Assembly (NCBI RefSeq): GCF_002072155.1
Contig: NZ_BDIY01000016.1
Location: 1 to 64,000, forward strand
DNA length: 64,000 nt
Source of the DNA: Roseovarius sp. A-2
GTDB lineage: Bacteria > Pseudomonadota > Alphaproteobacteria > Rhodobacterales > Rhodobacteraceae
Reading direction: 5' to 3'
The notes beneath the pieces were generated by a model. That model was not told the DNA's origin. It saw only the letters and a list, made by a program, of their open reading frames with translations, and ran no database searches. Both the position numbers and the translations under genes were made by a program. How positions within the stretch are numbered: the first letter of the stretch is position 1; every line of letters starts with the position of its first letter. Below are positions 1-64,000 of the stretch, in pieces.

Positions 1-200
1 TCAAATCGACTGATAAACTTCCTGAAATCGTGTGCCTTCATTGCGCCCTCCGCGTCTTCCCTCGGAGCGCCATATTGGCCGTTTTTGGCGAAAAGAAGGC
101 TTACCAACACGAAATGCGGACACTACTTAACGAAAACGTCACCCTGACTTCGTATGTCGCCCCTAGATCCCACCCACAAGATATAGTGGGGGTCAGGGAC

Positions 201-1142
201 ATGCCGCTCATTCATGTCAATGCCGGAAGATACGGCCCCGACCTGCATGATCAGCCCGGCCGGCTTGATCAGGCATTACCGGGTCTGCTGGCGGGGGATG
301 GCCCGGTCATCCTCATGCTGCATGGCTACAAATACGCCCCCGGCCATGCCCGGGAATGCCCGCACCGGCACATTCTCTCGGCATCACCGCAACGGGACTG
401 TTTCAAGGTGGTCAGTTGGCCGCGCGGCTTGGGTTTCGGCGATAACCGGGCAGATGAGGGGCTCGGGATCGGCTTTGGCTGGAATGCGCGCGGCACGCTG
501 TGGCAGGCCTATGCCGAGGCGGCGCACGCAGGAGAACGGCTGGCGCAGCTGGTTGGCCTGATCCGCAGGCATGCACCCCACCGCCCGATCCACGCCATTG
601 CACATTCTCTTGGTGCCCGCGTTCTGCTATGCGCACTGCCGCACCTGCCCGAGGGGGCGCTCAGACGGCTCATCCTGCTGGCGGGAGCAGAGTTCGCGGG
701 CCGCGCCGCCGAGGCGCTCGTCACGCCCGCCGGGCGCAGCGCCGAGGTGATCAATGTCACCAGCCGCGAGAACGATTTCTACGACTTTCTGCTCGAATGC
801 CTGATCCCCGCGCCCGCACGCCGCGACCGGAGCCTCGGGCTGGCCCTGCCGGGCGGGCCCAAGGTGCTCAACCTGCAAATGGATCACCCCGAGACACTGG
901 GCGTGCTGCGCCGCGCCGGGTTTGCCATCGCCGATCCCACGACGCGCATATGCCATTGGTCGCTCTATACCCGCCCCGGCGTGTTCCCGATGTATCGCAG
1001 GCTCTTGCGCGAGGCCGACGCGCTCCCGCTCGCGCAACTGCGCGCCACCCTGCCCGAACATCCCGCGCCGCGCTGGTCGCGCCTTTTGCCGCTGCCGGAG
1101 GTCCGTCTGCCCTTGTCATCCGGGCGAAAACTGTCATCCTGA
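201..1142 (+). CDS. alpha/beta hydrolase, function unknown
   Basis: A 313-residue protein from the ATG at 201; the open frame extends upstream to 30, but homology-like sequence begins at MPLIHVNAGR and a G-rich stretch lies just before this ATG. It shows the alpha/beta-hydrolase plan: an HGYKY oxyanion-loop motif near residue 41 and a nucleophile elbow AHSLGAR with Ser136. A later HWSLY motif could supply the catalytic His. There is no signal peptide or membrane segment, so it is probably cytoplasmic. The substrate cannot be named; esterase or lipase-like activity is the usual expectation for the fold. It is followed 29 bases later by a GST-like gene on the same strand, and the two may be cotranscribed. 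Confidence 0.72.
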   Translation: MPLIHVNAGRYGPDLHDQPGRLDQALPGLLAGDGPVILMLHGYKYAPGHARECPHRHILSASPQRDCFKVVSWPRGLGFGDNRADEGLGIGFGWNARGTLWQAYAEAAHAGERLAQLVGLIRRHAPHRPIHAIAHSLGARVLLCALPHLPEGALRRLILLAGAEFAGRAAEALVTPAGRSAEVINVTSRENDFYDFLLECLIPAPARRDRSLGLALPGGPKVLNLQMDHPETLGVLRRAGFAIADPTTRICHWSLYTRPGVFPMYRRLLREADALPLAQLRATLPEHPAPRWSRLLPLPEVRLPLSSGRKLSS

Positions 1143-1171
1143 GCGGCTGAAAGACCCGGCAGGAGGACACC

Positions 1172-1831
1172 ATGCAGGCCCCGATCGACCTATATTACTG
1201 GCCCACACCGAACGGCTGGAAAGTTTCCATCGCGCTTGAGGAGATGGGCCTGCCTTATCGGTGCCACGTGATCAATATCGGTGCCGGCGAACAGCACGCC
1301 CCCGAATTTCTGGCTGTTTCGCCCAACAACCGCATTCCGGCGATCACCGACCCCGAGGGGCCGGACGGCGAACCGGTCAACATCTTCGAATCCGGCGCAA
1401 TCCTGCAATATCTCGCGCGCAAGACCGGTCGCTTTTACGGCAAGACGGAGCGCGACCGCATCGCGGTCGAGGAGTGGCTCATGTGGCAGATGGGCGGGGT
1501 CGGGCCGATGGCCGGACAGGCGCATCATTTCCTGAAATTCGCCAAGGACGACATACCCTACGCCAAGGACCGTTACCGCGCCGAAGTGGCGCGGCTTTAT
1601 GGCGTGCTGGATCGGCGACTGGCCGACACCGAGTATGTGGCGGGCGATTTCTATTCCATCGCCGACATGGCGCTCTGGGGGTGGTGTTCGCTCTGGGAAG
1701 GGCAGCAGCAGACGCTCGACGACAAGCCGAATTTCGCCCGCTGGCTGGAAACCGTGGGCGCGCGCGACGGCGTGCAAGCGGGCCGCGCGCTCCACGCCGA
1801 CAAGCGGCGCGATCCGACAGAGAAAAAGTGA
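1172..1831 (+). CDS. glutathione S-transferase family protein (YfcG/Nu-like)
   Basis: A 219-residue protein with a clear ribosome-binding site (AGGAGGAC) ending six bases before the ATG. The N-terminal thioredoxin-like domain carries YYWPTPNGWKVSIALEE, then the cis-Pro loop NNRIPAI and the glutathione-contact ESGAILQYLA. An all-alpha C-terminal half follows. Spacing and motifs resemble the YfcG/YghU (Nu-class) GSTs, which act on disulphides and peroxides with bound GSH or GSSG, so a role in redox or thiol chemistry is likely. Length is normal for the family. The exact substrate is unknown. It lies directly behind the hydrolase gene on the same strand. Confidence 0.85.
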   Translation: MQAPIDLYYWPTPNGWKVSIALEEMGLPYRCHVINIGAGEQHAPEFLAVSPNNRIPAITDPEGPDGEPVNIFESGAILQYLARKTGRFYGKTERDRIAVEEWLMWQMGGVGPMAGQAHHFLKFAKDDIPYAKDRYRAEVARLYGVLDRRLADTEYVAGDFYSIADMALWGWCSLWEGQQQTLDDKPNFARWLETVGARDGVQAGRALHADKRRDPTEKK

Positions 1832-2080
1832 GGTGCAGGGATTGGCCTGATGCGGTCGTCGACCTCTCGCAGCGATTCGCGCGCACAAGGCGCGGCTTAC
1901 CCGAACATCCGCAACACACCATCGCCCACGCTCAGAAAAGCTCGATCTCCGCTAGAAATCCGGGAATTCGCGTCTGCACCTTGAAGAACCCCGCCGTCGC
2001 TATGCCGCAAGATCGCGCGATCCCAATCGCGTTGCCATTCCGCCCGTTTGACCCCGCGCGTCTCCAATCAAGTTTGCGCC

Positions 2081-3022
2081 TCAATCAGCCAGTCGCGCAG
2101 CAGACCGACCGGCACGCCACAGCCGCCCGTCAATCGCCAGCAGCCCCACCCCGATCAGCACCATGCCCAGCACATGGCGCAGCATCAGCGCCTCACCGAG
2201 AAACAGCAGGCCAAGTAAAATCGCACTGACCGGAACCAGAAAGGTCACCAGCAGCAGATTTGTCACGCCCGCTGTGGCAAGGATGCGAAAATATAGCACA
2301 TAGGCCAAGGCGGTCGACAGCGCGGCCACCCCGATCAAGGCACCGATCGCCGCCGGGCTTGGCATTGGCAGGGTCCAGGGCTGATCCACAACCATCACTA
2401 CCGGCAGCAACAGCACGCTCGACGCCACGGCCTGACCGGTTGCCGTGTGCATCGGGCCCAGCCCCATCGCCCGGAACCTGCGCCCGTAAATGCCGGCACA
2501 GGCGTAAGAGACAGCACCGGCGAGACACATGAGTTGCGCGGTGACATGTACCCCGAGGTCACGCAGTGCCGTCGTGCCGATCATCGTGGCAACCCCGGCA
2601 AAGCCGATCACAACGCCAAAGAGCTTGCCGCCGGTCATGCGCTCATCGCGGGTCAGGACATGCGCGAGCAGAACCGTGAAGAGCGGTGTCGCGGCGTTCA
2701 GGATCGAGGCCACGCCCGACGCGATATGCTGCTGTCCCCAAACGATCAGCGAGAAGGGAATCGCGTTGTTCAGCAGCCCCATGACAAAGAACGCCGTCCA
2801 GACTTTCGGCGCGCGCGGCATGCGCTCGCCGCGCAATTGCAGGATGGCGAGCAGTATGATCGCCGCCAGCGCAACGCGGGATACGACCACGGTGAACACC
2901 GGCACTTCGCGCACCGCGACATCGTTGAAAAAGAACGACCCGCCCCACACGGCGGCAAGACCCAGCAACATGATCCATTCCGACAGGGTCATGGATCTCT
3001 TGGCAAAAGACGGGAGCGGCAT
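2081..3022 (-). CDS. EamA/DMT-family membrane transporter
   Basis: A 313-residue integral membrane protein with about ten hydrophobic segments arranged as two EamA repeats (first around residues 10-140, second around 150-295). The motif AAVWGGSFFFNDVAV near the N-terminus and LGLLFLGEAL near the C-terminus are typical of RhaT/YdcZ-like drug/metabolite transporters. I chose the ATG at 3022 because GGAGG lies seven bases upstream of it; an in-frame TTG two codons earlier would be too close to that site. Substrate unknown; exporters of this family move amino acids, nucleosides or small metabolites. It stands alone on the minus strand, with 249 bases of gene-free sequence between its stop and the GST gene. 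Confidence 0.85.
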   Translation of the reverse strand: MPLPSFAKRSMTLSEWIMLLGLAAVWGGSFFFNDVAVREVPVFTVVVSRVALAAIILLAILQLRGERMPRAPKVWTAFFVMGLLNNAIPFSLIVWGQQHIASGVASILNAATPLFTVLLAHVLTRDERMTGGKLFGVVIGFAGVATMIGTTALRDLGVHVTAQLMCLAGAVSYACAGIYGRRFRAMGLGPMHTATGQAVASSVLLLPVVMVVDQPWTLPMPSPAAIGALIGVAALSTALAYVLYFRILATAGVTNLLLVTFLVPVSAILLGLLFLGEALMLRHVLGMVLIGVGLLAIDGRLWRAGRSAARLAD

Positions 3023-3177
3023 CGACAATCCTCCGGGTCGCCCCTCGGGGCTGTTCCAGGCAGAGGTTTTTCATAGTCGCGCGCGGACACGCGACCCGTT
3101 TCCTGCGCTTTCGCGCGGGTCGCGGTCGCCCGGGGCCACCCGTCCCGGGTGCGATCAGCGATCTTGCAAGTCGCGCG

Positions 3178-4641
3178 CTATTTCGACGACCGCCCCGAGA
3201 TATGCTTGCGCAGGCTCGACGGTCCCGGCTTTTTCTTCGCCTTGTAGGGGTTCTTGGCCGACTGGCTGCGCATATAGAGACGAATGGGCGTGCCCGGCAT
3301 GTCGAAATCCTCGCGCAACCCGTTGATCAGATAGCGCGTATAGCTTTCCGGCAGCTTGTCGGGATGGCTGCACATGACCACGAACCCGGGGGGCCGGGTC
3401 TTGGCCTGCGTCATGTAGCGCAGCTTGATCCGCTTGCCGCCCGGCGCGGGGGGCGGGTGTTGCTCCAGCATGCCGACCAGCCAGCGATTGAGCTGCGCCG
3501 TAGTGATCCGCCGGTTCCAGACCTCATGCACCTTTTCCACCGCCGCGCGCAGCCGGTCTAGGCCACGCCCCGTCTTGGCCGAGACCGTCACCAGCGGTGC
3601 GCCGCGAAGCTGCGGCAAGAGCCGCTCGAACGCCTCGCGCAGATCGCGCAGTTTCTGCTGCTTCTCGGGCTCCACATCCCATTTGTTGACCGCCACCACC
3701 ACCGCACGCCCCTCGCGCTCGGCCAGGTCGGCGATCCGCAGATCCTGCTGCTCGAAGGGAATGGCGGCATCGAGCAGAACCACTACAACCTCGGCGAATT
3801 TCACCGCCCGCAGCCCGTCCGAGACCGACAGCTTTTCCAGCTTGTCCTGCACCCGCGCCTTCTTGCGCATGCCCGCCGTGTCGAAAATCCGCACCGGCAG
3901 GCCGTCCCAGTCGAGCGCAAGCGAGATCGCATCGCGGGTAATCCCCGCCTCGGGACCGGTCAGCAGCCGCTCTTCGCCCAGTATGGTGTTGATCAGGGTG
4001 GATTTTCCGGCATTGGGGCGGCCCACGACGGCCACCTGCAAGGGCCGCGCCTTGGTCGGCGTATGGTCGTACTGCGCGGGCGTCTCGCCCTCTTCATTCA
4101 CCTCGACATCGGTGACAGGGGCTTCGGCCTCGGCGCGTTCGTCATAGGCATCGGCCAACGGCTGCAACTGCGCATAAAGATCGTTCAGCCCCTCGCCGTG
4201 TTCCGCCGAGAGCCGAATGGGCTCGCCCAGCCCCAGCCCCCAGGCCTCGATCACCCCAGCATCGGCGGCCATGCCCTCGGCCTTGTTCGCGGCAAGGATC
4301 ACGTGATCTGACCGCTTGCGCAGGATCTCGGCAAAGATTTCATCCACCGGGGTCACCCCGGTGCGCGCGTCGATCACGAAGAGGCAGACATCGGCCATCC
4401 CGACCGCGCGCTCGGTCAGCCGCCGCATGCGACCTTCAAGGCTGTCATCGGTGGCGTCCTCCAGCCCCGCCGTGTCGATCACGGTAAAGCGCAGGTCACC
4501 CAGCCGTGCCGCCCCCTCGCGCAGGTCTCGGGTCACGCCGGGCTGGTCATCGACCAGCGCAAGGCGCTTGCCCACAAGGCGGTTGAAGAGCGTGGACTTG
4601 CCCACATTGGGGCGGCCCACGATGGCGAGGGTGAAAGACAT
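3178..4641 (-). CDS. der: ribosome biogenesis GTPase Der (EngA)
   Basis: A 487-residue protein with two tandem GTPase domains and a C-terminal KH-like domain, the diagnostic plan of Der. The first P-loop is GRPNVGKST at residues 8-16 with DTAGLED and NKAE downstream. The second is GRPNAGKST near residue 208 with DTAGMRKKA and NKWD. The KH-like region holds the basic stretch [11 protein letters not shown]. Der binds the 50S precursor and is essential in most bacteria. It lies 50 bases downstream of bamB on the same strand, reproducing the conserved yfgM-bamB-der order. The C-terminus ends in a Lys/Arg-rich tail, as in alphaproteobacterial homologues. Confidence 0.97.
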
Positions 4642-4691
4642 GGATCAGGCTCCGCTCCGGCGTCAAGCCGGTCTGATACAGGATCGCGCGG

Positions 4692-6020
4692 TCAACGGAA
4701 AGCCAGCAACTGACCCTTTTTCGACACGACATAAAGTGTGCCTCCCGCGACGACCGGGTTCGAGGTGGCACCGCCGGGCAGTGCGACGCTGCGGGTCATC
4801 TGCCCCGAGGCCGGATCGAAGAACCGCAACTGCCCGTCCCCCGAGGCAAGGATCAACTGCCCGCCCGCGATGACCGGGCCGAAATGCCCGACGATCTGCG
4901 CTTGCCGCTTGGGTTTGCGCGCCTCGAAGAGCGGCAGTTCATGGCCCCAGATCCGCGTGCCGTCCTGCGCCGAGAGCCGCACCAGCTCGTTGCGGTCGGT
5001 GACCATGAAGAGCGACTCACCCGCTGGCCAAACCGGGTTGAGCGGACCCTCGTTGGCGGTCCAGATGCGGTTGCCGCTGCCAAGCCGCAGCGCAACCATA
5101 CGGCCCGCATGGCTACCGGCAAAGACGCGATCGCCGACCACCACCGGATCACCGGTGATGTCCAGAACCCGGGCGTTTGCCACGCCAAGCCGCTGCCCGG
5201 CGATCTGCGCATCCCAGAGCCGCAGACCGCCCTGGCGGAACGCTCCCTGCAACTCGCCCGCGCCAAAGGCGAAGACGGCGTATTTCTCGGTCAGCGCCGG
5301 GGCCGGGCCACCAAGCACGTTGTGAATGTCGGGCGTGGCGCTCAACTGCCAGTCGATCCGTCCGGTCGCGGTATCGAGCACCCAGGCCACATCATCGCCC
5401 GCCACCACGTAGACCCGCCCGTCATAGACCGTGGGGGCCGCCGTGGTCGGTGCGTCAAGATCCTGCTGCCAGATCTGCGTGCCGGTCTCGGGATCAAGGG
5501 CGGTCAGCAGGCCAAAGGCCGAGGACACGAAGAGCTTGCCATCGCCATAGGCGAGCCCGCCGCCGCTGGCCTGGTTGGAGTTGTCAGCCGGCGGGGTGAG
5601 ATCCGCGCTCCACACCACCTCGCCCGAGGTCGAGACCGCCCTGACCAGCGCCTGCGCATCGAGCGTGAAGATGCGGCCGCCCGCCACCACCGGATCGGCG
5701 GTGATCCGCCTGCGCCGACTATCGCCCGCGCCGATATTGACCGACCAGGCCAGTTCCGGCGCGCCAGAGAGCGCCGGATGCGCGACCCGCGTCGCGGGTG
5801 TGCCGATGCGCTGCGTCCAGTCCGCATTCATCGTGGCAGGCGGCAAGGCCACCGGCACGACCTGGTTTTCCGGGGTTTCCGCCACCTGCGCGCGCCGCAC
5901 CTCGCTCTGCAACACGTCGCGAATGCCCTCGCGTTCACCGCTCAGGATCGCCTCTTGCTTGGAACAGGCCGTCAGGGCAAGCATCGTCGCCACCCCCAGG
6001 ATAACCGTTTTCGCCGTCAC
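4692..6020 (-). CDS. bamB: outer-membrane assembly lipoprotein BamB-like (PQQ beta-propeller)
   Basis: A 442-residue lipoprotein. I use the GTG at 6020 as start: GAGGG lies seven bases upstream and the protein then begins with a short signal sequence (VTAKTVILGVATMLALTACS) whose lipobox LTAC puts the lipidated Cys near residue 18. The rest is a run of PQQ-type blades with repeated patterns such as VVAGGRIFTLDA, VYDGRVYVVAGDD and VVVGDRVFAGSH, which fold as a beta-propeller. BamB helps BamA insert beta-barrel proteins in the outer membrane. The upstream ATG at 6068 would overlap the end of the preceding gene and spoil the signal peptide. Neighbours (TPR protein upstream, der downstream) support the call. 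Confidence 0.88.
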   Translation of the reverse strand: MTAKTVILGVATMLALTACSKQEAILSGEREGIRDVLQSEVRRAQVAETPENQVVPVALPPATMNADWTQRIGTPATRVAHPALSGAPELAWSVNIGAGDSRRRRITADPVVAGGRIFTLDAQALVRAVSTSGEVVWSADLTPPADNSNQASGGGLAYGDGKLFVSSAFGLLTALDPETGTQIWQQDLDAPTTAAPTVYDGRVYVVAGDDVAWVLDTATGRIDWQLSATPDIHNVLGGPAPALTEKYAVFAFGAGELQGAFRQGGLRLWDAQIAGQRLGVANARVLDITGDPVVVGDRVFAGSHAGRMVALRLGSGNRIWTANEGPLNPVWPAGESLFMVTDRNELVRLSAQDGTRIWGHELPLFEARKPKRQAQIVGHFGPVIAGGQLILASGDGQLRFFDPASGQMTRSVALPGGATSNPVVAGGTLYVVSKKGQLLAFR

Positions 6021-6068
6021 TGCATCGCCCTCATTCGTCGCCTCGTGCCTTCCGCCCCGGCGGGGCAC

Positions 6069-6758
6069 CTATTGCAGCACGTCGGCCGCGTCGGGCGCGC
6101 GCATCGGCGTGTCCGGCGGCTCTTTTCCCAAAGCCACAATCACTTGTGTAACGCGCCGACGCAAGCCCGCCGTCGCCTCGGCATCCTGCGCGATGCGCGC
6201 GAGCGTCTCGAGCGCCGCCGCCCTGTCGCCCGTCTCGAGCGCGATCAGCGCCAGTTGCTCCTCGGCCAGAAGCCGCACGGCGCCGCCCGCCGCCACCAGC
6301 CCCTCGAGCCGCGCGCGGCGGGTCTCGGGGTCGAGCCCCCCGCCCGGCAGCGTCACCGCCTTGAGCGTGGCGATCTGGCGATAGACCGGCAGGGTGGCCT
6401 CACGATCGGCGATCTCAAGCAGCCGCTGCGCTGCGGCCTCCGGCTCCTGTTCCGCACCCTCGGCGGCGGCCAGCAGGTCAACCACCGCCGCGGCCTCCGG
6501 GTCGGGGGCATCGATTCCGGCCAGCGCCGCGGCGCGCGCCGCGCGCTCCTCCGCCGAGAGCGCCGCCAGGATGCTGTCGCCGAGGGCCTGTGCGGACTCG
6601 CGCGCCTGCGCCTTGCGCCATTCGTTCCACGTGGCCCCGCCGACCAGAAGCAGGATCGCCAGAATGGCAATCCAGCCATAGCGTCGCATCAGCCGGAACA
6701 GCCGGTCGCGCCGCACCTCTTCGGTGACTTCCTCGATGAAACTGTCGGTATCGCTCAC
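6069..6758 (-). CDS. YfgM-like membrane-anchored TPR protein
   Basis: A 229-residue protein from the GTG at 6758, preceded by AGGGGGC. The order is an acidic cytoplasmic N-terminus (SDTDSFIEEVTEEV), one transmembrane segment (YGWIAILAILLLVGGATW, about residues 26-43), then Ala/Glu-rich helices with a TPR-like spacing. This is the architecture of YfgM, an inner-membrane ancillary SecYEG protein that interacts with periplasmic chaperones. It lies immediately upstream of bamB and der, as yfgM does in many proteobacteria. Alphaproteobacterial members are usually annotated only as tetratricopeptide-repeat proteins, so the functional label is an analogy. Confidence 0.8.
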   Translation of the reverse strand: MSDTDSFIEEVTEEVRRDRLFRLMRRYGWIAILAILLLVGGATWNEWRKAQARESAQALGDSILAALSAEERAARAAALAGIDAPDPEAAAVVDLLAAAEGAEQEPEAAAQRLLEIADREATLPVYRQIATLKAVTLPGGGLDPETRRARLEGLVAAGGAVRLLAEEQLALIALETGDRAAALETLARIAQDAEATAGLRRRVTQVIVALGKEPPDTPMRAPDAADVLQ

Positions 6759-6871
6759 GCCCTGCCCCCTTGCGGAATGTCCGCTCCTCTTAACCCGAAG
6801 CCCGCCCCCTGCCAAGGGGCGGCGGCATGCGGCCTTGGCGAGGCTTGCGGCGGGCCGCGTAAAAGATTAAT

Positions 6872-6889
6872 CTGAACCGGTCAGTTCAG
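6872..6889. promoter_or_regulatory. inverted repeat upstream of RND efflux operon
   Basis: CTGAAC (6872-6877) and GTTCAG (6884-6889) form a perfect dyad with a six-base spacer, 74 bases before the RND adaptor start and between the divergent TPR and RND genes. The size and symmetry fit a repressor operator of the TetR type, which commonly control RND pumps. No regulator gene is adjacent in the window, so the binding protein is unknown. Confidence 0.4.
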
Positions 6890-6962
6890 CGTATCATGCT
6901 CGTGATGGCGTGATGCGCCATGCGGCGTGTCGACCATTGTCAGAAGTATTGAAAGCTCACTC

Positions 6963-8201
6963 ATGCGCCTGGTTCCCATTCTGATCGCCGTGCTGGTCTC
7001 CGCGCTGATTTATGCCCTTGTCTTCGAACGCGAGCGGCTGCTGGCGCTTTTGCCGCAAACCACACCAGAAACGGCCGCGGCGGACACCCCGCTAACAACG
7101 GCGACCGAATCGGCCCAGCCGGATCAGGCCGCGATGCGCGTGGTCGTGCAACGCTCCGAGGCGCGCGAGGTCGACAGCGCCGTGATCCTGCGCGGCCGCA
7201 CCGAGGCCGACCGCATCGTCGAGCTGCGCTCCGAAACCTCCGGTCTGGTGATTTCCGAACCGCTGCGCAAGGGGGCCTTCGTGGATCGCGGCGACCTGCT
7301 CTGCCGTCTCGACCCCGCCGAGCGCGAGGCCGTGCTGCAAGAGGCGCGCGCCCGCCTTGCCGAGGCAAAAACCCGCGTGCCCGAGGCCGAGGCGCGCGTC
7401 GAAGAGGCCCGTGCACAGCTCGAAGAGGCCGAAATCAACTACAACGCCGCCGAGAACCTCGTGGGCGAAGGCTTTGCCTCTCAGACCCGCGTGGCCAATA
7501 CCCGCGCCGCCGTCAGCTCGGCACAGGCGGCGGTGCAATCGGCCACATCCGGGCTCGAAGCCGCCCGCGCCGGCATCGACTCGGCGCGCGCCGCCGTGGC
7601 CCGCGCCGAGCAGGATATCAGGCGGCTCACCATCGAGGCCCCGTTCTCCGGCGTGCTGGAAACCGACACCGCCGAGTTGGGCAGCCTGCTGCAACCCGGC
7701 GCGCTTTGTGCGACGGTGCTGCAACTCGACCCGATAACGTTGGTGGGTTTCGTGTCGGAAATGCAGGTCGCGCGGGTAGAGCGTGGGGCCACGGCAACCG
7801 CGCGCACCGCCTCGGGCCAAGAGGTGGAGGGCGCGGTCAGCTTTCTGTCGCGCGCCGCCGACGACACCACCCGCACCTTCCGCGTCGAAATCGAGGTGCC
7901 CAATCCCGACCTCAGCCTGCGCGACGGCGAAACCGCCGAGATCAGCATCCGTGCCGAGGGCAAGGCCGCGCATCTGCTGCCGCAATCGGCGCTCACACTC
8001 AATGACGAAGGTACGCTTGGCCTGCGTGTCGTGGACGAAGACAGCCGCGCGCGCTTCGTGCCGGTCACGCTGCTGCGCGACACGCCCACCGGCGTCTGGC
8101 TGACCGGCCTGGCCGAGCGCGCCGAGGTGATCGTGATCGGCCAGGAATACGTCAGCGACGGCGTGCCGGTGCACCCCTCCTATCAGGAGCTTGGCCAATG
8201 A
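6963..8201 (+). CDS. RND efflux periplasmic adaptor subunit (HlyD/AcrA type)
   Basis: A 412-residue membrane-fusion protein. It starts with an N-terminal membrane anchor or signal (MRLVPILIAVLVSALIYALVF), followed by a lipoyl half-motif (SETSGLVISEPLRKGAFVDRGDLL), a long Ala/Glu/Arg coiled-coil hairpin at about residues 105-200, the second lipoyl half (IEAPFSGVLETDTAELG), and beta-barrel and membrane-proximal domains. It bridges the inner-membrane pump and an outer-membrane channel. The ATG at 6963 has GAAAG upstream and gives a proper signal; a GTG at 6927 in frame has no site. Its stop overlaps the pump start by four bases (ATGA), so the two are translationally coupled. No TolC-like gene is nearby. 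Confidence 0.9.
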   Translation: MRLVPILIAVLVSALIYALVFERERLLALLPQTTPETAAADTPLTTATESAQPDQAAMRVVVQRSEAREVDSAVILRGRTEADRIVELRSETSGLVISEPLRKGAFVDRGDLLCRLDPAEREAVLQEARARLAEAKTRVPEAEARVEEARAQLEEAEINYNAAENLVGEGFASQTRVANTRAAVSSAQAAVQSATSGLEAARAGIDSARAAVARAEQDIRRLTIEAPFSGVLETDTAELGSLLQPGALCATVLQLDPITLVGFVSEMQVARVERGATATARTASGQEVEGAVSFLSRAADDTTRTFRVEIEVPNPDLSLRDGETAEISIRAEGKAAHLLPQSALTLNDEGTLGLRVVDEDSRARFVPVTLLRDTPTGVWLTGLAERAEVIVIGQEYVSDGVPVHPSYQELGQ

Positions 8202-11200
8202 CCGGCATCGTCGACTGGGCAGCCGCCCGGGCCCGGATGGTGCTGGCTTTCATCCTGCTGTCGATCCTTGCCGGCACGCTCTCCTACATGGGCCTGCCCA
8301 AGGAGGGCGAGCCCGATATCGAGGTGCCCGCGCTCTTCATCACCGTCCCGTTTCCCGGCATCTCCGCCGAGGACAGCGAGAAACTGCTCGTCAAGCCGAT
8401 GGAGACCGAGCTCAGCGATCTCGACGGGCTCAAGGAGATGACCGGCACAGCCGCCGAGAATTTCGGCGGCGTCGCGCTCGAATTCGAATTCGGCTGGGAC
8501 AAGACCAAGACACTTGCCGATGTGCGCGACGCGATGGACACCGCCGAGGCGGAATTTCCCGACGGGTTCGAGAAATACACCATCAACGAGGTGAATTTCA
8601 GCGAATTCCCGATCATCATCGTCAATCTCTCGGGCCCGGTGCCGGAACGCACCATGTCGCGGCTGGCGCGCGATCTGCAGGACACGCTCGAAGGGCTGGA
8701 GCCGGTTCTCGAGGCCGGCATCGCGGGCAACCGCGAAGAAATGGTCGAGGTGGTGATCGACCCGCTTCGGCTCGAGGCCTACAACGTCACCGCGCTCGAA
8801 CTGATCAACGTGGTCCAGAACAACAACCAACTCATCGCGGCGGGCGAGGTCGAGACCGCGCAGGGCACCTTCGCGGTCAAGATCCCCTCGTCCTTCGAGG
8901 AAACCCGCGACATCTACGAGTTGCCGATCAAGACCAATGGCGACCGGGTTGTCACCCTCGGCGATCTGGCCACGATCAACCTCACCTTCGAGGACCGGCT
9001 CGGCACCGCGCGCTTCAACGGCGAGACAACCGTGGCCTTGCAGGTGGTCAAGCGCAAGGGCTTCAACATCATCGACACCGCCGATCTGGTGCGCGAGGTG
9101 GTGGCCGAGGCCGAAAGCCGCTGGCCCGAGGAATTGCAGGTCGCGGTCAACATGGGCACATCGAACGACCAATCGCGCACCGTGGCCTCGATGGTCAGCC
9201 AGCTCGAAGGCTCTGTGCTGACCGCCATCGCACTGGTGATGATCGTCACGCTGGCGGCCTTGGGCATCCGCCCGGCGCTGCTCGTCGGCTTCGCGATCCC
9301 GACATCGTTCCTGTTATGCTTTGCCCTGCTGGCGGTGATGGGCGTGGCAATCTCGAATATCGTGATGTTCGGCCTGATCCTTGCGGTGGGGATGCTGGTC
9401 GACGGGGCCATCGTGGTGGTCGAATATGCCGACAAGCGGATATCCGAGGGCGAAGGCCCGATGCACGCCTATGTGGGGGCGGCCAAGCGGATGTTCTGGC
9501 CGGTGGTCAGCTCCACCGCAACCACGCTCTGCGCCTTTCTGCCAATGCTGTTCTGGCCCGGTATTCCAGGCGAGTTCATGGGCATGCTGCCGGTCACGCT
9601 GATTTTCGTGCTCTCGGCCTCGCTTCTGGTGGCGCTTGTGTACCTGCCGGTGCTGGGCGGCGTCACCGGGCGGCTGGAGCGCTGGTTCAATGACCGGATG
9701 GACCAGATCGCGGGCGGCTTCTGGCTCTGGCATGTGCTGCTTTTTCCGCTGGCGCTCGGGGCCGTCTTTCTCGCCGGACAGGCCGCGCCGGTACTCTTCG
9801 AAGAGGTGACGGCGCAGTTCGCAGGCATGGATAGCGGCGACATCCTCGGCTCGGTGATGCCGGCGCTGGCGACGGTCTTCGGCCTGCTTCTGGGGATGAT
9901 GGCGCTGATCGGGGTCGGGGTGGCCAGCGTGCTGACCACGCTTCTGGGTCTGATGGCGATCCCGCGCCGCTGCGGCAACCTGCTGCGCCGCATCTCCCGC
10001 GCTCTGCTGCCGCGCCGTCGCGCGCGGGTGCGCGCGGGCTATCGCCGCTCCGCCTTTGGCTGGGTGATCCACGCGATCACCGGCAACCCGGTCATGCCGC
10101 TCGTCGCCTTCGGCGCAATCTTCGTGCTCGTGGGCTCGGTGCTGATGTTCTACATGAACAACAACAACGGCACGGAATTTTTCGTCGATAGCGAACCCGA
10201 ACAGGCCATCGTCTATGTACGCGGGCGTGGCAATCTGTCGATCGACCAGAAGGACCAGCTTGTCAAACAGGTCGAGGACATCGTGCGCGCCCATCCGGGG
10301 ATCGAGACAGCCTTTGCCTTTGCCGGGGATGGCGGGCTCAACAACAATACCGGCGGCGCGCAGCCGCCGCGCGACACCATTGGTCAGGTACAACTGGAAA
10401 CCATCCCGTGGGAGGATCGCCCGCAGGCCAAGGAAACATGGTTCACCATCCCGATCCTGGATGTCGCGGTCCAGCGCGACGTGGTCGCCCCCGCCTATGA
10501 CGGCGATGCGGTCATCGACGATCTTACCGCGCAGCTCGAACAGATCCCCGGCATCAAGTTCGAGATCCTCGCACAGGCACGCGGCCCCGCCTCGGCCAAG
10601 CCCGTGCATCTGCGCCTCAAGGGCGATGACTGGGAGGAGTTGCAAGCCTTCACCCGCAAGGCCCGGGCGCAATTCGAAGAGACCCGCGGCTTGCGTCAGA
10701 TCGAGGACACGCTGCCCCTGCCCGGCATCGACTGGCAGATCGACGTCGACGTCGAAAAGGCCGGCCGCTTCGGTGCCGATGTGGCCACCGTCGGCGCGAT
10801 GGTGCAGCTTGTCACGCGCGGCATCCTGCTCGACACCATGCGCGTCGACAGCAGCGACGAGGAAATCGAGATCCGAGTGCGCCTGCCCGAACAGGACCGC
10901 GTGCTCTCGACCCTCGACAGCCTCAAGGTGCGTACCGAGGACGGGTTGGTGCCGCTGTCAAATTTCATCACCCGCGAACCCGTGCAGCAACTGGCGCAGA
11001 TCGACCGCATCGACCAGACCCGATTTTTCGACGTCAAGGCGGCGGTGGCGGATGGGCTAACCCGCACGACAACCGCCGCCGACGGGTCCGAAACCGGCGT
11101 GCCGATCACCGCGAACGAACGCATCGGGCAACTGACCGACTGGCTCGAGTCGGGCGTGCTGCCGCCGGGCATCAGCTATGAATGGACCGGCGACGCCGAG

Positions 11201-11989
11201 GATCAGGAGGAATCGGGCGCCTTCCTGCAAAAGGCGTTTGTCGGTGCGCTCGGCCTGATGTTCATCATCCTGCTGGCACAGTTTAACAGCGTCTATAACG
11301 CGGTGCTGGTGCTTCTGGCGGTGATCCTCTCGACCACCGGCGTGCTGATCGGCATGCTGGTGATGAACCAGCCGTTTTCGATCATCATGACCGGCACCGG
11401 CATCGTCGCGCTTGCGGGCATCGTGGTGAACAACAACATCGTGCTGATCGACACCTATCAGGACTACGCCCGCTACATGCCGCGGATTTCCGCGATCACC
11501 CGCACGGCGCAGGACCGCATCCGCCCGGTGCTTCTGACCACGATCACCACGATGGCCGGTCTTGCGCCGATGATGTTCGGCCTCAGCCTCGACTTCTTCA
11601 ACGGCGGCTATGCCTTCGACAGCCCGACCGCGCTGTGGTGGAAGCAACTGGCGACGGCGGTGGTGTTCGGCCTTGGTATCGCCACGGTGCTGACGCTGAT
11701 CTTCACCCCGGCGATGCTGGCACTCCGGGTCTGGGCGACAACCTATGTGCTCTGGGCCGCGCGGCTGATGGCGATGCTGTCGATGGGCCGCTCCAGCCGC
11801 GCGGCCCGCGACTGGGCGCTGCAACGCGCCGCGCGGCGCGCGACCGGCACCGAACTCGTCTGGCCGGACGAGAGCGCGCCGCAGGCGGTTTATGTCGAGG
11901 AAGAGACCACTGAAGCACCGCATCTCGACGATCTCAGGCGCGTCCTGGGCGAGCGCGACCCCAAGCCGCCGCTGCGCGCGGCAGAGTGA
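8198..11989 (+). CDS. RND efflux transporter permease with inserted segment
   Basis: A 1263-residue inner-membrane pump of the AcrB/MdtB hydrophobe/amphiphile family. It starts with a membrane segment, then a first porter domain, five clustered membrane segments (from VLTAIALVMIVTLAALGIRP onward), a second porter domain, and a last group of membrane segments (LGLMFIILLAQFNSVYNAVL onward). The usual length is about 1040 residues. The excess is partly in a stretch after the first membrane bundle (about residues 500-640) that contains two or three extra hydrophobic segments and a very basic patch (RRISRALLPRRRARVRAGYRR), and partly in a long C-terminal tail. It is coupled to the adaptor. Substrate unknown. 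Confidence 0.92.
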   Translation: MTGIVDWAAARARMVLAFILLSILAGTLSYMGLPKEGEPDIEVPALFITVPFPGISAEDSEKLLVKPMETELSDLDGLKEMTGTAAENFGGVALEFEFGWDKTKTLADVRDAMDTAEAEFPDGFEKYTINEVNFSEFPIIIVNLSGPVPERTMSRLARDLQDTLEGLEPVLEAGIAGNREEMVEVVIDPLRLEAYNVTALELINVVQNNNQLIAAGEVETAQGTFAVKIPSSFEETRDIYELPIKTNGDRVVTLGDLATINLTFEDRLGTARFNGETTVALQVVKRKGFNIIDTADLVREVVAEAESRWPEELQVAVNMGTSNDQSRTVASMVSQLEGSVLTAIALVMIVTLAALGIRPALLVGFAIPTSFLLCFALLAVMGVAISNIVMFGLILAVGMLVDGAIVVVEYADKRISEGEGPMHAYVGAAKRMFWPVVSSTATTLCAFLPMLFWPGIPGEFMGMLPVTLIFVLSASLLVALVYLPVLGGVTGRLERWFNDRMDQIAGGFWLWHVLLFPLALGAVFLAGQAAPVLFEEVTAQFAGMDSGDILGSVMPALATVFGLLLGMMALIGVGVASVLTTLLGLMAIPRRCGNLLRRISRALLPRRRARVRAGYRRSAFGWVIHAITGNPVMPLVAFGAIFVLVGSVLMFYMNNNNGTEFFVDSEPEQAIVYVRGRGNLSIDQKDQLVKQVEDIVRAHPGIETAFAFAGDGGLNNNTGGAQPPRDTIGQVQLETIPWEDRPQAKETWFTIPILDVAVQRDVVAPAYDGDAVIDDLTAQLEQIPGIKFEILAQARGPASAKPVHLRLKGDDWEELQAFTRKARAQFEETRGLRQIEDTLPLPGIDWQIDVDVEKAGRFGADVATVGAMVQLVTRGILLDTMRVDSSDEEIEIRVRLPEQDRVLSTLDSLKVRTEDGLVPLSNFITREPVQQLAQIDRIDQTRFFDVKAAVADGLTRTTTAADGSETGVPITANERIGQLTDWLESGVLPPGISYEWTGDAEDQEESGAFLQKAFVGALGLMFIILLAQFNSVYNAVLVLLAVILSTTGVLIGMLVMNQPFSIIMTGTGIVALAGIVVNNNIVLIDTYQDYARYMPRISAITRTAQDRIRPVLLTTITTMAGLAPMMFGLSLDFFNGGYAFDSPTALWWKQLATAVVFGLGIATVLTLIFTPAMLALRVWATTYVLWAARLMAMLSMGRSSRAARDWALQRAARRATGTELVWPDESAPQAVYVEEETTEAPHLDDLRRVLGERDPKPPLRAAE

Positions 11990-12086
11990 TTCTCCGCCGT
12001 CGCATCTCACAACGGCGTGATCTCGCAGGATTGCCCACATCTCAAGCCGTAGGATGGAAACAATCTGCCCGAACGCAGCTGTGTCG

Positions 12087-12104
12087 TTGACAATTCACGG
12101 TCAA
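12087..12104. promoter_or_regulatory. small dyad with -35-like box upstream of VPEID protein
   Basis: TTGAC (12087-12091) and GTCAA (12100-12104) form a short inverted repeat, and the first arm reads TTGACA like a -35 hexamer. It lies about 100 bases before the VPEID-CTERM gene. No convincing -10 is seen at the right distance, so this is a weak promoter or operator candidate only. Confidence 0.2.
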
Positions 12105-12201
12105 TCGCACCCGGCTCTTGAAAAATGGCGAAAAAACGGCGATTCTCAGGCATCAAGGTGCGTGGGTATTCAAGACACATCGATTCTGGGGAGACGACAC
12201 A

Positions 12202-12387
12202 ATGTGGAACTGGTTCTTTGACAGATACGGCAGTGGCTCGGGTCACAACGATGGCGGTGCAGCCTCGTCAGTGCCTGAAATGGACGCCGCAAGCGGCACT
12301 CTGGCGATTGCCGTTGTTCTGGCCGCGCTCGTACTGGCTTGGGAAATCAAGCGCCGCCAACGCGCGCGGATGCGGGCTGAAGGCTGA
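12202..12387 (+). CDS. small VPEID-CTERM sorting-signal protein
   Basis: A 61-residue protein, the likely substrate of the exosortase encoded next to it. The ATG at 12202 is preceded by GGGGAGA. Residues 1-23 are a short Trp/Phe/Gly-rich stretch with no signal peptide. Residues 24-28 read VPEMD, a variant of the VPEID motif. A hydrophobic helix follows (about residues 33-49, LAIAVVLAALVLAWEI), and the end is a basic cluster KRRQRARMR. Motif, helix and positive tail are the three parts of PEP-CTERM-like sorting signals. Almost the whole protein is therefore sorting signal, and cleavage at the motif would release a peptide of only some 25 residues. It converges on the exosortase gene, twelve bases away. 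Confidence 0.82.
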   Translation: MWNWFFDRYGSGSGHNDGGAASSVPEMDAASGTLAIAVVLAALVLAWEIKRRQRARMRAEG

Positions 12388-12404
12388 GGGTTCAGACCCT
12401 CAGA
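12383..12404. terminator. hairpin between convergent VPEID protein and exosortase genes
   Basis: CTGAGGG (12384-12390) and CCCTCAG (12397-12403) form a perfect seven-base-pair stem with a six-base loop. Each arm contains the stop codon of one of the two convergent genes (TGA at 12385-12387 on plus, 12402-12400 on minus). There is no T-run, so it may be a structural or bidirectional end signal rather than a classic terminator. Confidence 0.4.
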
Positions 12405-14007
12405 TCAGCGCCCAATCGCCCCTCCAAAGGGCGACGGCGGCGATCATTGCATTGGCACTCGCATGGGCGGTAATGGCATCAGCCAGCCGCCCAGTGCGCA
12501 TGTAGAGCAGCGAGAACACTACGCCAGCCAGCGCCGCCTCGATCCAACGACCATGCACAAGTGCGAACAATCCAGCCGAAACCGCGATCGCGGCCACCCG
12601 GCTGAGCGGCGTGCCCCGTTCGATGCGGGCCTGCACGTAACCGCGAAAGATCATCTCCTCGATCACCGGCACCAGTGCCACCGTGCCCAGGATGCGCAGC
12701 GCAGCCCATAGCGCGAAGGCCCTCACGCCAAGCCCCGCGAACGCCTCGGGCGTCGGTCCGGTCGGCGTAGCGGTGACGATCCACACCACCCCTACGCCCA
12801 ATCCGGCCACAACCGACAGCGGCGACGGCCGGACCAGATAGCGCGCCACCGTCGCCCGCGCCCACCACAACGCCGCCAGCATCAACGCCACCTGAAGCGG
12901 ATAACCAAGCGCGGGCTCGGCCCAGAACGCCTGCACGAGCATCCCCGAGAGGGCAAAGACGATGAACGGCACGATCCGCCCGGCCACGTCATCCTGCGCC
13001 AGCGGCGGCAGCGCGGGCCGGGCCTCGGGCCGGGCGTCATGCTGAAGCGCATAGCGGCTGCGATTGACCACGATCAGCACCCCCACGGCCAGCCCGGTGA
13101 ACATGATCCAGCCCGCGAAACTGTGAAACCCGTTGACCGCCAGTTCCGGCGAGACATGCGCGCCAATCAGGATCAGCGCGGTGATCCGGACGGTATTGAA
13201 CACCCAGCTTGCCAGCAATGCCAGCGGCCAGATCACCAGCCCGAATCGACGCAGCCGCAACTCATCGCGAAACAGCATGGCGTAAAGCGCGAGAAACGCG
13301 GTGATCAGCACCAGACCCTCGATCCCCGAACAGCTATCGGCCACTTCCACGAGAAACCCGTCCGTGCCGAGAATGTAGCGATCCGGATTGACCGTGACCG
13401 CATCCGAAAAGAGCCCCAACATCAGGTAGACAGCGATGGAGGTCACATCGGTCAGCGCCCGCACCGTCCAGATCGGACCGGCCAGCACCACGACCCCCGG
13501 AATCGCCGCCGCAAACCCGCAGATCGCCAGAATCGACGCCGCGCGTCCAGTCAGCCAACCGGCCCACGCGCCGGGCCGCGCCAGCCAGAACAGCCCGCCC
13601 GCCGTCGCCATCGCAGCTCCCGCGCAGAGCACAGGAAACACCCGGTGAAAGATCTGGTTCATTTCAGCGGCTGGGGCGGCAACAAGCGGGGCAAATGTCA
13701 CCAAAAGCCCGACCCCGTGCAATAGCACCCAGCCCCGGCCACCGGGGGCCGTGGCAGTGATCCGGGCAAAGCCCGCCCGCGCCTCGGGTCGCGCCCAGAG
13801 ATACACCCCCAAAAGCGAGGCCACACAGACCAGCCAGAGCGTCAGCCAGCGTAGACCGCGACACGCGGTCTCGATCCCGGTCGCGCGGCATTCGATATCG
13901 CTGAACACTTGAAAGGCGGCGACCAGTGCCGCCAATTCAACCACGAAAAGCGCACCCAGCCAGAGCGCGCGATGCGTTATGCCGTTATATGCCGAACTCT
14001 GATCCAT
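12400..14007 (-). CDS. exosortase E/CPBP protease fusion (VPEID-CTERM system)
   Basis: A 535-residue polytopic membrane protein with two enzyme domains. Residues about 90-320 are the exosortase: the catalytic Cys226 lies in EVADSCSGIEGL, Arg274 in FNTVRI, and His295 in NGFHSFAGWIMF, matching the Cys-Arg-His set of the family. Residues about 340-535 are a CPBP (CAAX-like) intramembrane protease domain: Glu450-Glu451 with Arg455 in PVIEEMIFRGY, His485 in FALVHGRW, and a second His/Asn motif at TAHASAN (His515). This fusion is the hallmark of the exosortase E/protease of the VPEID-CTERM system of Rhodobacterales. It should recognise the VPE(I/M)D signal of the neighbouring 61-residue protein, cut it and perhaps transfer it; the protease may trim the left-over helix. 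That division of labour is inference. Confidence 0.93.
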   Translation of the reverse strand: MDQSSAYNGITHRALWLGALFVVELAALVAAFQVFSDIECRATGIETACRGLRWLTLWLVCVASLLGVYLWARPEARAGFARITATAPGGRGWVLLHGVGLLVTFAPLVAAPAAEMNQIFHRVFPVLCAGAAMATAGGLFWLARPGAWAGWLTGRAASILAICGFAAAIPGVVVLAGPIWTVRALTDVTSIAVYLMLGLFSDAVTVNPDRYILGTDGFLVEVADSCSGIEGLVLITAFLALYAMLFRDELRLRRFGLVIWPLALLASWVFNTVRITALILIGAHVSPELAVNGFHSFAGWIMFTGLAVGVLIVVNRSRYALQHDARPEARPALPPLAQDDVAGRIVPFIVFALSGMLVQAFWAEPALGYPLQVALMLAALWWARATVARYLVRPSPLSVVAGLGVGVVWIVTATPTGPTPEAFAGLGVRAFALWAALRILGTVALVPVIEEMIFRGYVQARIERGTPLSRVAAIAVSAGLFALVHGRWIEAALAGVVFSLLYMRTGRLADAITAHASANAMIAAVALWRGDWALI

Positions 14008-14073
14008 CCCCCGCGCCTAGCCCGCGCGCATGATCGCAATATGGCACTTGCGGGGCATTTTGCAGCCCCGCCC

Positions 14074-14739
14074 TCAGAGGCCCAGCTTGTCGCGCATGAA
14101 GGCCAGCGCCACCGACAGCCCGTCAGGCGCGATGCCATGCGCGGTGCCCTTCATGATATGGGCATAGACGTCCTTCCAGCCGGCCCCCTGCAAGGCCTCG
14201 GCCGCCTCGGGCAGCGATTGCACCGGCACCACGTCATCGGCGTCGCCATGCACCAGCAGGACCGGCGGACGGCTGCGCGTCTCGTCGGCCAGCAGATCGG
14301 GTGACAGCAGACGGCCGGAAAAGGCCACGATCCCCGCTACCGCATCCTCGCGGCGCGGGGCCACATGAAGCGCCAACATCGTGCCCTGTGAAAAGCCGAA
14401 CAGCACCACCTGCTCGGGCAGCAGGTCTTCATCCACCATCAACGCGTCGAGAAACGCATCGAGATCCTGCGCCGCCGACATCAATCCGCGCTCGGCCTCT
14501 TCCTCGCTGGAATTGTCGATCCACGGGATAGGGAACCATTGCAGCCCCATCGGCATGCCCGGAATGCTCTCCGGCGCGTCTGGCGCCACGAAGAGCGTAT
14601 CGGGCAGATGCTCACCCAGCGGGTCGGCCAGCCCGAGCAAATCCGCGCCATTGGCGCCGTAGCCGTGCAGAAACACCACCGCTGAGCGGGTCTCACCCGA
14701 CACGGGCTCCCTGCGGCCTGCCGTCAAAACCCGTGTCAT
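14074..14739 (-). CDS. phospholipase/carboxylesterase family hydrolase
   Basis: A 221-residue cytosolic serine hydrolase. FLHGYGANGADL near residue 25 forms the oxyanion region, FGFSQGTMLAL carries the nucleophilic Ser, HGDADDVVPV the Asp and KGTAHGI the His. This matches the phospholipase/carboxylesterase (YpfH-like) family, which hydrolyses short carboxylic esters. The ATG at 14739 overlaps the stop of the upstream glycosylase gene by four bases (ATGA), so the pair is one operon; the longer open frame starting at 14817 would lie inside that gene. No signal peptide. The physiological ester is unknown. Confidence 0.85.
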   Translation of the reverse strand: MTRVLTAGRREPVSGETRSAVVFLHGYGANGADLLGLADPLGEHLPDTLFVAPDAPESIPGMPMGLQWFPIPWIDNSSEEEAERGLMSAAQDLDAFLDALMVDEDLLPEQVVLFGFSQGTMLALHVAPRREDAVAGIVAFSGRLLSPDLLADETRSRPPVLLVHGDADDVVPVQSLPEAAEALQGAGWKDVYAHIMKGTAHGIAPDGLSVALAFMRDKLGL

Positions 14740-15377
14740 CTGATCCCTTCCCTGTCCTTGACCACCCGGTAATAGGCCCACAAGAGCCTCGCCGCAACCG
14801 ACCGCCACGGCGACCACGCAAGCGACATCTCGCGAAATGCCCGGGGTTTGGGCCGCTCCGGCAGATCGTAGAGAATGCGCGCCGCCTCCTGCAACGCCAG
14901 ATCGCCCGGCGCGAACACATCCGCCCGTCCGAGGCTGAACATCGCGTAAATCTCCGCCGTCCAGACACCGATGCCGGGCACTTGCGTCAGTGTGGCGATC
15001 ACCTCGTCATCAGGCGCATGGCGCAACGCGCCATAGTCGAGTTCGGCCTCCGCCAAGGCCCGTGCATAGCGCGCCTTCTGACGACTGAGGCCCACGGCGC
15101 GCAGATCGTCGTCGCTGACCGCGCGAATCGTCTGCGGATCGGCATAGCCTGCCGCCTCGACCCGACCCCAGATCGCATTGGCCGAGGCAACGCTCACCTG
15201 CTGGCTGACAATCGCACTCAACAGCCGGGTAAACCCGTCCTCGCTGCGCCGCAGCGGCAAGCTGCCGGTCTCTTCATAGGCCCGCGCCATGCGCGGGCAG
15301 ACGCGCCCGAGATGCGCCGCCCCCTCGGCCACGTCCTGTTCAGTTTCGATGATCCGTCCCATCATGACGGCGAGCAT
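14736..15377 (-). CDS. DNA-3-methyladenine glycosylase (AlkA/HhH-GPD)
   Basis: A base-excision repair enzyme of about 213 residues. The helix-hairpin-helix LTQVPGIGVWTAEIYAMF is followed by the catalytic Asp in FAPGDLALQ, as in AlkA. It removes alkylated purines from DNA. No iron-sulphur Cys cluster is seen, which separates it from MutY/Nth. Start uncertain: a GTG at 15407, the ATG used here (15377) and two ATGs at 15365 and 15362 are all possible; family members usually start close to MGRIIETE, so the true start may be the last of these. Its stop overlaps the downstream esterase start. Confidence 0.85.
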   Translation of the reverse strand: MLAVMMGRIIETEQDVAEGAAHLGRVCPRMARAYEETGSLPLRRSEDGFTRLLSAIVSQQVSVASANAIWGRVEAAGYADPQTIRAVSDDDLRAVGLSRQKARYARALAEAELDYGALRHAPDDEVIATLTQVPGIGVWTAEIYAMFSLGRADVFAPGDLALQEAARILYDLPERPKPRAFREMSLAWSPWRSVAARLLWAYYRVVKDREGIR

Positions 15378-15410
15378 ACCCGCTTTGTCGTGAAACCCAA
15401 GGGGCACACC

Positions 15411-16061
15411 CTAATATGTGCCCGCCACGTATTTCGCGATCGCGCCACCGCGCGAATTCACATCGAGTTTCTGATAGATCGCCTTGAGGTAATATTTCAC
15501 CGTATTCTCCGACAGCCCCAGGCGCGCGGAAATCTGGAAATTCGTCAGCCCGTCCACCAGCAGCCCCAGAATCTCGTGCTCGCGCCGGGTCAGACTATCG
15601 CCCTGCTCACCCATCAGCCGCTTGAGGATCTCCACCGGCAACAGGCTGTGCCCCTCCACCAGATTTCCCAGAATGCGCGGCAGGCTGGTCAGCACCTGCC
15701 CCATCATGCAGACCGAATGCGCCCCCGCCTTCACCGCCGTGCGGATAAAGGCGAACTCGCTCTCCTCGGCCACCACCACCACCATCACGCGCGGATGATC
15801 GCGGCGCAGCGTCTCCAGCACCCGGCCCAGATCGGCATCCGCGAGCCGCACGCCAAGCACCACGATCATCGGGCCGCGCCGCGCGCCGAGCGCCTTGCGC
15901 AGGCTTGCCAGGTCGGTCGCGAAAGAGCCCAATCGCACCTGCGCCATCTGCGCCACCAGCGACCCCAGCCCCTGACAGACGATCAATTGCCGGTCGGCCA
16001 CGATCACCTCGGGCAGGCCCTGTTCCACGTCCTGAGCGGTCGCCTCTGTCATGTCGCGCAC
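15411..16061 (-). CDS. LuxR-type regulator with degenerate receiver domain
   Basis: About 216 residues. The C-terminal half is a GerE/LuxR helix-turn-helix ([41 protein letters not shown], given here in part: key residues are the invariant E of REHEIL and V of ENTVK). The N-terminal half resembles a response-regulator receiver: it keeps the acidic Asp23 in IVADRQ, but the phospho-acceptor position at the end of strand 3 reads MIVVLG, so Gly70 stands where Asp is expected. It is thus unlikely to be controlled by normal phosphorylation. I favour the GTG at 16061, which lies behind GGAGGAGGAG; an ATG at 16052 is the alternative. It is divergent from the serine-cycle operon and is a good candidate to control it. 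Confidence 0.82.
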
Positions 16062-16122
16062 GGTCTCCTCCTCCGTAGATAACAAGTAAGGCGAATGAAC
16101 ACCCTGAAATCAAACGATTTTT

Positions 16123-16142
16123 CGGCATGCAACCGCATGCCG
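16123..16142. promoter_or_regulatory. inverted repeat 1 in LuxR/sgaA intergenic region
   Basis: CGGCATGC (16123-16130) and GCATGCCG (16135-16142) are perfect eight-base arms around AACC. It sits between the divergent regulator and serine-cycle genes, 137 bases before the sgaA start, and could be an operator or an RNA hairpin. Confidence 0.4.
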
Positions 16143-16154
16143 CGAATACCCCAC

Positions 16155-16175
16155 CGGGTAGGGCACCCCTACCCG
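16155..16175. promoter_or_regulatory. inverted repeat 2 in LuxR/sgaA intergenic region
   Basis: CGGGTAGGG (16155-16163) and CCCTACCCG (16167-16175) are nine-base arms around CAC. Symmetry and length fit a dimeric-regulator site; the divergent LuxR-type protein is the obvious candidate binder. Inference only. Confidence 0.45.
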
Positions 16176-16278
16176 CCGGGGCACGCCACCCCCCGCATGG
16201 CCGCGCATTTCCATGCGCGCGGGCGTTACCGGATGGCCCCGCAGCGGCGATAAGGGGGCAACCCGAAAGGAGGACCCC

Positions 16279-17487
16279 ATGAACGGCAACACCCATCTAT
16301 TCATCCCCGGCCCCACCAACATCCCCGAGGCGGTGCGTCGCGCAATGAACGTGCCGATGGAGGACATGCGCGCCCCGGATTTCGGCGATTTCATCCTGCC
16401 GCTGCTGGCCGATCTGAAAAAGGTGTTCCGCACCGAGACCGGCCGCGTCTTCGTCTTTCCCGGCTCCGGCACTGGCGCGTGGGAATCCGCGATCACCAAT
16501 ACGCTCAACACCGGCGACCGGGTTCTGATGTCGCGTTTCGGCCAGTTTTCAATGCTTTGGGTGGATATGGCCGACCGTCTCGGCCTCGATGTCGACGTCA
16601 TCGATACCGACTGGGGCAAGGGCGTGCCGGTTGAGGATTACGCCGCCCGCCTCGCCGCCGACACCGGCCATGCGATCAAGGCCGTCTTCGCCACCCATAA
16701 CGAGACCGCCACCGGCGTCACCTCCAACATTGCTGCCGTGCGCGCCGCGCTCGATGCCACCGGTCATCCCGCGCTCCTCTTCGTCGATGGCGTCAGCTCC
16801 ATCGGCTCCATCGAGTTCGAGATGCAGGATTGGGGCGTCGACCTCGCCGTTGCGGGCTCGCAAAAGGGCCTGATGCTGCCCGCCGGTCTCGGCCTGCTCG
16901 CGGTCAGCGAAAAGGCCCTCGCCGCCCATGAGCGCGCCAATATGCCGCGCTGCTATTTCAGCTTTGCCGACATGATCCGCCTAAACGACACCGGCTATTT
17001 CCCCTACACGCCGCCCACACAACTGCTGCGGGGCCTGCGCGTCTCGCTTGACATGCTGCTCGATGCGGGGTTGGAAAGCGTGTGGGATCGGCACCGCCGC
17101 CTCGCCTCCGGCGTGCGCGCCGCCGTGGCCGAATGGCAGGGCTGCCGCCTGGTGGCCGACGCGCCTGAATGGCACTCCGACACGGTCTCCGCGATCTACG
17201 CCCCCGACGGCATCGACGCCCGTCATGTGATCGCAACCGCCTATCACAAATACCAGACCTCACTCGGCTCCGGCCTCGCGAAACTCGCCGGTCGCGCCTT
17301 CCGCATCGGCCATCTTGGATCACTCAACCCGGTGATGCTCTGCGGCGCGCTCTCGGCGGCTGAAATGGCGCTCTGCGATGCAGGCGCGGCCATCACCCCC
17401 GGTCAGGGCGTCGCCGCCGCGCAAGAGGCGTTTCGCCAGACCACCCCCCCGGTGCAGTCCCGCACCGCCACCGCACGCGCCGCGTAA
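16279..17487 (+). CDS. sgaA: serine-glyoxylate aminotransferase
   Basis: A 402-residue PLP enzyme of the class V aminotransferase family. The N-terminus HLFIPGPTNIPEAVRRAM is the signature of serine/alanine-glyoxylate aminotransferases, and the PLP lysine is Lys196 in AVAGSQKGLMLPAG. It transfers the amino group of serine to glyoxylate, giving hydroxypyruvate and glycine in the serine cycle. The start at 16279 is behind AAAGGAGGACC. It is the first gene of a four-gene plus-strand operon with malyl-CoA lyase and malate-CoA ligase, which removes most doubt about pathway; aspartate-glyoxylate aminotransferase (BhcA) is a close relative and a less likely alternative here. Confidence 0.9.
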   Translation: MNGNTHLFIPGPTNIPEAVRRAMNVPMEDMRAPDFGDFILPLLADLKKVFRTETGRVFVFPGSGTGAWESAITNTLNTGDRVLMSRFGQFSMLWVDMADRLGLDVDVIDTDWGKGVPVEDYAARLAADTGHAIKAVFATHNETATGVTSNIAAVRAALDATGHPALLFVDGVSSIGSIEFEMQDWGVDLAVAGSQKGLMLPAGLGLLAVSEKALAAHERANMPRCYFSFADMIRLNDTGYFPYTPPTQLLRGLRVSLDMLLDAGLESVWDRHRRLASGVRAAVAEWQGCRLVADAPEWHSDTVSAIYAPDGIDARHVIATAYHKYQTSLGSGLAKLAGRAFRIGHLGSLNPVMLCGALSAAEMALCDAGAAITPGQGVAAAQEAFRQTTPPVQSRTATARAA

Positions 17488-17499
17488 GAGGACGACCCC

Positions 17500-18441
17500 A
17501 TGAGCTACACCCTGCACCCGCTGAAAAAGTCACGCCTGCAACGCTCGGAGCTTGCCGTACCCGGCTCCAACCCCTCGATGATCGACAAGGCGGCGGACAC
17601 CGATGTCGATGTCATCTTCTTCGATCTCGAAGATGCCGTCGCCCCCCCAGACAAGATCCAGGCCCGCGCCAATATCATTCAGGCGCTCAACGATATCGAC
17701 TGGAAGGCCAAAGGCAAGACAACCTCGATCCGCATCAACGGGCTCGACACCCATTACATGTATCGCGACGTGGTCGAGATCGTGGAACAGTCGGGCCAGA
17801 ACCTTGATACCATTCTTGTGCCCAAGGTGGGCGTGCCCGCCGATCTCTATACCGTGGAGACGATGGTGAGCCAGATCGAGGAGGCCATGGGCCTCACCCA
17901 CAAAATCGGGCTTGAGGCGCTGATCGAGACCGCGCTCGGCATGGCCAATGTCGAGGCCATCGCCGCCGCCCCCGGCCGCCTTGAGGCGCTGCATTTCGGC
18001 GTCGCCGATTACGCCGCCTCGAACCGCGCGCGCACCGTGGTGATCGGCGGGCTCAACCCCGATTACCCCGGTGACCAGTGGCATTTCGCGCTCAGCCGCA
18101 TGACCGTCGCCTGCCGCGCCTACGGGCTGCGCGCCATCGACGGGCCGTTCGGCGATTTCTCCGATCCCGACGGCTACACGCTCAGCGCCAAACGCGCCGC
18201 GGCCCTCGGGATCGAGGGCAAATGGGCCATCCACCCCAGCCAGATCGCGCTTGCCAACGAGGTCTTCTCGCCCCCCGAGGCCGAGGTGACCCGCGCCCGC
18301 CGCATCATCGAGGAACTCAGGACGGCGGCGGCCCAGGGTAAGGGGGCCGCCAGCCTCGACGGCAAGATGATCGACGCGGCATCAGAGCGGATGGCCAACA
18401 ACGTGCTCAGCGTCGCCGACGCTATAGCCGCCAAGGGATAA
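17500..18441 (+). CDS. mcl1: L-malyl-CoA/beta-methylmalyl-CoA lyase (CitE-like)
   Basis: A 313-residue member of the HpcH/HpaI-CitE family. LAVPGSNPSMIDKAA at the N-terminus, the metal-binding region FFDLEDAVAPPDK, and GLEALIETALGMANVEAIA with the Glu ligand are visible, and the end of the catalytic barrel reads WAIHPSQIALANEVF. It cleaves malyl-CoA to acetyl-CoA and glyoxylate in the serine cycle; in Rhodobacteraceae the same enzyme (Mcl1) also serves the ethylmalonyl-CoA pathway. It is 12 bases downstream of sgaA and 15 bases before mtkA. Regulation is probably shared with the whole operon. Confidence 0.9.
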   Translation: MSYTLHPLKKSRLQRSELAVPGSNPSMIDKAADTDVDVIFFDLEDAVAPPDKIQARANIIQALNDIDWKAKGKTTSIRINGLDTHYMYRDVVEIVEQSGQNLDTILVPKVGVPADLYTVETMVSQIEEAMGLTHKIGLEALIETALGMANVEAIAAAPGRLEALHFGVADYAASNRARTVVIGGLNPDYPGDQWHFALSRMTVACRAYGLRAIDGPFGDFSDPDGYTLSAKRAAALGIEGKWAIHPSQIALANEVFSPPEAEVTRARRIIEELRTAAAQGKGAASLDGKMIDAASERMANNVLSVADAIAAKG

Positions 18442-18456
18442 AGGGAGGGAAATCAA

Positions 18457-19650
18457 ATGGATATCCACGAATTTCAGGCCAAGGACCTGCTCAAACGCTT
18501 CGGCGTGCAGGCGCCGCGCGGTGGCATTGCCTACAGCCCCGAACAGGCGGTCTATCGCGCCTCGGAACTCTCGGGCGATAAATGGGTGGTCAAGGCACAG
18601 ATCCATTCCGGCGCACGCGGCAAGGCGGGCGGCGTCAAGATCTGCAAATCCGAAAAGGAAATCAGCGAGGCCGCATCCTGGATGCTGGGCCGCACGCTGG
18701 TGACCCATCAGACCGGCCCGCAGGGCAAGATGGTCAGCCGCCTCTATATCGAAGAGGCCACGGACATCGCGCAGGAAATCTACCTCGGCTTCGTGATGGA
18801 CCGCAAGGAAGAGCGCGTCGTCGTCGTGGCCTCCGGTCAGGGCGGCATGGAGATCGAGGAAATCTCGGCGCAGGAGCCCGAATCGATCATCCGCTCGGTG
18901 GTCGACCCGGCAGTGGGCATGCAGAGCTTTCAGGCCCGCGAGATCGCGTTTTCGCTGGGGCTCGACGCCGCGCTCATCCCGCAGGCGGTCAAGACCATCA
19001 TCGGCTGCTACAGGATGATGGAGGAAACCGACGCCAACATGGTCGAGATCAACCCCCTCGTCGTCACCGGCGCGGGCGAGATCATGGCGCTCGACGCCAA
19101 GGTCAGCTTTGACGACAACGCGCTTTTCCGCCGCCCCGAACTGTCGGAACTGCGCGACAAGAGCCAGGAAGACCCGCGCGAAACCTTCGCCTCCGATCGC
19201 GGCCTCAACTATATCGGCCTCGAGGGCGAGATCGGCTGCATCGTCAACGGCGCAGGGCTAGCCATGGCCACGCTCGACATGATCAAGATGGCGGGCGGCG
19301 AGCCTGCCAACTTTCTCGACGTGGGCGGCGGCGCCAGCCCCGAGCGCGTGCTGATGTCGTTCCAGGCAGTGCTCAACGACCCCAATGTCGAGGCGATCCT
19401 CGTCAACATCTTCGCCGGTATCAACCGCTGCGACTGGATCGCCGAGGGCGTGATCCGCGCGGTCAAGGAACTGGAGCTGACCATGCCCCTCGTCGTGCGC
19501 CTCTCGGGCACCAATGTCGAAGAGGGCAAGCGCCTCATCGCCGACAGCGGCCTGCCGATCCTGACCTCAGACAGTCTCGCCGAGGCCGCCGATCTGGTGG
19601 TCCGCGCCTGGTCCGACACGAAACCCACCTCCGCGAAAGGAGCCGCATGA
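18457..19650 (+). CDS. mtkA: malate-CoA ligase beta subunit
   Basis: A 397-residue ATP-grasp protein homologous to succinyl-CoA synthetase beta. It begins [17 protein letters not shown], has the ATP-grasp stretch [29 protein letters not shown] and the C-terminal [17 protein letters not shown]. Sequence context decides between SucC and MtkA: it lies between malyl-CoA lyase and an alpha subunit, separate from any TCA-cycle genes, so malate thiokinase is the natural reading. Together with MtkB it makes malyl-CoA from malate, CoA and ATP. GGAGGG lies before the ATG. Its stop overlaps mtkB by four bases. Confidence 0.88.
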
Positions 19651-20531
19651 TGGCCATTCTCATAGATCAGAGCAGCCGTGTCCTCGTCACCGGCCTCACC
19701 GGTCGAATCGGCAGCTTTCACACCGAGGACATGATCAAGCACGGCACCAACGTGGTGGGCGGCGTCACCCCCGGCAAGGGCGGCAGCAAGCATAACGGCC
19801 TGCCCGTCTTCAACACCGTCAAGGGGGCCGTGGCCGAAACCGGGGCCGATCTTGTGGTCTGCTTCGTGCCGCCCCCCTTCGCCGCCGACAGCATCATGGA
19901 GGCGGCGGATGCGGGCATCAGCACTTGCGTCTGCATCGCCGACGGCATCCCCGCCAGCGACATGATCAAGGTCAAACGCTACATGCGTCGCTACAAGGCG
20001 GAAAAGCGCATGCGCCTCATCGGCCCCAATTGCGCGGGCATCATCACCCCCGGCCAGGCCTTTGCCGGGCTCATGCCGCCACATATCTATGCGGCGGGCC
20101 GCGTCGGCATCGTAGGACGCTCCGGTACGCTTGGATACGAGGCGGCCTCCCAGATGAAAGAGCGCGGCATCGGTGTGTCCACTTCCGTCGGTATCGGCGG
20201 CGACCCGATCAACGGCTCGTCGTTCCGCGATATTCTGGAGCTGTTCGAGAATGACCCCGAGACCGATGCCGTGGTCATGGTCGGCGAAATCGGCGGCCCG
20301 CAAGAGGCCGAGGCCGCCGCCTATATCCGCGACCACATGACCAAGCCGGTCGCGGCCTATATCGCCGGTCTCTCGGCCCCCAAGGGACGGCGCATGGGCC
20401 ATGCCGGTGCCATCGTCTCGGCCTTTGGCGAATCGGCGCAGGAAAAGGTCGAGATCCTGTCCGAGGCCGGTGTCACCATCGTGCCAACCCCCTCGTCCTT
20501 TGGTGACGTGGTCGGGCGCATGGTCGCCTAA
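19647..20531 (+). CDS. mtkB: malate-CoA ligase alpha subunit
   Basis: A 294-residue CoA-binding/ligase protein homologous to Suc[19 protein letters not shown] is the Rossmann CoA-binding start, [14 protein letters not shown] follows, and the phospho-His is expected in [14 protein letters not shown]. It pairs with MtkA to activate malate. Two ATG codons occur in a row (19647 and 19650); the first overlaps the mtkA stop as ATGA and implies translational coupling. Last gene of the serine-cycle operon; a stable hairpin follows at 20543-20571. Confidence 0.9.
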
Positions 20532-20542
20532 GTCTGCAAACC

Positions 20543-20571
20543 GGGGCTGTCCGCATCTTGCGGGCGGCCCC
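20543..20571 (+). terminator. hairpin after mtkB
   Basis: A 12-base-pair stem (GGGGCTGTCCGC with GCGGGCGGCCCC, two G-T pairs) around ATCTT begins 12 bases after the mtkB stop. There is no T-run after it, so it is a probable 3'-end structure of the operon rather than a textbook terminator. Confidence 0.5.
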
Positions 20572-20637
20572 GCATCGTGCCTTGCCGACACTCGCCCCCC
20601 ATCCTAGGCTGCGCCGAACTCCAGCCAAAGGTGCCCG

Positions 20638-21687
20638 ATGCGCGCAGCCCTCCTCACCCGCTACAACACCCCTACCGACATCACCGACGTCCCCGATCCC
20701 GCCTGCCCCCGCGACGGCGCGATCATCGCCGTGCGCGCCTGCGGCGTCTGCCGCTCAGACCATCACGCGTGGAAAGGGGCTGACCCCGATGTCGACCTGC
20801 CGCATGTGATGGGCCATGAATTCGCAGGTGACATCCTTGAAACCGGGCCGGACTGCCACGCTTTCGCCGTGGGCGAGCGCGTCACCGCCCCGTTCATCCT
20901 CGGCTGCGGCACCTGCCCCGATTGCCGGGGCGGAGAGCCGACGATCTGCAATCACCAGAAGGTGATCGGCTTCAGCCAATGGGGTGCCTTCGCCGAACGC
21001 GTCGCCATCCCGCGCGTCGATTTCAACCTCGTCCGCCTGCCCGAAGCGATGGATTATGCCGCCGCCGCAGGCATGGGCTGCCGTGTCACCACCTCGTTCC
21101 GTGCCGTGGTGGATCGGGCAAAAACCCAACCGGGGGAATGGCTTGCCGTGCATGGCTGCGGTGGCGTCGGCCTCTCGGCGATCATGATCGGGGCCGCCAT
21201 CGGTGCGCAGGTTCTGGCCGTCGATGTCAACGACGAGGCGCTGACCCTCGCCCGCAGCCTCGGGGCCAACGCCACCCTGAACGCGAGCGACGTGCCGGAT
21301 GTGGGCACGGCCGTGCGCGACATGACGCAGGGCGGCGCGCATGTCTCGCTCGATGCGCTCGGGATCACGGCGACATTCCACAACTCATTGAAAAGCCTCC
21401 GAAAGATGGGGCGTCATGTCCAGATCGGCATGCCGCTCGGGATTCATGCAACCCCCGATTTGCCTCTGCTCGATCTGGTCTACGCGCGGCAAATCACCCT
21501 GCACGGCACCCGTGGCATCGGCGCGGACCGTTTCGCCGCGCTCTTCGACATGATCGCCGCCGGGCGGCTGGATCCTGCGCGCCTCATTACCCACCGCATC
21601 GGGCTGTCTGGACTGAACACGGCGCTCGCCGCGATGGACGGCTATAGTGGCTCGGGCGTCACGGTGGTCGACGACATGACCGTCTAA
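20638..21687 (+). CDS. zinc-dependent alcohol dehydrogenase family protein
   Basis: A 349-residue medium-chain dehydrogenase/reductase. Catalytic-zinc ligands are Cys38 (in CGVCRSDHH), His60-Glu61 (GHEFAGD) and a Cys in AAGMGCRVTT; the structural zinc loop is complete with Cys90, Cys93, Cys96 and Cys104. The nucleotide fold shows VHGCGGVGLSAIM, and Asp in VLAVDVND suggests NAD preference. It oxidises an alcohol or reduces an aldehyde whose identity is not visible; related annotations often say alcohol dehydrogenase or IMP dehydrogenase-like. It lies 106 bases after the serine-cycle operon and past its hairpin, so it is probably transcribed separately. Confidence 0.87.
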   Translation: MRAALLTRYNTPTDITDVPDPACPRDGAIIAVRACGVCRSDHHAWKGADPDVDLPHVMGHEFAGDILETGPDCHAFAVGERVTAPFILGCGTCPDCRGGEPTICNHQKVIGFSQWGAFAERVAIPRVDFNLVRLPEAMDYAAAAGMGCRVTTSFRAVVDRAKTQPGEWLAVHGCGGVGLSAIMIGAAIGAQVLAVDVNDEALTLARSLGANATLNASDVPDVGTAVRDMTQGGAHVSLDALGITATFHNSLKSLRKMGRHVQIGMPLGIHATPDLPLLDLVYARQITLHGTRGIGADRFAALFDMIAAGRLDPARLITHRIGLSGLNTALAAMDGYSGSGVTVVDDMTV

Positions 21688-21759
21688 GGTGCCGCGATAC
21701 CGTCATGTTTTCGTCATGCCCGCGACCCGGTGCCGTGGCCTACTCATTGGATCATGCAA

Positions 21760-21790
21760 GGCAGGGGCCGGCCCCGCCGGTGGCCCTGCC
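21760..21790 (+). promoter_or_regulatory. GC-rich hairpin upstream of the 35-residue ORF
   Basis: GGCAGGGGCC (21760-21769) can pair with GGCCCTGCC (21782-21790), leaving one bulged G. It ends about ten bases before the ribosome-binding site of the small ORF at 21809. It may end the alcohol dehydrogenase transcript or act as a leader structure. Confidence 0.35.
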
Positions 21791-21808
21791 CCATAAAGGA
21801 GCAGGCAA

Positions 21809-21916
21809 ATGCCACAGGCAACACCCCCCAAGAGCGTTGCGAAAGGCGGTGCCAAGCCGCCCAGACCACCACGCAAGGAACCAAAGCCGATCTTCCGCGA
21901 CTACGCCAGTATATGA
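21809..21916 (+). CDS. 35-residue Pro/Lys-rich small protein
   Basis: A short open frame with an excellent ribosome-binding site (AAAGGAGC, eight bases before the ATG) and a strong terminator five bases after its stop, which together argue that it is a real gene. The product starts MPQATPPKSVAKGGAK and ends KPIFRDYASI; it is rich in Pro and Lys, strongly basic, without hydrophobic segments, and probably disordered. No family is recognised and no function is proposed. It sits between the alcohol dehydrogenase gene and the convergent ndk gene. Confidence 0.55.
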   Translation: MPQATPPKSVAKGGAKPPRPPRKEPKPIFRDYASI

Positions 21917-21921
21917 CAAAC

Positions 21922-21956
21922 AAAAAGGCCGCAAAACCATAAGGTTGCGGCCTTTT
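21922..21956. terminator. bidirectional intrinsic terminator
   Basis: AAAAGGCCGCAA (21923-21934) pairs perfectly with TTGCGGCCTTTT (21945-21956). An A-run on the left and a T-run on the right allow use from both sides: for the 35-residue gene on plus and ndk on minus. Confidence 0.85.
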
Positions 21957-21976
21957 CTTCACACAGGCATCAGGGC

Positions 21977-22399
21977 TTAGCCGACCAGTTCGAGCCCCGA
22001 GAAGTAATAGGCGATCTCCGCCGCCGCAGTCTCCGGCGCGTCAGAGCCGTGGACCGAGTTTTCACCGACCGATTCCGCGAACTCCGCGCGGATCGTGCCC
22101 GGTGCGGCATCGGCGGGGTTGGTCGCGCCCATCACTTCGCGGTTCTTAGCAATCGCGCCGTCGCCCTCCAGCACCTGCACCACGACCGGGCCGGATGCCA
22201 TGAACTCGCACAGCTCGCCATAAAACGGCCGTTCCTTGTGCACCTCGTAGAAAACCCCCGCCTGTGCCGGGGTCAGTTGGATGCGTTTTTGCGCGATGAT
22301 GCGCAGGCCAGCCTCCTCGAACTTGGCATTGATCTTGCCGGTCAGGTTGCGCTTGGTCGCGTCGGGTTTAATGATGCTCAGCGTGCGTTCAACAGCCAT
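21977..22399 (-). CDS. ndk: nucleoside-diphosphate kinase
   Basis: A 140-residue protein of normal length. It begins [17 protein letters not shown], has the phosphohistidine motif [12 protein letters not shown] with its catalytic His, and the conserved [11 protein letters not shown] and GTIRAEF stretches. It moves the gamma phosphate between nucleoside tri- and diphosphates in the cytoplasm. It is a single-gene unit with its own upstream region shared with the divergent ABC-F gene, and ends at the terminator described at 21922-21956. Confidence 0.97.
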
Positions 22400-22534
22400 T
22401 TCAGCCTCTTTTCAGTTAAAATCACCGGCCCGGCCCTGTGCCTGACCCTGTTTGATCGCGGCTCCGATAGCATGAGGGGCGCAGCTTGAAAAGCCGTGAT
22501 TGACGGCGACGCGCGCTTGCGGCATGCGGGGGGC

Positions 22535-24382
22535 ATGTTGCGCATTGATGATATCACCTATTCGGTTGCAGGCCGCACCCTGATCGAGCACGCCTCGGCC
22601 ACCATCCCCGAGGGCCACAAGGTCGGCATCGTTGGGCGTAACGGCACCGGCAAGACCACGCTCTTTCGCCTCATCCGGGGCGAATTGGCACTCGAAGGCG
22701 GAAGCATCACCTTGCCGCCCCGCGCCCGCATCGGCGGTGTCGCGCAAGAGGTGCCCGGCAACGAGGTTTCTCTGCTTCAAACCGTGTTGAGCTATGACAC
22801 GGAACGTACTGAACTCATGGCAGAATCCGACCTCTCCAGTGATGGCGCACGGATTGCCGAGATTCAGACCCGCCTCGCCGATATCGACGCGTGGTCAGCC
22901 GAGGCGCGCGCCGCCAGCATCCTCAAGGGACTGGGCTTTGGCGACGCCGAACAGCTCATGCCCTGCTCTGCTTTCTCAGGCGGCTGGCGGATGCGCGTGG
23001 CCCTCGCCGGCGTGCTCTTCTCGCAGCCCGACCTCTTGCTGCTCGACGAACCGACCAACTATCTCGACCTCGAAGGCGCGCTCTGGTTGGAAACCTATCT
23101 CGCGCGCTATCCTCATACGGTGCTGATCGTCAGCCACGATCGTGGCCTGCTCAACCGCGCCGTGGGGTCGATCCTGCATCTCGAGGCCAAGAAACTTACG
23201 CTTTATCAAGGCGGATACGAGACATTTGCGGAAACGCGCGCCGCACGTCTCGCCGTCGCCGCCTCCGAGGCCAAGAAGCAGGATGCGCGGCGCGCCCATC
23301 TCCAGAGCTTTGTCGATCGTTTCCGCGCCAAGGCGAGCAAGGCAGTTCAGGCGCAATCGCGCCTCAAGATGATCGCCAAGCTCAAGCCGATCACGACGCC
23401 GCAAGAAGCTGCACTCAAACGCTTTACCTTCCCCACGCCCGAAGAACTTTCGCCGCCTATCCTGCGGATCGAGAGTGGTTCGGTCGGCTATGATGGCGTG
23501 CCGGTGCTACGGCGGCTCAACCTGCGGATCGACCAGGACGACCGGATCGCGCTACTGGGGCGAAACGGCGAAGGAAAATCCACACTTTCCAAGCTCTTGT
23601 CGGACAAACTTCAACTTATAGAGGGGCAGGTTTACAAGGCCTCCAAGCTGCGCGTCGGATATTTCGCGCAGCATCAGGTCGACGAGCTGCACCTCGATGA
23701 GACACCCATCGACCATATCCGCCGCCTGCGCCCCACCGAAACACCCGCCCGCCTGCGCGCGCGGCTTGGCGGCTTCGGCATCGGCGCTGAGCAGGCGGAG
23801 ACAACGGTCGGTCAGCTTTCGGGCGGACAAAAGGCGCGGCTCAGCCTCATGCTCGCCACGCTCGACGCGCCCCATATGTTGATCCTCGACGAGCCCACCA
23901 ACCACCTCGACATCGAGAGCCGCGAGGCGCTGGTGGAGGCGCTAACCGCTTACTCTGGTGCAATAATCCTGGTCAGCCATGACATGCATCTACTCAGCCT
24001 CGTGGCGGACCGGCTTTGGCTGGTGAACAAGGGCGAGGTGCGCCCTTATGAGGGTGACCTTGACAGCTACCGGGCCATGCTGCTCTCGGGCACGGATAGC
24101 GCAAAACCCGCTCCCAAACCCAAGATTGAGAAACCCAAACGCCCCTCGCGCGACGCTGTCCTGAGACTGCGACAAGAGGTGAAGAAATGCGAGCAACGCG
24201 TTGAAAAGCTGACAGAAATGGAAAGTAAAGTCGCCAAGAAACTGGCCGATCCCGCGATCTATGACGACGTGCACGGCGTCACCGAGTGGCAGAAGAAATA
24301 TGCCGAGATCGAGGACGGTCTCGCCCTCGCCGAACGCCTCTGGATGGAGGCGCTGGAGCGGCTGGAATCGGCGGAACGCTGA
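22535..24382 (+). CDS. ABC-F family ATPase
   Basis: A 615-residue soluble protein with two ABC cassettes and no membrane segments. Cassette 1: Walker A GRNGTGKTTL, signature AFSGGWRMRV, Walker B LLLLDEPTNYLDLEG. Linker with Arg/Lys-rich helices (FVDRFRAKASKAVQAQSRLK). Cassette 2: Walker A GRNGEGKSTL, signature LSGGQKARL, Walker B MLILDEPTNHLDIES. A C-terminal coiled coil rich in Lys and Glu follows. ABC-F proteins act on ribosomes; this one is nearest the Uup/YheS-like group and is not obviously a resistance factor. I start at the ATG at 22535, since MLRIDDITYS is the family N-terminus; the frame is open upstream to 22496. Confidence 0.93.
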   Translation: MLRIDDITYSVAGRTLIEHASATIPEGHKVGIVGRNGTGKTTLFRLIRGELALEGGSITLPPRARIGGVAQEVPGNEVSLLQTVLSYDTERTELMAESDLSSDGARIAEIQTRLADIDAWSAEARAASILKGLGFGDAEQLMPCSAFSGGWRMRVALAGVLFSQPDLLLLDEPTNYLDLEGALWLETYLARYPHTVLIVSHDRGLLNRAVGSILHLEAKKLTLYQGGYETFAETRAARLAVAASEAKKQDARRAHLQSFVDRFRAKASKAVQAQSRLKMIAKLKPITTPQEAALKRFTFPTPEELSPPILRIESGSVGYDGVPVLRRLNLRIDQDDRIALLGRNGEGKSTLSKLLSDKLQLIEGQVYKASKLRVGYFAQHQVDELHLDETPIDHIRRLRPTETPARLRARLGGFGIGAEQAETTVGQLSGGQKARLSLMLATLDAPHMLILDEPTNHLDIESREALVEALTAYSGAIILVSHDMHLLSLVADRLWLVNKGEVRPYEGDLDSYRAMLLSGTDSAKPAPKPKIEKPKRPSRDAVLRLRQEVKKCEQRVEKLTEMESKVAKKLADPAIYDDVHGVTEWQKKYAEIEDGLALAERLWMEALERLESAER

Positions 24383-24645
24383 CCTGGCCCCGACCAATGT
24401 GCACCCCGCGATCCTGCGCGCTCTCAGTCCTTCGGCGCGCGTCCCACAGGCCAAGCGCCATGAGCACCAGCATTGCCATGGCCCAGAGACGGTCCTCCAT
24501 GGAGAAAAACAGCACCTCGTTACGGCGCACGCCCGAGGCTGAGACTGCGGCGATCATGGCCCACGCCCTGCCCGAGTGAATTCGCGCTTGGCATTCGCCT
24601 CCGAACATGGTGCAAACCGCCCAAAACCGCGCTAGTCTGGCCAGC

Positions 24646-25272
24646 ATGGATACCGCGTTCCTCATAACCGCCTTCGTCACGCTCTTCGTGATCATTGACC
24701 CCATCGGCATGACGCCGCTCTTCGTGGCGCTGACCCAGGGCATGAGCAACGCGCGCCGCCGCGCGATCGCGATCCGCGCCTGCGGGACCTCGGTGCTCTT
24801 GCTGATCGTCTTTGCCGCCTTCGGCGAGGCGGTGCTGGGCTTCATCGGCATCTCCATGCCCGCCTTTCGCATCGCGGGCGGGCTGCTGTTGTTCCTGACC
24901 GCCCTCGACATGCTGTTCGAGAGGCGCGGCCAGCGGCGCAAGGGGCAGGCCGACGCCGCCGAGGAGGATGAGGGCGACGATCCGTCGGTCTTTCCGCTGG
25001 CCATCCCGCTGATCGCCGGGCCCGGTTCCATCGCCTCGGTGATCCTGCTGGCGGGACAGAATCCAGGGATCGAGGGGCTTGCGCTAGTGATCGGCGTCAT
25101 GCTGTCGGTCATCGCTTTGGTTTTCGTGATGTTCCTGATGGGCAGCCTGCTGGAACGCGCCCTTGGCCGCGTCGGCATCAATGTGGTCACGCGCCTTTTG
25201 GGCATGCTTCTGGCCGCCCTCGCGGTGCAATTCGTGCTCGACGGGTTGCAAGGCTTTGGTCTGGCGGGCTGA
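24646..25272 (+). CDS. MarC family integral membrane protein
   Basis: A 208-residue membrane protein with six predicted helices. It begins MDTAFLITAFVTLFVIIDPIG, and FVIIDPIGMTPLF plus PLAIPLIAGPGSIASVI are the two conserved half-motifs of the MarC (UPF0056) family. A charged loop (RRGQRRKGQADAAEEDEGDD) separates the two halves. The biochemical role of MarC proteins is not established; the early link to multiple antibiotic resistance was withdrawn. The ATG at 24646 fits the family N-terminus. A retropepsin-like gene starts 17 bases after its stop and is probably cotranscribed. Confidence 0.92.
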   Translation: MDTAFLITAFVTLFVIIDPIGMTPLFVALTQGMSNARRRAIAIRACGTSVLLLIVFAAFGEAVLGFIGISMPAFRIAGGLLLFLTALDMLFERRGQRRKGQADAAEEDEGDDPSVFPLAIPLIAGPGSIASVILLAGQNPGIEGLALVIGVMLSVIALVFVMFLMGSLLERALGRVGINVVTRLLGMLLAALAVQFVLDGLQGFGLAG

Positions 25273-25289
25273 ACGCCTATATCGGACCC

Positions 25290-25868
25290 ATGGGCAATTT
25301 CGACTTTCTCAATCTCACCTATCTGGTCATCCTCGGCGCGGTGATCCTTTTGTGGTTCGTGGTGCAGAACCGTGCATCTCTGGGCAAACTCATGCAACAG
25401 GCGCTGATCTGGGTGCTGATCTTCGTCGGTGCCATCGCGGTCGTGGGTCTCTGGGACGATATCCGCCAGACCCTGCGCCCGATGCAGAGCGTGGTGTCGC
25501 AGGACCGGATCGAACTGCCGCGCGCGCCGGACGGGCATTATTACCTGACCGCGCAGGTGAACGGCGAGCCCATTCGCTTCGTCGTCGATACCGGGGCAAG
25601 CCAGGTGGTGCTGGGCCAGGCGGACGCGGCGCGCATCGGCATCGACACCGGGGCCCTCGCTTATCTGGGACGCGCCTACACCGCCAATGGCGAGGTGCGA
25701 ACCGCCGCCGTCACGCTGAACAGTGTCGCGGTCGGTCCGGTGCGGCACGAGGATGTGCGCGCCGTGGTGAACCAGGGCGAGATGAACGGTTCGCTTATGG
25801 GGATGAGCTATCTGCAGCGGTTTTCCAGCATCGAGATCGCCGGCGGCACGCTGGTGCTGACCCGGTGA
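25290..25868 (+). CDS. membrane-anchored retropepsin-like aspartic protease (TIGR02281 type)
   Basis: A 192-residue protein with two N-terminal hydrophobic segments (LTYLVILGAVILLWFVV and LIWVLIFVGAIAVVGLW) and a C-terminal retropepsin-like domain facing the periplasm. The catalytic Asp100 lies in FVVDTGASQVVLG, followed by the conserved flap region and GMSYLQRFSSIEI. Like retroviral proteases, the single domain should work as a dimer. The family (clan AA, TIGR02281) is common in alphaproteobacteria. The substrate is not known. Its stop lies three bases from the convergent end of the DUF697-type gene. Confidence 0.85.
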   Translation: MGNFDFLNLTYLVILGAVILLWFVVQNRASLGKLMQQALIWVLIFVGAIAVVGLWDDIRQTLRPMQSVVSQDRIELPRAPDGHYYLTAQVNGEPIRFVVDTGASQVVLGQADAARIGIDTGALAYLGRAYTANGEVRTAAVTLNSVAVGPVRHEDVRAVVNQGEMNGSLMGMSYLQRFSSIEIAGGTLVLTR

Positions 25869-25871
25869 CGC

Positions 25872-26858
25872 TCAGGACGGAAAGAGCCCGACAAGCGCGC
25901 GTTTGACCAACCCCGAGACCGAAGGCCGACGCACCCGCAAAAAGGGCAGCGGGCGGCAGACCTCCATCGTGGCGACCCCGACCCGCGCGGTCAGCGCACC
26001 GTTGACCACCCCCTCGCCAAAGCGACGCGACAGTTTCGAGAGCATGCTGCCGCCCGCAACGCTGCTGATCATGTCGTCACCCACGGCCACCGCGCCCGTG
26101 GCCACCAGATGCGCCATCACCGCCCGCGTCAGCCGCCAGCCGCCCAGCACTCCGGCACGCCCGCCATAGATCTCGGCGATGCGCCGAATCATCCGCAGAT
26201 TGGCAATCAGCGCCCCCGCCACATCGGCGAGCGCCAGCGGCACCAGCGCAGTGACCGTCGCCACCTGTCGCGCCGCCAGTTCGATTTCGCGCGCGGCCTG
26301 CGCATCAAGCGGGGCCAGCAACTCGGCCTCGGCCAGACCCAAAAGCGCCTCGGCGTCGAATTGCTCCGCCTCACGCTCTTTCAGCCGGGCCTGCCCCCAT
26401 TGCAGCGCATCGCGCCCGGCATAGAGCGCCGCGAGCCGCGTCACTGTGGCGCGCGCGCCGTTCAGGTCCTCTTCCGTCAGCGCAGCGTTCGCAGAATGCC
26501 TAAGGCTGTCGAGCCGCCCCAGCCGCGCAAAGGCCGCGATCTCGCGCAGGGCGATAAGCGCCACCACGATCAGCAGCGCCATCCCCATCCCCGCGACCGC
26601 ATAACCCAGAAGCGGCGCGCGTGTGATGAGCCCGGTCGCAAAATCCCAGGCCGCGACCGAGATCGCCGCACCGATAAGCCCAAGCGCCAGCGCCCAGAAC
26701 GCCCGCGCCAGCCGCGACGGTGGCCGCGCCGCCCGCGCCATCGCCGCCTGCATCGCCCGCCCCTCGGGGCGGGGCTCGTCGTCGGGCACCGGCGGCGCGC
26801 GGTCCGGGGCGGCCTCGCCGCCCTCCTCGATGTCGATCAGAACCGGGCCGTTGGTCAT
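25872..26858 (-). CDS. ycjF: YcjF/TIGR01620 family inner-membrane protein
   Basis: A 328-residue protein: a charged Pro/Arg-rich cytoplasmic N-terminus, two close transmembrane segments (FWALALGLIGAAISVAAWDF and YAVAGMGMALLIVVALIAL), then a DUF697-like helical domain with Gly/Ala-rich amphipathic segments (ISSVAGGSMLSKLSRRFGEG). It matches YcjF, the partner of YcjX in a stress-related operon of proteobacteria. Its start overlaps the GNAT stop by four bases, so it is the last gene of a ycjX-GNAT-ycjF operon. The exact function of the pair is not known. Confidence 0.87.
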   Translation of the reverse strand: MTNGPVLIDIEEGGEAAPDRAPPVPDDEPRPEGRAMQAAMARAARPPSRLARAFWALALGLIGAAISVAAWDFATGLITRAPLLGYAVAGMGMALLIVVALIALREIAAFARLGRLDSLRHSANAALTEEDLNGARATVTRLAALYAGRDALQWGQARLKEREAEQFDAEALLGLAEAELLAPLDAQAAREIELAARQVATVTALVPLALADVAGALIANLRMIRRIAEIYGGRAGVLGGWRLTRAVMAHLVATGAVAVGDDMISSVAGGSMLSKLSRRFGEGVVNGALTARVGVATMEVCRPLPFLRVRRPSVSGLVKRALVGLFPS

Positions 26859-27301
26859 GCCGCCTGCGCCTCCCCGCGCCAGATCATCAGGATATCGGGC
26901 AGGCCTTCATCATTGCCCGCCCCCTGCCCGCGCGCCGCCTCGCGAAACCCCTGTGCCGCATAGAACGCGCGCGCGCGCCGGTTGCGTTCCAGCACCCACA
27001 GATCGAGCGCACCTGTCTCGGCCTTGGCCTCGGCCAGCAGCGCGCCGCCATGGCCCTGTCCGCGCCGGTCAGCGGCGACGTAAAGTGCATGCACCCGCGA
27101 GCCGTCGCGCACGATGAAGGCAGCGATGCCCCCCCCATCGCGCACGATCCTGACCCAGCCGCGCCGCGTCACCCAGGCCAGCGCGCGCAAATCGTCCAGC
27201 GGGCTGCGCACCTGCGGCAACCACGGGGTCGCCTTGGTAAACGCCCAGAGGATGCGCGCAAGATGCGGCAGATGCCAGAGCCGGGCGCGCGCGATGCTCA
27301 T
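26855..27301 (-). CDS. GNAT family N-acetyltransferase
   Basis: A 148-residue protein. The acetyl-CoA-binding motif A is ALYVAADRRGQGHGGALL, with VLERNRRARAFYAAQGF as motif B, both typical of the GNAT fold. The ATG at 27301 overlaps the ycjX stop as ATGA, and the open frame further upstream to 27535 lies inside ycjX and is not coding. Such a GNAT between ycjX and ycjF is a local arrangement; whether it acts on the same target is unknown. Substrate cannot be told from the sequence. Confidence 0.85.
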   Translation of the reverse strand: MSIARARLWHLPHLARILWAFTKATPWLPQVRSPLDDLRALAWVTRRGWVRIVRDGGGIAAFIVRDGSRVHALYVAADRRGQGHGGALLAEAKAETGALDLWVLERNRRARAFYAAQGFREAARGQGAGNDEGLPDILMIWRGEAQAA

Positions 27302-28713
27302 AGCCGGTCGCCGATCAGGAACTGCGCGGCGCGATCCAGCCGGATATGTGGCGGCCCCTCGCCGGGGCGCAGGCTGAGGGCCGCGGGCGCAAAGCGCATC
27401 GCCCGGTAATCGCCGTCGGGCCATGCCTCCGCCCCGCCCCGCGCTGCCGCCAGAAACCGCGCAGGGTCTTCGGGCAATTCCCCCGGATGGAATGCCGCCT
27501 GCCGCCCGGTGTCGAGCAGCCGCCCGCGCACGCAATCGAGCTCGCGGCCCTGATGGCTCATCCGCTCCTCAACCGTGGCGCGTAGCGCGGCGATGGCCAT
27601 GGCGCGGGTCTCGGCCCCGGCGAAATCAGCGCGGTCCCGCGCCGTGCGCAACAGCGCCTCCATGATCGCGGTCAGGCGCGCGTGCTGCGTGTGATGCAGG
27701 TGATCGGCCTTGGTCGCGGCAAAGAGGATCTTTTCTACCCGCCGCCCCATCAAAAGCTGTGTCAGAAAGGCGTTCCGCCCGGGGCGAAAGGCCCCGAGGA
27801 TATCGGCCATGGCGCCGCGCATGTCCTCGACCGCGCGCGGCCCCTTATGGATCGCATCGAGCGCATCCACCAGAACCACCTGCCGGTCGATCCGCGCGAA
27901 ATGATCGCGAAAGAAGGGCCGAACCACCTCGCGCTTATACGCCTCATAACGCCGCGCCATCTCGGCGCGCAGGCTCTTGCGTGGGGCGGTGCCATCCTTG
28001 GGCAAGGGCGCGAAGGTCACCACCGGCGAGCCCGCCAGATCGCCGGGCAAGAGAAACCGCCCCGGCGTGCAGTCATAAAAGCCCGCATCGCGCGCGGCAT
28101 GAAGATAGGCGGTAAAGCCCTGCGCCAGACGCTGTGCTGTCGCCTCATCCAGCGGGGCCGTGGCATCGGTGGCGCGCGCCGCCTCCAGATATTCGGCAGC
28201 CTGCGGGCGAGCGACGATGCGGTTCAAGACCTCGTCGCACCACTGATCATAGCTCTTCTCCAACAGCGCCAGATCAAGCAGCCACTCCCCCGGATAATCC
28301 ACGATATCGAGATGCACCACGCGCGGGCCCGTCATGCCCGACAGAAATCCGCCCGGCCGCACCCGCAGCGACAGGCGCAGTTCCGACACGGCACGGGTGC
28401 TGTCGGGCCAATGCGGGTTGGGCCCGGTGAGGGCCGCCAGATGCGTCTCATAATCGAAACGCGGCAGGGTCACGTCGGGCTGCGGTTGCAGATAGGCTGC
28501 TAGAATGCGCCCCTCGCCCTCGGCCAAAAGGCCCGGCATGCGCGCGCGGTCCAGAAGATTCGCGATCAGCGAGGTGATGAACACGGTCTTGCCCGCGCGG
28601 GCAAGGCCAGTGACCCCCAACCGGAGCACTGGTTCGAAAAACGCGCCCGACACGCGATCGCCGAACTCCTCGAACCCGCGTGTCAGCCCATCGGCCAGCC
28701 CTGCAATCGCCAA
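27298..28713 (-). CDS. ycjX: YcjX family P-loop GTPase-like protein
   Basis: About 471 residues of the DUF463/YcjX family. The P-loop is GLARAGKTVFITSL near residues 38-51. RVVHLDIVDYPGEWLLDL is the characteristic Walker B/switch-like segment, and AATKADHLHHTQHARL provides the nucleotide-specificity motif TKAD. YcjX is heat-shock linked in enterobacteria. I choose a TTG at 28713, behind AAAGGGG with a five-base spacer, since the family starts close to the ADGLTRGFEEF segment; an earlier TTG at 28740 has no such site. Operon with the GNAT gene and ycjF. Confidence 0.88.
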   Translation of the reverse strand: MAIAGLADGLTRGFEEFGDRVSGAFFEPVLRLGVTGLARAGKTVFITSLIANLLDRARMPGLLAEGEGRILAAYLQPQPDVTLPRFDYETHLAALTGPNPHWPDSTRAVSELRLSLRVRPGGFLSGMTGPRVVHLDIVDYPGEWLLDLALLEKSYDQWCDEVLNRIVARPQAAEYLEAARATDATAPLDEATAQRLAQGFTAYLHAARDAGFYDCTPGRFLLPGDLAGSPVVTFAPLPKDGTAPRKSLRAEMARRYEAYKREVVRPFFRDHFARIDRQVVLVDALDAIHKGPRAVEDMRGAMADILGAFRPGRNAFLTQLLMGRRVEKILFAATKADHLHHTQHARLTAIMEALLRTARDRADFAGAETRAMAIAALRATVEERMSHQGRELDCVRGRLLDTGRQAAFHPGELPEDPARFLAAARGGAEAWPDGDYRAMRFAPAALSLRPGEGPPHIRLDRAAQFLIGDRL

Positions 28714-28916
28714 ACCTGCCCCTTTCCTCTTTGCCCCCAAGATAGAGACCCGCCAGGAGGCTTGCTAGAGGCGATTTTTCCCGGGCTTCCCACGCCGATG
28801 ACACGCGGGCCGCATCTGGAGGTATGAGTATTTTCACCATAAAGAAGCCGCACGCCAGCGATGGTCAAGGCCGCGTTTCTTGGCTAAGAGGGGCGAAAAT
28901 GCCAAGGAGCGCCCAG

Positions 28917-29537
28917 ATGGACGAGATCGCGCAGCCGCAAATCTATCTCATCACCCCGCCCGAGTTCGAGCTGGACACATTTCCCGAACGTCTGATGCAG
29001 GTGCTTGACACGCATCCGGTGGCCTGTGTGCGGCTAAGCCTTGCCAGTCACGACGAGGACCGCATCGCGCGCGCCGCCGATGCCTGCCGCGAGGTGACCC
29101 ATGCCCGCGACATCGCCCTGGTGATCGAAAGCCATATCCTGATGGTCGAGCGTTTGGGGCTCGACGGGGTGCATCTGCTCGACGGGCCACGCTCGGTGCG
29201 CGCCGCGCGCAAGGAACTGGGCGAAGAGGCCATCGTCGGCGCGTTCTGCGGCACATCGCGCCATGACGGGATGAGCGCGGGCGAGGCGGGTGCCGATTAC
29301 GTGAGCTTCGGCCCGGTCGGTGCCACGGCGCTTGGCGATGGCCGCCGCGCGGAGCGCGAGATTTTCGAATGGTGGTCCGAGGTGATAGAGGTGCCGGTCG
29401 TGGCAGAGGGCGGGCTCGACTGCGAACAGGTAACCTCTTTCGCCCCTGTCAGCGATTTCCTGGCCTTCGGCGAAGAGATCTGGCGCGAAGACGATCCCGC
29501 CGCAGCCCTGGGCCGGTTAATCGCCGCGATTGATTGA
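28917..29537 (+). CDS. thiamine phosphate synthase-like protein (ThiE/TenI family)
   Basis: About 206 residues folding as a TIM barrel of the thiamine-phosphate synthase superfamily. Visible parts are QIYLITPPEFEL at the N-terminus, LDGVHLLDGPRSVRAARK, YVSFGPVGATALGDGRR and VPVVAEGGLDCEQV at the phosphate-binding end. The pyrophosphate-binding Arg/Lys set of true ThiE is only partly kept, so TenI-like or another role cannot be excluded. No other thi genes are near. Two good starts exist: 28917 (AAGGAGC site, chosen because MDEIAQPQIYLITP fits the family) and 28899 (AGAGGGG site). Confidence 0.75.
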   Translation: MDEIAQPQIYLITPPEFELDTFPERLMQVLDTHPVACVRLSLASHDEDRIARAADACREVTHARDIALVIESHILMVERLGLDGVHLLDGPRSVRAARKELGEEAIVGAFCGTSRHDGMSAGEAGADYVSFGPVGATALGDGRRAEREIFEWWSEVIEVPVVAEGGLDCEQVTSFAPVSDFLAFGEEIWREDDPAAALGRLIAAID

Positions 29538-29543
29538 CCCGCC

Positions 29544-29690
29544 CTAGCCCTTGCGCTGCGGGTCTTTCGCGCCGCGCCGACCCTTGCCCATGCGTTTTCC
29601 CATGGCGTCCATGCCCGCATTCATACCCCGGCTCAGAAACCGGCGCATGACCATGCGGATCACCATGTTGATCATCTGATTGGCGTTCAT
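29544..29690 (-). CDS. 48-residue Met/Arg-rich small protein
   Basis: A short gene with GAGGAGAGG just before the ATG at 29690. The product starts MNANQMINMVIRMVMRRFLS and ends GKGRRGAKDPQRKG. The first half can form an amphipathic or short membrane-surface helix with six Met; the second half is Gly/Lys/Arg-rich. I recall similar uncharacterised short proteins in other Rhodobacteraceae, but the family has no function that I know. It ends six bases from the convergent ThiE-like gene and lies downstream of scpB on the same strand, so it may be the last gene of that operon or be transcribed alone. Confidence 0.6.
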   Translation of the reverse strand: MNANQMINMVIRMVMRRFLSRGMNAGMDAMGKRMGKGRRGAKDPQRKG

Positions 29691-29702
29691 GGCGCCTCTC
29701 CT

Positions 29703-29722
29703 CTCTCTGCCTCAGAGAGGCA
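29703..29722. promoter_or_regulatory. overlapping inverted repeats upstream of 48-residue gene
   Basis: Two mutually exclusive perfect dyads overlap here: CTCTCTG/CAGAGAG (29703-29719, spacer CCT) and TGCCTC/GAGGCA (29708-29722, spacer AGA). They lie directly before the ribosome-binding site of the minus-strand small gene and could form alternative leader hairpins. Confidence 0.3.
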
Positions 29723-29795
29723 TATAACATGAAAACGTGCAGATTTCAGGGCAAAGCCGATAAAAATCAGCATGACGAGGAATCGGCCTCGCGCC

Positions 29796-30467
29796 TCAAT
29801 CCTCGAACAGTTCGTTTTGCCCCGGTGCCGTCTCGCTCTCTTCGACGTCCCCACCTTCGCCCGGCTGCGGCATGGTCCCGGGCGGCGGGCGGTTCTCCAG
29901 CAACCCCGCCGCGCGCAATTCCTTCAGCCCCGGCAGATCGCGCGCGCTCTCCAGCCCGAAATGGTCAAGAAACTCCTGCGTCACCACGAACGTCACCGGG
30001 CGGCCCGGCGTCATCTTGCGCCGGCCGAAGCGAATCCATTCCATTTCAAGCAATTGATCGACCGTGCCCCGGCTGACGGACACGCCCCGGATCTCTTCGA
30101 TCTCGGCCCGCGTGACCGGCTGGTGATAGGCGATGATCGCCAGCGTCTCGATCGCCGCCCGGCTCAGCTTGCGGGTCTCGACGGTCTCGCGGCTCATCAG
30201 ATAGCCCAGATCGGGCGCGGTGCGCATGGCCCACGCATCGCCAACCTTTGCCACCCTGACGCCGCGCCCCTCGTAACGCTTGCGCAGATGCACCAGCGCC
30301 TCCGCCGGGTCGCAGCCATGCGGCATCCGTTCGGCCATGTCGCGGGTGCTGAGCGGCGCGGCGCTGGCAAAGAGCATCGCCTCGATCATCCGCTCCTGCT
30401 CGGCCATGGGCGGAGCCTCGAACAAGCCTTTTTCATTCTTTTCAACACCTTCCGACACGCTATTCAT
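29796..30467 (-). CDS. scpB: segregation and condensation protein B
   Basis: A 223-residue winged-helix protein. RMIEAMLFASAAPLSTRDMAERM begins the first winged helix, and ETLAIIAYHQPVTRAEIEEIRGV with WIRFGRRKMTPGRPVTFVVTQEFLDHFGL are the family signatures (the phrases YHQPVTR and GRP are near invariant). ScpB dimers bind ScpA and SMC in chromosome condensation. The ATG at 30467 overlaps the scpA stop by eight bases; the open frame further upstream lies inside scpA. A Pro/Glu-rich acidic tail ends the protein. Confidence 0.95.
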   Translation of the reverse strand: MNSVSEGVEKNEKGLFEAPPMAEQERMIEAMLFASAAPLSTRDMAERMPHGCDPAEALVHLRKRYEGRGVRVAKVGDAWAMRTAPDLGYLMSRETVETRKLSRAAIETLAIIAYHQPVTRAEIEEIRGVSVSRGTVDQLLEMEWIRFGRRKMTPGRPVTFVVTQEFLDHFGLESARDLPGLKELRAAGLLENRPPPGTMPQPGEGGDVEESETAPGQNELFED

Positions 30468-31251
30468 CCCTGCGTCGAAGCTCGATCGGGGCAAAGGTCT
30501 CGGCCTGTCGCAGTTCCACCCGACCCTCCTTGACCAGTTCCAGAGAGGCGGCGAAGGTCGAGGCAGTGGCCGAACGGCGCCGCGCGGAATCGGTCGTGAA
30601 TCCGTCCGGCAGGTAGCTGGAAATATCCGTCCACGTCCCGGCGAATCCAATCAGCCCGCGCATACGCTCCAACGCCTGTTCCATGGTGAAAATCGCATCG
30701 CGGTCCATGACATAGGGCCGGAATTCGTCACGCGTCCTGATCCGCGCATAGCCCTGCATCAGGTCGAGCAGCGTGGCACTGTAATGCACCTTGCGCCGCC
30801 GCATCACGTCCTCGGGGATACCGCGCGCGAAAAAATCGCGCCCGAGCCGGTCGCGCCCCATCAGCCGCGCCGCGCAATCGCGCATCGCTTGCAGCCGCTC
30901 GAGCTGAAACGCGAGATGCGCCGCCATCTCCTCACCCGACGGCCCGTCTTCCGCCGGATCGGGCGGCAACAGCAACCGCGATTTGAGAAAGGCCAGCCAG
31001 GCCGCCATTACAAGATAATCTGCGGCCAGTTCCAGTCGCAACGCCTTGGCGCGCTCCACAAAGGCCAGATATTGCTGCGCCAGTTGCAGCACTGAAATCT
31101 TGCGCAGGTCCACTTTCTGCGTCCGGCTCAGTGTCAGCAGCAGGTCGAGCGGCCCCTCGAACCCGTCGACATCGACGATCAGCGCCTCGGCGGCCAGCCG
31201 GTCGGCCACCTTCATCACTGCCTCACCCTGATCGAAGTCGTCCTCAGCCAT
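30460..31251 (-). CDS. scpA: segregation and condensation protein A
   Basis: A 263-residue kleisin. VDGFEGPLDLLLTLSRTQKVDLRKISVLQLAQQYL is the diagnostic N-terminal block (key residues F-GPLDLLL and D-KIS), and the C-terminal winged helix holds the SMC-head contact region. It bridges the SMC dimer with ScpB. The ATG at 31251 overlaps the nagZ stop by eight bases, and the gene runs into scpB with another overlap, so nagZ, scpA and scpB form one transcription unit. A GTG at 31263 is the alternative start. Confidence 0.95.
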   Translation of the reverse strand: MAEDDFDQGEAVMKVADRLAAEALIVDVDGFEGPLDLLLTLSRTQKVDLRKISVLQLAQQYLAFVERAKALRLELAADYLVMAAWLAFLKSRLLLPPDPAEDGPSGEEMAAHLAFQLERLQAMRDCAARLMGRDRLGRDFFARGIPEDVMRRRKVHYSATLLDLMQGYARIRTRDEFRPYVMDRDAIFTMEQALERMRGLIGFAGTWTDISSYLPDGFTTDSARRRSATASTFAASLELVKEGRVELRQAETFAPIELRRRDE

Positions 31252-32251
31252 GCACGCGCCCACTCATCAGCGCGTCAAGCTGCGCCGAGAGGGCCAAAAT
31301 GTCAACCGGATCGGGTGTCTTGCGCCATCTCAGCGCCTGCTCCGCCCGGCGCTGCGCGGCGTCAGACATCGCGCCCGCCGCCTCCGCCACCGCCTGCCGC
31401 TCGGCCAGCGTACCATTGCAATGCAGGATCACGTCACAACCCGCCGCAAGCGCCTTGCGGGACAGGTCGGGCAGCGTGCCCTGCAGTGCCTTCATCGAAA
31501 TGTCGTCGGTCATGATCAGCCCGTCAAAGCCGATTTCCTCGCGGATCGCCCGCATCATCGGCACGGATAGCGTGGCGGGCAGGCCGTCGATGGCCGAATA
31601 AACCACATGCGCTGTCATCCCGAGCGGTAAATCGTTCAACAGATTAAATGGTTCGAAATCCGCGTCTTGCAGGTCACTCTTCAGAGCATCGACCACAGGC
31701 AGATCATGATGACTGTCGGCCTCGGCGCGGCCATGGCCGGGGATATGCTTGACCACCGGCAAGACCCCGCCATCCAATAACCCGTCAGCCACCGCACGGC
31801 CAATCGCGCCAACCGTCTCCGCATCCTCGCCATAGCAGCGATTGCGCAAGAACGGATGCGTGCGCGGCCCGGCCACATCGACCAGCGGCGCGCAATTGCT
31901 GTCGATCCCGAGCGCATGCAGTTCCGCCGCGATGATCCGGTAGCGCAGATACATAGCCCGGGCGGCCTCTGCCCCCGCCTGCGCCACCTGATCCAGCGGC
32001 GCGGGCCAGTCGCGCCACTGCGGCGCGCGCAGGCGCTGCACGCGCCCGCCCTCCTGATCTATGGTGATGATGGCGTCATGCCCCGCCGCCTCGCGCATCT
32101 CGGAACAGAGCGCGCGGACCTGATCAGGCGTGTCGATATTGCGCGCAAACAGGATGAACCCGAACGGGCGCATATCGCGAAAAAACGCCTTTTCCCCGGC
32201 ACTCAGCCGCAGCCCCTCGGCATCCAGGATCGTCGCGCCATAGCGCGTCAC
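31244..32251 (-). CDS. nagZ: beta-N-acetylhexosaminidase NagZ
   Basis: A 335-residue glycoside hydrolase family 3 enzyme without signal peptide, so cytoplasmic. The loop with catalytic His is KHIPGHGRAEADSHHDLP, and the nucleophilic Asp is in LIMTDDISMKAL. It removes N-acetylglucosamine from muropeptides taken up in cell-wall recycling. The GTG at 32251 overlaps the stop of the upstream SPOR gene (GTGA); the ORF reading further upstream to 32272 lies in that gene. The nagZ-scpA-scpB order is typical of Rhodobacteraceae and other alphaproteobacteria. Confidence 0.95.
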   Translation of the reverse strand: MTRYGATILDAEGLRLSAGEKAFFRDMRPFGFILFARNIDTPDQVRALCSEMREAAGHDAIITIDQEGGRVQRLRAPQWRDWPAPLDQVAQAGAEAARAMYLRYRIIAAELHALGIDSNCAPLVDVAGPRTHPFLRNRCYGEDAETVGAIGRAVADGLLDGGVLPVVKHIPGHGRAEADSHHDLPVVDALKSDLQDADFEPFNLLNDLPLGMTAHVVYSAIDGLPATLSVPMMRAIREEIGFDGLIMTDDISMKALQGTLPDLSRKALAAGCDVILHCNGTLAERQAVAEAAGAMSDAAQRRAEQALRWRKTPDPVDILALSAQLDALMSGRVHG

Positions 32252-33171
32252 CGGGTGACCACCGGAATGCAATCGGCGCGTTCCGCCACCAGCGCCGAGC
32301 AGAACCGCCGCGCCTCTCCCAGATCGGCAAAACCCATGGCGCGCAGGCGGTAAAAGGTGCGCCCCCCGCTCTCGGCCTTCTGGATCACGCGCCGCTTGTC
32401 CTCAAGGAAATCCTCGAACCGGGTCTTCAGCCGTCCCCATTCCTCGCGCGCGATCTCGGCGGATTCATACGCGCCAAGCTGCGCCAGCCGCGTACCCGCC
32501 GGGACCGTGGCAGCATCGACCTCCGCCGCCGCCGAGTCCGACCTGTCGACCGAAGCCGCCGCAACCGCGACCGCAACCGCCTGCGAGACGTCGGGCCGCA
32601 GACGCGGCCTGAGCGAGCGGCCGATGCCGCCTTTGACACGCGCCGGTTCCGGCTCTTGCGTGACGTTCTCGCCCGCTGCGGTCTCCTCCGGCTCCACAAC
32701 CGGGGTCAGCGCGGCGGCGTCCGTCTCCAATGACGCCCGTTGCAGTGTCTCGGCCCCGTCATCGGGCGTGGCTTCCCCGGCTTCGGCATTCGGGCTCACC
32801 TCGGCCAGACCATTTGCCGAGGCGTTGGCGCGCGGCACGTCCTCGAGCGTGAGATCGAGCGGCGGCGGGGCCAGGATCAGGCGATCCGCAGGTGCAGCGG
32901 CGATGCCCTCGGCGGCCACGGCATTGACTGCCAGTCCCTGATGATCGGCGGCCTGCCCGCCTGGATCTTCGGGGGCGACGCGCATCGGCCCCTCGACAGC
33001 GCGCACCACCGGCACACCCGACACGTCGCGCATGATCAGCTTGTAGCCCCACACGCCCACGCCTGCGACGAGGGCCAGCGACAGGACCGCGCCGGTGATA
33101 TTGGTAAGTGTTCCAAGCGCCGCCACGCGGGTCTGCGCGGCCTCGCCCCCTGCATCGTGCATATCAGCCAT
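32248..33171 (-). CDS. SPOR-domain inner-membrane protein
   Basis: A 307-residue protein with a cytoplasmic N-terminus, one transmembrane helix (about residues 24-45, NITGAVLSLALVAGVGVWGYKL), a long acidic Pro/Ala/Glu-rich linker, and a C-terminal SPOR domain (TRLAQLGAYESAEIAREEWGRLKTRF start; key residues Q-G-Y). SPOR domains bind denuded septal peptidoglycan, so a role at the division site is likely. It lies between argS and nagZ, a recurrent neighbour set in Rhodobacteraceae, and is coupled to nagZ by a GTGA overlap. Confidence 0.9.
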   Translation of the reverse strand: MADMHDAGGEAAQTRVAALGTLTNITGAVLSLALVAGVGVWGYKLIMRDVSGVPVVRAVEGPMRVAPEDPGGQAADHQGLAVNAVAAEGIAAAPADRLILAPPPLDLTLEDVPRANASANGLAEVSPNAEAGEATPDDGAETLQRASLETDAAALTPVVEPEETAAGENVTQEPEPARVKGGIGRSLRPRLRPDVSQAVAVAVAAASVDRSDSAAAEVDAATVPAGTRLAQLGAYESAEIAREEWGRLKTRFEDFLEDKRRVIQKAESGGRTFYRLRAMGFADLGEARRFCSALVAERADCIPVVTR

Positions 33172-33253
33172 GCTCTGCCTCTTGCCTCACCGGCGATACA
33201 TGGCCGCCGGGGATTGATTATACTGCCTCATCCCCGGCCTGATGTCGGATCGC

Positions 33254-34999
33254 TTAACGCATCTCTTCCGCCGGAGTTACGCCCAAGATACCAAGACCTG
33301 CGCAAATAACAACGGTTACGGCGCGCACAAGGGCGATTTTCGCCTGCGACGTGGCCGGATCACCCTCTTGCAGAAAGCGCAGCGCCGGCTCGTCATGGCC
33401 GCGATTCCACAACCCGTGCAGGTCAGAGGCCAGATCGTAGAGATAGAACGCCACCCGGTGCGGCTCGTTCGAGCGGCCCGCGATCTCGACAAGGCGCGGC
33501 CATTCGGCCACCTTCTTGGCGACCGCGATCTCGGCCTCATGGGTCAGCCCCGACAGATCCGCCGCCGCCAGCGTGGCATCGTCGACCGCGATACCCGCCT
33601 CACGCGCCTTGCGCAGCACCGAATTCACCCGCGCATTGGCGTATTGCACGTAGAAGACCGGGTTGTCCTTGGATTGCTCCAGCACCTTGTCAAAGTCGAA
33701 ATCCAGGGGCGCATCGTTCTTGCGCGTCAGCATGACAAAGCGGGTCACATCCGCGCCGACCTGATCGACCACGTCGCGCAGCGTCACGAAGGTGCCCGCG
33801 CGCTTTGACATCTTGAACGGCTCACCATTCTTGTAGAGCTTGACCAGTTGACACAGCTTGATATCGACCGGCACCCGGCCCTCCGACAGCGCCGACACCG
33901 CGGCCTTCATCCGTTTGACGTAACCGCCATGATCTGCGCCGAACACGTCGATCAAGAGGTCGAACCCCCGGCTGATCTTGTCATAGTGATAGGCGATGTC
34001 GGGCGCGAAATAGGTCCAGCCACCGTCCGATTTCATGATCGGGCGATCCACATCATCGCCATGCTCGGTCGATTTGAACAGCGTCTGCTCGCGCGGCTCC
34101 CAATCCTCGGGCATCTTGCCCTTGGGCGGCTCCAGCACACCGCGATAGATCAGGTTCTTGCCCCGCAGATCCTCGATCGCCGCCTCGATCAGCCCGGTGC
34201 CATAGAGCGATTTCTCCGAAAAGAACACGTCCATCTCGACGCCGAGAGATTTGAGGTCGTCGCGGATGAGATCCATCATCGCCCCGGTCGAAAAATCGCG
34301 GATCTCCTCCAGCCAGACCTCTTCGGGCTGACCGACATAGGCATCATTCACCTTGTCCTTGAGCGCGCGACCGACATCGATCAGATAATCGCCCGGATAG
34401 GTGCCATCGGCAAAGGCCACCTCCTGCCCATGCGCCTCCAGATAGCGCAGATAGACCGAGCGTGCGAGCACATCGACCTGCGCGCCGCCATCGTTGATGT
34501 AATATTCGCGCGTGACCTCATAGCCGTTGAAATCCAGCAGGCTCGCCAGCGCATCGCCAAAGACCGCCCCCCGCGTATGGCCCACATGCAGCGGCCCGGT
34601 GGGGTTGGCCGAGACATATTCGACATTGACGCGACGGCCCTGCCCCATGTTCGAGCGCCCGAAATCCGGCCCCGTCTCCAGCACGTTCCGCAACACGCCA
34701 TGCCACAGCACCGGCGCGAGCCGCAGGTTGAGAAACCCCGGCCCCGCCACCTCGGCCACGGCGACGCGGTCGTCCTCGGCCAGCAGGTCCGCCAGTGTCG
34801 CGGCGATGTCGCGCGGCTTCAGCCCGGCAGGTTTGGCCAGCACCATCGCGGCGTTCGTGGCCATATCGCCATGTGCGGGATCGCGCGGCGGCTCCACCGT
34901 GACATTCCCCATGTCGAGCCCCTCGGGCAATTGCCCCGCCGTCTGCATCCGGGCCAGAGCGTCCAGCACGAGACTGCGGATGTCGGTAAAGAGATTCAT
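33254..34999 (-). CDS. argS: arginyl-tRNA synthetase
   Basis: A 581-residue class I synthetase. The HIGH-type motif is [18 protein letters not shown] is the second signature, and the N-terminal Add-1 domain ([13 protein letters not shown]) and C-terminal anticodon-binding helices ([19 protein letters not shown]) are in place. It charges tRNA-Arg with arginine. The ATG at 34999 has AGGAAGGG upstream; the frame reading to 35056 lies in the gap before the next gene. It precedes the SPOR gene by 82 bases on the same strand. Confidence 0.98.
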
Positions 35000-35056
35000 G
35001 GCACGCCCTTCCTGCTGCGATGCGCGCCGGTTTACCACCGCCAGCCCCCGCGTCAA

Positions 35057-35665
35057 TCATTCAGGGCCCAGATGCAGGACCGATCCGCAGGGCCCGGCCC
35101 TGGTCCCCGCCGCCAGCATCTCGACCGCGGGCCAGAGCCGCATGCCGCAGGACCGTTCCGCACCTACAGGTGCCAACCGCAGCGCATTGACCATCACGCG
35201 GATGCCGAATTCCTCCTGCATGTGGCCTGCAAGCGCGCACAGCCCGGCATCATAGGCCAGATCCTCTGCACCCGCCCCCGCCCCGGGCGCGCGAAAGACC
35301 ACGATCACGCGCCCCGCCCCGGCCCCCAGCCCGGGCAGAAGCGCCCGGCTCAGCGCCGGGATTGCCGCGATCGCCGCCCCCGGGCGGCGCGGCGCACGCA
35401 GGGGCTGAAGGTGCAGCAGAAGATCTAGCGGCGTCGTGCCCCAGACCGCACCGAGGCGCGCGCAGTGCTCGGGCCGCAGCGCGTCGAGGGCCAGCGTCTC
35501 GATACGGTCGGACCGCGCCCGCGCCACCGCCCGCGCCCGGTTGGCATCCCGTTCCAGAGCGACGACACGTGCCCCGGCCTGCGCACAGGCATGCGCAAGG
35601 CACCGGCCCGCATCGCAGCCCGCAGCCGCGATCATCACCGTCCTGTCCGACAGCGCCGCATCCAC
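35057..35665 (-). CDS. degenerate SDR-like Rossmann protein
   Basis: About 202 residues with the outline of a short-chain dehydrogenase but without its catalytic parts. The cofactor loop reads AAAGCDAGRCLAHA instead of TGxxxGIG, the NNAG region is replaced by LHLQPLRAP, and where YxxxK should stand there is YDAGLCALAG. ALRLAPV marks the end of the core. It is probably not an oxidoreductase; the fold may have been kept for another purpose. The start is unsure: a GTG at 35665 behind GGGTGGG is used, and the frame is open to a TTG at 35731. It lies between dgt and argS, all on the minus strand. Confidence 0.62.
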   Translation of the reverse strand: MDAALSDRTVMIAAAGCDAGRCLAHACAQAGARVVALERDANRARAVARARSDRIETLALDALRPEHCARLGAVWGTTPLDLLLHLQPLRAPRRPGAAIAAIPALSRALLPGLGAGAGRVIVVFRAPGAGAGAEDLAYDAGLCALAGHMQEEFGIRVMVNALRLAPVGAERSCGMRLWPAVEMLAAGTRAGPCGSVLHLGPE

Positions 35666-35825
35666 ATGAAAACCCACCCGATCGTTACGTGCCCCGGCAA
35701 AAGGGGTATCATCACGCCGTTCGCGGGGCAACGCGGTGATGGCCCTGCGCCCCGCAGAGATTCTGCTCTAGCTCAGGGACGCGCGCCGCGGGCACGTCAC
35801 CGATCTGCGGTGCAAGCGCCATCGC

Positions 35826-36995
35826 TCACAGGCCTTGGGGTGTCTCCGGGTTGGGATTGCCGCCGATCAGCCGTGCATGGCTTTGCAGGGCGAAACGGTC
35901 GGTCATTCCGGCGATGTAATCGCTCACCAGTCGCGCCAGCGCGGTGCGGTCGGCCGCCTGCGCCACGTCACTGCGCCATTCCTCGGGCAGATATTCGGGC
36001 GCATCGAGGTAAAACGGAAAGAGGTCGCTGACCACCTCATGCACCATGGCGCGCATCTCGTTGACTTTCGGCGCGCGATACATGCGGGTGAACAGAAATC
36101 GCCGGATCGCTTGCAGATCCTGCCACAGCGCGGGCGAAAAGCGGATCACCGGCGCATCCAGATGGCGCACCTCCTCCACGCTTTCGGGCCGCAACTCCTC
36201 CAGCGTGGCGCGCGAGCCGTTGATCACATCACCCACCATCACGCCGAAGACCCGGCGCAACGCCTCATGCCTGCGGCGTTTTCCATCCAGCCCGGGGTGC
36301 AGCCGGTCCACCTCGGAGAAGCAGTCTCCCACGATGGGAAGCACCGCGATCTCGTCATCGCTGAACAACCCCGCGCGCAGCCCGTCATGCAGATCGTGAT
36401 TGTTATAGGCGATGTCATCGGCCAATGCGGCCACCTGCGCCTCGGCCCCCGAATGGGTGGCAAGCTCCAGATCGTGGCGCGCGTTGTAATCGGACAGAGC
36501 GTAGGGCAGCGCGCCGGTGACCGGGCCGTTATGTTTGGCGATGCCCTCCAGCGTCTCCCATGTCAGGTTGAGCCCGTCGAAGGCCGCGTAATGGCGTTCC
36601 AGAAAGGTCACGATGCGCAGCGCTTGCGCGTTATGATCAAACCCGCCATAGGGCGCCATCAGCGCCGCCAGCGTGTCTTCGCCCGCGTGCCCGAACGGCG
36701 TGTGGCCCAGATCATGCGCCAGCGCCACCGCCTCGGTCAGCTCTGCATTCAGGCCGAGCGCGCCCGAGATCGTCCGCGCGACCTGTGCCACCTCGATGGA
36801 ATGCGTGAGCCGCGTGCGATAGTAATCCCCCTCATGGGCGACAAAGACCTGCGTTTTGTGCTTGAGTCGGCGAAAGGCACTGGAATGGATGATCCGGTCG
36901 CGGTCGCGCTGAAAGGCCGAGCGGAACGCGCTTTCCTCTTCGGGCACGCGGCGGCCCCTGCTGCGCGCGGGATCGGTGGCATAGGGGGCCGTCAT
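35826..36995 (-). CDS. dgt: deoxyguanosinetriphosphate triphosphohydrolase-like protein
   Basis: A 389-residue HD-domain enzyme. The metal-binding HD set is visible as RLTHSIEVAQVAR and ALAHDLGHTPFGHAGE, with a further Asp in DDIAYNNHDLHDG. SAFRRLKHKTQVF is the family signature. Type 2 dGTPase-like proteins hydrolyse dNTPs to nucleosides and triphosphate. It is divergent from erpA; the 105 bases between them hold two CCGACGTTA repeats. Next in the same direction are the SDR-like gene and argS. Confidence 0.95.
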   Translation of the reverse strand: MTAPYATDPARSRGRRVPEEESAFRSAFQRDRDRIIHSSAFRRLKHKTQVFVAHEGDYYRTRLTHSIEVAQVARTISGALGLNAELTEAVALAHDLGHTPFGHAGEDTLAALMAPYGGFDHNAQALRIVTFLERHYAAFDGLNLTWETLEGIAKHNGPVTGALPYALSDYNARHDLELATHSGAEAQVAALADDIAYNNHDLHDGLRAGLFSDDEIAVLPIVGDCFSEVDRLHPGLDGKRRRHEALRRVFGVMVGDVINGSRATLEELRPESVEEVRHLDAPVIRFSPALWQDLQAIRRFLFTRMYRAPKVNEMRAMVHEVVSDLFPFYLDAPEYLPEEWRSDVAQAADRTALARLVSDYIAGMTDRFALQSHARLIGGNPNPETPQGL

Positions 36996-37047
36996 GCTGC
37001 ATGTCCTTGTCGCCTGTTGCCTCGGCCTCTATATTACAGATGCAATA

Positions 37048-37067
37048 CCGACGTTAAACCGACGTTA
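37048..37067. promoter_or_regulatory. tandem CCGACGTTA repeats in the dgt/erpA intergenic region
   Basis: CCGACGTTA occurs at 37048-37056 and again at 37059-37067, an 11-base period (one helical turn). This is a plausible regulator-binding pair near the erpA promoter, 34 bases before the erpA ATG. Confidence 0.35.
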
Positions 37068-37100
37068 TACAGTCCACGAAAATCCCCGGAGTGCCCCGCC

Positions 37101-37424
37101 ATGCAATTGCCCCCCAAGGTCACCCCCCGCGCCTTTGCGCGTCTGGCAGAGATCGGAGCAGGCGAACAGAATCAGGCCCTGCGCATCGCGGTCGAGGGTG
37201 GCGGCTGTTCCGGTTTTCAATACGACATCAAGCTCGACGCGCCCGCCGAGGATGACATCGTGCTCGAGGGTCAGGGACAGAAGGTGGTCGTCGACAGCGT
37301 CTCGCTGCCCTTTCTCGAGGGCGCGACAATCGACTTCAGCGAAGAGCTGATCGGCGCGCGTTTCGTGATCGACAATCCCAATGCCAGCTCGTCCTGCGGC
37401 TGCGGCACGTCCTTCTCGATGTGA
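37101..37424 (+). CDS. erpA: iron-sulphur cluster insertion protein ErpA/IscA-like
   Basis: A 107-residue A-type carrier. The three cluster-ligand cysteines are Cys36 (GGGCSGFQY), Cys99 and Cys101 (SCGCGTSF), and LPFLEGATIDFSEEL is conserved. It hands Fe-S clusters to apo-enzymes. The ATG at 37101 follows the start of the family sequence (QLPPKVTPRAFARL). Its 3' end is overlapped on the opposite strand for 154 bases by the Hint-domain gene. A-type carriers are hard to tell apart by sequence; ErpA is preferred because no isc or suf genes are adjacent. Confidence 0.93.
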   Translation: MQLPPKVTPRAFARLAEIGAGEQNQALRIAVEGGGCSGFQYDIKLDAPAEDDIVLEGQGQKVVVDSVSLPFLEGATIDFSEELIGARFVIDNPNASSSCGCGTSFSM

Positions 37425-38344
37425 CACTGGTCGCGCGCCGGGGCGCTGCGCAGCAGCCCGGCCTCGTGCCCGCGCAGCAAACGCCGTGCAGCGGTCATCT
37501 GCGGCAATGCGCCTCTCAGTTCGGGAAAGAGCGCGACGAGCTCGGCGCGCAGTGCGCTGGTCTCGTGGCAGAGGTAATCGCCGATGAAAAAGCTCTCGCT
37601 TGCCACCCCTTCGGCCTCGACGATCTCGTGGGCCTCGAACATGACGTGCACATAGGTTACTCGCGCACAAGGCGCGCGGAGGATACGGTCGCCATCGACC
37701 AGCCGATGCGCCGGGCAGAGCACTTCGTCTTCGCCGAAAAAGAGCTGCGCACGCCAGTCCTGAAGCAGAATGCGGTGCTGCGGCGAGACCGAGAGCGTGC
37801 CGTGATCGCCCAGGGCACCCGCCGTGATGCACACCGGGGCGAAGGCGCCGACCCCGGGCACGCTGCGCCGACCCGTCCAGCGGATCGGGCGCGGACCATG
37901 ATCGCGCGTCATCACCAGATCACCAGGCACCAGCTCCTCCACCCGCGTCAGCCCGCCGGGCACCGCGATTCGGCTGCCCGCCACGAAACAGGGCGGCCCG
38001 AAACTACTGACCGGGAACTGCGTACTCTGGTTCACGAAGGTGGCTGACCCAAGCGTGCCGCCATCGGTCAGGACCGAGCCGTCATCAGGCGTGAAATAGC
38101 GTGACCCGTCCGCAGTATAGAACGTGACCCCGGTGATCTGCGTGCCGTTGATCGTCACGGTATCACCGACCCAGACGGCATTCACATTGCTGCCATTGAT
38201 CTGATCGCCGGAATTCGGACGGATAAAACCGTCGCCATTGAGGTCGTTGATCTCCATCGTCACCACCGAGATCGTCATCGGCACGGTCGGATTGCCGCCG
38301 GGATCGAAATTCCCCGCGATGGTCTGATCGGTATAAATAGCCAC
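37271..38344 (-). CDS. Hint-domain protein
   Basis: A 357-residue protein. Residues 1-115 are Asn/Thr/Gly-rich, with an EF-hand-like loop DLNGDGFI near residue 34, and contain no signal peptide. Residues about 117-290 form a Hint (hedgehog/intein) domain beginning CFVAGSRIAVPGGLTRVEELVPGDLVMTRD with the nucleophile Cys, followed by SVSPQHRILLQ and EAHEIVEAEGVASESFF. This Hint_2 type is abundant in Rhodobacteraceae and other marine alphaproteobacteria, with unknown function; self-cleavage at the Cys is possible. The last 51 residues are read antisense through erpA and look unrelated to the family, so the original stop may have been lost. Confidence 0.85.
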   Translation of the reverse strand: MAIYTDQTIAGNFDPGGNPTVPMTISVVTMEINDLNGDGFIRPNSGDQINGSNVNAVWVGDTVTINGTQITGVTFYTADGSRYFTPDDGSVLTDGGTLGSATFVNQSTQFPVSSFGPPCFVAGSRIAVPGGLTRVEELVPGDLVMTRDHGPRPIRWTGRRSVPGVGAFAPVCITAGALGDHGTLSVSPQHRILLQDWRAQLFFGEDEVLCPAHRLVDGDRILRAPCARVTYVHVMFEAHEIVEAEGVASESFFIGDYLCHETSALRAELVALFPELRGALPQMTAARRLLRGHEAGLLRSAPARDQCHIEKDVPQPQDELALGLSITKRAPISSSLKSIVAPSRKGSETLSTTTFCP

Positions 38345-38424
38345 TGGTTACACCCACTTTCGCTTGCCGTGTCGCACAGACTGATCTGATAAGGTTGCAA
38401 TCCGGTTTAAATTGGCACGCAATC

Positions 38425-38446
38425 AGGCGATTTCGTGAAATCGCCT
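38425..38446. promoter_or_regulatory. 22-base near-perfect palindrome between Hint gene and xth
   Basis: AGGCGATTTC (38425-38434) and GAAATCGCCT (38437-38446) are ten-base arms around GT. It lies between the divergent Hint-protein and xth genes, 80 bases from the Hint start and 62 from the xth start, and could be an operator. Confidence 0.4.
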
Positions 38447-38507
38447 CAATCCGCTTGAATCGCCCTTGGCCGCTTGCGATAGATTGCGGTCAAAAGGGGG
38501 CGTCACC

Positions 38508-39290
38508 ATGAAAATCGCCAGTTTCAACATCAACGGCATCAAGGCGCGCCATCAGGCATTGACCGATTGGCTCGACGACGCATCGCCAGATGTGGCCCTC
38601 TTACAGGAGATCAAATCCGTCGACGAAAGTTTCCCGCGCGAAATGATCGAGGATCGCGGCTATAACGTCGAAACCCATGGCCAGAAAGGCTTCAACGGCG
38701 TGGCGATCCTGTCCAAGCGGCCGCTTGAGGATGTGACGCGCGGCCTGCCCGGCGACGACGACGATGAACAGGCCCGCTGGATCGAGGCCACGGTGATGGG
38801 CGAACACCGCACGCTGCGTCTCTGCGGCCTCTACCTGCCCAACGGCAATCCCGTGCCGGGACCGAAATATGACTACAAGCTCGCCTGGATGGAACGTCTG
38901 CGCGCCCGCGCGGCAGCACTTCTGGAAAGCGAGGAGCCGGTGCTGATGGGTGGCGATTACAACATCATCCCGCAGGACGAGGACGCCGCCCGACCCGAGG
39001 CGTGGACCAAGGACGCGCTCGCCCTGCCCGACAGCCGCGCCGCCTTTCGCCGGATCCTGAACCTTGGCTATACCGAGGCGTTCCGCGCCCGCACCCAAGG
39101 CCCCGGACATTACAGTTTCTGGGATTATCAGGCCGGGGCTTGGAACCGTAATGACGGCATCCGGATTGACCACTTCCTGCTCAGCCCGCAGGCGGCAGAC
39201 CTGCTGACCGACTGCCATATCGAGAAAGAGATGCGCGGGCGCGACAAGCCCTCCGATCACGTCCCCGTCTGGGTCGAGATCGACGCGTGA
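38508..39290 (+). CDS. xth: exodeoxyribonuclease III
   Basis: A 260-residue endonuclease/exonuclease/phosphatase-fold enzyme. KIASFNINGIKAR, LLQEIK with the metal-binding Glu, LPNGNP, GGDYNIIPQ, and the C-terminal RIDHFLLS and SDHVPVW, with the catalytic His, are all present. It cuts at abasic sites and removes 3' blocks in base-excision repair. The ATG at 38508 has AAAGGGGG seven bases upstream; the frame reaching 38466 has no site. It is followed three bases later by the convergent glycosyltransferase gene. Confidence 0.95.
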   Translation: MKIASFNINGIKARHQALTDWLDDASPDVALLQEIKSVDESFPREMIEDRGYNVETHGQKGFNGVAILSKRPLEDVTRGLPGDDDDEQARWIEATVMGEHRTLRLCGLYLPNGNPVPGPKYDYKLAWMERLRARAAALLESEEPVLMGGDYNIIPQDEDAARPEAWTKDALALPDSRAAFRRILNLGYTEAFRARTQGPGHYSFWDYQAGAWNRNDGIRIDHFLLSPQAADLLTDCHIEKEMRGRDKPSDHVPVWVEIDA

Positions 39291-39293
39291 CGC

Positions 39294-39971
39294 CTAGCGC
39301 CGGTAGCGCGCCGCCAGCCGCTCCGGGTCGGCCCCGCAAAGATAGCGCAACAACGTCCAGAGGTTGCGCGCCCCGCGCCACAGCCAGCCTTCGCGCTCAT
39401 AGCGTGCCGCCGAGGTGGTGACCGACACCGGCATCAGCGCGATCCCTCCCTTGAGGGCGCGCGCCATCGCCACATCCTCCATCAGCGGAATATCCCGGAA
39501 CCCGCCCGCCGCCTCATAGTCGCCGCGCGAGATCAGTAGGCCCTGATCGCCATAAGGCAGGCCGAGCACCCGGCTGCGCAAGTTGGCCCATCCCGACACC
39601 AGCGCGGGCATCAGTCCGGCCCGGTCGAAGGACAGCCGGAATGCGGCAGCCCCCCCGGCCTCGATCCGCGCGCGCACCGCCTCGGGCCAGCCGCGCGGCA
39701 GCACCGTGTCGGCATGCAGGAACAACAGCCACTCGCCTCCCGCCACCTGCGCCCCACGCCTGAGTTGCCCGCCGCGCGACGGCGCGCCCTGCACGATCAC
39801 CGCACCCGCCGCATCGGCCAGCCGCAGCGTGGCATCGCCCGATCCGCCATCGCTCACGATCAACTCCCGGATTACCCCCGCCTCCAGCCCCTCGATCAGC
39901 GCCGAGAGACAGCCCTGCAGCCCCTGTGCCGCGTCAAGCGTTGGAATGACCACCGAAACCGCCGCGCGCAT
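39294..39971 (-). CDS. TIGR04283-type family 2 glycosyltransferase
   Basis: A 225-residue GT-A enzyme. It starts SVVIPTLDAAQGLQGCLSAL, has SDGGSGDAT and the metal-binding LHADTVLP (DxD-like), and contains the group-specific segment YGDQGLLISRGDYEAAGGF with PLMEDV. This set matches the TIGR04283 family, which in some organisms sits with arsenosugar biosynthesis genes. No arsenic-related gene and no TIGR04282 partner is adjacent here, so the substrate is open. It is convergent with xth, three bases apart, and divergent from ygfZ, with a 66-base gap. Confidence 0.8.
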   Translation of the reverse strand: MRAAVSVVIPTLDAAQGLQGCLSALIEGLEAGVIRELIVSDGGSGDATLRLADAAGAVIVQGAPSRGGQLRRGAQVAGGEWLLFLHADTVLPRGWPEAVRARIEAGGAAAFRLSFDRAGLMPALVSGWANLRSRVLGLPYGDQGLLISRGDYEAAGGFRDIPLMEDVAMARALKGGIALMPVSVTTSAARYEREGWLWRGARNLWTLLRYLCGADPERLAARYRR

Positions 39972-40037
39972 GCCGGACCCCCCTTTCGTGCCGATGATTG
40001 CATCCTATATTGCAGGTTCAACGGCAGGGGAACGGGC

Positions 40038-40790
40038 ATGACGCGAAAGATCATCGAAATCACCGGCAGCGAGACCGAACATTTTCTTCAGGGGCTGGTC
40101 ACCAGCGACCTTTCCGGCCTCGAACACGGGCTGCTTTATACCGCGATGCTCACGCCGCAGGGCAAGTATCTCGCGGATTTCTTCCTGGTGCGGCAGGGCG
40201 AGGCGATCTGGCTCGATGTCGACGAGAGCCTCGCGCCGTCGCTGCTCAAGCGACTTTCCATGTACAAGCTGCGCGCCGATGTGACCCTCACCGAGACCGA
40301 CATTCAGGTGTATCGCGGCACCGGACCGACCCCCGAGAGCGCGTTCGCGGATCCGCGCCATCCCGATCTTGGCTGGCGGCTCTACGGCAGTGAGGGCGGC
40401 GACGATGGCACCGATTTCGATCTGATCCGCGTCGCCCATTGCATCCCCGAGAGCGGCATCGAACTCACCCCCGACACGTTCATCCTCGAAGCCGGGTTCG
40501 ACCGGCTGGGCGGCGTCGATTTTCGGAAGGGCTGCTATGTCGGGCAGGAAGTGACGGCGCGCATGAGGCACAAGACGGAACTGCGCAAGGGGCTGACCCT
40601 GGTGGCGGTGCATGGCACGGCCCCGGTCGGCACGCCGATCACCACCGCCGAAGGCAAACCGGCGGGCACGCTCTTCACCCAGGCGGGCGGGCGCGGCATT
40701 GCCTATCTGCGGTTCGACCGCGCGGCCCCCAGCATGCAAGCGGGCGATGCCCGAGTCGATCCGTTGCAGGTGGACGAGCGGGTGGAGTGA
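40038..40790 (+). CDS. ygfZ: folate-binding protein YgfZ/CAF17-like
   Basis: A 250-residue protein with the GcvT-like fold and the diagnostic motif DFRKGCYVGQEVTARMRHK, in which the Cys is conserved. YgfZ proteins bind tetrahydrofolate and support maturation or repair of Fe-S enzymes such as MiaB. The ATG at 40038 has AGGGGAA upstream. Functionally it fits with erpA a few kilobases away, but the two are not in one operon. It ends 18 bases from the convergent stop of a GT4 gene. Confidence 0.9.
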   Translation: MTRKIIEITGSETEHFLQGLVTSDLSGLEHGLLYTAMLTPQGKYLADFFLVRQGEAIWLDVDESLAPSLLKRLSMYKLRADVTLTETDIQVYRGTGPTPESAFADPRHPDLGWRLYGSEGGDDGTDFDLIRVAHCIPESGIELTPDTFILEAGFDRLGGVDFRKGCYVGQEVTARMRHKTELRKGLTLVAVHGTAPVGTPITTAEGKPAGTLFTQAGGRGIAYLRFDRAAPSMQAGDARVDPLQVDERVE

Positions 40791-40808
40791 CGCAGGCGGA
40801 GGCGCGCG

Positions 40809-42032
40809 CTACGCCGCGCCACCCAACGCCCGCCGCAATCCGGTCAGCAGCGTTTCCGCCCCCAGTTCCGAGCGGAAATGCGCCTCGACATGGGCGCGCC
40901 CCGCCTTTGACAGCCGCGCGCATAGGTCTTGGTCGGCGGCCAACGCAGCAATGGCATCGGCCAAGGCCTCGGGCGATTGCGGCGGCACCAGCATCCCCGT
41001 TTCGCCATGGGTGATCAATTCGCGCACCCCGCCCGCATCGGTGCCGATGGTGGGCACCTCGCAGGCCATCGCCTCCATGTAGGCCACGCCCAGCGGCTCG
41101 TGCCAGCTGGCCAGCACGAAGACATCTGCCGCCAGCAGGTGCCGCCGCACCTCTGCCGCGCTGACCGCCCCCAAGAGACGCGCGTGCCCTTCAAGCCCCA
41201 GCGCCTCCAAATGGTGCTGCAACTCGAGGTGATAGCCGCCGCCACCGGCATCGTCCTCTCCAGCTATATCGAGCTGCACCTCGACACCCCGGTCGAGCAG
41301 CAGCCGCAGTGCCGACAACAGATCCTGATGCCCCTTGACCACGTTGAGCCGCCCGCAGGCAAAAAGCCGCAGCGGCGCACCGGGCGCAGGCACTTCATAG
41401 GGCGTCTCGCGCCGGAAATCCTCGGTATCGACACCCATCGGGCGCACCACCACATCGCCGGGCATGTCCGCGCCCAGCACCGCCTCAGCCTCGGTCAGAA
41501 GCTTGCGGGTGATGATCGTGGCAAAGCGCGCGTGCCGCCACTTGAAGCGCTGGCCGGGGCCGTAATCCGACAACGGCCCGTGCAGCGTCAGGCTGTAGCT
41601 TGGGCCCCCCATGCGCCGCGCCAGCGCGCAAATGAGCGCCGCGCGCCCGCAGCTATGGGCATGCACATGGGCGATGCCCCGCGCGCGGCAATTCGCAATC
41701 AGCGCTCGCGCAGCAGGCAGGCAGATCACCACATCACGCAGAAAGGCACGGCCCCCAGCTTCGCGCAGGATCTCGCCCCAGGGTGCGCGCAGCGCCGCGA
41801 CTGCCGCCGCTGCGACATCTGCCTTGCCCAGATAGGTGGTCCGCGCCATCGCCGCCTCAGACCACTCATGCGAGATCAGACCTTCGGGCGGCGGCCGCGT
41901 GCTCAGAATATGTGGGGCAACGCCCAACCTCTCCAATTCCGCCAGTTCGCGCCAGAAGAAGATATGCGTCTGCCCCGGAAACTGCGGCACGAGATAGCCT
42001 AACGGCAAGGTCTGGGGCATGTCTTCGGGCAT
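40809..42032 (-). CDS. glycosyltransferase family 4 (exopolysaccharide type)
   Basis: A 407-residue GT-B enzyme. YLVPQFPGQTHIFFWRELAEL is the N-terminal start typical of exopolysaccharide GT4 proteins. HVHAHSCGRAALICALARR follows, and the donor-binding domain shows FACGRLNVVKGHQDLL, LLGAVSAAEVRRHLLAADVFVLASWHEPLGVAYMEAMA with the EX7E motif, and GGVRELI. It transfers a sugar from a nucleotide or polyprenyl donor, retaining configuration. It is divergent from the GT2 gene at 42125 (92-base gap) and marks the left edge of the surface-polysaccharide locus. Confidence 0.9.
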   Translation of the reverse strand: MPEDMPQTLPLGYLVPQFPGQTHIFFWRELAELERLGVAPHILSTRPPPEGLISHEWSEAAMARTTYLGKADVAAAAVAALRAPWGEILREAGGRAFLRDVVICLPAARALIANCRARGIAHVHAHSCGRAALICALARRMGGPSYSLTLHGPLSDYGPGQRFKWRHARFATIITRKLLTEAEAVLGADMPGDVVVRPMGVDTEDFRRETPYEVPAPGAPLRLFACGRLNVVKGHQDLLSALRLLLDRGVEVQLDIAGEDDAGGGGYHLELQHHLEALGLEGHARLLGAVSAAEVRRHLLAADVFVLASWHEPLGVAYMEAMACEVPTIGTDAGGVRELITHGETGMLVPPQSPEALADAIAALAADQDLCARLSKAGRAHVEAHFRSELGAETLLTGLRRALGGAA

Positions 42033-42124
42033 TTCGGGTTCCGCACGGGCCGGGTTTGCGGCTATGGCTTAGCACAAAGCCCCGCCCGACGCATAGGGCG
42101 GCCCTCACTTGAACTGGAAACCCT

Positions 42125-42970
42125 GTGTTGACCGACGCGCAAAAACCGACGCTCAGCGTGATCGTCCCCGCCCATAACGAGGCGGGGCTGATCGGTGCCT
42201 GCCTGCGCGCGCTTTTTGCGTCGCAGCCCGTGCCCGGTGGAGCAGAGGTGATCGTGGTGGCCAATGGCTGCACCGATGGAACCGCCGCCGAGGCACACGC
42301 CTGCACAGAGGCGGCCATGGCGCGCGGCTGGCACCTCCTCGTGCTGGAGCGCGCGCAAGGCGGTAAGCCGGGTGCGCTCAACACGGGCGAGGCGATGGCA
42401 CGCGGACGGGTGCTGGCCTATCTCGACGCCGACGTGATCGTCTCGCCCGCGCTCTGCGTTGAACTGGTGCAGGTGCTTGACCGCGACGCCGCCGCCTATG
42501 CCAGCGGGCGCGTGGTAATCCCGACACCCGCGAGCGCATTCAGCCGCGCCTATGCGCGATTCTACTGTCAGGTGCCGTTCTTTCACCACGGCGTACCGGG
42601 CTGCGGGCTGTTCGCGATGAACCGCGCGGCGCGTGCGCGGTGGGGCGAGTGGCCCGCGATCATCTCGGACGACACCTTCGCCCGGCTGCATTTTGTAACC
42701 GCCGAGCGCATCGTCGTGCCCGCCCCCTATGACTGGCCCATCGTGGAAGGCTTCGGCGCGCTGGTGCGTGTCCGCCGCAGACAGGATGCGGGAGTGTCCG
42801 AGATTCGGCGACTCTACCCGGCGCTCCCGGCCAATGACGACCCGCGCCCCTCAGGGCCCGGATGGGTGATACGCGCTGGCCTGCGTGCGCCTCTCGGCTT
42901 TGTCGCCTATGTCGTCGTCGCCCTTGCCACGCGCCTGCGTCGGGGCAAGGGCTGGGCGCGCGGTCGCTGA
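42125..42970 (+). CDS. glycosyltransferase family 2
   Basis: A 281-residue GT-A enzyme starting with GTG at 42125. LSVIVPAHNEAGLIGACLRAL, VANGCTDGTAA, and the acceptor-metal motif YLDADVIVS (DxD) are clear. The middle is Ala-rich, and a hydrophobic segment near the C-terminus (LGFVAYVVVALATRL) could be a membrane contact. It probably adds a sugar in the polysaccharide repeat unit. It reads toward the flippase gene 126 bases downstream. Confidence 0.85.
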   Translation: MLTDAQKPTLSVIVPAHNEAGLIGACLRALFASQPVPGGAEVIVVANGCTDGTAAEAHACTEAAMARGWHLLVLERAQGGKPGALNTGEAMARGRVLAYLDADVIVSPALCVELVQVLDRDAAAYASGRVVIPTPASAFSRAYARFYCQVPFFHHGVPGCGLFAMNRAARARWGEWPAIISDDTFARLHFVTAERIVVPAPYDWPIVEGFGALVRVRRRQDAGVSEIRRLYPALPANDDPRPSGPGWVIRAGLRAPLGFVAYVVVALATRLRRGKGWARGR

Positions 42971-43024
42971 CCCCCACGCCATCCCCAGGCTCGGCCCGAG
43001 GATCCGCCACCCCTAAAAACCACA

Positions 43025-43052
43025 CGATTTCAATGGAATTGCCGTGAAATCG
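43025..43052. promoter_or_regulatory. inverted repeat upstream of the flippase gene
   Basis: CGATTTCA (43025-43032) and TGAAATCG (43045-43052) are eight-base arms with a 12-base spacer, 45 bases before the flippase ATG. The half-site is the same as the core of the palindrome at 38425-38446. Confidence 0.4.
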
Positions 43053-43096
43053 CCGCCATTATACGGCAAGCACCCAAAAACCGCGAAAGAGGACCG

Positions 43097-44464
43097 ATGC
43101 GCGCCGCAACACGAGTATTTTCCGGCGAAGGGCTGCTCGCCCGGGCGCTGCGCTCATCGGCGCTGACCGTGGCCGGATTCGGTGTCTCGCAGATCCTGCG
43201 GCTGGCCTCGAACCTGATCCTCACCCGGCTGCTCTTCCCCGAGGCTTTCGGCATAATGGCCATCGTCAACGTGGTCATCCAGGGGCTGATGCAATTCTCC
43301 GACGTGGGCATCAGCCCCGCCATCATGCAAAGCAAACGCGGCGACGATCCGGCCTTTCTGAACACCGCCTGGACCATCCAGCTTCTGCGCGGGGTGGCGC
43401 TGTTCTTCATCGCATGCGCGTTGGCCTGGCCGCTGGCGTGGTTTTATGACGAGCCGCTGCTCCTGCAAATGCTGCCGGTCGCGGGCCTCGGCCTGCTGCT
43501 GGCAGGTTTCTACCCCACCGCGCTCGATACCGCCAAGCGGCACCTGCGGTGGGGGCGAGTCACGGCGGTCGATTTCGGTGCGCAGATTACCGGCATCGTG
43601 ATCGGCATCGCGCTCGCGTGGTGGCTGCAATCGGTCTGGGCGCTGGTCATTTCCAATGTAATCGCGACGGGCGTGACACTTTTGTTTTACTGGCTCACCC
43701 TGCCCGGCGCGCGCAACCGCCTAGGCTGGGAACGCCCGGCCCTACGCGAGATGGTAACGTTCGGGCAGTGGATATTTCTCAGCACGATCTGCGGCTTTCT
43801 GTTTAACCAGGCCGACAAGCTGATCTTGGGCAAGTATCTCAGCTTCGAGGTGTTCGGCGTCTACAATATCGGCTTCTTTCTCGGCTCCTTTCCGATGCTT
43901 CTGGGCAACCTCTTTACTTGGCGGCTGCTGATCCCGATCTACCGCGAACTGCCCCCCGGCGACAGTCCGCAGAACTTCGCCAAGTTGCAGCGCATGCGCT
44001 TTGCCGTCACGTCGGGACTGACCGCGCTCACCGCCGGGTTCGCGTGTCTTGGCGTCTGGCTCATCGGTATTATGTATGATGATCGTTACGCGATGGCGGG
44101 GGCCGTCGTGGTGGTGATGGCCGCGATGCAAATCCCGCAGATCATCGTGATGACCTATGATCAGGCCTCGCTCGCGGCGGGCGATTCGAAACGCTTTTTC
44201 GTGCTGACGCTGGCCAAGGCGGTGGCGATGATCGCGGCTCTCCTGCTCGGCCTTGAGTGGGGCGGGCTCCTGGGGGCGCTGCTCAGCTACGGGGCGGCGA
44301 TGGTCGTGGCCTATCCGGTCGTTGTCTGGCTAGCGCGGCGCATGAATGCCTGGGATCCACTGCATGACGCGGTAATGGCCGGGCTGGGCCTCGGCGTGGC
44401 CGTGCTGGCCTTCTGGCTTAATGGGTCCGCGATTGCCGATCTCGCGGCGCTTTCAGGCTGGTGA
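43097..44464 (+). CDS. oligosaccharide flippase (Wzx-like)
   Basis: A 455-residue integral membrane protein of the polysaccharide-exporter (MVF/MOP) superfamily with about 12 to 14 hydrophobic segments. ILRLASNLILTRLLFPEAFGIMAIVNVV is the typical N-terminus, and QADKLILGKYLSFEVFGVYNIGFFLGS is the second conserved block. It should flip undecaprenyl-linked repeat units across the inner membrane. AAAGAGGACC precedes the ATG. It is followed by the polyketide synthase gene after 112 bases, so the export step and the assembly-line genes are on one strand and could share regulation. Confidence 0.9.
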   Translation: MRAATRVFSGEGLLARALRSSALTVAGFGVSQILRLASNLILTRLLFPEAFGIMAIVNVVIQGLMQFSDVGISPAIMQSKRGDDPAFLNTAWTIQLLRGVALFFIACALAWPLAWFYDEPLLLQMLPVAGLGLLLAGFYPTALDTAKRHLRWGRVTAVDFGAQITGIVIGIALAWWLQSVWALVISNVIATGVTLLFYWLTLPGARNRLGWERPALREMVTFGQWIFLSTICGFLFNQADKLILGKYLSFEVFGVYNIGFFLGSFPMLLGNLFTWRLLIPIYRELPPGDSPQNFAKLQRMRFAVTSGLTALTAGFACLGVWLIGIMYDDRYAMAGAVVVVMAAMQIPQIIVMTYDQASLAAGDSKRFFVLTLAKAVAMIAALLLGLEWGGLLGALLSYGAAMVVAYPVVVWLARRMNAWDPLHDAVMAGLGLGVAVLAFWLNGSAIADLAALSGW

Positions 44465-44576
44465 TCCGGTCACCGCATGACACCGGAATTGCCAAGCCGA
44501 TGCCGCAAAACCGTCGCATTGTGGAGAGATACGGGAACTCTTATGATTTCATCAATGTTCATTATTGGCCGGTGAC

Positions 44577-47500
44577 ATGAGCATGTCCGATCCGAGCGGC
44601 ACCGAAATCGCCATCGTCGGCATGGCCGCGCATCTGCCCGGTGCGCGGACCGTGGCCGAGTATTGGCGGAACCTGCGCGCCGGACACCGCGCCATCCGTC
44701 GGCTGAGCGAGGCCGAGTTGCTGGCCGCCGGTGAGGCCCCGCAGACCCTGCGACGCCCTGATTACGTGCCTTTTGCCGCGCCGCTCGACGGGTTCGAGAT
44801 GTTCGATGCCGAGTTCTTCGGCTTCGGACCCAAGGAGGCCGCGATCCTCGACCCACAACACCGCCGCTTTCTGGAGGTCGCGTGGGAGGCGCTGGAGGAT
44901 GCGGGCCACATGCCCGAGACCTTTCCCGGCCCCATTGGCGTCTTCGCGGGCTGCGGCATGGGGAGTTATTTCTATTTCAACCTCTGTTCCAACCGCGATC
45001 TGGTCGACGATGTCGGGTTGTTCCTGTTGCGCCATACCGGCAATGACAAGGATTTCCTGACCACCCGACTCAGCCATATCCTCGATCTCAAGGGGCCATC
45101 GCTCGGCTTGCAGACCGCTTGCTCCACCTCGCTCGTTGCGGTGCATTATGCCGCACAATCGCTCTTGAATGGCGAATGCGACATGGCGCTGGCGGGCGGC
45201 GTGACAATCGAGCTGCCGCAGAACCGTGGCTATATTCACAAGCAGGGCGAGATCCTGTCGCCCGACGGCGAATGCCACGCCTTTGATCACCGCGCGCAGG
45301 GCACGGTCTTTGGTTCCGGCGCGGGCATGGTGGCGCTGCGTCGGCTAGAGGATGCACTGGCCGACGGCGATCACATCTGGGGCGTGATCAAGGGCTCTGC
45401 GGTCAATAATGACGGCGCGGCCAAGGCGGGCTATCTCGCGCCTTCGGTCGACGGTCAGGCAGCGGCGGTGGCCGAGGCGCAGGCGGTAGCGGGCGTCACG
45501 GCGGACACCGTGGATTATGTCGAATGTCACGGCACCGGCACTTATCTCGGCGACCCGATCGAGGTGGCGGCGCTGACACAAGCGTTCCGCGAGACGACCG
45601 AGGCAAGCGATTTCTGCCGCATCGGCAGCGTAAAGACCAATATCGGCCATCTCGACACCGCAGCGGGCGTCGCCAGCCTGATCAAGGCCACACTTGCGCT
45701 CTATCACGGCGAAATGCCGCCCTCTCTGGGATACGAGGCCCCAAACCCCGCCATCGCCTTTGAGGGCAGTCCGTTCTCGGTCAATGACTGCCTTAGCCCT
45801 TGGCCCAAACGCGACCATCCCCGCCGCGCCGGGGTGAATTCCCTGGGCGTCGGCGGCACCAACGCCCATGTCGTGCTGGAAGAACCGCCCGCCCGTGCCG
45901 CCCCCGAAGACAGCGACTGGCCGTTTCAGCCTATCGTGCTCTCCGCGCGCTCGAAATCCGCGCTGGACGATGCCACCACCCGTCTGGCCGCCCATCTGCG
46001 CGAAAACCCCGAACAGCCGCTGGCCGATGTAGCCTGGACCCTCAAGCAGGGCCGCCGCGCGTTCGAGCGTCGCCGCATTACCGTCGCCCGCACCCATGCC
46101 GAGGCCGCCGACCGGCTCGACAAGGGCGACGCCCGCCGCGTCTTCACCCATCAGGCGCTCGACAACCCCGATGTGGTCTTCATGTTCCCCGGCGGCGGCG
46201 CGCAATATGCCAGGATGGCGCGCGACCTCTACGAGACCGAGCCGGTCTTTGCCGACTGGATGGATCGCGGCCTCGATATCCTCGCGCCCAGGCTTGATTA
46301 CGACATCCGCGCGCTCTGGCTGCCTGACCCCGATCAGGTGGCGGCGGCGGACGCGCGCCTCAAACGCCCCTCGGTGCAATTGCCGCTGATCATGATCACC
46401 GAATATGCGCTGGCCCAACTCTGGCAGAGCTGGGGGGTGACCCCTGCGGCCCTGATCGGCCATTCCATGGGCGAGAACACCGCCGCCTGCCTCGCCGGTG
46501 TCCTGAGCCTTGAGGATTGCATCGGCCTGGTGCATCTGCGCGGGCAACTCTTCGACACTGTTGACAAGGGCGGCATGCTCAGCGTGCCGCTGTCCGCTGA
46601 CGCCCTGAAATGCTATCTCGGCGCACATCTCGACATTGCCGCGCTCAACGCCCCCGACCTTACCGCCGTCTCGGGGCCGCAGGCCGCGCTCGACGATCTC
46701 GACACCCGCCTGCGCGCCGAGGGGATCGAGCCGCAGCGCATCGCCATCGACATCGCCGCCCATTCCCGCATGCTCGAGCCCATCCTTGAACGCTTCGGGG
46801 ACTACCTGCGCTCGATCCAGTTGAGCCCGCCGCAAATTCCAATCCTGTCAAACCGTTCGGGCGATTACCTCACGGCAGAAGAAGCCACCGATCCCGCCTA
46901 TTGGGTCGATCATCTGCGCCATACCGTGCGCTTCGCCGACGGCCTCACCCGGCTGAGCGAGACGTCGGCCCGCGTCTTCCTCGAGGTCGGCCCCGGCAAG
47001 GCGCTCTCGTCGCTGGCACAGGCGCATGGCGCGATCAGCGCCAATCAGGTCATTGGCACCCTGCGCCACCCTGAGGACAGCATCGCCGACGACGAATATT
47101 TCATCGCCATGCTGGCCCGTCTCTGGGCCGTGGGGGTCGAGATCGACTGGCCGCAGATCTGGGGCGAGGCAACGCGCAACCGTGTGCCGCTACCCTCCTA
47201 TGCCTTTCAGCACAAACCCTATTTCATCGCCCCCGGCGTGCCCCGCGCGACGGCAGAGGACGATTGGCCCACTCATCGCGACACCCTCACCGACTGGGGC
47301 TACACGCCCCATTGGCAGCCCCGGCTGGCGGAGGTCGAAATCACGTCTGACGCCGACCTTGCGCAACTGCCCAAGCAGACATGGCTGGTCTTCGAGGACG
47401 ACACCGGCCTTGCCCGCGCCGTGGCCGGGCGCCTCAGCGCCGCGGGCCATACCGTCACCACCGTTACACCCGGCGACAGCTTCGCGCGATTGGAGGAAGG

Positions 47501-50500
47501 GCGCTACACCCTCTCACCAGAACGCGGGCGCGAGGGCTATGACCAGCTGATACGCGCGCTTGTCGCAGACAACCGCGCGCCTACACGCATCGCGCATTTC
47601 TGGCTGGTCACCCGCAACGAGCGTCACCGCCCCGGCTCCAGCTTCTTCCACCGGGTGCAGGAACAGGGCTTCTACAGCCTGCTCTTTCTGGCGCAGGCCG
47701 TGGGCGACGAGGGGCTGGACACGCCCTTGCATATCACCGCCTTCACCACCGGTGCCGCCCAAACCCGTGACGAGGCGCTGCCCTACCCGGCCAAATCCAC
47801 GCTCGCAGGCCCCTTGCGCGTGATCCCGCGTGAGATGCCGCATGTGACCACCGCCAGCCTCGACCTGACCCTGCCCGCGCGCGGCGCGCCCGATGCGGGG
47901 CTTGTGACCCGCGTGCTCGAGGATCTTCTGCAAGCCCCCCACACGCATGAGGCCGCCCTGCGCGGCGCCCGCCGCTACGAGATGGCATGGCGCGCCACGG
48001 ACCTCGCGACCGGCAGCGCCCCGATTGCCCAGGGCGACTCCGTGCTGATCACCGGCGGTTTCGGCGGCATCGGTCTGACGCTGGCCGAGGATCTGATCAC
48101 GAAAAACCGCGCCAATATCGTGCTGATGGCCCGCCACGCCCTGCCGCCCCGCGCCGACTGGCCCCGGATCACCGCGACGCGCGGTGCCGCCGACCCGCTC
48201 GCCCGCCGCATCGCCGCCGTGAGCCGCCTCGAGGCGCTTGGCGGCGAGGTCATGGTGGTGGCAGGCGATGTCAGCAATATCGAGGACATGCAGGCCGCAC
48301 GCTCCGAGATCGAGACGCGCTTTGGCCGCCTGAACGGCATCATCCATGCCGCCGGTGTCATCGCCGACGCACCCCTGTTGGCCAAGGGGCCGGACACGAT
48401 CGAGGATGTGTTCACACCCAAGATCCACGGCACCCAGGTGCTGGAGCAGGTCTTTCCAGATGGCACGCTCGACTGGCTGGTGCTGTTTTCGTCCTCCTCG
48501 ACGGCCACCGCGCCTGCCGGACAGGTCGATTACGTCGCCGCCAACGAATATCTCAACGCCTATGCCCGGTCCCGAGCGGGCGGGCGCACCCGCGTGCTGG
48601 CGCTCGACTGGGGCATCTGGGCCGAGGTCGGCATGGCCGCCGAGGCCGTGGCACAGCAGACCGGCACCATTCCCGCCGCCCCGCGCCTGCCGGTCGATCA
48701 CCCGCTGATCGACGCGGTCAGCTTCGACGCCGAAGGCAACCGCGTCTTTCACGCAAGCTACAGCGCCGCCACCCATTGGGTGTTCGATCAGCACCGTACG
48801 CGCGACGGTCAGGCGCTCATGCCTGGCACCGGCTATCTCGACCTGCTGGCACAGGCGCTGTGCGCGCAGGGCGAGGACAGCCCGTTCGAGATCCGCGATC
48901 TGATTTTCCTGCGCCCCTTCGACCTCGCTAAAGGGGCCACGCGCGAGATGCGCCTTACCTTGACCCGCAGCGATCAGGGTTACGCCGCCCGGATCGAGGC
49001 CAACCACCTTCAGGCGGGCCGCACAGGTTGGATCACTCTGGCCGAGGCCGATCTGCGCCTACTGCCGCTCACACCGCCTGCGCCGCTCGACATCACCACC
49101 ATGCGCTCACGTATGGAGAGTTGGGACGAGGCCACCACCGATCCCCTGCCCTCCCCGCAAGAGGCGCATCTCGATTTCGGCCCCCGCTGGCGCGTGCTCA
49201 TGGCGCGCGGGCTTGGCCCGGGCGAGGGTCTCGCCCATCTGCGCCTGCCCGCCGAGGCGCAGGGCGATCTGGCGGCAGGCCATCTTCTGCACCCCGCCCT
49301 GATGGATATCGCCACCGGCTGGGCGATGGGGCTGATCGAGGGCTATGACGGCAGCGATCTCTGGGTGCCGATGTCCTATGGCGCGCTGCGGGTGCATGCG
49401 CCGCTAGGGCAGGATATTTACAGCATCGCACGGCTGACCACCGGTCAGGCCCAGGAGACCGGCATCGCCCGCTTTGACATCACGCTCACCGATTCCGCCG
49501 GTCAGGTACTGGTCGAAATCACCGATTTCGCCATTCGCAAACAGGCGGGCGGGTTGGCGATCACCCCGCCCCGCGCGGGCGAAATCCGCTTTGACGCAAG
49601 CGTCGACACCACCCCCGACAGCCCCGCCGAAGAACGCCTGCGCCACAACCTGCGCGAAGGCATCCGGCCCAGTGAGGGTGCCGAGGCGTTCCGCCGTGCG
49701 CTCGCCCTCGGTCAGCCGCAGGTGCTGGTCTCCTCGCTCGATCTGCCCGCGCTGATCCGTCAGGCCGAGGCGGGCCCGCAAGGAGCCGACGAGGGCGGCC
49801 AGCGGTTCGAGCGGCCCGATCTCGACGGCGATTACATGGCACCAAAGGGCGAGATCGAGGCCCGGCTCGCGGGCTTCTGGTCCGATCTTCTCGGCCTCGA
49901 CCCGGTCGGCGTCGAAGACAGCTTCTTCGATCTTGGCGGCCATTCACTGATCGCCGTGCGGCTCTTCGGCATGATCCGCAAGGCCTACCGCGTCGATTTC
50001 CCGATCTCGATCCTGTTCGAGGCCCCGACCATCCGCGCCTGTGCGCGCCTGATCGAGGCCCGCATCGGCCCGCAACAGGCGGGCGACAGCGCGCCCGCGA
50101 CATCCGCACCGGCCCGCCGCTTCACCCATCTGGTGCCGATGCATCGCGGCGAGGGGGGGCCGAAAACGCCCTTCTTCCTTGTCGCGGGCATGTTCGGCAA
50201 CGTCCTCAACCTGCGGCATCTGGCGCATCTTCTGGGCGATGACCGGCCGTTCTTCGGGCTTCAGGCGCGCGGGCTCTACGGCGACGACGCGCCGCATGAC
50301 GACCTGACCGAAGCCGCGCGCGACATGATCGCCGAGATCCGTCAGGTGCAGCCGCATGGCCCCTATCTGCTTGGCGGCTTCTCGGGTGGCGGCATCACCG
50401 CCTACGAGATGGCACAGCAGCTTGAGGCAGCGGGCGAAACGGTGGCGGTGGTGATCCTGCTCGACACGCCGCTGCCGCAACGCCGCCCGCTGTCGCGCCG

Positions 50501-50975
50501 TGACAGGACGCTCATACAATGGCAGGAATTGAAATCCTCCGGCCCGCTCTACCCGCTCAAATGGGCGACGCGGCGCCTTAAATGGGAGATCGCCAGGCGC
50601 CGCTCGCAGGACCACACGGAAACCTCCGAACACCAGTTTCACGATCATGAGATCGAGGCCGCCTTCTACCGCGCCATAGCCAAATACCAGGTCCGCCCGT
50701 GGACCGGCAGGCTGCACCTCTTCCGCCCGCCGCAATCGGGCAAGTGGCAGGTCTCGAACGGTCAATGGGTGAGTTCCGAGCGCGCCTATGTGCTGCCCGA
50801 CAATGACTGGTCCGGCTTGGCCCCGAACCTGTCGGTGACCGAGGTGCCGGGCGATCACGATTCCATGGTGCTGGAGCCTAATGTCCGCGTCCTCGCCGCG
50901 CGCATGCGCCGCGTGATCGAGGTGGCAGAGGACACGCAAAGCGCACCCCCGGACCACAGGGAGGCCGCTGAATGA
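44577..50975 (+). CDS. type I polyketide synthase, KS-AT-KR-DH-ACP-TE
   Basis: A 2132-residue single-module synthase from the ATG at 44577. Domains in order: ketosynthase (active Cys near 182 in QTACSTSLVAVH; His in HGTGTYLGDP near 317; KTNIGHLD near 352), acyltransferase (PGGGAQYARM, then GHSMGE with Ser near 629), ketoreductase (ITGGFGGIG near 1155; YVAANEYLNAY near 1318), double-hotdog dehydratase (His in HRTRDGQALMPGTG near 1402; Asp in HPALMDIATG), acyl carrier (Ser in LGGHSL near 1788) and thioesterase (Ser in GFSGGG near 1935; His in GDHDS). All active residues seen are intact. The KR stands before the DH, the reverse of the usual order. It should make and release a short, reduced acyl chain. 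Its stop overlaps the next gene (ATGA). Confidence 0.93.
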   Translation: MSMSDPSGTEIAIVGMAAHLPGARTVAEYWRNLRAGHRAIRRLSEAELLAAGEAPQTLRRPDYVPFAAPLDGFEMFDAEFFGFGPKEAAILDPQHRRFLEVAWEALEDAGHMPETFPGPIGVFAGCGMGSYFYFNLCSNRDLVDDVGLFLLRHTGNDKDFLTTRLSHILDLKGPSLGLQTACSTSLVAVHYAAQSLLNGECDMALAGGVTIELPQNRGYIHKQGEILSPDGECHAFDHRAQGTVFGSGAGMVALRRLEDALADGDHIWGVIKGSAVNNDGAAKAGYLAPSVDGQAAAVAEAQAVAGVTADTVDYVECHGTGTYLGDPIEVAALTQAFRETTEASDFCRIGSVKTNIGHLDTAAGVASLIKATLALYHGEMPPSLGYEAPNPAIAFEGSPFSVNDCLSPWPKRDHPRRAGVNSLGVGGTNAHVVLEEPPARAAPEDSDWPFQPIVLSARSKSALDDATTRLAAHLRENPEQPLADVAWTLKQGRRAFERRRITVARTHAEAADRLDKGDARRVFTHQALDNPDVVFMFPGGGAQYARMARDLYETEPVFADWMDRGLDILAPRLDYDIRALWLPDPDQVAAADARLKRPSVQLPLIMITEYALAQLWQSWGVTPAALIGHSMGENTAACLAGVLSLEDCIGLVHLRGQLFDTVDKGGMLSVPLSADALKCYLGAHLDIAALNAPDLTAVSGPQAALDDLDTRLRAEGIEPQRIAIDIAAHSRMLEPILERFGDYLRSIQLSPPQIPILSNRSGDYLTAEEATDPAYWVDHLRHTVRFADGLTRLSETSARVFLEVGPGKALSSLAQAHGAISANQVIGTLRHPEDSIADDEYFIAMLARLWAVGVEIDWPQIWGEATRNRVPLPSYAFQHKPYFIAPGVPRATAEDDWPTHRDTLTDWGYTPHWQPRLAEVEITSDADLAQLPKQTWLVFEDDTGLARAVAGRLSAAGHTVTTVTPGDSFARLEEGRYTLSPERGREGYDQLIRALVADNRAPTRIAHFWLVTRNERHRPGSSFFHRVQEQGFYSLLFLAQAVGDEGLDTPLHITAFTTGAAQTRDEALPYPAKSTLAGPLRVIPREMPHVTTASLDLTLPARGAPDAGLVTRVLEDLLQAPHTHEAALRGARRYEMAWRATDLATGSAPIAQGDSVLITGGFGGIGLTLAEDLITKNRANIVLMARHALPPRADWPRITATRGAADPLARRIAAVSRLEALGGEVMVVAGDVSNIEDMQAARSEIETRFGRLNGIIHAAGVIADAPLLAKGPDTIEDVFTPKIHGTQVLEQVFPDGTLDWLVLFSSSSTATAPAGQVDYVAANEYLNAYARSRAGGRTRVLALDWGIWAEVGMAAEAVAQQTGTIPAAPRLPVDHPLIDAVSFDAEGNRVFHASYSAATHWVFDQHRTRDGQALMPGTGYLDLLAQALCAQGEDSPFEIRDLIFLRPFDLAKGATREMRLTLTRSDQGYAARIEANHLQAGRTGWITLAEADLRLLPLTPPAPLDITTMRSRMESWDEATTDPLPSPQEAHLDFGPRWRVLMARGLGPGEGLAHLRLPAEAQGDLAAGHLLHPALMDIATGWAMGLIEGYDGSDLWVPMSYGALRVHAPLGQDIYSIARLTTGQAQETGIARFDITLTDSAGQVLVEITDFAIRKQAGGLAITPPRAGEIRFDASVDTTPDSPAEERLRHNLREGIRPSEGAEAFRRALALGQPQVLVSSLDLPALIRQAEAGPQGADEGGQRFERPDLDGDYMAPKGEIEARLAGFWSDLLGLDPVGVEDSFFDLGGHSLIAVRLFGMIRKAYRVDFPISILFEAPTIRACARLIEARIGPQQAGDSAPATSAPARRFTHLVPMHRGEGGPKTPFFLVAGMFGNVLNLRHLAHLLGDDRPFFGLQARGLYGDDAPHDDLTEAARDMIAEIRQVQPHGPYLLGGFSGGGITAYEMAQQLEAAGETVAVVILLDTPLPQRRPLSRRDRTLIQWQELKSSGPLYPLKWATRRLKWEIARRRSQDHTETSEHQFHDHEIEAAFYRAIAKYQVRPWTGRLHLFRPPQSGKWQVSNGQWVSSERAYVLPDNDWSGLAPNLSVTEVPGDHDSMVLEPNVRVLAARMRRVIEVAEDTQSAPPDHREAAE

Positions 50976-51940
50976 CCGGCCCCCGCGTCCTGACCATCGT
51001 GCTCAACTGGCGCACGCCCGAGATGACACTGAAGGCCGCACGTGCCGCGCAGCGCGCCATGGTCGATATCGCGGGCGAGATCGTCATTATCGACAATGAT
51101 TCCGGCGATGGCTCTTTCGAGAAAATGCAATCGGAAACAAGGGATTGGAACCGGGTGCGCGTGATACAATCCGGCCATAACGGCGGCTTTGGTGCGGGCA
51201 ATAACGCAGGCATACGCGCAGGGTTCTCGGACGGCACGCGTCCCGATTACACCTATATCCTGAACTCCGATGCCTTTCCGGCCGAAGATGCCATCGCCAA
51301 GCTGCTGGCGCATCTTGAGGCGACACCCAGTGCCGGGCTGGCGGGAAGCCATATCCACGGGCCCGAGGGCAAAAGCCATGTCACCTGCTTTCGCTTCCCG
51401 TCGATCCTGGGCGAGTTCGAGGGTGCCGCGCGCATCGGCACATTCAGCCACCTGTTGCGCCGTCACATCGTACCCCTTCCGGTACCCGAGACCACGCAGC
51501 CCGTCGACTGGCTGGCAGGCGCAAGCCTGATGATCCGGCAGGACGCGCTCGACGAGATCGGCGGTTTCGACGAAACCTTTTTTCTCTATTTCGAGGAAAC
51601 CGACCTCTGCCTCCGTGCCGCGCGAGCGGGCTGGCAGACGCATTACGTGGCCGGATCCCACGTCGAGCATATCGGCTCGGTCTCCACCGGCATGAAGAGC
51701 TGGGGCCGGGTGCCGGACTACTGGTTCGCGTCGCGCCGATATTATTTCATCAAGAACCACGGGCGCGGCTATCTCGCGCTCGTCACGCTGGCACATCTGA
51801 CGGGTGCGGGCCTCGGCAGCCTGTGGCGGCTGATCCGGCGCAAGGGCGCACCGCGCCCGCCGCATTTCCTGCGCGATCTGGTGCTGGGTGACCTGGGCCT
51901 TACGCTGCGGGGCACGAATGAACGAAAGGCGGACGCATGA
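50972..51940 (+). CDS. glycosyltransferase family 2 (rhamnosyltransferase-like)
   Basis: A 322-residue GT-A enzyme. VLTIVLNWRTPEMTLKAARAA, VIIDNDSGDGS, NGGFGAGNNAGI, and YILNSDAFP as the metal-binding region, then WLAGASLMIRQDALDEIGGFDETFFLYFEETDLCLRA, are hallmarks of the rhamnosyl/galactofuranosyl-type group (key residues E-DLC-R). It is overlapped by four bases at both ends: with the polyketide synthase before it and the NRPS-like gene after it. This tight coupling is the strongest hint that the acyl product and a sugar are joined, or are made for the same polymer. Confidence 0.88.
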   Translation: MTGPRVLTIVLNWRTPEMTLKAARAAQRAMVDIAGEIVIIDNDSGDGSFEKMQSETRDWNRVRVIQSGHNGGFGAGNNAGIRAGFSDGTRPDYTYILNSDAFPAEDAIAKLLAHLEATPSAGLAGSHIHGPEGKSHVTCFRFPSILGEFEGAARIGTFSHLLRRHIVPLPVPETTQPVDWLAGASLMIRQDALDEIGGFDETFFLYFEETDLCLRAARAGWQTHYVAGSHVEHIGSVSTGMKSWGRVPDYWFASRRYYFIKNHGRGYLALVTLAHLTGAGLGSLWRLIRRKGAPRPPHFLRDLVLGDLGLTLRGTNERKADA

Positions 51941-54900
51941 TGAAGGCGCTTCTGATCGGCAACGAATCCCTCGCCCTGCAATGCGGCGAGGCGTGGCTGG
52001 CGCGCGGCCATGGGATCGCGGCGGTGGTCACGCGCCACGCCGATGTCACAAGCTGGGCAGAGGACAAGGGCCTGCGCGTCGAGACCCCCGGTGCGGGGCT
52101 GACCGAACGCTTGGGCGATCTGAGCTGTGACTGGCTCCTATCCATTGCCAATCTCGATCTGCTGCCGCAGGACGTGCTGGCGCGCGCCACGCGCGGCGCG
52201 GTGAATTTCCACGACGGGCCCCTGCCCCGCCACGCCGGGCTGAACGCCCCGGTCTGGGCCATACTGCAGGATGAGGACCGGCACGGCATCACTTGGCACC
52301 TGATCGAGGGTGGCATCGACGAGGGCCGCATCGTGGCGCAGCGCCTGTTTGACATCGCGCCGGACGAGACCGCATTCACCCTCAACGCCAAATGCTACGC
52401 GGCGGCGCTCGACAGCTTCGGCCAGGTGATCGACGCGCTGGAACACGGCTTGCAGTCGCTGACGACACAGGACGCCGACGCACGCTGCTATCACGCACGA
52501 TGCGACCGGCCCGCCGCCGCATGGCTCGATTTCGCCCATCCCGCCGCTGATCTGGCGCGGGTCGTGCGCGCGCTCGATCATGGTGGTTATTTCAATCCGC
52601 TCTGCATGGCGCGCCTTCGTGTCGGAGATCACCTGTTGCTCGCCGGGCAGGCCGCGCCGGTGCAGGGCGACGCTGCGCCGGGCACGGTGCTGGAGAATGA
52701 CGGCACCCAACTGACAGTGGCCTGTGGCGAAGGCGCGCTGCGCCTGAGCAAGCTCACCGGTCCCGAGGGTGGCGCGGTCGATCTCGCCGCCTGCGCACCG
52801 TTGGGCCACGTGATCTCGCCTGCCTCTCAGGAGGACCGACAGGCGCTTGGAGACCTTGCCGCGCAGGACGGCTATTGGCGCAGGAAGCTGTCGGCGATGC
52901 GCCCGGTCACCCTGCCCCTTGCCACCACCAAGAGTGCCCCGGCAGAGCGCCGCGCGCTTGGCCTTGCGCCCGAGACCGCACTTGCCGCCACCGCCACATG
53001 GGCCATGCGACTTGGCGGCGAGGCGGGCGCGCATCTGGCCTATTGCGGTCGCGCACAGGCCGGGGCCGCGGATCTCGCCTGCCCCTGGGTTCCGGTGGCG
53101 GCGGATCGCTTGGTCGACGATATCGAAGAGGCCGATGCGCGCGGCCCCTTCGCACTCGATCTCTTTGCCCGCGATCCCGCGCTCGACGCCGCACATCGCC
53201 CGCATCTGGGGTTGCGCCGTGCGGGCGATGGGCTCATTCCCGGCACTGTGGTGACCGTCGATCTGTCCGATGCCCCGGCGCTCCTTTACGATCCCGCCCG
53301 CCTGTCGCCCGCGATGGCCGACCTGCTAGCCAAGCGGCTGGAGGCACTCGGGCGTGGCGAGACCGCCACCATGCCCGAGGTCGAACGCCGACTGCTCATC
53401 GAGGCGTGGAACCGCACCGATACCGCCTATGACGCCCGCCCCATCCACCGCCTGATCGAGGCGCAAGCCCACAAGACCCCAGAGGCGCGCGCACTGATCT
53501 TCGAGGCCGAGACCCTGACCCATGCCGCGCTCGACGCGCACGCCAACCGCCTCGCCCATGTGCTGCGCCAGATGGGTGTCGGCCCCGGTGTTCTGGTCGG
53601 GCTGTGCCTGCCGCGCTCCGCCGATATGGTCGCGGCCGCGCTGGCGATCTGGAAGGCGGGCGGCGCCTATGTGCCGATGGACCCAGGCTATCCCGCCGAC
53701 CGGCTGGCGCAATACCTTAGCGATAGCGGCGCGCGGGTGGTGATCACCCGCTCGGACGTGGCCAACACCTTGCCGCAGGGCGCCGCCCAAAGAGTGCTCA
53801 TCGACAGTGACCCGCGCCTTACTACCGCGCCCGACACGGCACCCGACGGCGGCGCGGGGCCCGACGATCTGGCCTATGTGATCTACACCTCCGGCTCCAC
53901 TGGCCGCCCCAAGGGCGTGATGGTCACGCATCGCAACGTCGCCAATTTCTTTGCCGGGATGGATGACCGTATCCCCGCCGAGCCGAACGCGGTCTGGCTC
54001 GCCGTCACCAGCCTCAGTTTCGACATCTCGGTGCTGGAACTCTTCTACAGCCTCGCACGCGGTTACATCCTCGTGCTCAGCGGCGAGGAAAGCCGCGCGC
54101 TCGTCTCCTCGGGGCAGATCGCCACGTCGGAGCGCGGCATGGAATTCAGCCTCTACTATTGGGGCAACGATGACGGCACCGGGCGCGACAAGTACAAATC
54201 TCTGCTCGAAGGCGCGCGGTTCGCCGACACTCACGGGTTTTGCGCGGTCTGGACGCCTGAGCGGCATTTCCACGCCTTCGGCGGGCCCTACCCCAACCCT
54301 TCGGTCACCGGTGCGGCCGTCGCCGCCGTCACGCAAAACCTCGCCGTGCGCGCCGGTAGCTGCGTGGCACCGCTGCATCACACCGCCCGCATCGCCGAGG
54401 AATGGGCAGTGATCGACAATCTAACCAACGGGCGCGCGGGCATGGCCATCGCATCGGGCTGGCAGCCCGACGATTTCGTCCTGCGCCCCGAAAACGCGCC
54501 GCCCAACAACAAGCCCGCCATGTTTGACGCGATCCGCGATCTGCGCAAGCTGTGGAAGGGTGAGGCCGTCGGCTTCCCCCGGGCCGATGGCACTCTGCAC
54601 GAGGTGGTCACACAACCGCGCCCGGTCTCCACCGACCTGCCCGTCTGGGTGACGACCGCCGGCAACCCCGAGACATGGCGCGAGGCGGGGGCCAACGGGG
54701 CCAATGTGCTGACCCATCTGCTGGGCCAGTCGGTGCAGGAGGTCGGCGACAAGATCGCGCTTTACCATGCCGCCCTGCGCGAGGCAGGCCATGATCCGGC
54801 CGAGTTCACCGTGACGCTGATGCTGCACACCTACGTGGCTGACAGCCGCGACGAGGCCGCCCGTGTCGCGCGCGAACCGATGAAGGATTACCTGCGCTCC

Positions 54901-56436
54901 GCCGCCGGGCTCATCAAGCAATATGCCTGGGCCTTCCCGGCCTTCAAGAAACCGCAAGGCGTGGATAACGCGTTTCAACTCGATCTCGGATCATTGGAGG
55001 ACGAGGAACTCGAGGGCATCCTCGATTTCGCCTTCGAGCGGTATTTCAACGACTCCGGCCTCTTCGGCACGGTCGAGGATTGCGTCGCGCGGGTCGAAGA
55101 GCTCAAGCGCATCGGCGTGGATGAAGTGGCCTGCCTGATCGACTACGGCATCCCGGTGCGGCAGGTTCTGGATGGGCTGCGGCCCTTGGCGCGGGTGCTG
55201 GAAGGCTCAAACCGTGTGGGCGGAATCGCGCAGGATGATTTCTCCATCGCGGCACAAATCCTGCGCCACAAGGTCACGCATCTGCAATGCACCCCCTCGA
55301 TGGCGCGGATGATCGCCATGAACGAAGAGGCGCGGCATGCGCTCGGACAGATCAGCCACCTGATGCTGGGCGGCGAGGCGCTGCCTGGCAGCCTGGTGCA
55401 GGAGTTGCGCGGGATCACCGACGCACAGATCACCAACATGTACGGGCCCACAGAGACGACGATCTGGTCCACCACCGGCCCCGCCGAGGACAGCCCCGGC
55501 CCCTGCCCCATCGGCACGCCGATCGCCAATACGCAAACGTATGTTCTGGACCCCGAGATGCAGCCCGTGCCGGTCGGGCAGCCGGGCGAATTGTGGATCG
55601 GCGGCGATGGCGTGGCGCGGGGTTATCTGGGCCGCGAGGATCTCACCGCCGACCGTTTCCGCGCCGATCCGTTCCGCGAGGGCGGGCGCATCTACGGCAC
55701 TGGCGACCTCGTGCGCTGGCGCGCCGATGGGCGGCTCGATTTCATCGGGCGGGCCGATACACAGGTCAAGCTGCGCGGCTATCGGATCGAGCTGGGCGAG
55801 ATCGAGGCGGCATTGGAGACCTGCTCCGGCGTCGATGAGGCCGTGGTGCTCCTGCGCGAGGATGCCGCCAATAATCCGCGCCTCGTCGCCTATCTGCGCG
55901 GCACCGCGCCTGACACCGCGATCAAGGCCCATCTGGCGCAGCACCTGCCCGCCCACATGATCCCCGCCCATATCATCACGCTCGACGCGTTCCCGCTCAC
56001 CCCCAACCGCAAGATCGACCGCAAGGCGCTGCCCGCGCCCGCGCAGGTCACAGCGCCGCGCCCGGCCAAGGCGACGGCCCCCGTCACCCCCGCCAACAAT
56101 ATCGAGCGCGAGATCGCGGCAATCTGGGCGCGCATCCTCGGCGTGTCCGGAATCAGCGCGCAGGACAGCTTCTTCGACCTTGGCGGGCATTCCCTGCTGG
56201 CGGTGCAGGCGCATCGCGAGATCCGCAGCGAACTGGCCGTCGAGCGGCTCGGCATCACCGATATCTTCCGCTGTCCGAAACTGGCCACGCTGGCAGCGCG
56301 GGTGGCGGAATTGCGCGGCGACGCGCCGCAACCGGCCAACGATCCCGGACCGGACCCGGTCACTGACAAGCGCGCCACCGCCCGAACCGAGGCGATGGCC
56401 AAGCGCCGCGCCATGCGCGCCGCGCGGCGGGGATGA
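51937..56436 (+). CDS. formyltransferase-adenylation-luciferase-like monooxygenase-PCP protein
   Basis: A 1499-residue NRPS-type enzyme. Residues 1-300: formyltransferase with Asn90, His92 and Asp128 (NFHDGPLP, GGIDEG). Residues about 300-495: a poorly conserved region placed where a condensation domain would be, with no HHxxxDG. Residues about 498-1370: adenylation domain (YTSGSTGRPKGV near 648, FDISVLELF near 694, NMYGPTETT near 1167, RGYRIELGE near 1280, NRKIDRKALP near 1357) split by a flavin-dependent luciferase-like monooxygenase (about 730-1085; WTPERHFHAFGG, IASGWQPDDF). Residues about 1385-1460: carrier domain with Ser in LGGHSL near 1416. It should activate, oxidise and formylate one amino acid held on its own carrier. 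No thioesterase. Coupled to genes on both sides. Confidence 0.92.
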   Translation: MMKALLIGNESLALQCGEAWLARGHGIAAVVTRHADVTSWAEDKGLRVETPGAGLTERLGDLSCDWLLSIANLDLLPQDVLARATRGAVNFHDGPLPRHAGLNAPVWAILQDEDRHGITWHLIEGGIDEGRIVAQRLFDIAPDETAFTLNAKCYAAALDSFGQVIDALEHGLQSLTTQDADARCYHARCDRPAAAWLDFAHPAADLARVVRALDHGGYFNPLCMARLRVGDHLLLAGQAAPVQGDAAPGTVLENDGTQLTVACGEGALRLSKLTGPEGGAVDLAACAPLGHVISPASQEDRQALGDLAAQDGYWRRKLSAMRPVTLPLATTKSAPAERRALGLAPETALAATATWAMRLGGEAGAHLAYCGRAQAGAADLACPWVPVAADRLVDDIEEADARGPFALDLFARDPALDAAHRPHLGLRRAGDGLIPGTVVTVDLSDAPALLYDPARLSPAMADLLAKRLEALGRGETATMPEVERRLLIEAWNRTDTAYDARPIHRLIEAQAHKTPEARALIFEAETLTHAALDAHANRLAHVLRQMGVGPGVLVGLCLPRSADMVAAALAIWKAGGAYVPMDPGYPADRLAQYLSDSGARVVITRSDVANTLPQGAAQRVLIDSDPRLTTAPDTAPDGGAGPDDLAYVIYTSGSTGRPKGVMVTHRNVANFFAGMDDRIPAEPNAVWLAVTSLSFDISVLELFYSLARGYILVLSGEESRALVSSGQIATSERGMEFSLYYWGNDDGTGRDKYKSLLEGARFADTHGFCAVWTPERHFHAFGGPYPNPSVTGAAVAAVTQNLAVRAGSCVAPLHHTARIAEEWAVIDNLTNGRAGMAIASGWQPDDFVLRPENAPPNNKPAMFDAIRDLRKLWKGEAVGFPRADGTLHEVVTQPRPVSTDLPVWVTTAGNPETWREAGANGANVLTHLLGQSVQEVGDKIALYHAALREAGHDPAEFTVTLMLHTYVADSRDEAARVAREPMKDYLRSAAGLIKQYAWAFPAFKKPQGVDNAFQLDLGSLEDEELEGILDFAFERYFNDSGLFGTVEDCVARVEELKRIGVDEVACLIDYGIPVRQVLDGLRPLARVLEGSNRVGGIAQDDFSIAAQILRHKVTHLQCTPSMARMIAMNEEARHALGQISHLMLGGEALPGSLVQELRGITDAQITNMYGPTETTIWSTTGPAEDSPGPCPIGTPIANTQTYVLDPEMQPVPVGQPGELWIGGDGVARGYLGREDLTADRFRADPFREGGRIYGTGDLVRWRADGRLDFIGRADTQVKLRGYRIELGEIEAALETCSGVDEAVVLLREDAANNPRLVAYLRGTAPDTAIKAHLAQHLPAHMIPAHIITLDAFPLTPNRKIDRKALPAPAQVTAPRPAKATAPVTPANNIEREIAAIWARILGVSGISAQDSFFDLGGHSLLAVQAHREIRSELAVERLGITDIFRCPKLATLAARVAELRGDAPQPANDPGPDPVTDKRATARTEAMAKRRAMRAARRG

Positions 56437-57110
56437 GCCTGACCGACGCATTGCGCGCCATGCTGCCACCCGGCACAGCACTCGGGCAGGCCGATCCGAC
56501 CGCCCCCCCGATCGACCTCATGCCCGAGGAACAGGCGACGATGATCCGCGCCATTCCCGCCCGGATGCGTGAATTCGCCGCCGGACGCCGCGCCGCGCGC
56601 GCGGCCATGACCTCGCTTGACCTACCTTCCGCACCGATCCCGCAAGGCCCCGACCGCGCCCCGATCTGGCCGGAAGACCTAACCGGCACGATCAGCCACG
56701 GCGCGGGTGTATGTTTTGCCGTCGTCGCGCGCAGGAGCGATCTTGCCGGGGTCGGCCTCGATCTCGAACCGGCCTCACCCTTACCCGCGGATCTGATAGA
56801 TACGGTCTGCACCCCGCAAGAGCACGCGCGCCATACCTCGCCCCTCGCCGCGCGACTGATTTTCTGCGCCAAGGAGGCCACCTACAAGGCGCAATATGCC
56901 CGGAGCGGTGCTCTGCTCGAATTTCAAGATCTGACGATCACGCTCACGGCCGACGCGACCGGGTTCACCGCCATGCTGACACGCCATTGCCCGCCATTCC
57001 CCCGACGCACCGCATTTTCCGGGCATCTCGTGATCGCGGACGGGATCGTTGCCGCGCTTGTGACCCTGCCCAACCAAATCAACACAGTGTTTCCGGATCG
57101 CGGTCATTAA
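56433..57110 (+). CDS. Sfp-type 4'-phosphopantetheinyl transferase
   Basis: A 225-residue protein with the two family signatures: GVGLDLEPASPLP (metal-binding Asp/Glu) and FCAKEATYKAQY. It converts the apo carrier domains of the neighbouring polyketide synthase and NRPS-like protein into the holo form. The start overlaps the NRPS stop by four bases (ATGA). Finding a dedicated transferase at the end of this run shows that the assembly line is complete in itself and was probably acquired or maintained as a unit. Confidence 0.93.
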   Translation: MSLTDALRAMLPPGTALGQADPTAPPIDLMPEEQATMIRAIPARMREFAAGRRAARAAMTSLDLPSAPIPQGPDRAPIWPEDLTGTISHGAGVCFAVVARRSDLAGVGLDLEPASPLPADLIDTVCTPQEHARHTSPLAARLIFCAKEATYKAQYARSGALLEFQDLTITLTADATGFTAMLTRHCPPFPRRTAFSGHLVIADGIVAALVTLPNQINTVFPDRGH

Positions 57111-57293
57111 ACTGTGGCGCAAATGTGGCCGGAACGTTAGATTGGGGCGAAATCAAGACGTAATTCTGTCAGGACCGTTTGGGGGCATTCGGTCGGCGGG
57201 GCGTGCGGGAATACCCGCCGGATCTGTCGGCATGGTTTGGCCCCTGATCGGCATTTCGTCGACGTGATGCAACGCGACGCTGATAGGTAGATC

Positions 57294-58595
57294 ATGAGTT
57301 CAATCAAATCCCTGCCCGATGTGATGCGGATGCTGCGGCGCAGGCTGTGGCTGATCATCCTGGTCGCGCTGATCGGCTCGGTTGTTTCGGTGATCGTCGC
57401 GCTCAACCAGCCCAAGGCCTACGAGGCAACGGCGGTCATCCAGATCGAGACCCCGCAGGTCGACCGTGACGGCCGCAGTCAGATCATCGGCAGCGATGCG
57501 CGCCACCGCGTGCAACTGATCGAGCAGCGGCTGATGTCGCGCGATCACCTGATCAAGATCATCGACCGTCACGAGCTGTTTGCCGATGCCACTGCGATGC
57601 CGATGGGCGAGAAGATATACCAGTTGCGGATCTCGGCCCGGATCACACCGATCACCGTCAGCGTGCCTGCCGCGGGTCCCGCCGCCAGCATCCCTTCGGG
57701 GCTTAGCATCACGGTAAAGCTGGGCGACCCGCAGAAGGCCGCCAATGTCGCCAATGACTTTGTCGATACGGTGATCGCCCAGAACCGAGAGCGCCGCATG
57801 CAAACCGTGCGCGAGACGCTGGATTTCTACAACGCCGAAGAAGCCCGCGTCGAGGCGCGCATCGTAGCGTTGGAAGAGGAGATCGCAGAGTTCAAGCGCG
57901 CCAATGCCGACGCCCTGCCCGCCAATATGGGGCCGATGCGCGACCAACTCGGGACATTGCAGGAAGCGCTCTTGAACATCGAGCAGCAGATCATCACGCT
58001 GGAAACCGAAAGCGTCCGGCAACGGCAGGAAGTTTTCGATCGCCAGATCGGGCAATTGACCGAACAACGCGACCTCGTCGCGCGCCGCATCGCCGAAATA
58101 GAGACGGCCATCGAGGCGACGCCGAGCGTCGAGCGCGAATTGGCCGCGTTGAACCGCGCGCTTGGACAATTGCAGGAACAGCTTGACACGATCATTCGCA
58201 ACCGGGTCGAGGCCGAAATCGCCAGCGTTCTCGAAAGCCGTCAGCAACAGGAACGGTTCGAAATCCTAGAGACCGCCATTCCACCCGAGTTCCCGGTATC
58301 TACGAGCCGCAAGAAACTCGCGCTTGCGGGCGGAATCGCCAGCCTCATGCTGGGGCTCATACTGGCGCTTGTCTGGGAAATCATGAACCCGGTGCTGCGC
58401 ACTTCCGCGCAGGTCAGGGAGGAGCTTGACATCACCCCGGTCGTCTCGATCCCAGTCGTGCCGGTGCGCGGCGAATTGCGCGCGCGCCTGCTGAAACGGC
58501 TCGGTGCGCTGGTTCTGATCGTGCTGATCCTGCCGGTCCTGATTCGCCTCGTTCAGGAAAGGCTGATGCCGCTGCGCCAGCTTGGCGGCAACTGA
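57294..58595 (+). CDS. polysaccharide chain-length determinant (Wzz/GumC-like)
   Basis: A 433-residue protein with N- and C-terminal transmembrane helices (LWLIILVALIGSVVSVIVAL at about 19-38; ALAGGIASLMLGLILALVWEI and a second, LGALVLIVLILPVLI, near the end) and a long periplasmic coiled coil (about 180-310). PQVDRDGRSQIIGSDARHRVQLI and VPAAGPAASIPSGLSITVKLGDPQKAA belong to the Wzz domain. It controls polymer length with a tyrosine kinase; here the kinase is a separate gene on the opposite strand, whose stop lies six bases away. The 183 bases upstream probably hold its promoter. Confidence 0.88.
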   Translation: MSSIKSLPDVMRMLRRRLWLIILVALIGSVVSVIVALNQPKAYEATAVIQIETPQVDRDGRSQIIGSDARHRVQLIEQRLMSRDHLIKIIDRHELFADATAMPMGEKIYQLRISARITPITVSVPAAGPAASIPSGLSITVKLGDPQKAANVANDFVDTVIAQNRERRMQTVRETLDFYNAEEARVEARIVALEEEIAEFKRANADALPANMGPMRDQLGTLQEALLNIEQQIITLETESVRQRQEVFDRQIGQLTEQRDLVARRIAEIETAIEATPSVERELAALNRALGQLQEQLDTIIRNRVEAEIASVLESRQQQERFEILETAIPPEFPVSTSRKKLALAGGIASLMLGLILALVWEIMNPVLRTSAQVREELDITPVVSIPVVPVRGELRARLLKRLGALVLIVLILPVLIRLVQERLMPLRQLGGN

Positions 58596-58601
58596 GCCGG
58601 G

Positions 58602-59618
<1,017 letters not shown>

Positions 59619-59780
59619 GGACACCCCCCCATGCGCGACCGCGCGCCGGGGCGCGTGCCATGCATCATCAAGAGGCGAGCCAGTGCTGCCATATCCGGGG
59701 TCTCCTGCCAGTTGCGCCCGGTATGCCGCCAAATTCCGGCAACAATGCGACGGAAAATCACTGATTATATGCCCCGTGGC

Positions 59781-61889
59781 TCAGAACCCCAACAGGTTGG
59801 CCCGGTCCACCGCCTCTTGCAGAAACGCCTCGCGCTCCGCCACCGGGGCCCAGCCCAAAAGCGCCTTGGGCTTGGCATTGTCAAACCGCGCGTAATGCGC
59901 CCGTGATTTCCAGTCGCGCAGCGAGGCGCGGATCACGCCGGGCCGGCGCAGCGCATGGGTCTTGAGCACGGATTTCGCCGCATCCGACGCCCAGAGCGCC
60001 GTCAGGTTGCCCGAACTCACCCGCAGACGCGCCCCCAGCCGCAGGTGAATGGCGTTGAAATAGCTGCGCGCCGAGGGTTGCACATCGCCGATCAGATTGA
60101 AGGACTGCCCCACGGAAGCCGCACTCTCGCCCATCCGTATGAGCGCGTCCGAGACATCGCCGATCAGCACGAAGGGCAGCGGGTTGTCGCCCTCTCCCCA
60201 GAGCCGCACCGCCCCCGCCCCGTGCCAGCGCCCGATGCCCCAATGCTGCAACGGCCCGCCATGGCCCACGACGATGCCGGGCCGCGCGATGCTCAGCGGC
60301 AGGCCATGGTCGCGCCGCATTTCCCATAGCCGCCGCTCGCATTCCGCCTTGGACCGGGCATAGAGATTGCGGTCGCTCATATCGGGCGCAAAGGGTGTGG
60401 ATTCGGTGATCACCGTCGCGGGATTCGACATGTCATAAGAGGCAATCGTGCCGGTGTAGACAAAGCGTTTGACGCCAGCCGCCAGCGCCGCCCGCGCAAT
60501 GCGGTCCGAGACGCCGATATCGTTCTCCAGACAGTCCTGCCACGAGGTGCCAAGCGCGCGGGCGAGGTTATAGACCACCTCGACCCCCTCCATCGCGCAG
60601 GTGAGGCCACCTTCGTCGCGCAAGGAGACGGCGCAGGTCTCGACCCGCTCGGGCAGATCATCGAACGGCCCATGCGCCCCCCGCGACAGCACCCGCACAT
60701 CATGGCCCTGCGCCACCAGCGCGCGCGTCAGGTCGCGGCCCAGAAACCCGGTACCGCCGATCACCAGCGCCGTGGGCTTCGGCTTGCGGCGCGGCTTGGG
60801 GCGGCGCAGGATCTCGCGCCCCTGATCCGGCATCAGCGCAATGGTGGCGTCAATCGCGCGCATCACACCCTCGGCCGCCGCGCCGTCAAAGCGTGAATCG
60901 AGGGGTCGACCCTCCCGGATCGCACCATAGAACTCCTCGAACAGACCCATGAACCCTAGCGCATAAGGCGACTTGCGGTTCAGCGATCCGACCTGCCGCA
61001 CAGCATTGGCCACGCCTTCACGCAGATGCCCCCAAACCCCGCCCATCTGCCGCAGGAACGGGTTGAGCACCAGATCGGCAGTGTTCTCACGCTCCACCAC
61101 CAGCACATCCGCCGCGTAATCCAGCCGCGCCAACCCCGAGGAGCCGCGCAGGGTGAGCGAGCGATCGTCAATGCTCTCGACCAGTTGCAGGTTGATCGCC
61201 AGATCAACCTCCCCCGCCTCTGCCGTGATCCGCCAACTCTGCGGGCGGGTGCCCGCGCCGGGCAGCTGCACGGGCTTCGATAGGTGCAGGCCCGTCACCG
61301 TCACGGGGCCAAAGAGATCGTGCGCGAAGGCAAAGAGATGCGGCCCCAGCTCGCGCAGAAGGTTCCCCGGCTCACGCAGCATCCACAACCCGAACGGTCC
61401 AGAGCGCAGCGGCCCCAGCGGAAAGGCCCAAGCGATCTCGGCGCTCGACACCCGGCCCAGATCGCCCGCCGCAACCTGCGCCTTGAGGCGCTGATAGGCG
61501 GGCAGCCCGAGGAAATTATGCCCGGCGGCAAGGTGACGTCCGGCGGCGCGCGCCGCCTCGGTCAGGCTGGCCGCCTCTTTCCCCGAGAGCGTCACCGGCT
61601 TTTCCACCAGCACATGCAGCCCGGCACCGAGGCATTTGCGCGCCAGTGCGGCGTGACTGTCGGGCGGCGTCAGGATATGCACCGCCTCGACCGCGCCGCT
61701 TGCAATCATTTCGTCGAGCGACGTAAAGGCTCGCGCCCCATGCGCGCCCGCCAGCCCCTCGGCCGCCGAGGCCGACAGATCACAGACCGCCGCCAGCCGA
61801 GCCCCGGGCGTCAGCCGCAGCGCCGCCGCGTGCCAGCCCGCGATATAGCCCGCGCCGACAAGCCCCACATTGATCGTCTTATCCGTCAT
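59781..61889 (-). CDS. Gfo/Idh/MocA oxidoreductase fused to NAD-dependent epimerase/dehydratase
   Basis: A 702-residue two-domain protein from the ATG at 61889. Residues 1-370: Gfo/Idh/MocA dehydrogenase, with VGLVGAGYIAGWHAAAL binding NAD(P) and the catalytic-site stretch VLVEKPVTLSGKEA (EKP). Residues about 395-702: extended SDR with ALVIGGTGFLGRDLTRAL, YNLARALGTSWQDC, and the YxxxK motif in YARSKAECERRL. Both parts act on nucleotide- or free sugars in known families, so the fusion could oxidise and then epimerise or reduce the same sugar without release. It lies 10 bases downstream of a GT2 gene in a minus-strand operon. Confidence 0.9.
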   Translation of the reverse strand: MTDKTINVGLVGAGYIAGWHAAALRLTPGARLAAVCDLSASAAEGLAGAHGARAFTSLDEMIASGAVEAVHILTPPDSHAALARKCLGAGLHVLVEKPVTLSGKEAASLTEAARAAGRHLAAGHNFLGLPAYQRLKAQVAAGDLGRVSSAEIAWAFPLGPLRSGPFGLWMLREPGNLLRELGPHLFAFAHDLFGPVTVTGLHLSKPVQLPGAGTRPQSWRITAEAGEVDLAINLQLVESIDDRSLTLRGSSGLARLDYAADVLVVERENTADLVLNPFLRQMGGVWGHLREGVANAVRQVGSLNRKSPYALGFMGLFEEFYGAIREGRPLDSRFDGAAAEGVMRAIDATIALMPDQGREILRRPKPRRKPKPTALVIGGTGFLGRDLTRALVAQGHDVRVLSRGAHGPFDDLPERVETCAVSLRDEGGLTCAMEGVEVVYNLARALGTSWQDCLENDIGVSDRIARAALAAGVKRFVYTGTIASYDMSNPATVITESTPFAPDMSDRNLYARSKAECERRLWEMRRDHGLPLSIARPGIVVGHGGPLQHWGIGRWHGAGAVRLWGEGDNPLPFVLIGDVSDALIRMGESAASVGQSFNLIGDVQPSARSYFNAIHLRLGARLRVSSGNLTALWASDAAKSVLKTHALRRPGVIRASLRDWKSRAHYARFDNAKPKALLGWAPVAEREAFLQEAVDRANLLGF

Positions 61890-61899
61890 AAGAAACCGC

Positions 61900-62853
61900 T
61901 CACTTGTATTCGATGATCCGCATCGCCGCCCCGCGCCGCTTGCGCGCATAATAGGTCAACATGCCGATCAGGTTGGGAAATTTCGACAGCGCCAAGAACA
62001 CCGCATGATGCAGCGCGGTGCCGGTCGCCAGCCCCGCGCCGCGCAGCCCCTGCACCGTCTTGGTATACGACAAGAGATAAGCCGCGAGGACCAGCACCAG
62101 CAGCGGTCCCCAGACCAGCCCGGCCAATGCCAGCACCGGCAACCCGAGACCATAAATCCAGACCCGCGTCCGTTCACGCGTGAAATAGCCCGGCTGCAGG
62201 TCGCCCACCTGCGCAAAGCCATGCCCCGAACGCACCGCGCGCCGCCACCACTGGCCAAAGCGCGTCATCGCGGCATCGTGCCGGGTCATCGGCAGGGGCA
62301 GACGCCGCAGCCCCCATCCCGCCTTGCGCAGCCTTTGGCAAAACTCGTCATCCTCGGCCGCGATCACCTGCGCGTCAAATCCCCCGGCTTCGATATAGGC
62401 CGCACTGCGCACCATCATGTCACCACCACAGGCCGTGATCCTGCCCGCCGGGCGATGCCATTCGTGATCGCAAAGCGCGTTGTAGACCGAGGCGTCAGGG
62501 GCCATCTCCGACCGCCAGCCGGTGACGAGCCCAAGGTCCGGGTCGTCCTGCAAAGCCGCAAACCCCGCCTCGATCCAGCCCGGCACCACGGTGCAATCAC
62601 CGTCGATGAATTGCACCACTTCGGGCGGCATCGGCCCAAGCGCCTCGAACCCCGCATGGCGCGCCCGCGCGGCGGTAAAGGGCGCGGCGGGGTCCAGGTC
62701 TACCACCTGCGCGCCCGCTGCCCGCGCCGCCGCCACGCTGTGATCGGTAGAGCCGCTATCGACATAAACCACGCGCCGTCCGTCGAGCGAGGCCAGCGAC
62801 GCCACGAGCCGCGCCCCCTCATTGCGGCCGATCAGCACCACGGCGAGGGTCAT
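61900..62853 (-). CDS. glycosyltransferase family 2, membrane-associated
   Basis: A 317-residue GT-A enzyme. It begins VVLIGRNEGARLVASLASL, shows YVDSGSTDHSVA, the metal-binding FIDGDCTVVP, and DDEFCQRLR as the acceptor-side motif. Two hydrophobic segments near residues 235-265 (GLPVLALAGLVWGPLLVLVLAAYLL) probably attach it to the inner membrane. It belongs to the ExoA-like group that extends exopolysaccharide repeat units. Its start overlaps the stop of the upstream GT4 gene by four bases. Confidence 0.88.
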   Translation of the reverse strand: MTLAVVLIGRNEGARLVASLASLDGRRVVYVDSGSTDHSVAAARAAGAQVVDLDPAAPFTAARARHAGFEALGPMPPEVVQFIDGDCTVVPGWIEAGFAALQDDPDLGLVTGWRSEMAPDASVYNALCDHEWHRPAGRITACGGDMMVRSAAYIEAGGFDAQVIAAEDDEFCQRLRKAGWGLRRLPLPMTRHDAAMTRFGQWWRRAVRSGHGFAQVGDLQPGYFTRERTRVWIYGLGLPVLALAGLVWGPLLVLVLAAYLLSYTKTVQGLRGAGLATGTALHHAVFLALSKFPNLIGMLTYYARKRRGAAMRIIEYK

Positions 62854-64000
62854 GCGCGCCTCTCCGGTCTGAGGGTTTCGGGCGGCGTGCCGGTCGCATA
62901 GCCCTCAAAAAGCCGCGCCAGCCATGCCGCCTCGCTGTCGGAGGCGAACTCTTCGACCACCCGCGCGCGCCCGGCCTCGCCCATGCGACGGCGCAGCGCC
63001 GGATCGCCCAGCACCCGCGTCAGCGCCGCGCGCAGCGCCACCGCGTCACCGGGCGACACCAAGAGCCCGCTTTCCCCGTCCTCGACCAGTTCCGCCACGC
63101 CCGCGATGCGCGTCGTCACCACCGGCACGCGGGCGGCCAATGCCTCCATCAGCACCACAGGCAGCCCTTCGGCGAAACTTGGCAGGACCAGCGCGGTCGC
63201 CTCGTGAAGCAATGCCGCCACCTCGTCTTGCGATTTGTAGCCGACGAAGTCCACATGATCCCCAAGGCCCTGCGCCCGTGCCTGCAAACATTCACACTCC
63301 GGCCCGTCGCCGACCAGCGTCAGGCGCAAATCCGGATGATCCGCGATCAGTTCCTGCATGGCCTCCAGCAGCACCGGCACACCCTTGACCGCCGCCATCC
63401 GCCCGACGAAGAGAAGATGCGCGGGCGCGTCCGGCGCAGGCCCGTCATAGCGCGCGGGGTCAACCCCGCAGTGCACGATATGCAGCTTGCTCCAATGCTC
63501 AGGGCTTGAAAACGCCATCGCCTGCGAGCGGGCAAAATGGCTGATGCAGGCCACAAACCGCGCCCGCGCGATCTTTTCATCCAGCCGCCAGCGATAGGAG
63601 TCAAAGAAAATATCCGGCCCGTGCAGGGTGAAACTGTAGGGAATGCCCGACATTTCCGAGGCCAGCATCGCGACCGTGCAACTCGACTTGGCGATGTGGT
63701 TATGCAGATGCGTCAGGCCCCGCGCGCGCAAATGCTGTGCCAGCACGGCGGCCTCGGCGAGGTAGATGAATTGATAGAGCGTCGGCTTGATGCCGCCCGG
63801 GCGTGTCCGCCACGCCAGCCGCAGCGCCCGCAGCCAGGCGACCGGCCTGCGCCATGCCGCCAGATGCGCCGCGATCAGGCCGCGTGGCGAGAGGGACGCC
63901 TCCAGCACATGAAACGTGCCCGCTGCCTCTGTCCGCTGCTCTGGTCCGGTGTGATGATCCGTCCCGGTGCGGCGCATCGAACAGGTCTCGACCGTCAGGC
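62850..64000 (-). CDS. glycosyltransferase family 4, 5' end beyond the window
   Basis: At least 383 residues; the frame stays open to the right edge, and the segment LTVETCSMRRTG directly upstream of the internal ATG at 63977 fits the family, so the true start lies outside. The C-terminal domain shows LLFVGRMAAVKGVPVLLEAM, GDGPECECLQ, FVGYKSQDEVAALLHEATALVLPSFAEGLPVVLMEALA with the EX7E motif, and GVAELVEDGESGLLV. The middle LHNHIAKSSCTVAMLAS and FTLHGPDIFF are colanic-acid/WcaL-like. First visible gene of the minus-strand GT4-GT2-fusion operon. Confidence 0.9.
   Translation of the reverse strand, partial: LTVETCSMRRTGTDHHTGPEQRTEAAGTFHVLEASLSPRGLIAAHLAAWRRPVAWLRALRLAWRTRPGGIKPTLYQFIYLAEAAVLAQHLRARGLTHLHNHIAKSSCTVAMLASEMSGIPYSFTLHGPDIFFDSYRWRLDEKIARARFVACISHFARSQAMAFSSPEHWSKLHIVHCGVDPARYDGPAPDAPAHLLFVGRMAAVKGVPVLLEAMQELIADHPDLRLTLVGDGPECECLQARAQGLGDHVDFVGYKSQDEVAALLHEATALVLPSFAEGLPVVLMEALAARVPVVTTRIAGVAELVEDGESGLLVSPGDAVALRAALTRVLGDPALRRRMGEAGRARVVEEFASDSEAAWLARLFEGYATGTPPETLRPERRA

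What the first reader, a model, noticed from the sequence alone, without database searches (positions are those of the whole stretch)
40809..64000. Surface-polysaccharide locus with a built-in polyketide/NRPS-type assembly line
Sugar transfer (two GT4, three GT2), flipping, chain-length control, tyrosine kinase and a sugar-modifying fusion surround four overlapping genes: a PKS, a GT2, a formyltransferase-adenylation-monooxygenase-PCP protein and a PPTase. ATGA overlaps at all three junctions mean co-expression. The GT2 is locked between the PKS and the NRPS-like gene. Inference: the products are an acyl group and/or a formylated, oxidised aminoacyl group attached to a sugar, giving a decorated polysaccharide or a glycolipid exported by the flippase. 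I do not know a characterised system with this set.
Basis: partly seen in the sequence, partly recalled or inferred. Interest (0 to 1): 0.85.

Follow-up and report, generated by a model that had tools for sequence, protein, structure and literature searches.

The report
PKS/NRPS cassette inside exopolysaccharide loci
A small antibiotic-style assembly line sits inside a slime-polysaccharide gene locus and recurs beside sugar genes in many related bacteria, which suggests that it makes a special chemical group for the cell's outer coat, although no product has been shown.

Summary
A PKS (KS-AT-KR-DH-ACP-TE), a GT2, a formyltransferase/truncated-C/adenylation(+inserted monooxygenase)/PCP protein ("FTA") and a PPTase overlap by ATGA inside a Wzx/Wzy-type exopolysaccharide (EPS) locus of a Roseovarius-like bacterium; Wzy and the initiating transferase lie on another contig.

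FTA is in 109 of 295 sampled genomes of the family; 108 of these also have a PKS match. Of 86 fetched loci, 79 hold EPS genes, against 1 of 20 control stretches. The one long exception (Aliiroseovarius M344) puts an FTA relative directly before KS-AT-KR-DH-ACP-C-A-PCP-TE, suggesting that the chain runs from FTA to PKS. Catalytic residues are almost invariant. The A-domain code is one residue from that reported for glycine modules with an inserted monooxygenase.

Best reading: N-formylglycine, probably oxidised, is loaded by FTA, extended by the PKS and attached to the EPS repeat. Attachment, acceptor and exact acyl group are inferred. It does not fit RkpA/WcbR-like capsule PKSs, and the GT2 is not locked in place. 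Listings and passages I saw do not describe the set. A conserved "-AAE" C-terminus on the PKS suggests a binding motif.

The parts
40809..42032 (-). GT4 glycosyltransferase, EpsE family (EPS locus, left end)
   Evidence: Pfam glycosyl transferases group 1; NF041876 611 bits against cut-off 400
42125..42970 (+). GT2 glycosyltransferase; homologues in 42 of 86 loci
   Evidence: PF00535; one search counts
43097..44464 (+). Wzx-like MOP flippase
   Evidence: PF13440 2.1e-49
44565..50975 (+). Type I PKS, KS-AT-(pseudoKR)KR-DH-ACP-TE, one module; ends in -AAE
   Evidence: active sites; tail
50972..51940 (+). GT2 glycosyltransferase of the four-gene run, ATGA overlaps both sides
51937..56436 (+). FTA: formyltransferase (1-290), truncated condensation remnant (291-490), glycine-type adenylation domain (about 495-730 and 1100-1365) with LLM/MOX monooxygenase inserted (737-1087), PCP (about 1390-1458), basic C-terminal tail
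56433..57110 (+). 4'-phosphopantetheinyl transferase, ATGA overlap with FTA
57294..58595 (+). Wzz-like chain-length determinant
   Evidence: PF02706 38.9 bits against 25.5; TIGR03007 107 bits, below cut-off
58602..59732 (-). P-loop protein like EPS tyrosine autokinases
   Evidence: TIGR03018 71 bits, below cut-off; weak CbiA/ParA
59781..61949 (-). Gfo/Idh/MocA oxidoreductase - NAD epimerase/dehydratase fusion (nucleotide-sugar modification)
61900..62853 (-). GT2 glycosyltransferase
62850..64000 (-). GT4 glycosyltransferase, continues to contig position 64091; followed outside the window by epimerase, Gfo/Idh and WecG-type transferase to about 67,087

Best explanation
The four genes are a compact PKS/NRPS assembly line dedicated to an exopolysaccharide. 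Shown by sequence: the near-invariance of the FT, A, PCP, KS, AT, KR, DH, ACP and TE catalytic residues; a glycine-type code in the A domain; an LLM/MOX domain inserted in it; a truncated condensation domain without the HHxxxD motif; a PPTase-family gene; and linkage to Wzx/Wzy-type EPS genes. Inferred: FTA activates glycine onto its PCP and formylates the amine, so the line starts here; its MOX oxidises the N-formylglycyl thioester, either leaving alpha-hydroxyglycine or cleaving it towards glyoxylate. The PKS KS takes this starter, adds one malonate, reduces and possibly dehydrates it, and the TE releases the C4 acyl unit (4-formamido-3-hydroxybutanoyl or 4-formamidocrotonoyl type, or an oxidised relative) onto a sugar of the EPS repeat at the cytoplasmic face. 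The flippase and polymerase then export and polymerise the decorated repeat. The linkage (ester or amide), the acceptor sugar and the transferase (TE, GT2 or another enzyme) are unknown.
For: EPS linkage: at least one of 13 EPS families in 79 of 86 loci against 1 of 20 arbitrary 20-kb stretches of five genomes that carry the unit; at least three in 68 of 86 against 0 of 20. With only the eight families taken from the window: 70 of 86 against 1 of 20, and at least three in 55 of 86 against 0 of 20. Four non-EPS neighbours of the window (CAF17, Hint2, GT2_39294, exo/endonuclease-phosphatase) ring in 0 of 86. The link is also seen in annotated records of two orders: Ruegeria, Paracoccus, Aminobacter, Shinella. 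Unit: 108 of 109 FTA-bearing genomes have a PKS match; the 25 PKS-positive genomes without FTA have only 31-49% identity, for the 23 whose rows were listed. FTA and PKS distances correlate at r = 0.95 over the window and 69 loci (pairs not independent, shared descent not removed). Chemistry: catalytic residues kept in 78-79 of 79 FTAs and 65-70 of 70 PKSs; code DILQ(M/L)GMIWK in 70 of 79, against the published DILQLGMIWK of four glycine A domains with MOX (PMC12283262). Direction: FT would block the amine and the C domain is a half-size remnant with HHxxxD in 0 of 79; the only TE is on the PKS; M344 has an FTA relative just before KS-AT-KR-DH-ACP-C-A-PCP-TE; the best PDB relative of FTA is the formylating LgrA.
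Against: No acyltransferase gene was recognised next to the unit in the window; attachment to sugar rests on gene neighbourhood alone. A single PKS module with TE could also act iteratively or simply hydrolyse a free acid. MOX with glycine is reported to give terminal amides by cleaving glycine, so its role in a loading module is unexplained. M344 shows that a relative of this line can exist without the tested EPS families within 20 kb. The code position 299 varies (M47, L23, F7, Y1 of 79, one row not printed). Sixteen of 86 loci have none of the eight window-derived EPS families: six are contigs under 11 kb, one is M344, and the other nine (L015, L016, L018, L036, L053, L067, L069, L072, L081) are linked only through Wzy-, WecG-, sugar-transferase- or export-type genes taken from other loci of the set.
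Confidence: 0.5

Rival explanations
1. The line makes a free small molecule (signal, antibiotic or metal binder) whose genes merely travel with, and are co-regulated with, EPS production in biofilms.
For: A homologous line without the tested EPS families in Aliiroseovarius M344, with an extra NRPS module. A genome paper lists a hybrid PKS/NRPS secondary-metabolite cluster on the Paracoccus marcusii plasmid that carries the unit. Possible exporters or receptors occur near single copies: a TolC-family gene beside the PKS in Aminobacter, a type I secretion system in Shinella, an HlyD-like gene in L065 and a TonB receptor in Hyphomicrobium L069, there near a CobB/CobQ-type gene. The TE could hydrolyse.
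Against: 79 of 86 loci hold EPS genes, in two orders and with different gene orders; the exporters and receptor named differ from locus to locus in the regions read, so none looks like a fixed partner (not every ORF was scanned); M344 is a different, longer line at 44% identity.
Confidence: 0.25
2. The PKS works iteratively to make a longer unsaturated or hydroxylated acyl chain that becomes a lipid anchor or glycolipid carrier for the polysaccharide (a role once proposed for RkpA, recalled); FTA supplies a separate aminoacyl cap.
For: Single PKS module with KR and DH but no ER; PKSs occur in capsule loci elsewhere.
Against: Domain order, TE and neighbours differ from the RkpA/WcbR-like PKS examined; no loading module or ligase for a fatty starter in the unit; FTA and PKS are close together and co-distributed, and M344 places an FTA relative directly upstream of the KS.
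Confidence: 0.15
3. The formyltransferase acts on an amino sugar rather than on the PCP-bound glycine, and the A-MOX-PCP part separately provides an oxidised glycine unit for the sugar.
For: Foldseek places the FT domain among ArnA and sugar N-formyltransferases as well as methionyl-tRNA formyltransferases.
Against: FT is part of the NRPS-like protein in the 79 full-length relatives aligned; the whole protein's best PDB hit is the formylating NRPS LgrA. A split FT gene was seen in the Paracoccus CP157 record.
Confidence: 0.1

Closest known systems
LgrA formylating initiation module (linear gramicidin synthetase)
   Same: FT-A-PCP start of an assembly line; best PDB match of the whole FTA; FT catalytic Asn/His/Asp conserved (triad recalled)
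   Different: FTA carries a MOX inside the A domain, a condensation remnant between FT and A, a glycine code (valine in LgrA, recalled), and is tied to EPS genes
Glycine A domains with inserted MOX (MtaG/MelG type, names recalled; code from PMC12283262)
   Same: LLM/MOX of TIGR04020 in a glycine-coded A domain; the published code DILQLGMIWK exactly in 23 of 79 relatives, one residue off in the window
   Different: There the module is at the chain end and frees an amide (end position recalled); here it is fused to FT, lacks a working C domain and appears to start the chain
RkpA/WcbR capsule PKS
   Same: A type I PKS inside a surface-polysaccharide locus
   Different: The RkpA/WcbR-like PKS read here (L103, so named by me from its neighbours) is KS-AT-DH-ER-KR-ACP without TE, next to a class I/II aminotransferase-fold protein and a Capsule_synth protein; the window PKS is KS-AT-KR-DH-ACP-TE and shares 33% identity with it over KS-AT only
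PuwE monooxygenase (PDB 6ket)
   Same: Closest solved relative of the LLM domain (332 bits)
   Different: From a lipopeptide (puwainaphycin) pathway, not an EPS locus (pathway recalled)

Membership tests
RkpA/WcbR capsule PKS | Domain order KS-AT-DH-ER-KR-ACP, no TE (taken from the RkpA-like PKS of L103; no named RkpA or WcbR sequence was compared) | tested here: not met
   window PKS is KS-AT-KR-DH-ACP-TE, no ER
RkpA/WcbR capsule PKS | Adjacent AONS-type aminotransferase and Kps-type capsule genes | tested here: not met
   none among the window and L083 genes scanned; present in L103
LgrA-type formylating initiation module | N-terminal FT with intact catalytic Asn, His, Asp fused to A-PCP | tested here: met
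   N 79/79, H 78/79, D 78/79; LgrA top PDB hit
LgrA-type formylating initiation module | No working condensation domain before A | tested here: met
   about 200-aa remnant, HHxxxD in 0 of 79
LgrA-type formylating initiation module | Formylates its own aminoacyl-PCP with formyl-THF | not testable with these tools
   needs biochemistry
Glycine-MOX amide-releasing NRPS module (MtaG type) | Glycine code with MOX inserted in the A domain | tested here: met
   DILQMGMIWK in the window, read by hand with recalled GrsA positions, one residue from the published DILQLGMIWK; MOX inserted
Glycine-MOX amide-releasing NRPS module (MtaG type) | Working C domain that N-acylates glycine; last module of the line | tested here: not met
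   C domain truncated; no TE on FTA
Wzx/Wzy-dependent EPS locus | Wzx, Wzz-like, kinase-like protein and glycosyltransferases together; Wzy and initiating transferase in the genome | tested here: met
   Wzy-like protein (match row reports one TAA inside) and initiating transferase on contig C2; the kinase match is below its curated cut-off
Siderophore cluster | TonB receptor or siderophore exporter in the conserved neighbourhood | tested here: inconclusive
   no TonB receptor annotated in the five annotated regions; one TonB receptor in L069 beside a CobB/CobQ-type gene; not every ORF of all loci was scanned

The most novel reading that the evidence does not exclude
A widespread PKS/NRPS assembly line, starting from oxidised N-formylglycine, builds a dedicated acyl decoration for exopolysaccharides of alphaproteobacteria, with a conserved C-terminal -AAE peptide on the PKS acting as the docking signal to its acceptor enzyme or complex.
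Probability: 0.4. Interest if true: 0.82.

Novelty: new variant of a known kind. Interest (0 to 1): 0.64.

Why it matters
If true, many genome-mining 'hybrid PKS-NRPS' clusters of Rhodobacteraceae (FTA in 109 of 295 sampled genomes) are not cryptic antibiotics but matrix chemistry, and polysaccharides of a major marine group would carry an acyl group that I found described nowhere in my searches. It would also put a glycine-cleaving type of monooxygenase domain at the start of a chain, and it allows a clear gene-deletion test in culturable strains.

Tried and rejected
RkpA/WcbR membership: rejected on domain order and neighbours. ORF 42062-42691(-) as a conserved unknown: rejected, antisense shadow of a GT2. 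ATGA overlap as the cause of the -AAE ending: rejected, 30 of 66 -AAE PKSs have no ATGA at the stop and codons vary. SGNH-like protein (P0006 family) as the general acyltransferase: homologues in 42 of 86 loci but none in the window's own genome (which had no positive control), so not general. Rfam (gathering threshold) and tRNA scans of the window: nothing. Foldseek of FTA 1-505 showed formyltransferases only in its listed rows; the remnant needed its own model. Paper searches for the gene set: none of the titles and abstract starts listed describes it. Searches listed only 15 of 57, 36 and 57 papers. I saw the outline, abstract and passages of PMC3908369 and passages of PMC8273931, PMC8739492, PMC11253843, PMC12283262, PMC13101523 and PMC9860996; no whole paper. 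The library holds no bioRxiv and few subscription papers.

Rows dropped or moved before counts: L001 and L083 (own genome) from the alignments; ORFs with unknown residues; FTA ORFs under 1350 aa and PKS ORFs under 1900 aa. Six plasmid regions were not because the script did not find their files; five were read and the sixth. In one search a strict script rule put 20 loci in 'GT2 elsewhere'; I moved 13 of them (gap over 500 bp holding the GT2 match) to 'GT2 between' by reading the printed coordinates. The overlap of the FTA and PKS genome lists was counted from handles that I copied into.
Full report
What is there. ORF listing and family scans confirm the reported genes. Four genes overlap by ATGA: PKS 44565-50975, GT2 50972-51940, FTA 51937-56436 and PPTase 56433-57110. 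Around them lie a Wzx-like flippase, a Wzz-like protein, a kinase-like P-loop protein, two GT4, two further GT2 and a Gfo/Idh-epimerase fusion. The ORF at 42062-42691(-) is a shadow of the GT2 at 42125-42970(+). The window is contig C16 positions 1-64000 of a 4.58-Mb, 126-contig genome. On that contig the locus continues to about 67,087 with an epimerase, a Gfo/Idh protein and a WecG-type transferase. A Wzy-like protein (51% identical to the one in L017; the match row reports one TAA inside) and a PF02397 sugar transferase lie together on contig C2; the Pfam Wzy_C family itself did not ring in the genome. The nearest named relatives are Roseovarius (87% in the best FTA segment, R. tolerans); that the genome is Roseovarius-like is my inference. 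Of the ketosynthase matches in the own genome only this one lies in a frame longer than 600 aa.

Anatomy. The PKS is KS-AT-KR-DH-ACP-TE with a pseudo-KR region before the KR. FTA is formyltransferase, condensation remnant, adenylation domain split by an LLM/MOX monooxygenase (TIGR04020, 478 bits, cut-off 244), and PCP. The remnant (291-490) matches the last part of the C domains of McyB, Txo2 and Txo1 in a profile search (E 1.4e-8, 1.4e-6, 1.2e-5). A model of it (mean pLDDT 91.6) has C-domain proteins as its first Foldseek hits, a moderate match (best E 2.7e-5, TM 0.58 by query, rmsd 7.3). HHxxxD occurs there in 0 of 79 relatives. The LLM is closest to PuwE, PDB 6ket. The whole FTA is closest to LgrA. 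The KS-AT is closest to the PKS chains of 8xju and 8xjy; 8xjz, which holds the 8xjy sequence, also holds a peptide synthetase chain.

Conservation. In 79 FTAs (the window and 78 loci) the FT Asn/His/Asp are kept in 79/78/78, the PCP serine and the A-domain lysine in 79. The A code reads DILQ-x-GMIWK with x = M 47, L 23, F 7, Y 1 (one row not printed) and every other position 79 of 79. In 70 PKSs (the window and 69 loci) the KS Cys/His/His, AT Ser, KR Ser/Tyr/Asn, ACP Ser and TE Ser/Asp are 70 of 70, the TE His 69, the DH His 70 with its glycine 65 and proline 69, the DH Asp 70, and the last KR glycines 67 and 66. The code was read by hand with recalled GrsA positions. A 2025 survey reports that four glycine A domains with MOX share DILQLGMIWK and that MOX cleaves glycine to give terminal amides (PMC12283262, passages). 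The AT has IAAH where HAFH is usual (recalled); malonyl is presumed, not shown.

Distribution. A genome-wide search found FTA at E <= 1e-100 in 109 of 295 genomes of the family, nearly all one per genus, and in 7 of 385 genomes drawn over the class, five of them in the window's family. The same family sample had PKS matches in 133 of 295. 108 of the 109 FTA genomes have a PKS match; the miss, G654, is 73% complete. The 25 PKS genomes without FTA show 31-49% identity for the 23 whose rows were printed. Three FTA genomes have only a 44-48% PKS match (G406, G479, G526). In plasmid records 17 have a place covering at least 80% of FTA.

Link to exopolysaccharide. Of 86 loci (L003-L082 and six plasmid regions), 79 hold at least one of 13 EPS families by tblastn at 1e-8, 76 at least two and 68 at least three; 20 arbitrary 20-kb stretches from five genomes that carry the unit give 1, 0 and 0 (positions chosen by me before the test, not by a random generator; the fetched loci average longer or shorter than 20 kb, 4.9 to 44.5 kb). 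Five of the 13 query families were taken from loci of the test set, which favours it. With only the eight families taken from the window the counts are 70, 64 and 55 of 86 against 1, 0 and 0 of 20. Six of the 7 loci without any EPS family are contigs under 11 kb; the seventh is Aliiroseovarius M344. Four non-EPS neighbours from the window's left side are in 0 of 86 (one of them rings once in the controls), and the FTA query itself rings weakly once in the controls (72 bits). The 86 loci are relatives by descent, so they are not independent. Annotated records show the link in Ruegeria conchae, Paracoccus marcusii, Aminobacter niigataensis and Shinella zoogloeoides.

Order of genes and of chemistry. 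Of 78 fetched loci with a full FTA, 69 also have a full PKS ORF in the fetched stretch: GT2 lies between them in 59, PKS and FTA are directly adjacent in 7, and the PKS is on the other strand in 3 (with the correction told in Tried and rejected). So PKS and FTA are the stable pair and the GT2 is a looser member. Of the nine others, L065 (18 kb) has no PKS match at all and L079 is a 7.5-kb contig without one; in the rest tblastn sees PKS pieces. In Aliiroseovarius M344 an FTA relative (44% identity) is followed directly by one protein KS-AT-KR-DH-ACP-C-A-PCP-TE. This fits FTA as loading module. Other support: formylation would block the amine, the C domain is cut, the only TE is on the PKS, and FTA and PKS distances correlate (r = 0.95, 2415 pairs, no correction for shared descent). 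Outside the seven nearest loci the LLM and KS are the most conserved domains (both 76% mean identity to the window) and the C remnant the least (29%).

An unexpected motif. The PKS ends in -AAE in 66 of 70 relatives after a linker of variable sequence, and in 3 of the 6 plasmid regions (L092, L093, L094 yes; L095, L096, L097 no). Codons vary (GCN GCN GAR) and 30 of the 66 have no ATGA at the stop. Among other family ORFs in these loci 8 of 799 end so, two of them probably fragments of the same PKS. FTA has a basic tail with a shared pattern in the 19 rows printed. A C-terminal binding motif is my inference.

What it most likely does, and how sure (my estimates). EPS association: shown, strong. 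FTA to PKS direction: likely (about 0.7). Glycine as substrate: likely (0.75). Product attached to the EPS repeat: more likely than not (about 0.55). Exact acyl group: open (about 0.35 for a single-extension formamido-C4 unit). Rivals are a free metabolite, an iterative acyl anchor, and a sugar-formylating FT.

Novelty. PKSs in capsule loci (RkpA/WcbR) and FT- or MOX-bearing NRPS modules are known kinds; this fusion, the pairing and its EPS home were not described in any listing or passage I saw (searches, some of them capped). For Paracoccus marcusii CP157 a 74-kb hybrid secondary-metabolite cluster is reported on pCP157_02 (PMC8273931, passages); the unit lies on that plasmid, and that it is part of that cluster is my inference. 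I therefore rate it a new variant of a known kind.

Noticed in passing
44565-50975 (C-terminus) and relatives: PKS ends in -AAE in 66 of 70 relatives, with varying codons and with or without an ATGA at the stop: a possible C-terminal binding or targeting motif.
   Followed up: partly
12400-14007(-): Exosortase (EpsH) fused to a Rce1-like protease domain; exosortase XrtD is also annotated in the Ruegeria (L092) and Aliiroseovarius (L096) regions.
   Followed up: no
L096:20001-33740: Aliiroseovarius M344 has an FTA relative followed by a 3082-aa KS-AT-KR-DH-ACP-C-A-PCP-TE protein beside a nosZ cluster: perhaps a free-metabolite cousin of the EPS unit.
   Followed up: partly
L092:25309-26247 and L023:12090-14618: SGNH-like protein (GHSL and DxxH motifs read by eye, no Pfam match over cut-off) right after the PPTase in L092, and in L023 a protein with a similar N-terminus and a long C-terminal part that looks like a glycoside hydrolase by eye; relatives in 42 of 86 loci.
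   Followed up: partly
L094:653-4531 and 19980-24571: Paracoccus marcusii CP157 carries an extra C-A-PCP-TE NRPS in the same EPS region, and its FT is a separate ORF overlapping the A-MOX-PCP gene.
   Followed up: no
L052: A record titled Exiguobacterium profundum isolate SSD5 (a Firmicute name) holds a Rhodobacteraceae-type copy; probably a mislabelled assembly.
   Followed up: no
37271-38344(-): Hint-domain protein (PF13403, 5.7e-50) just outside the EPS locus.
   Followed up: no
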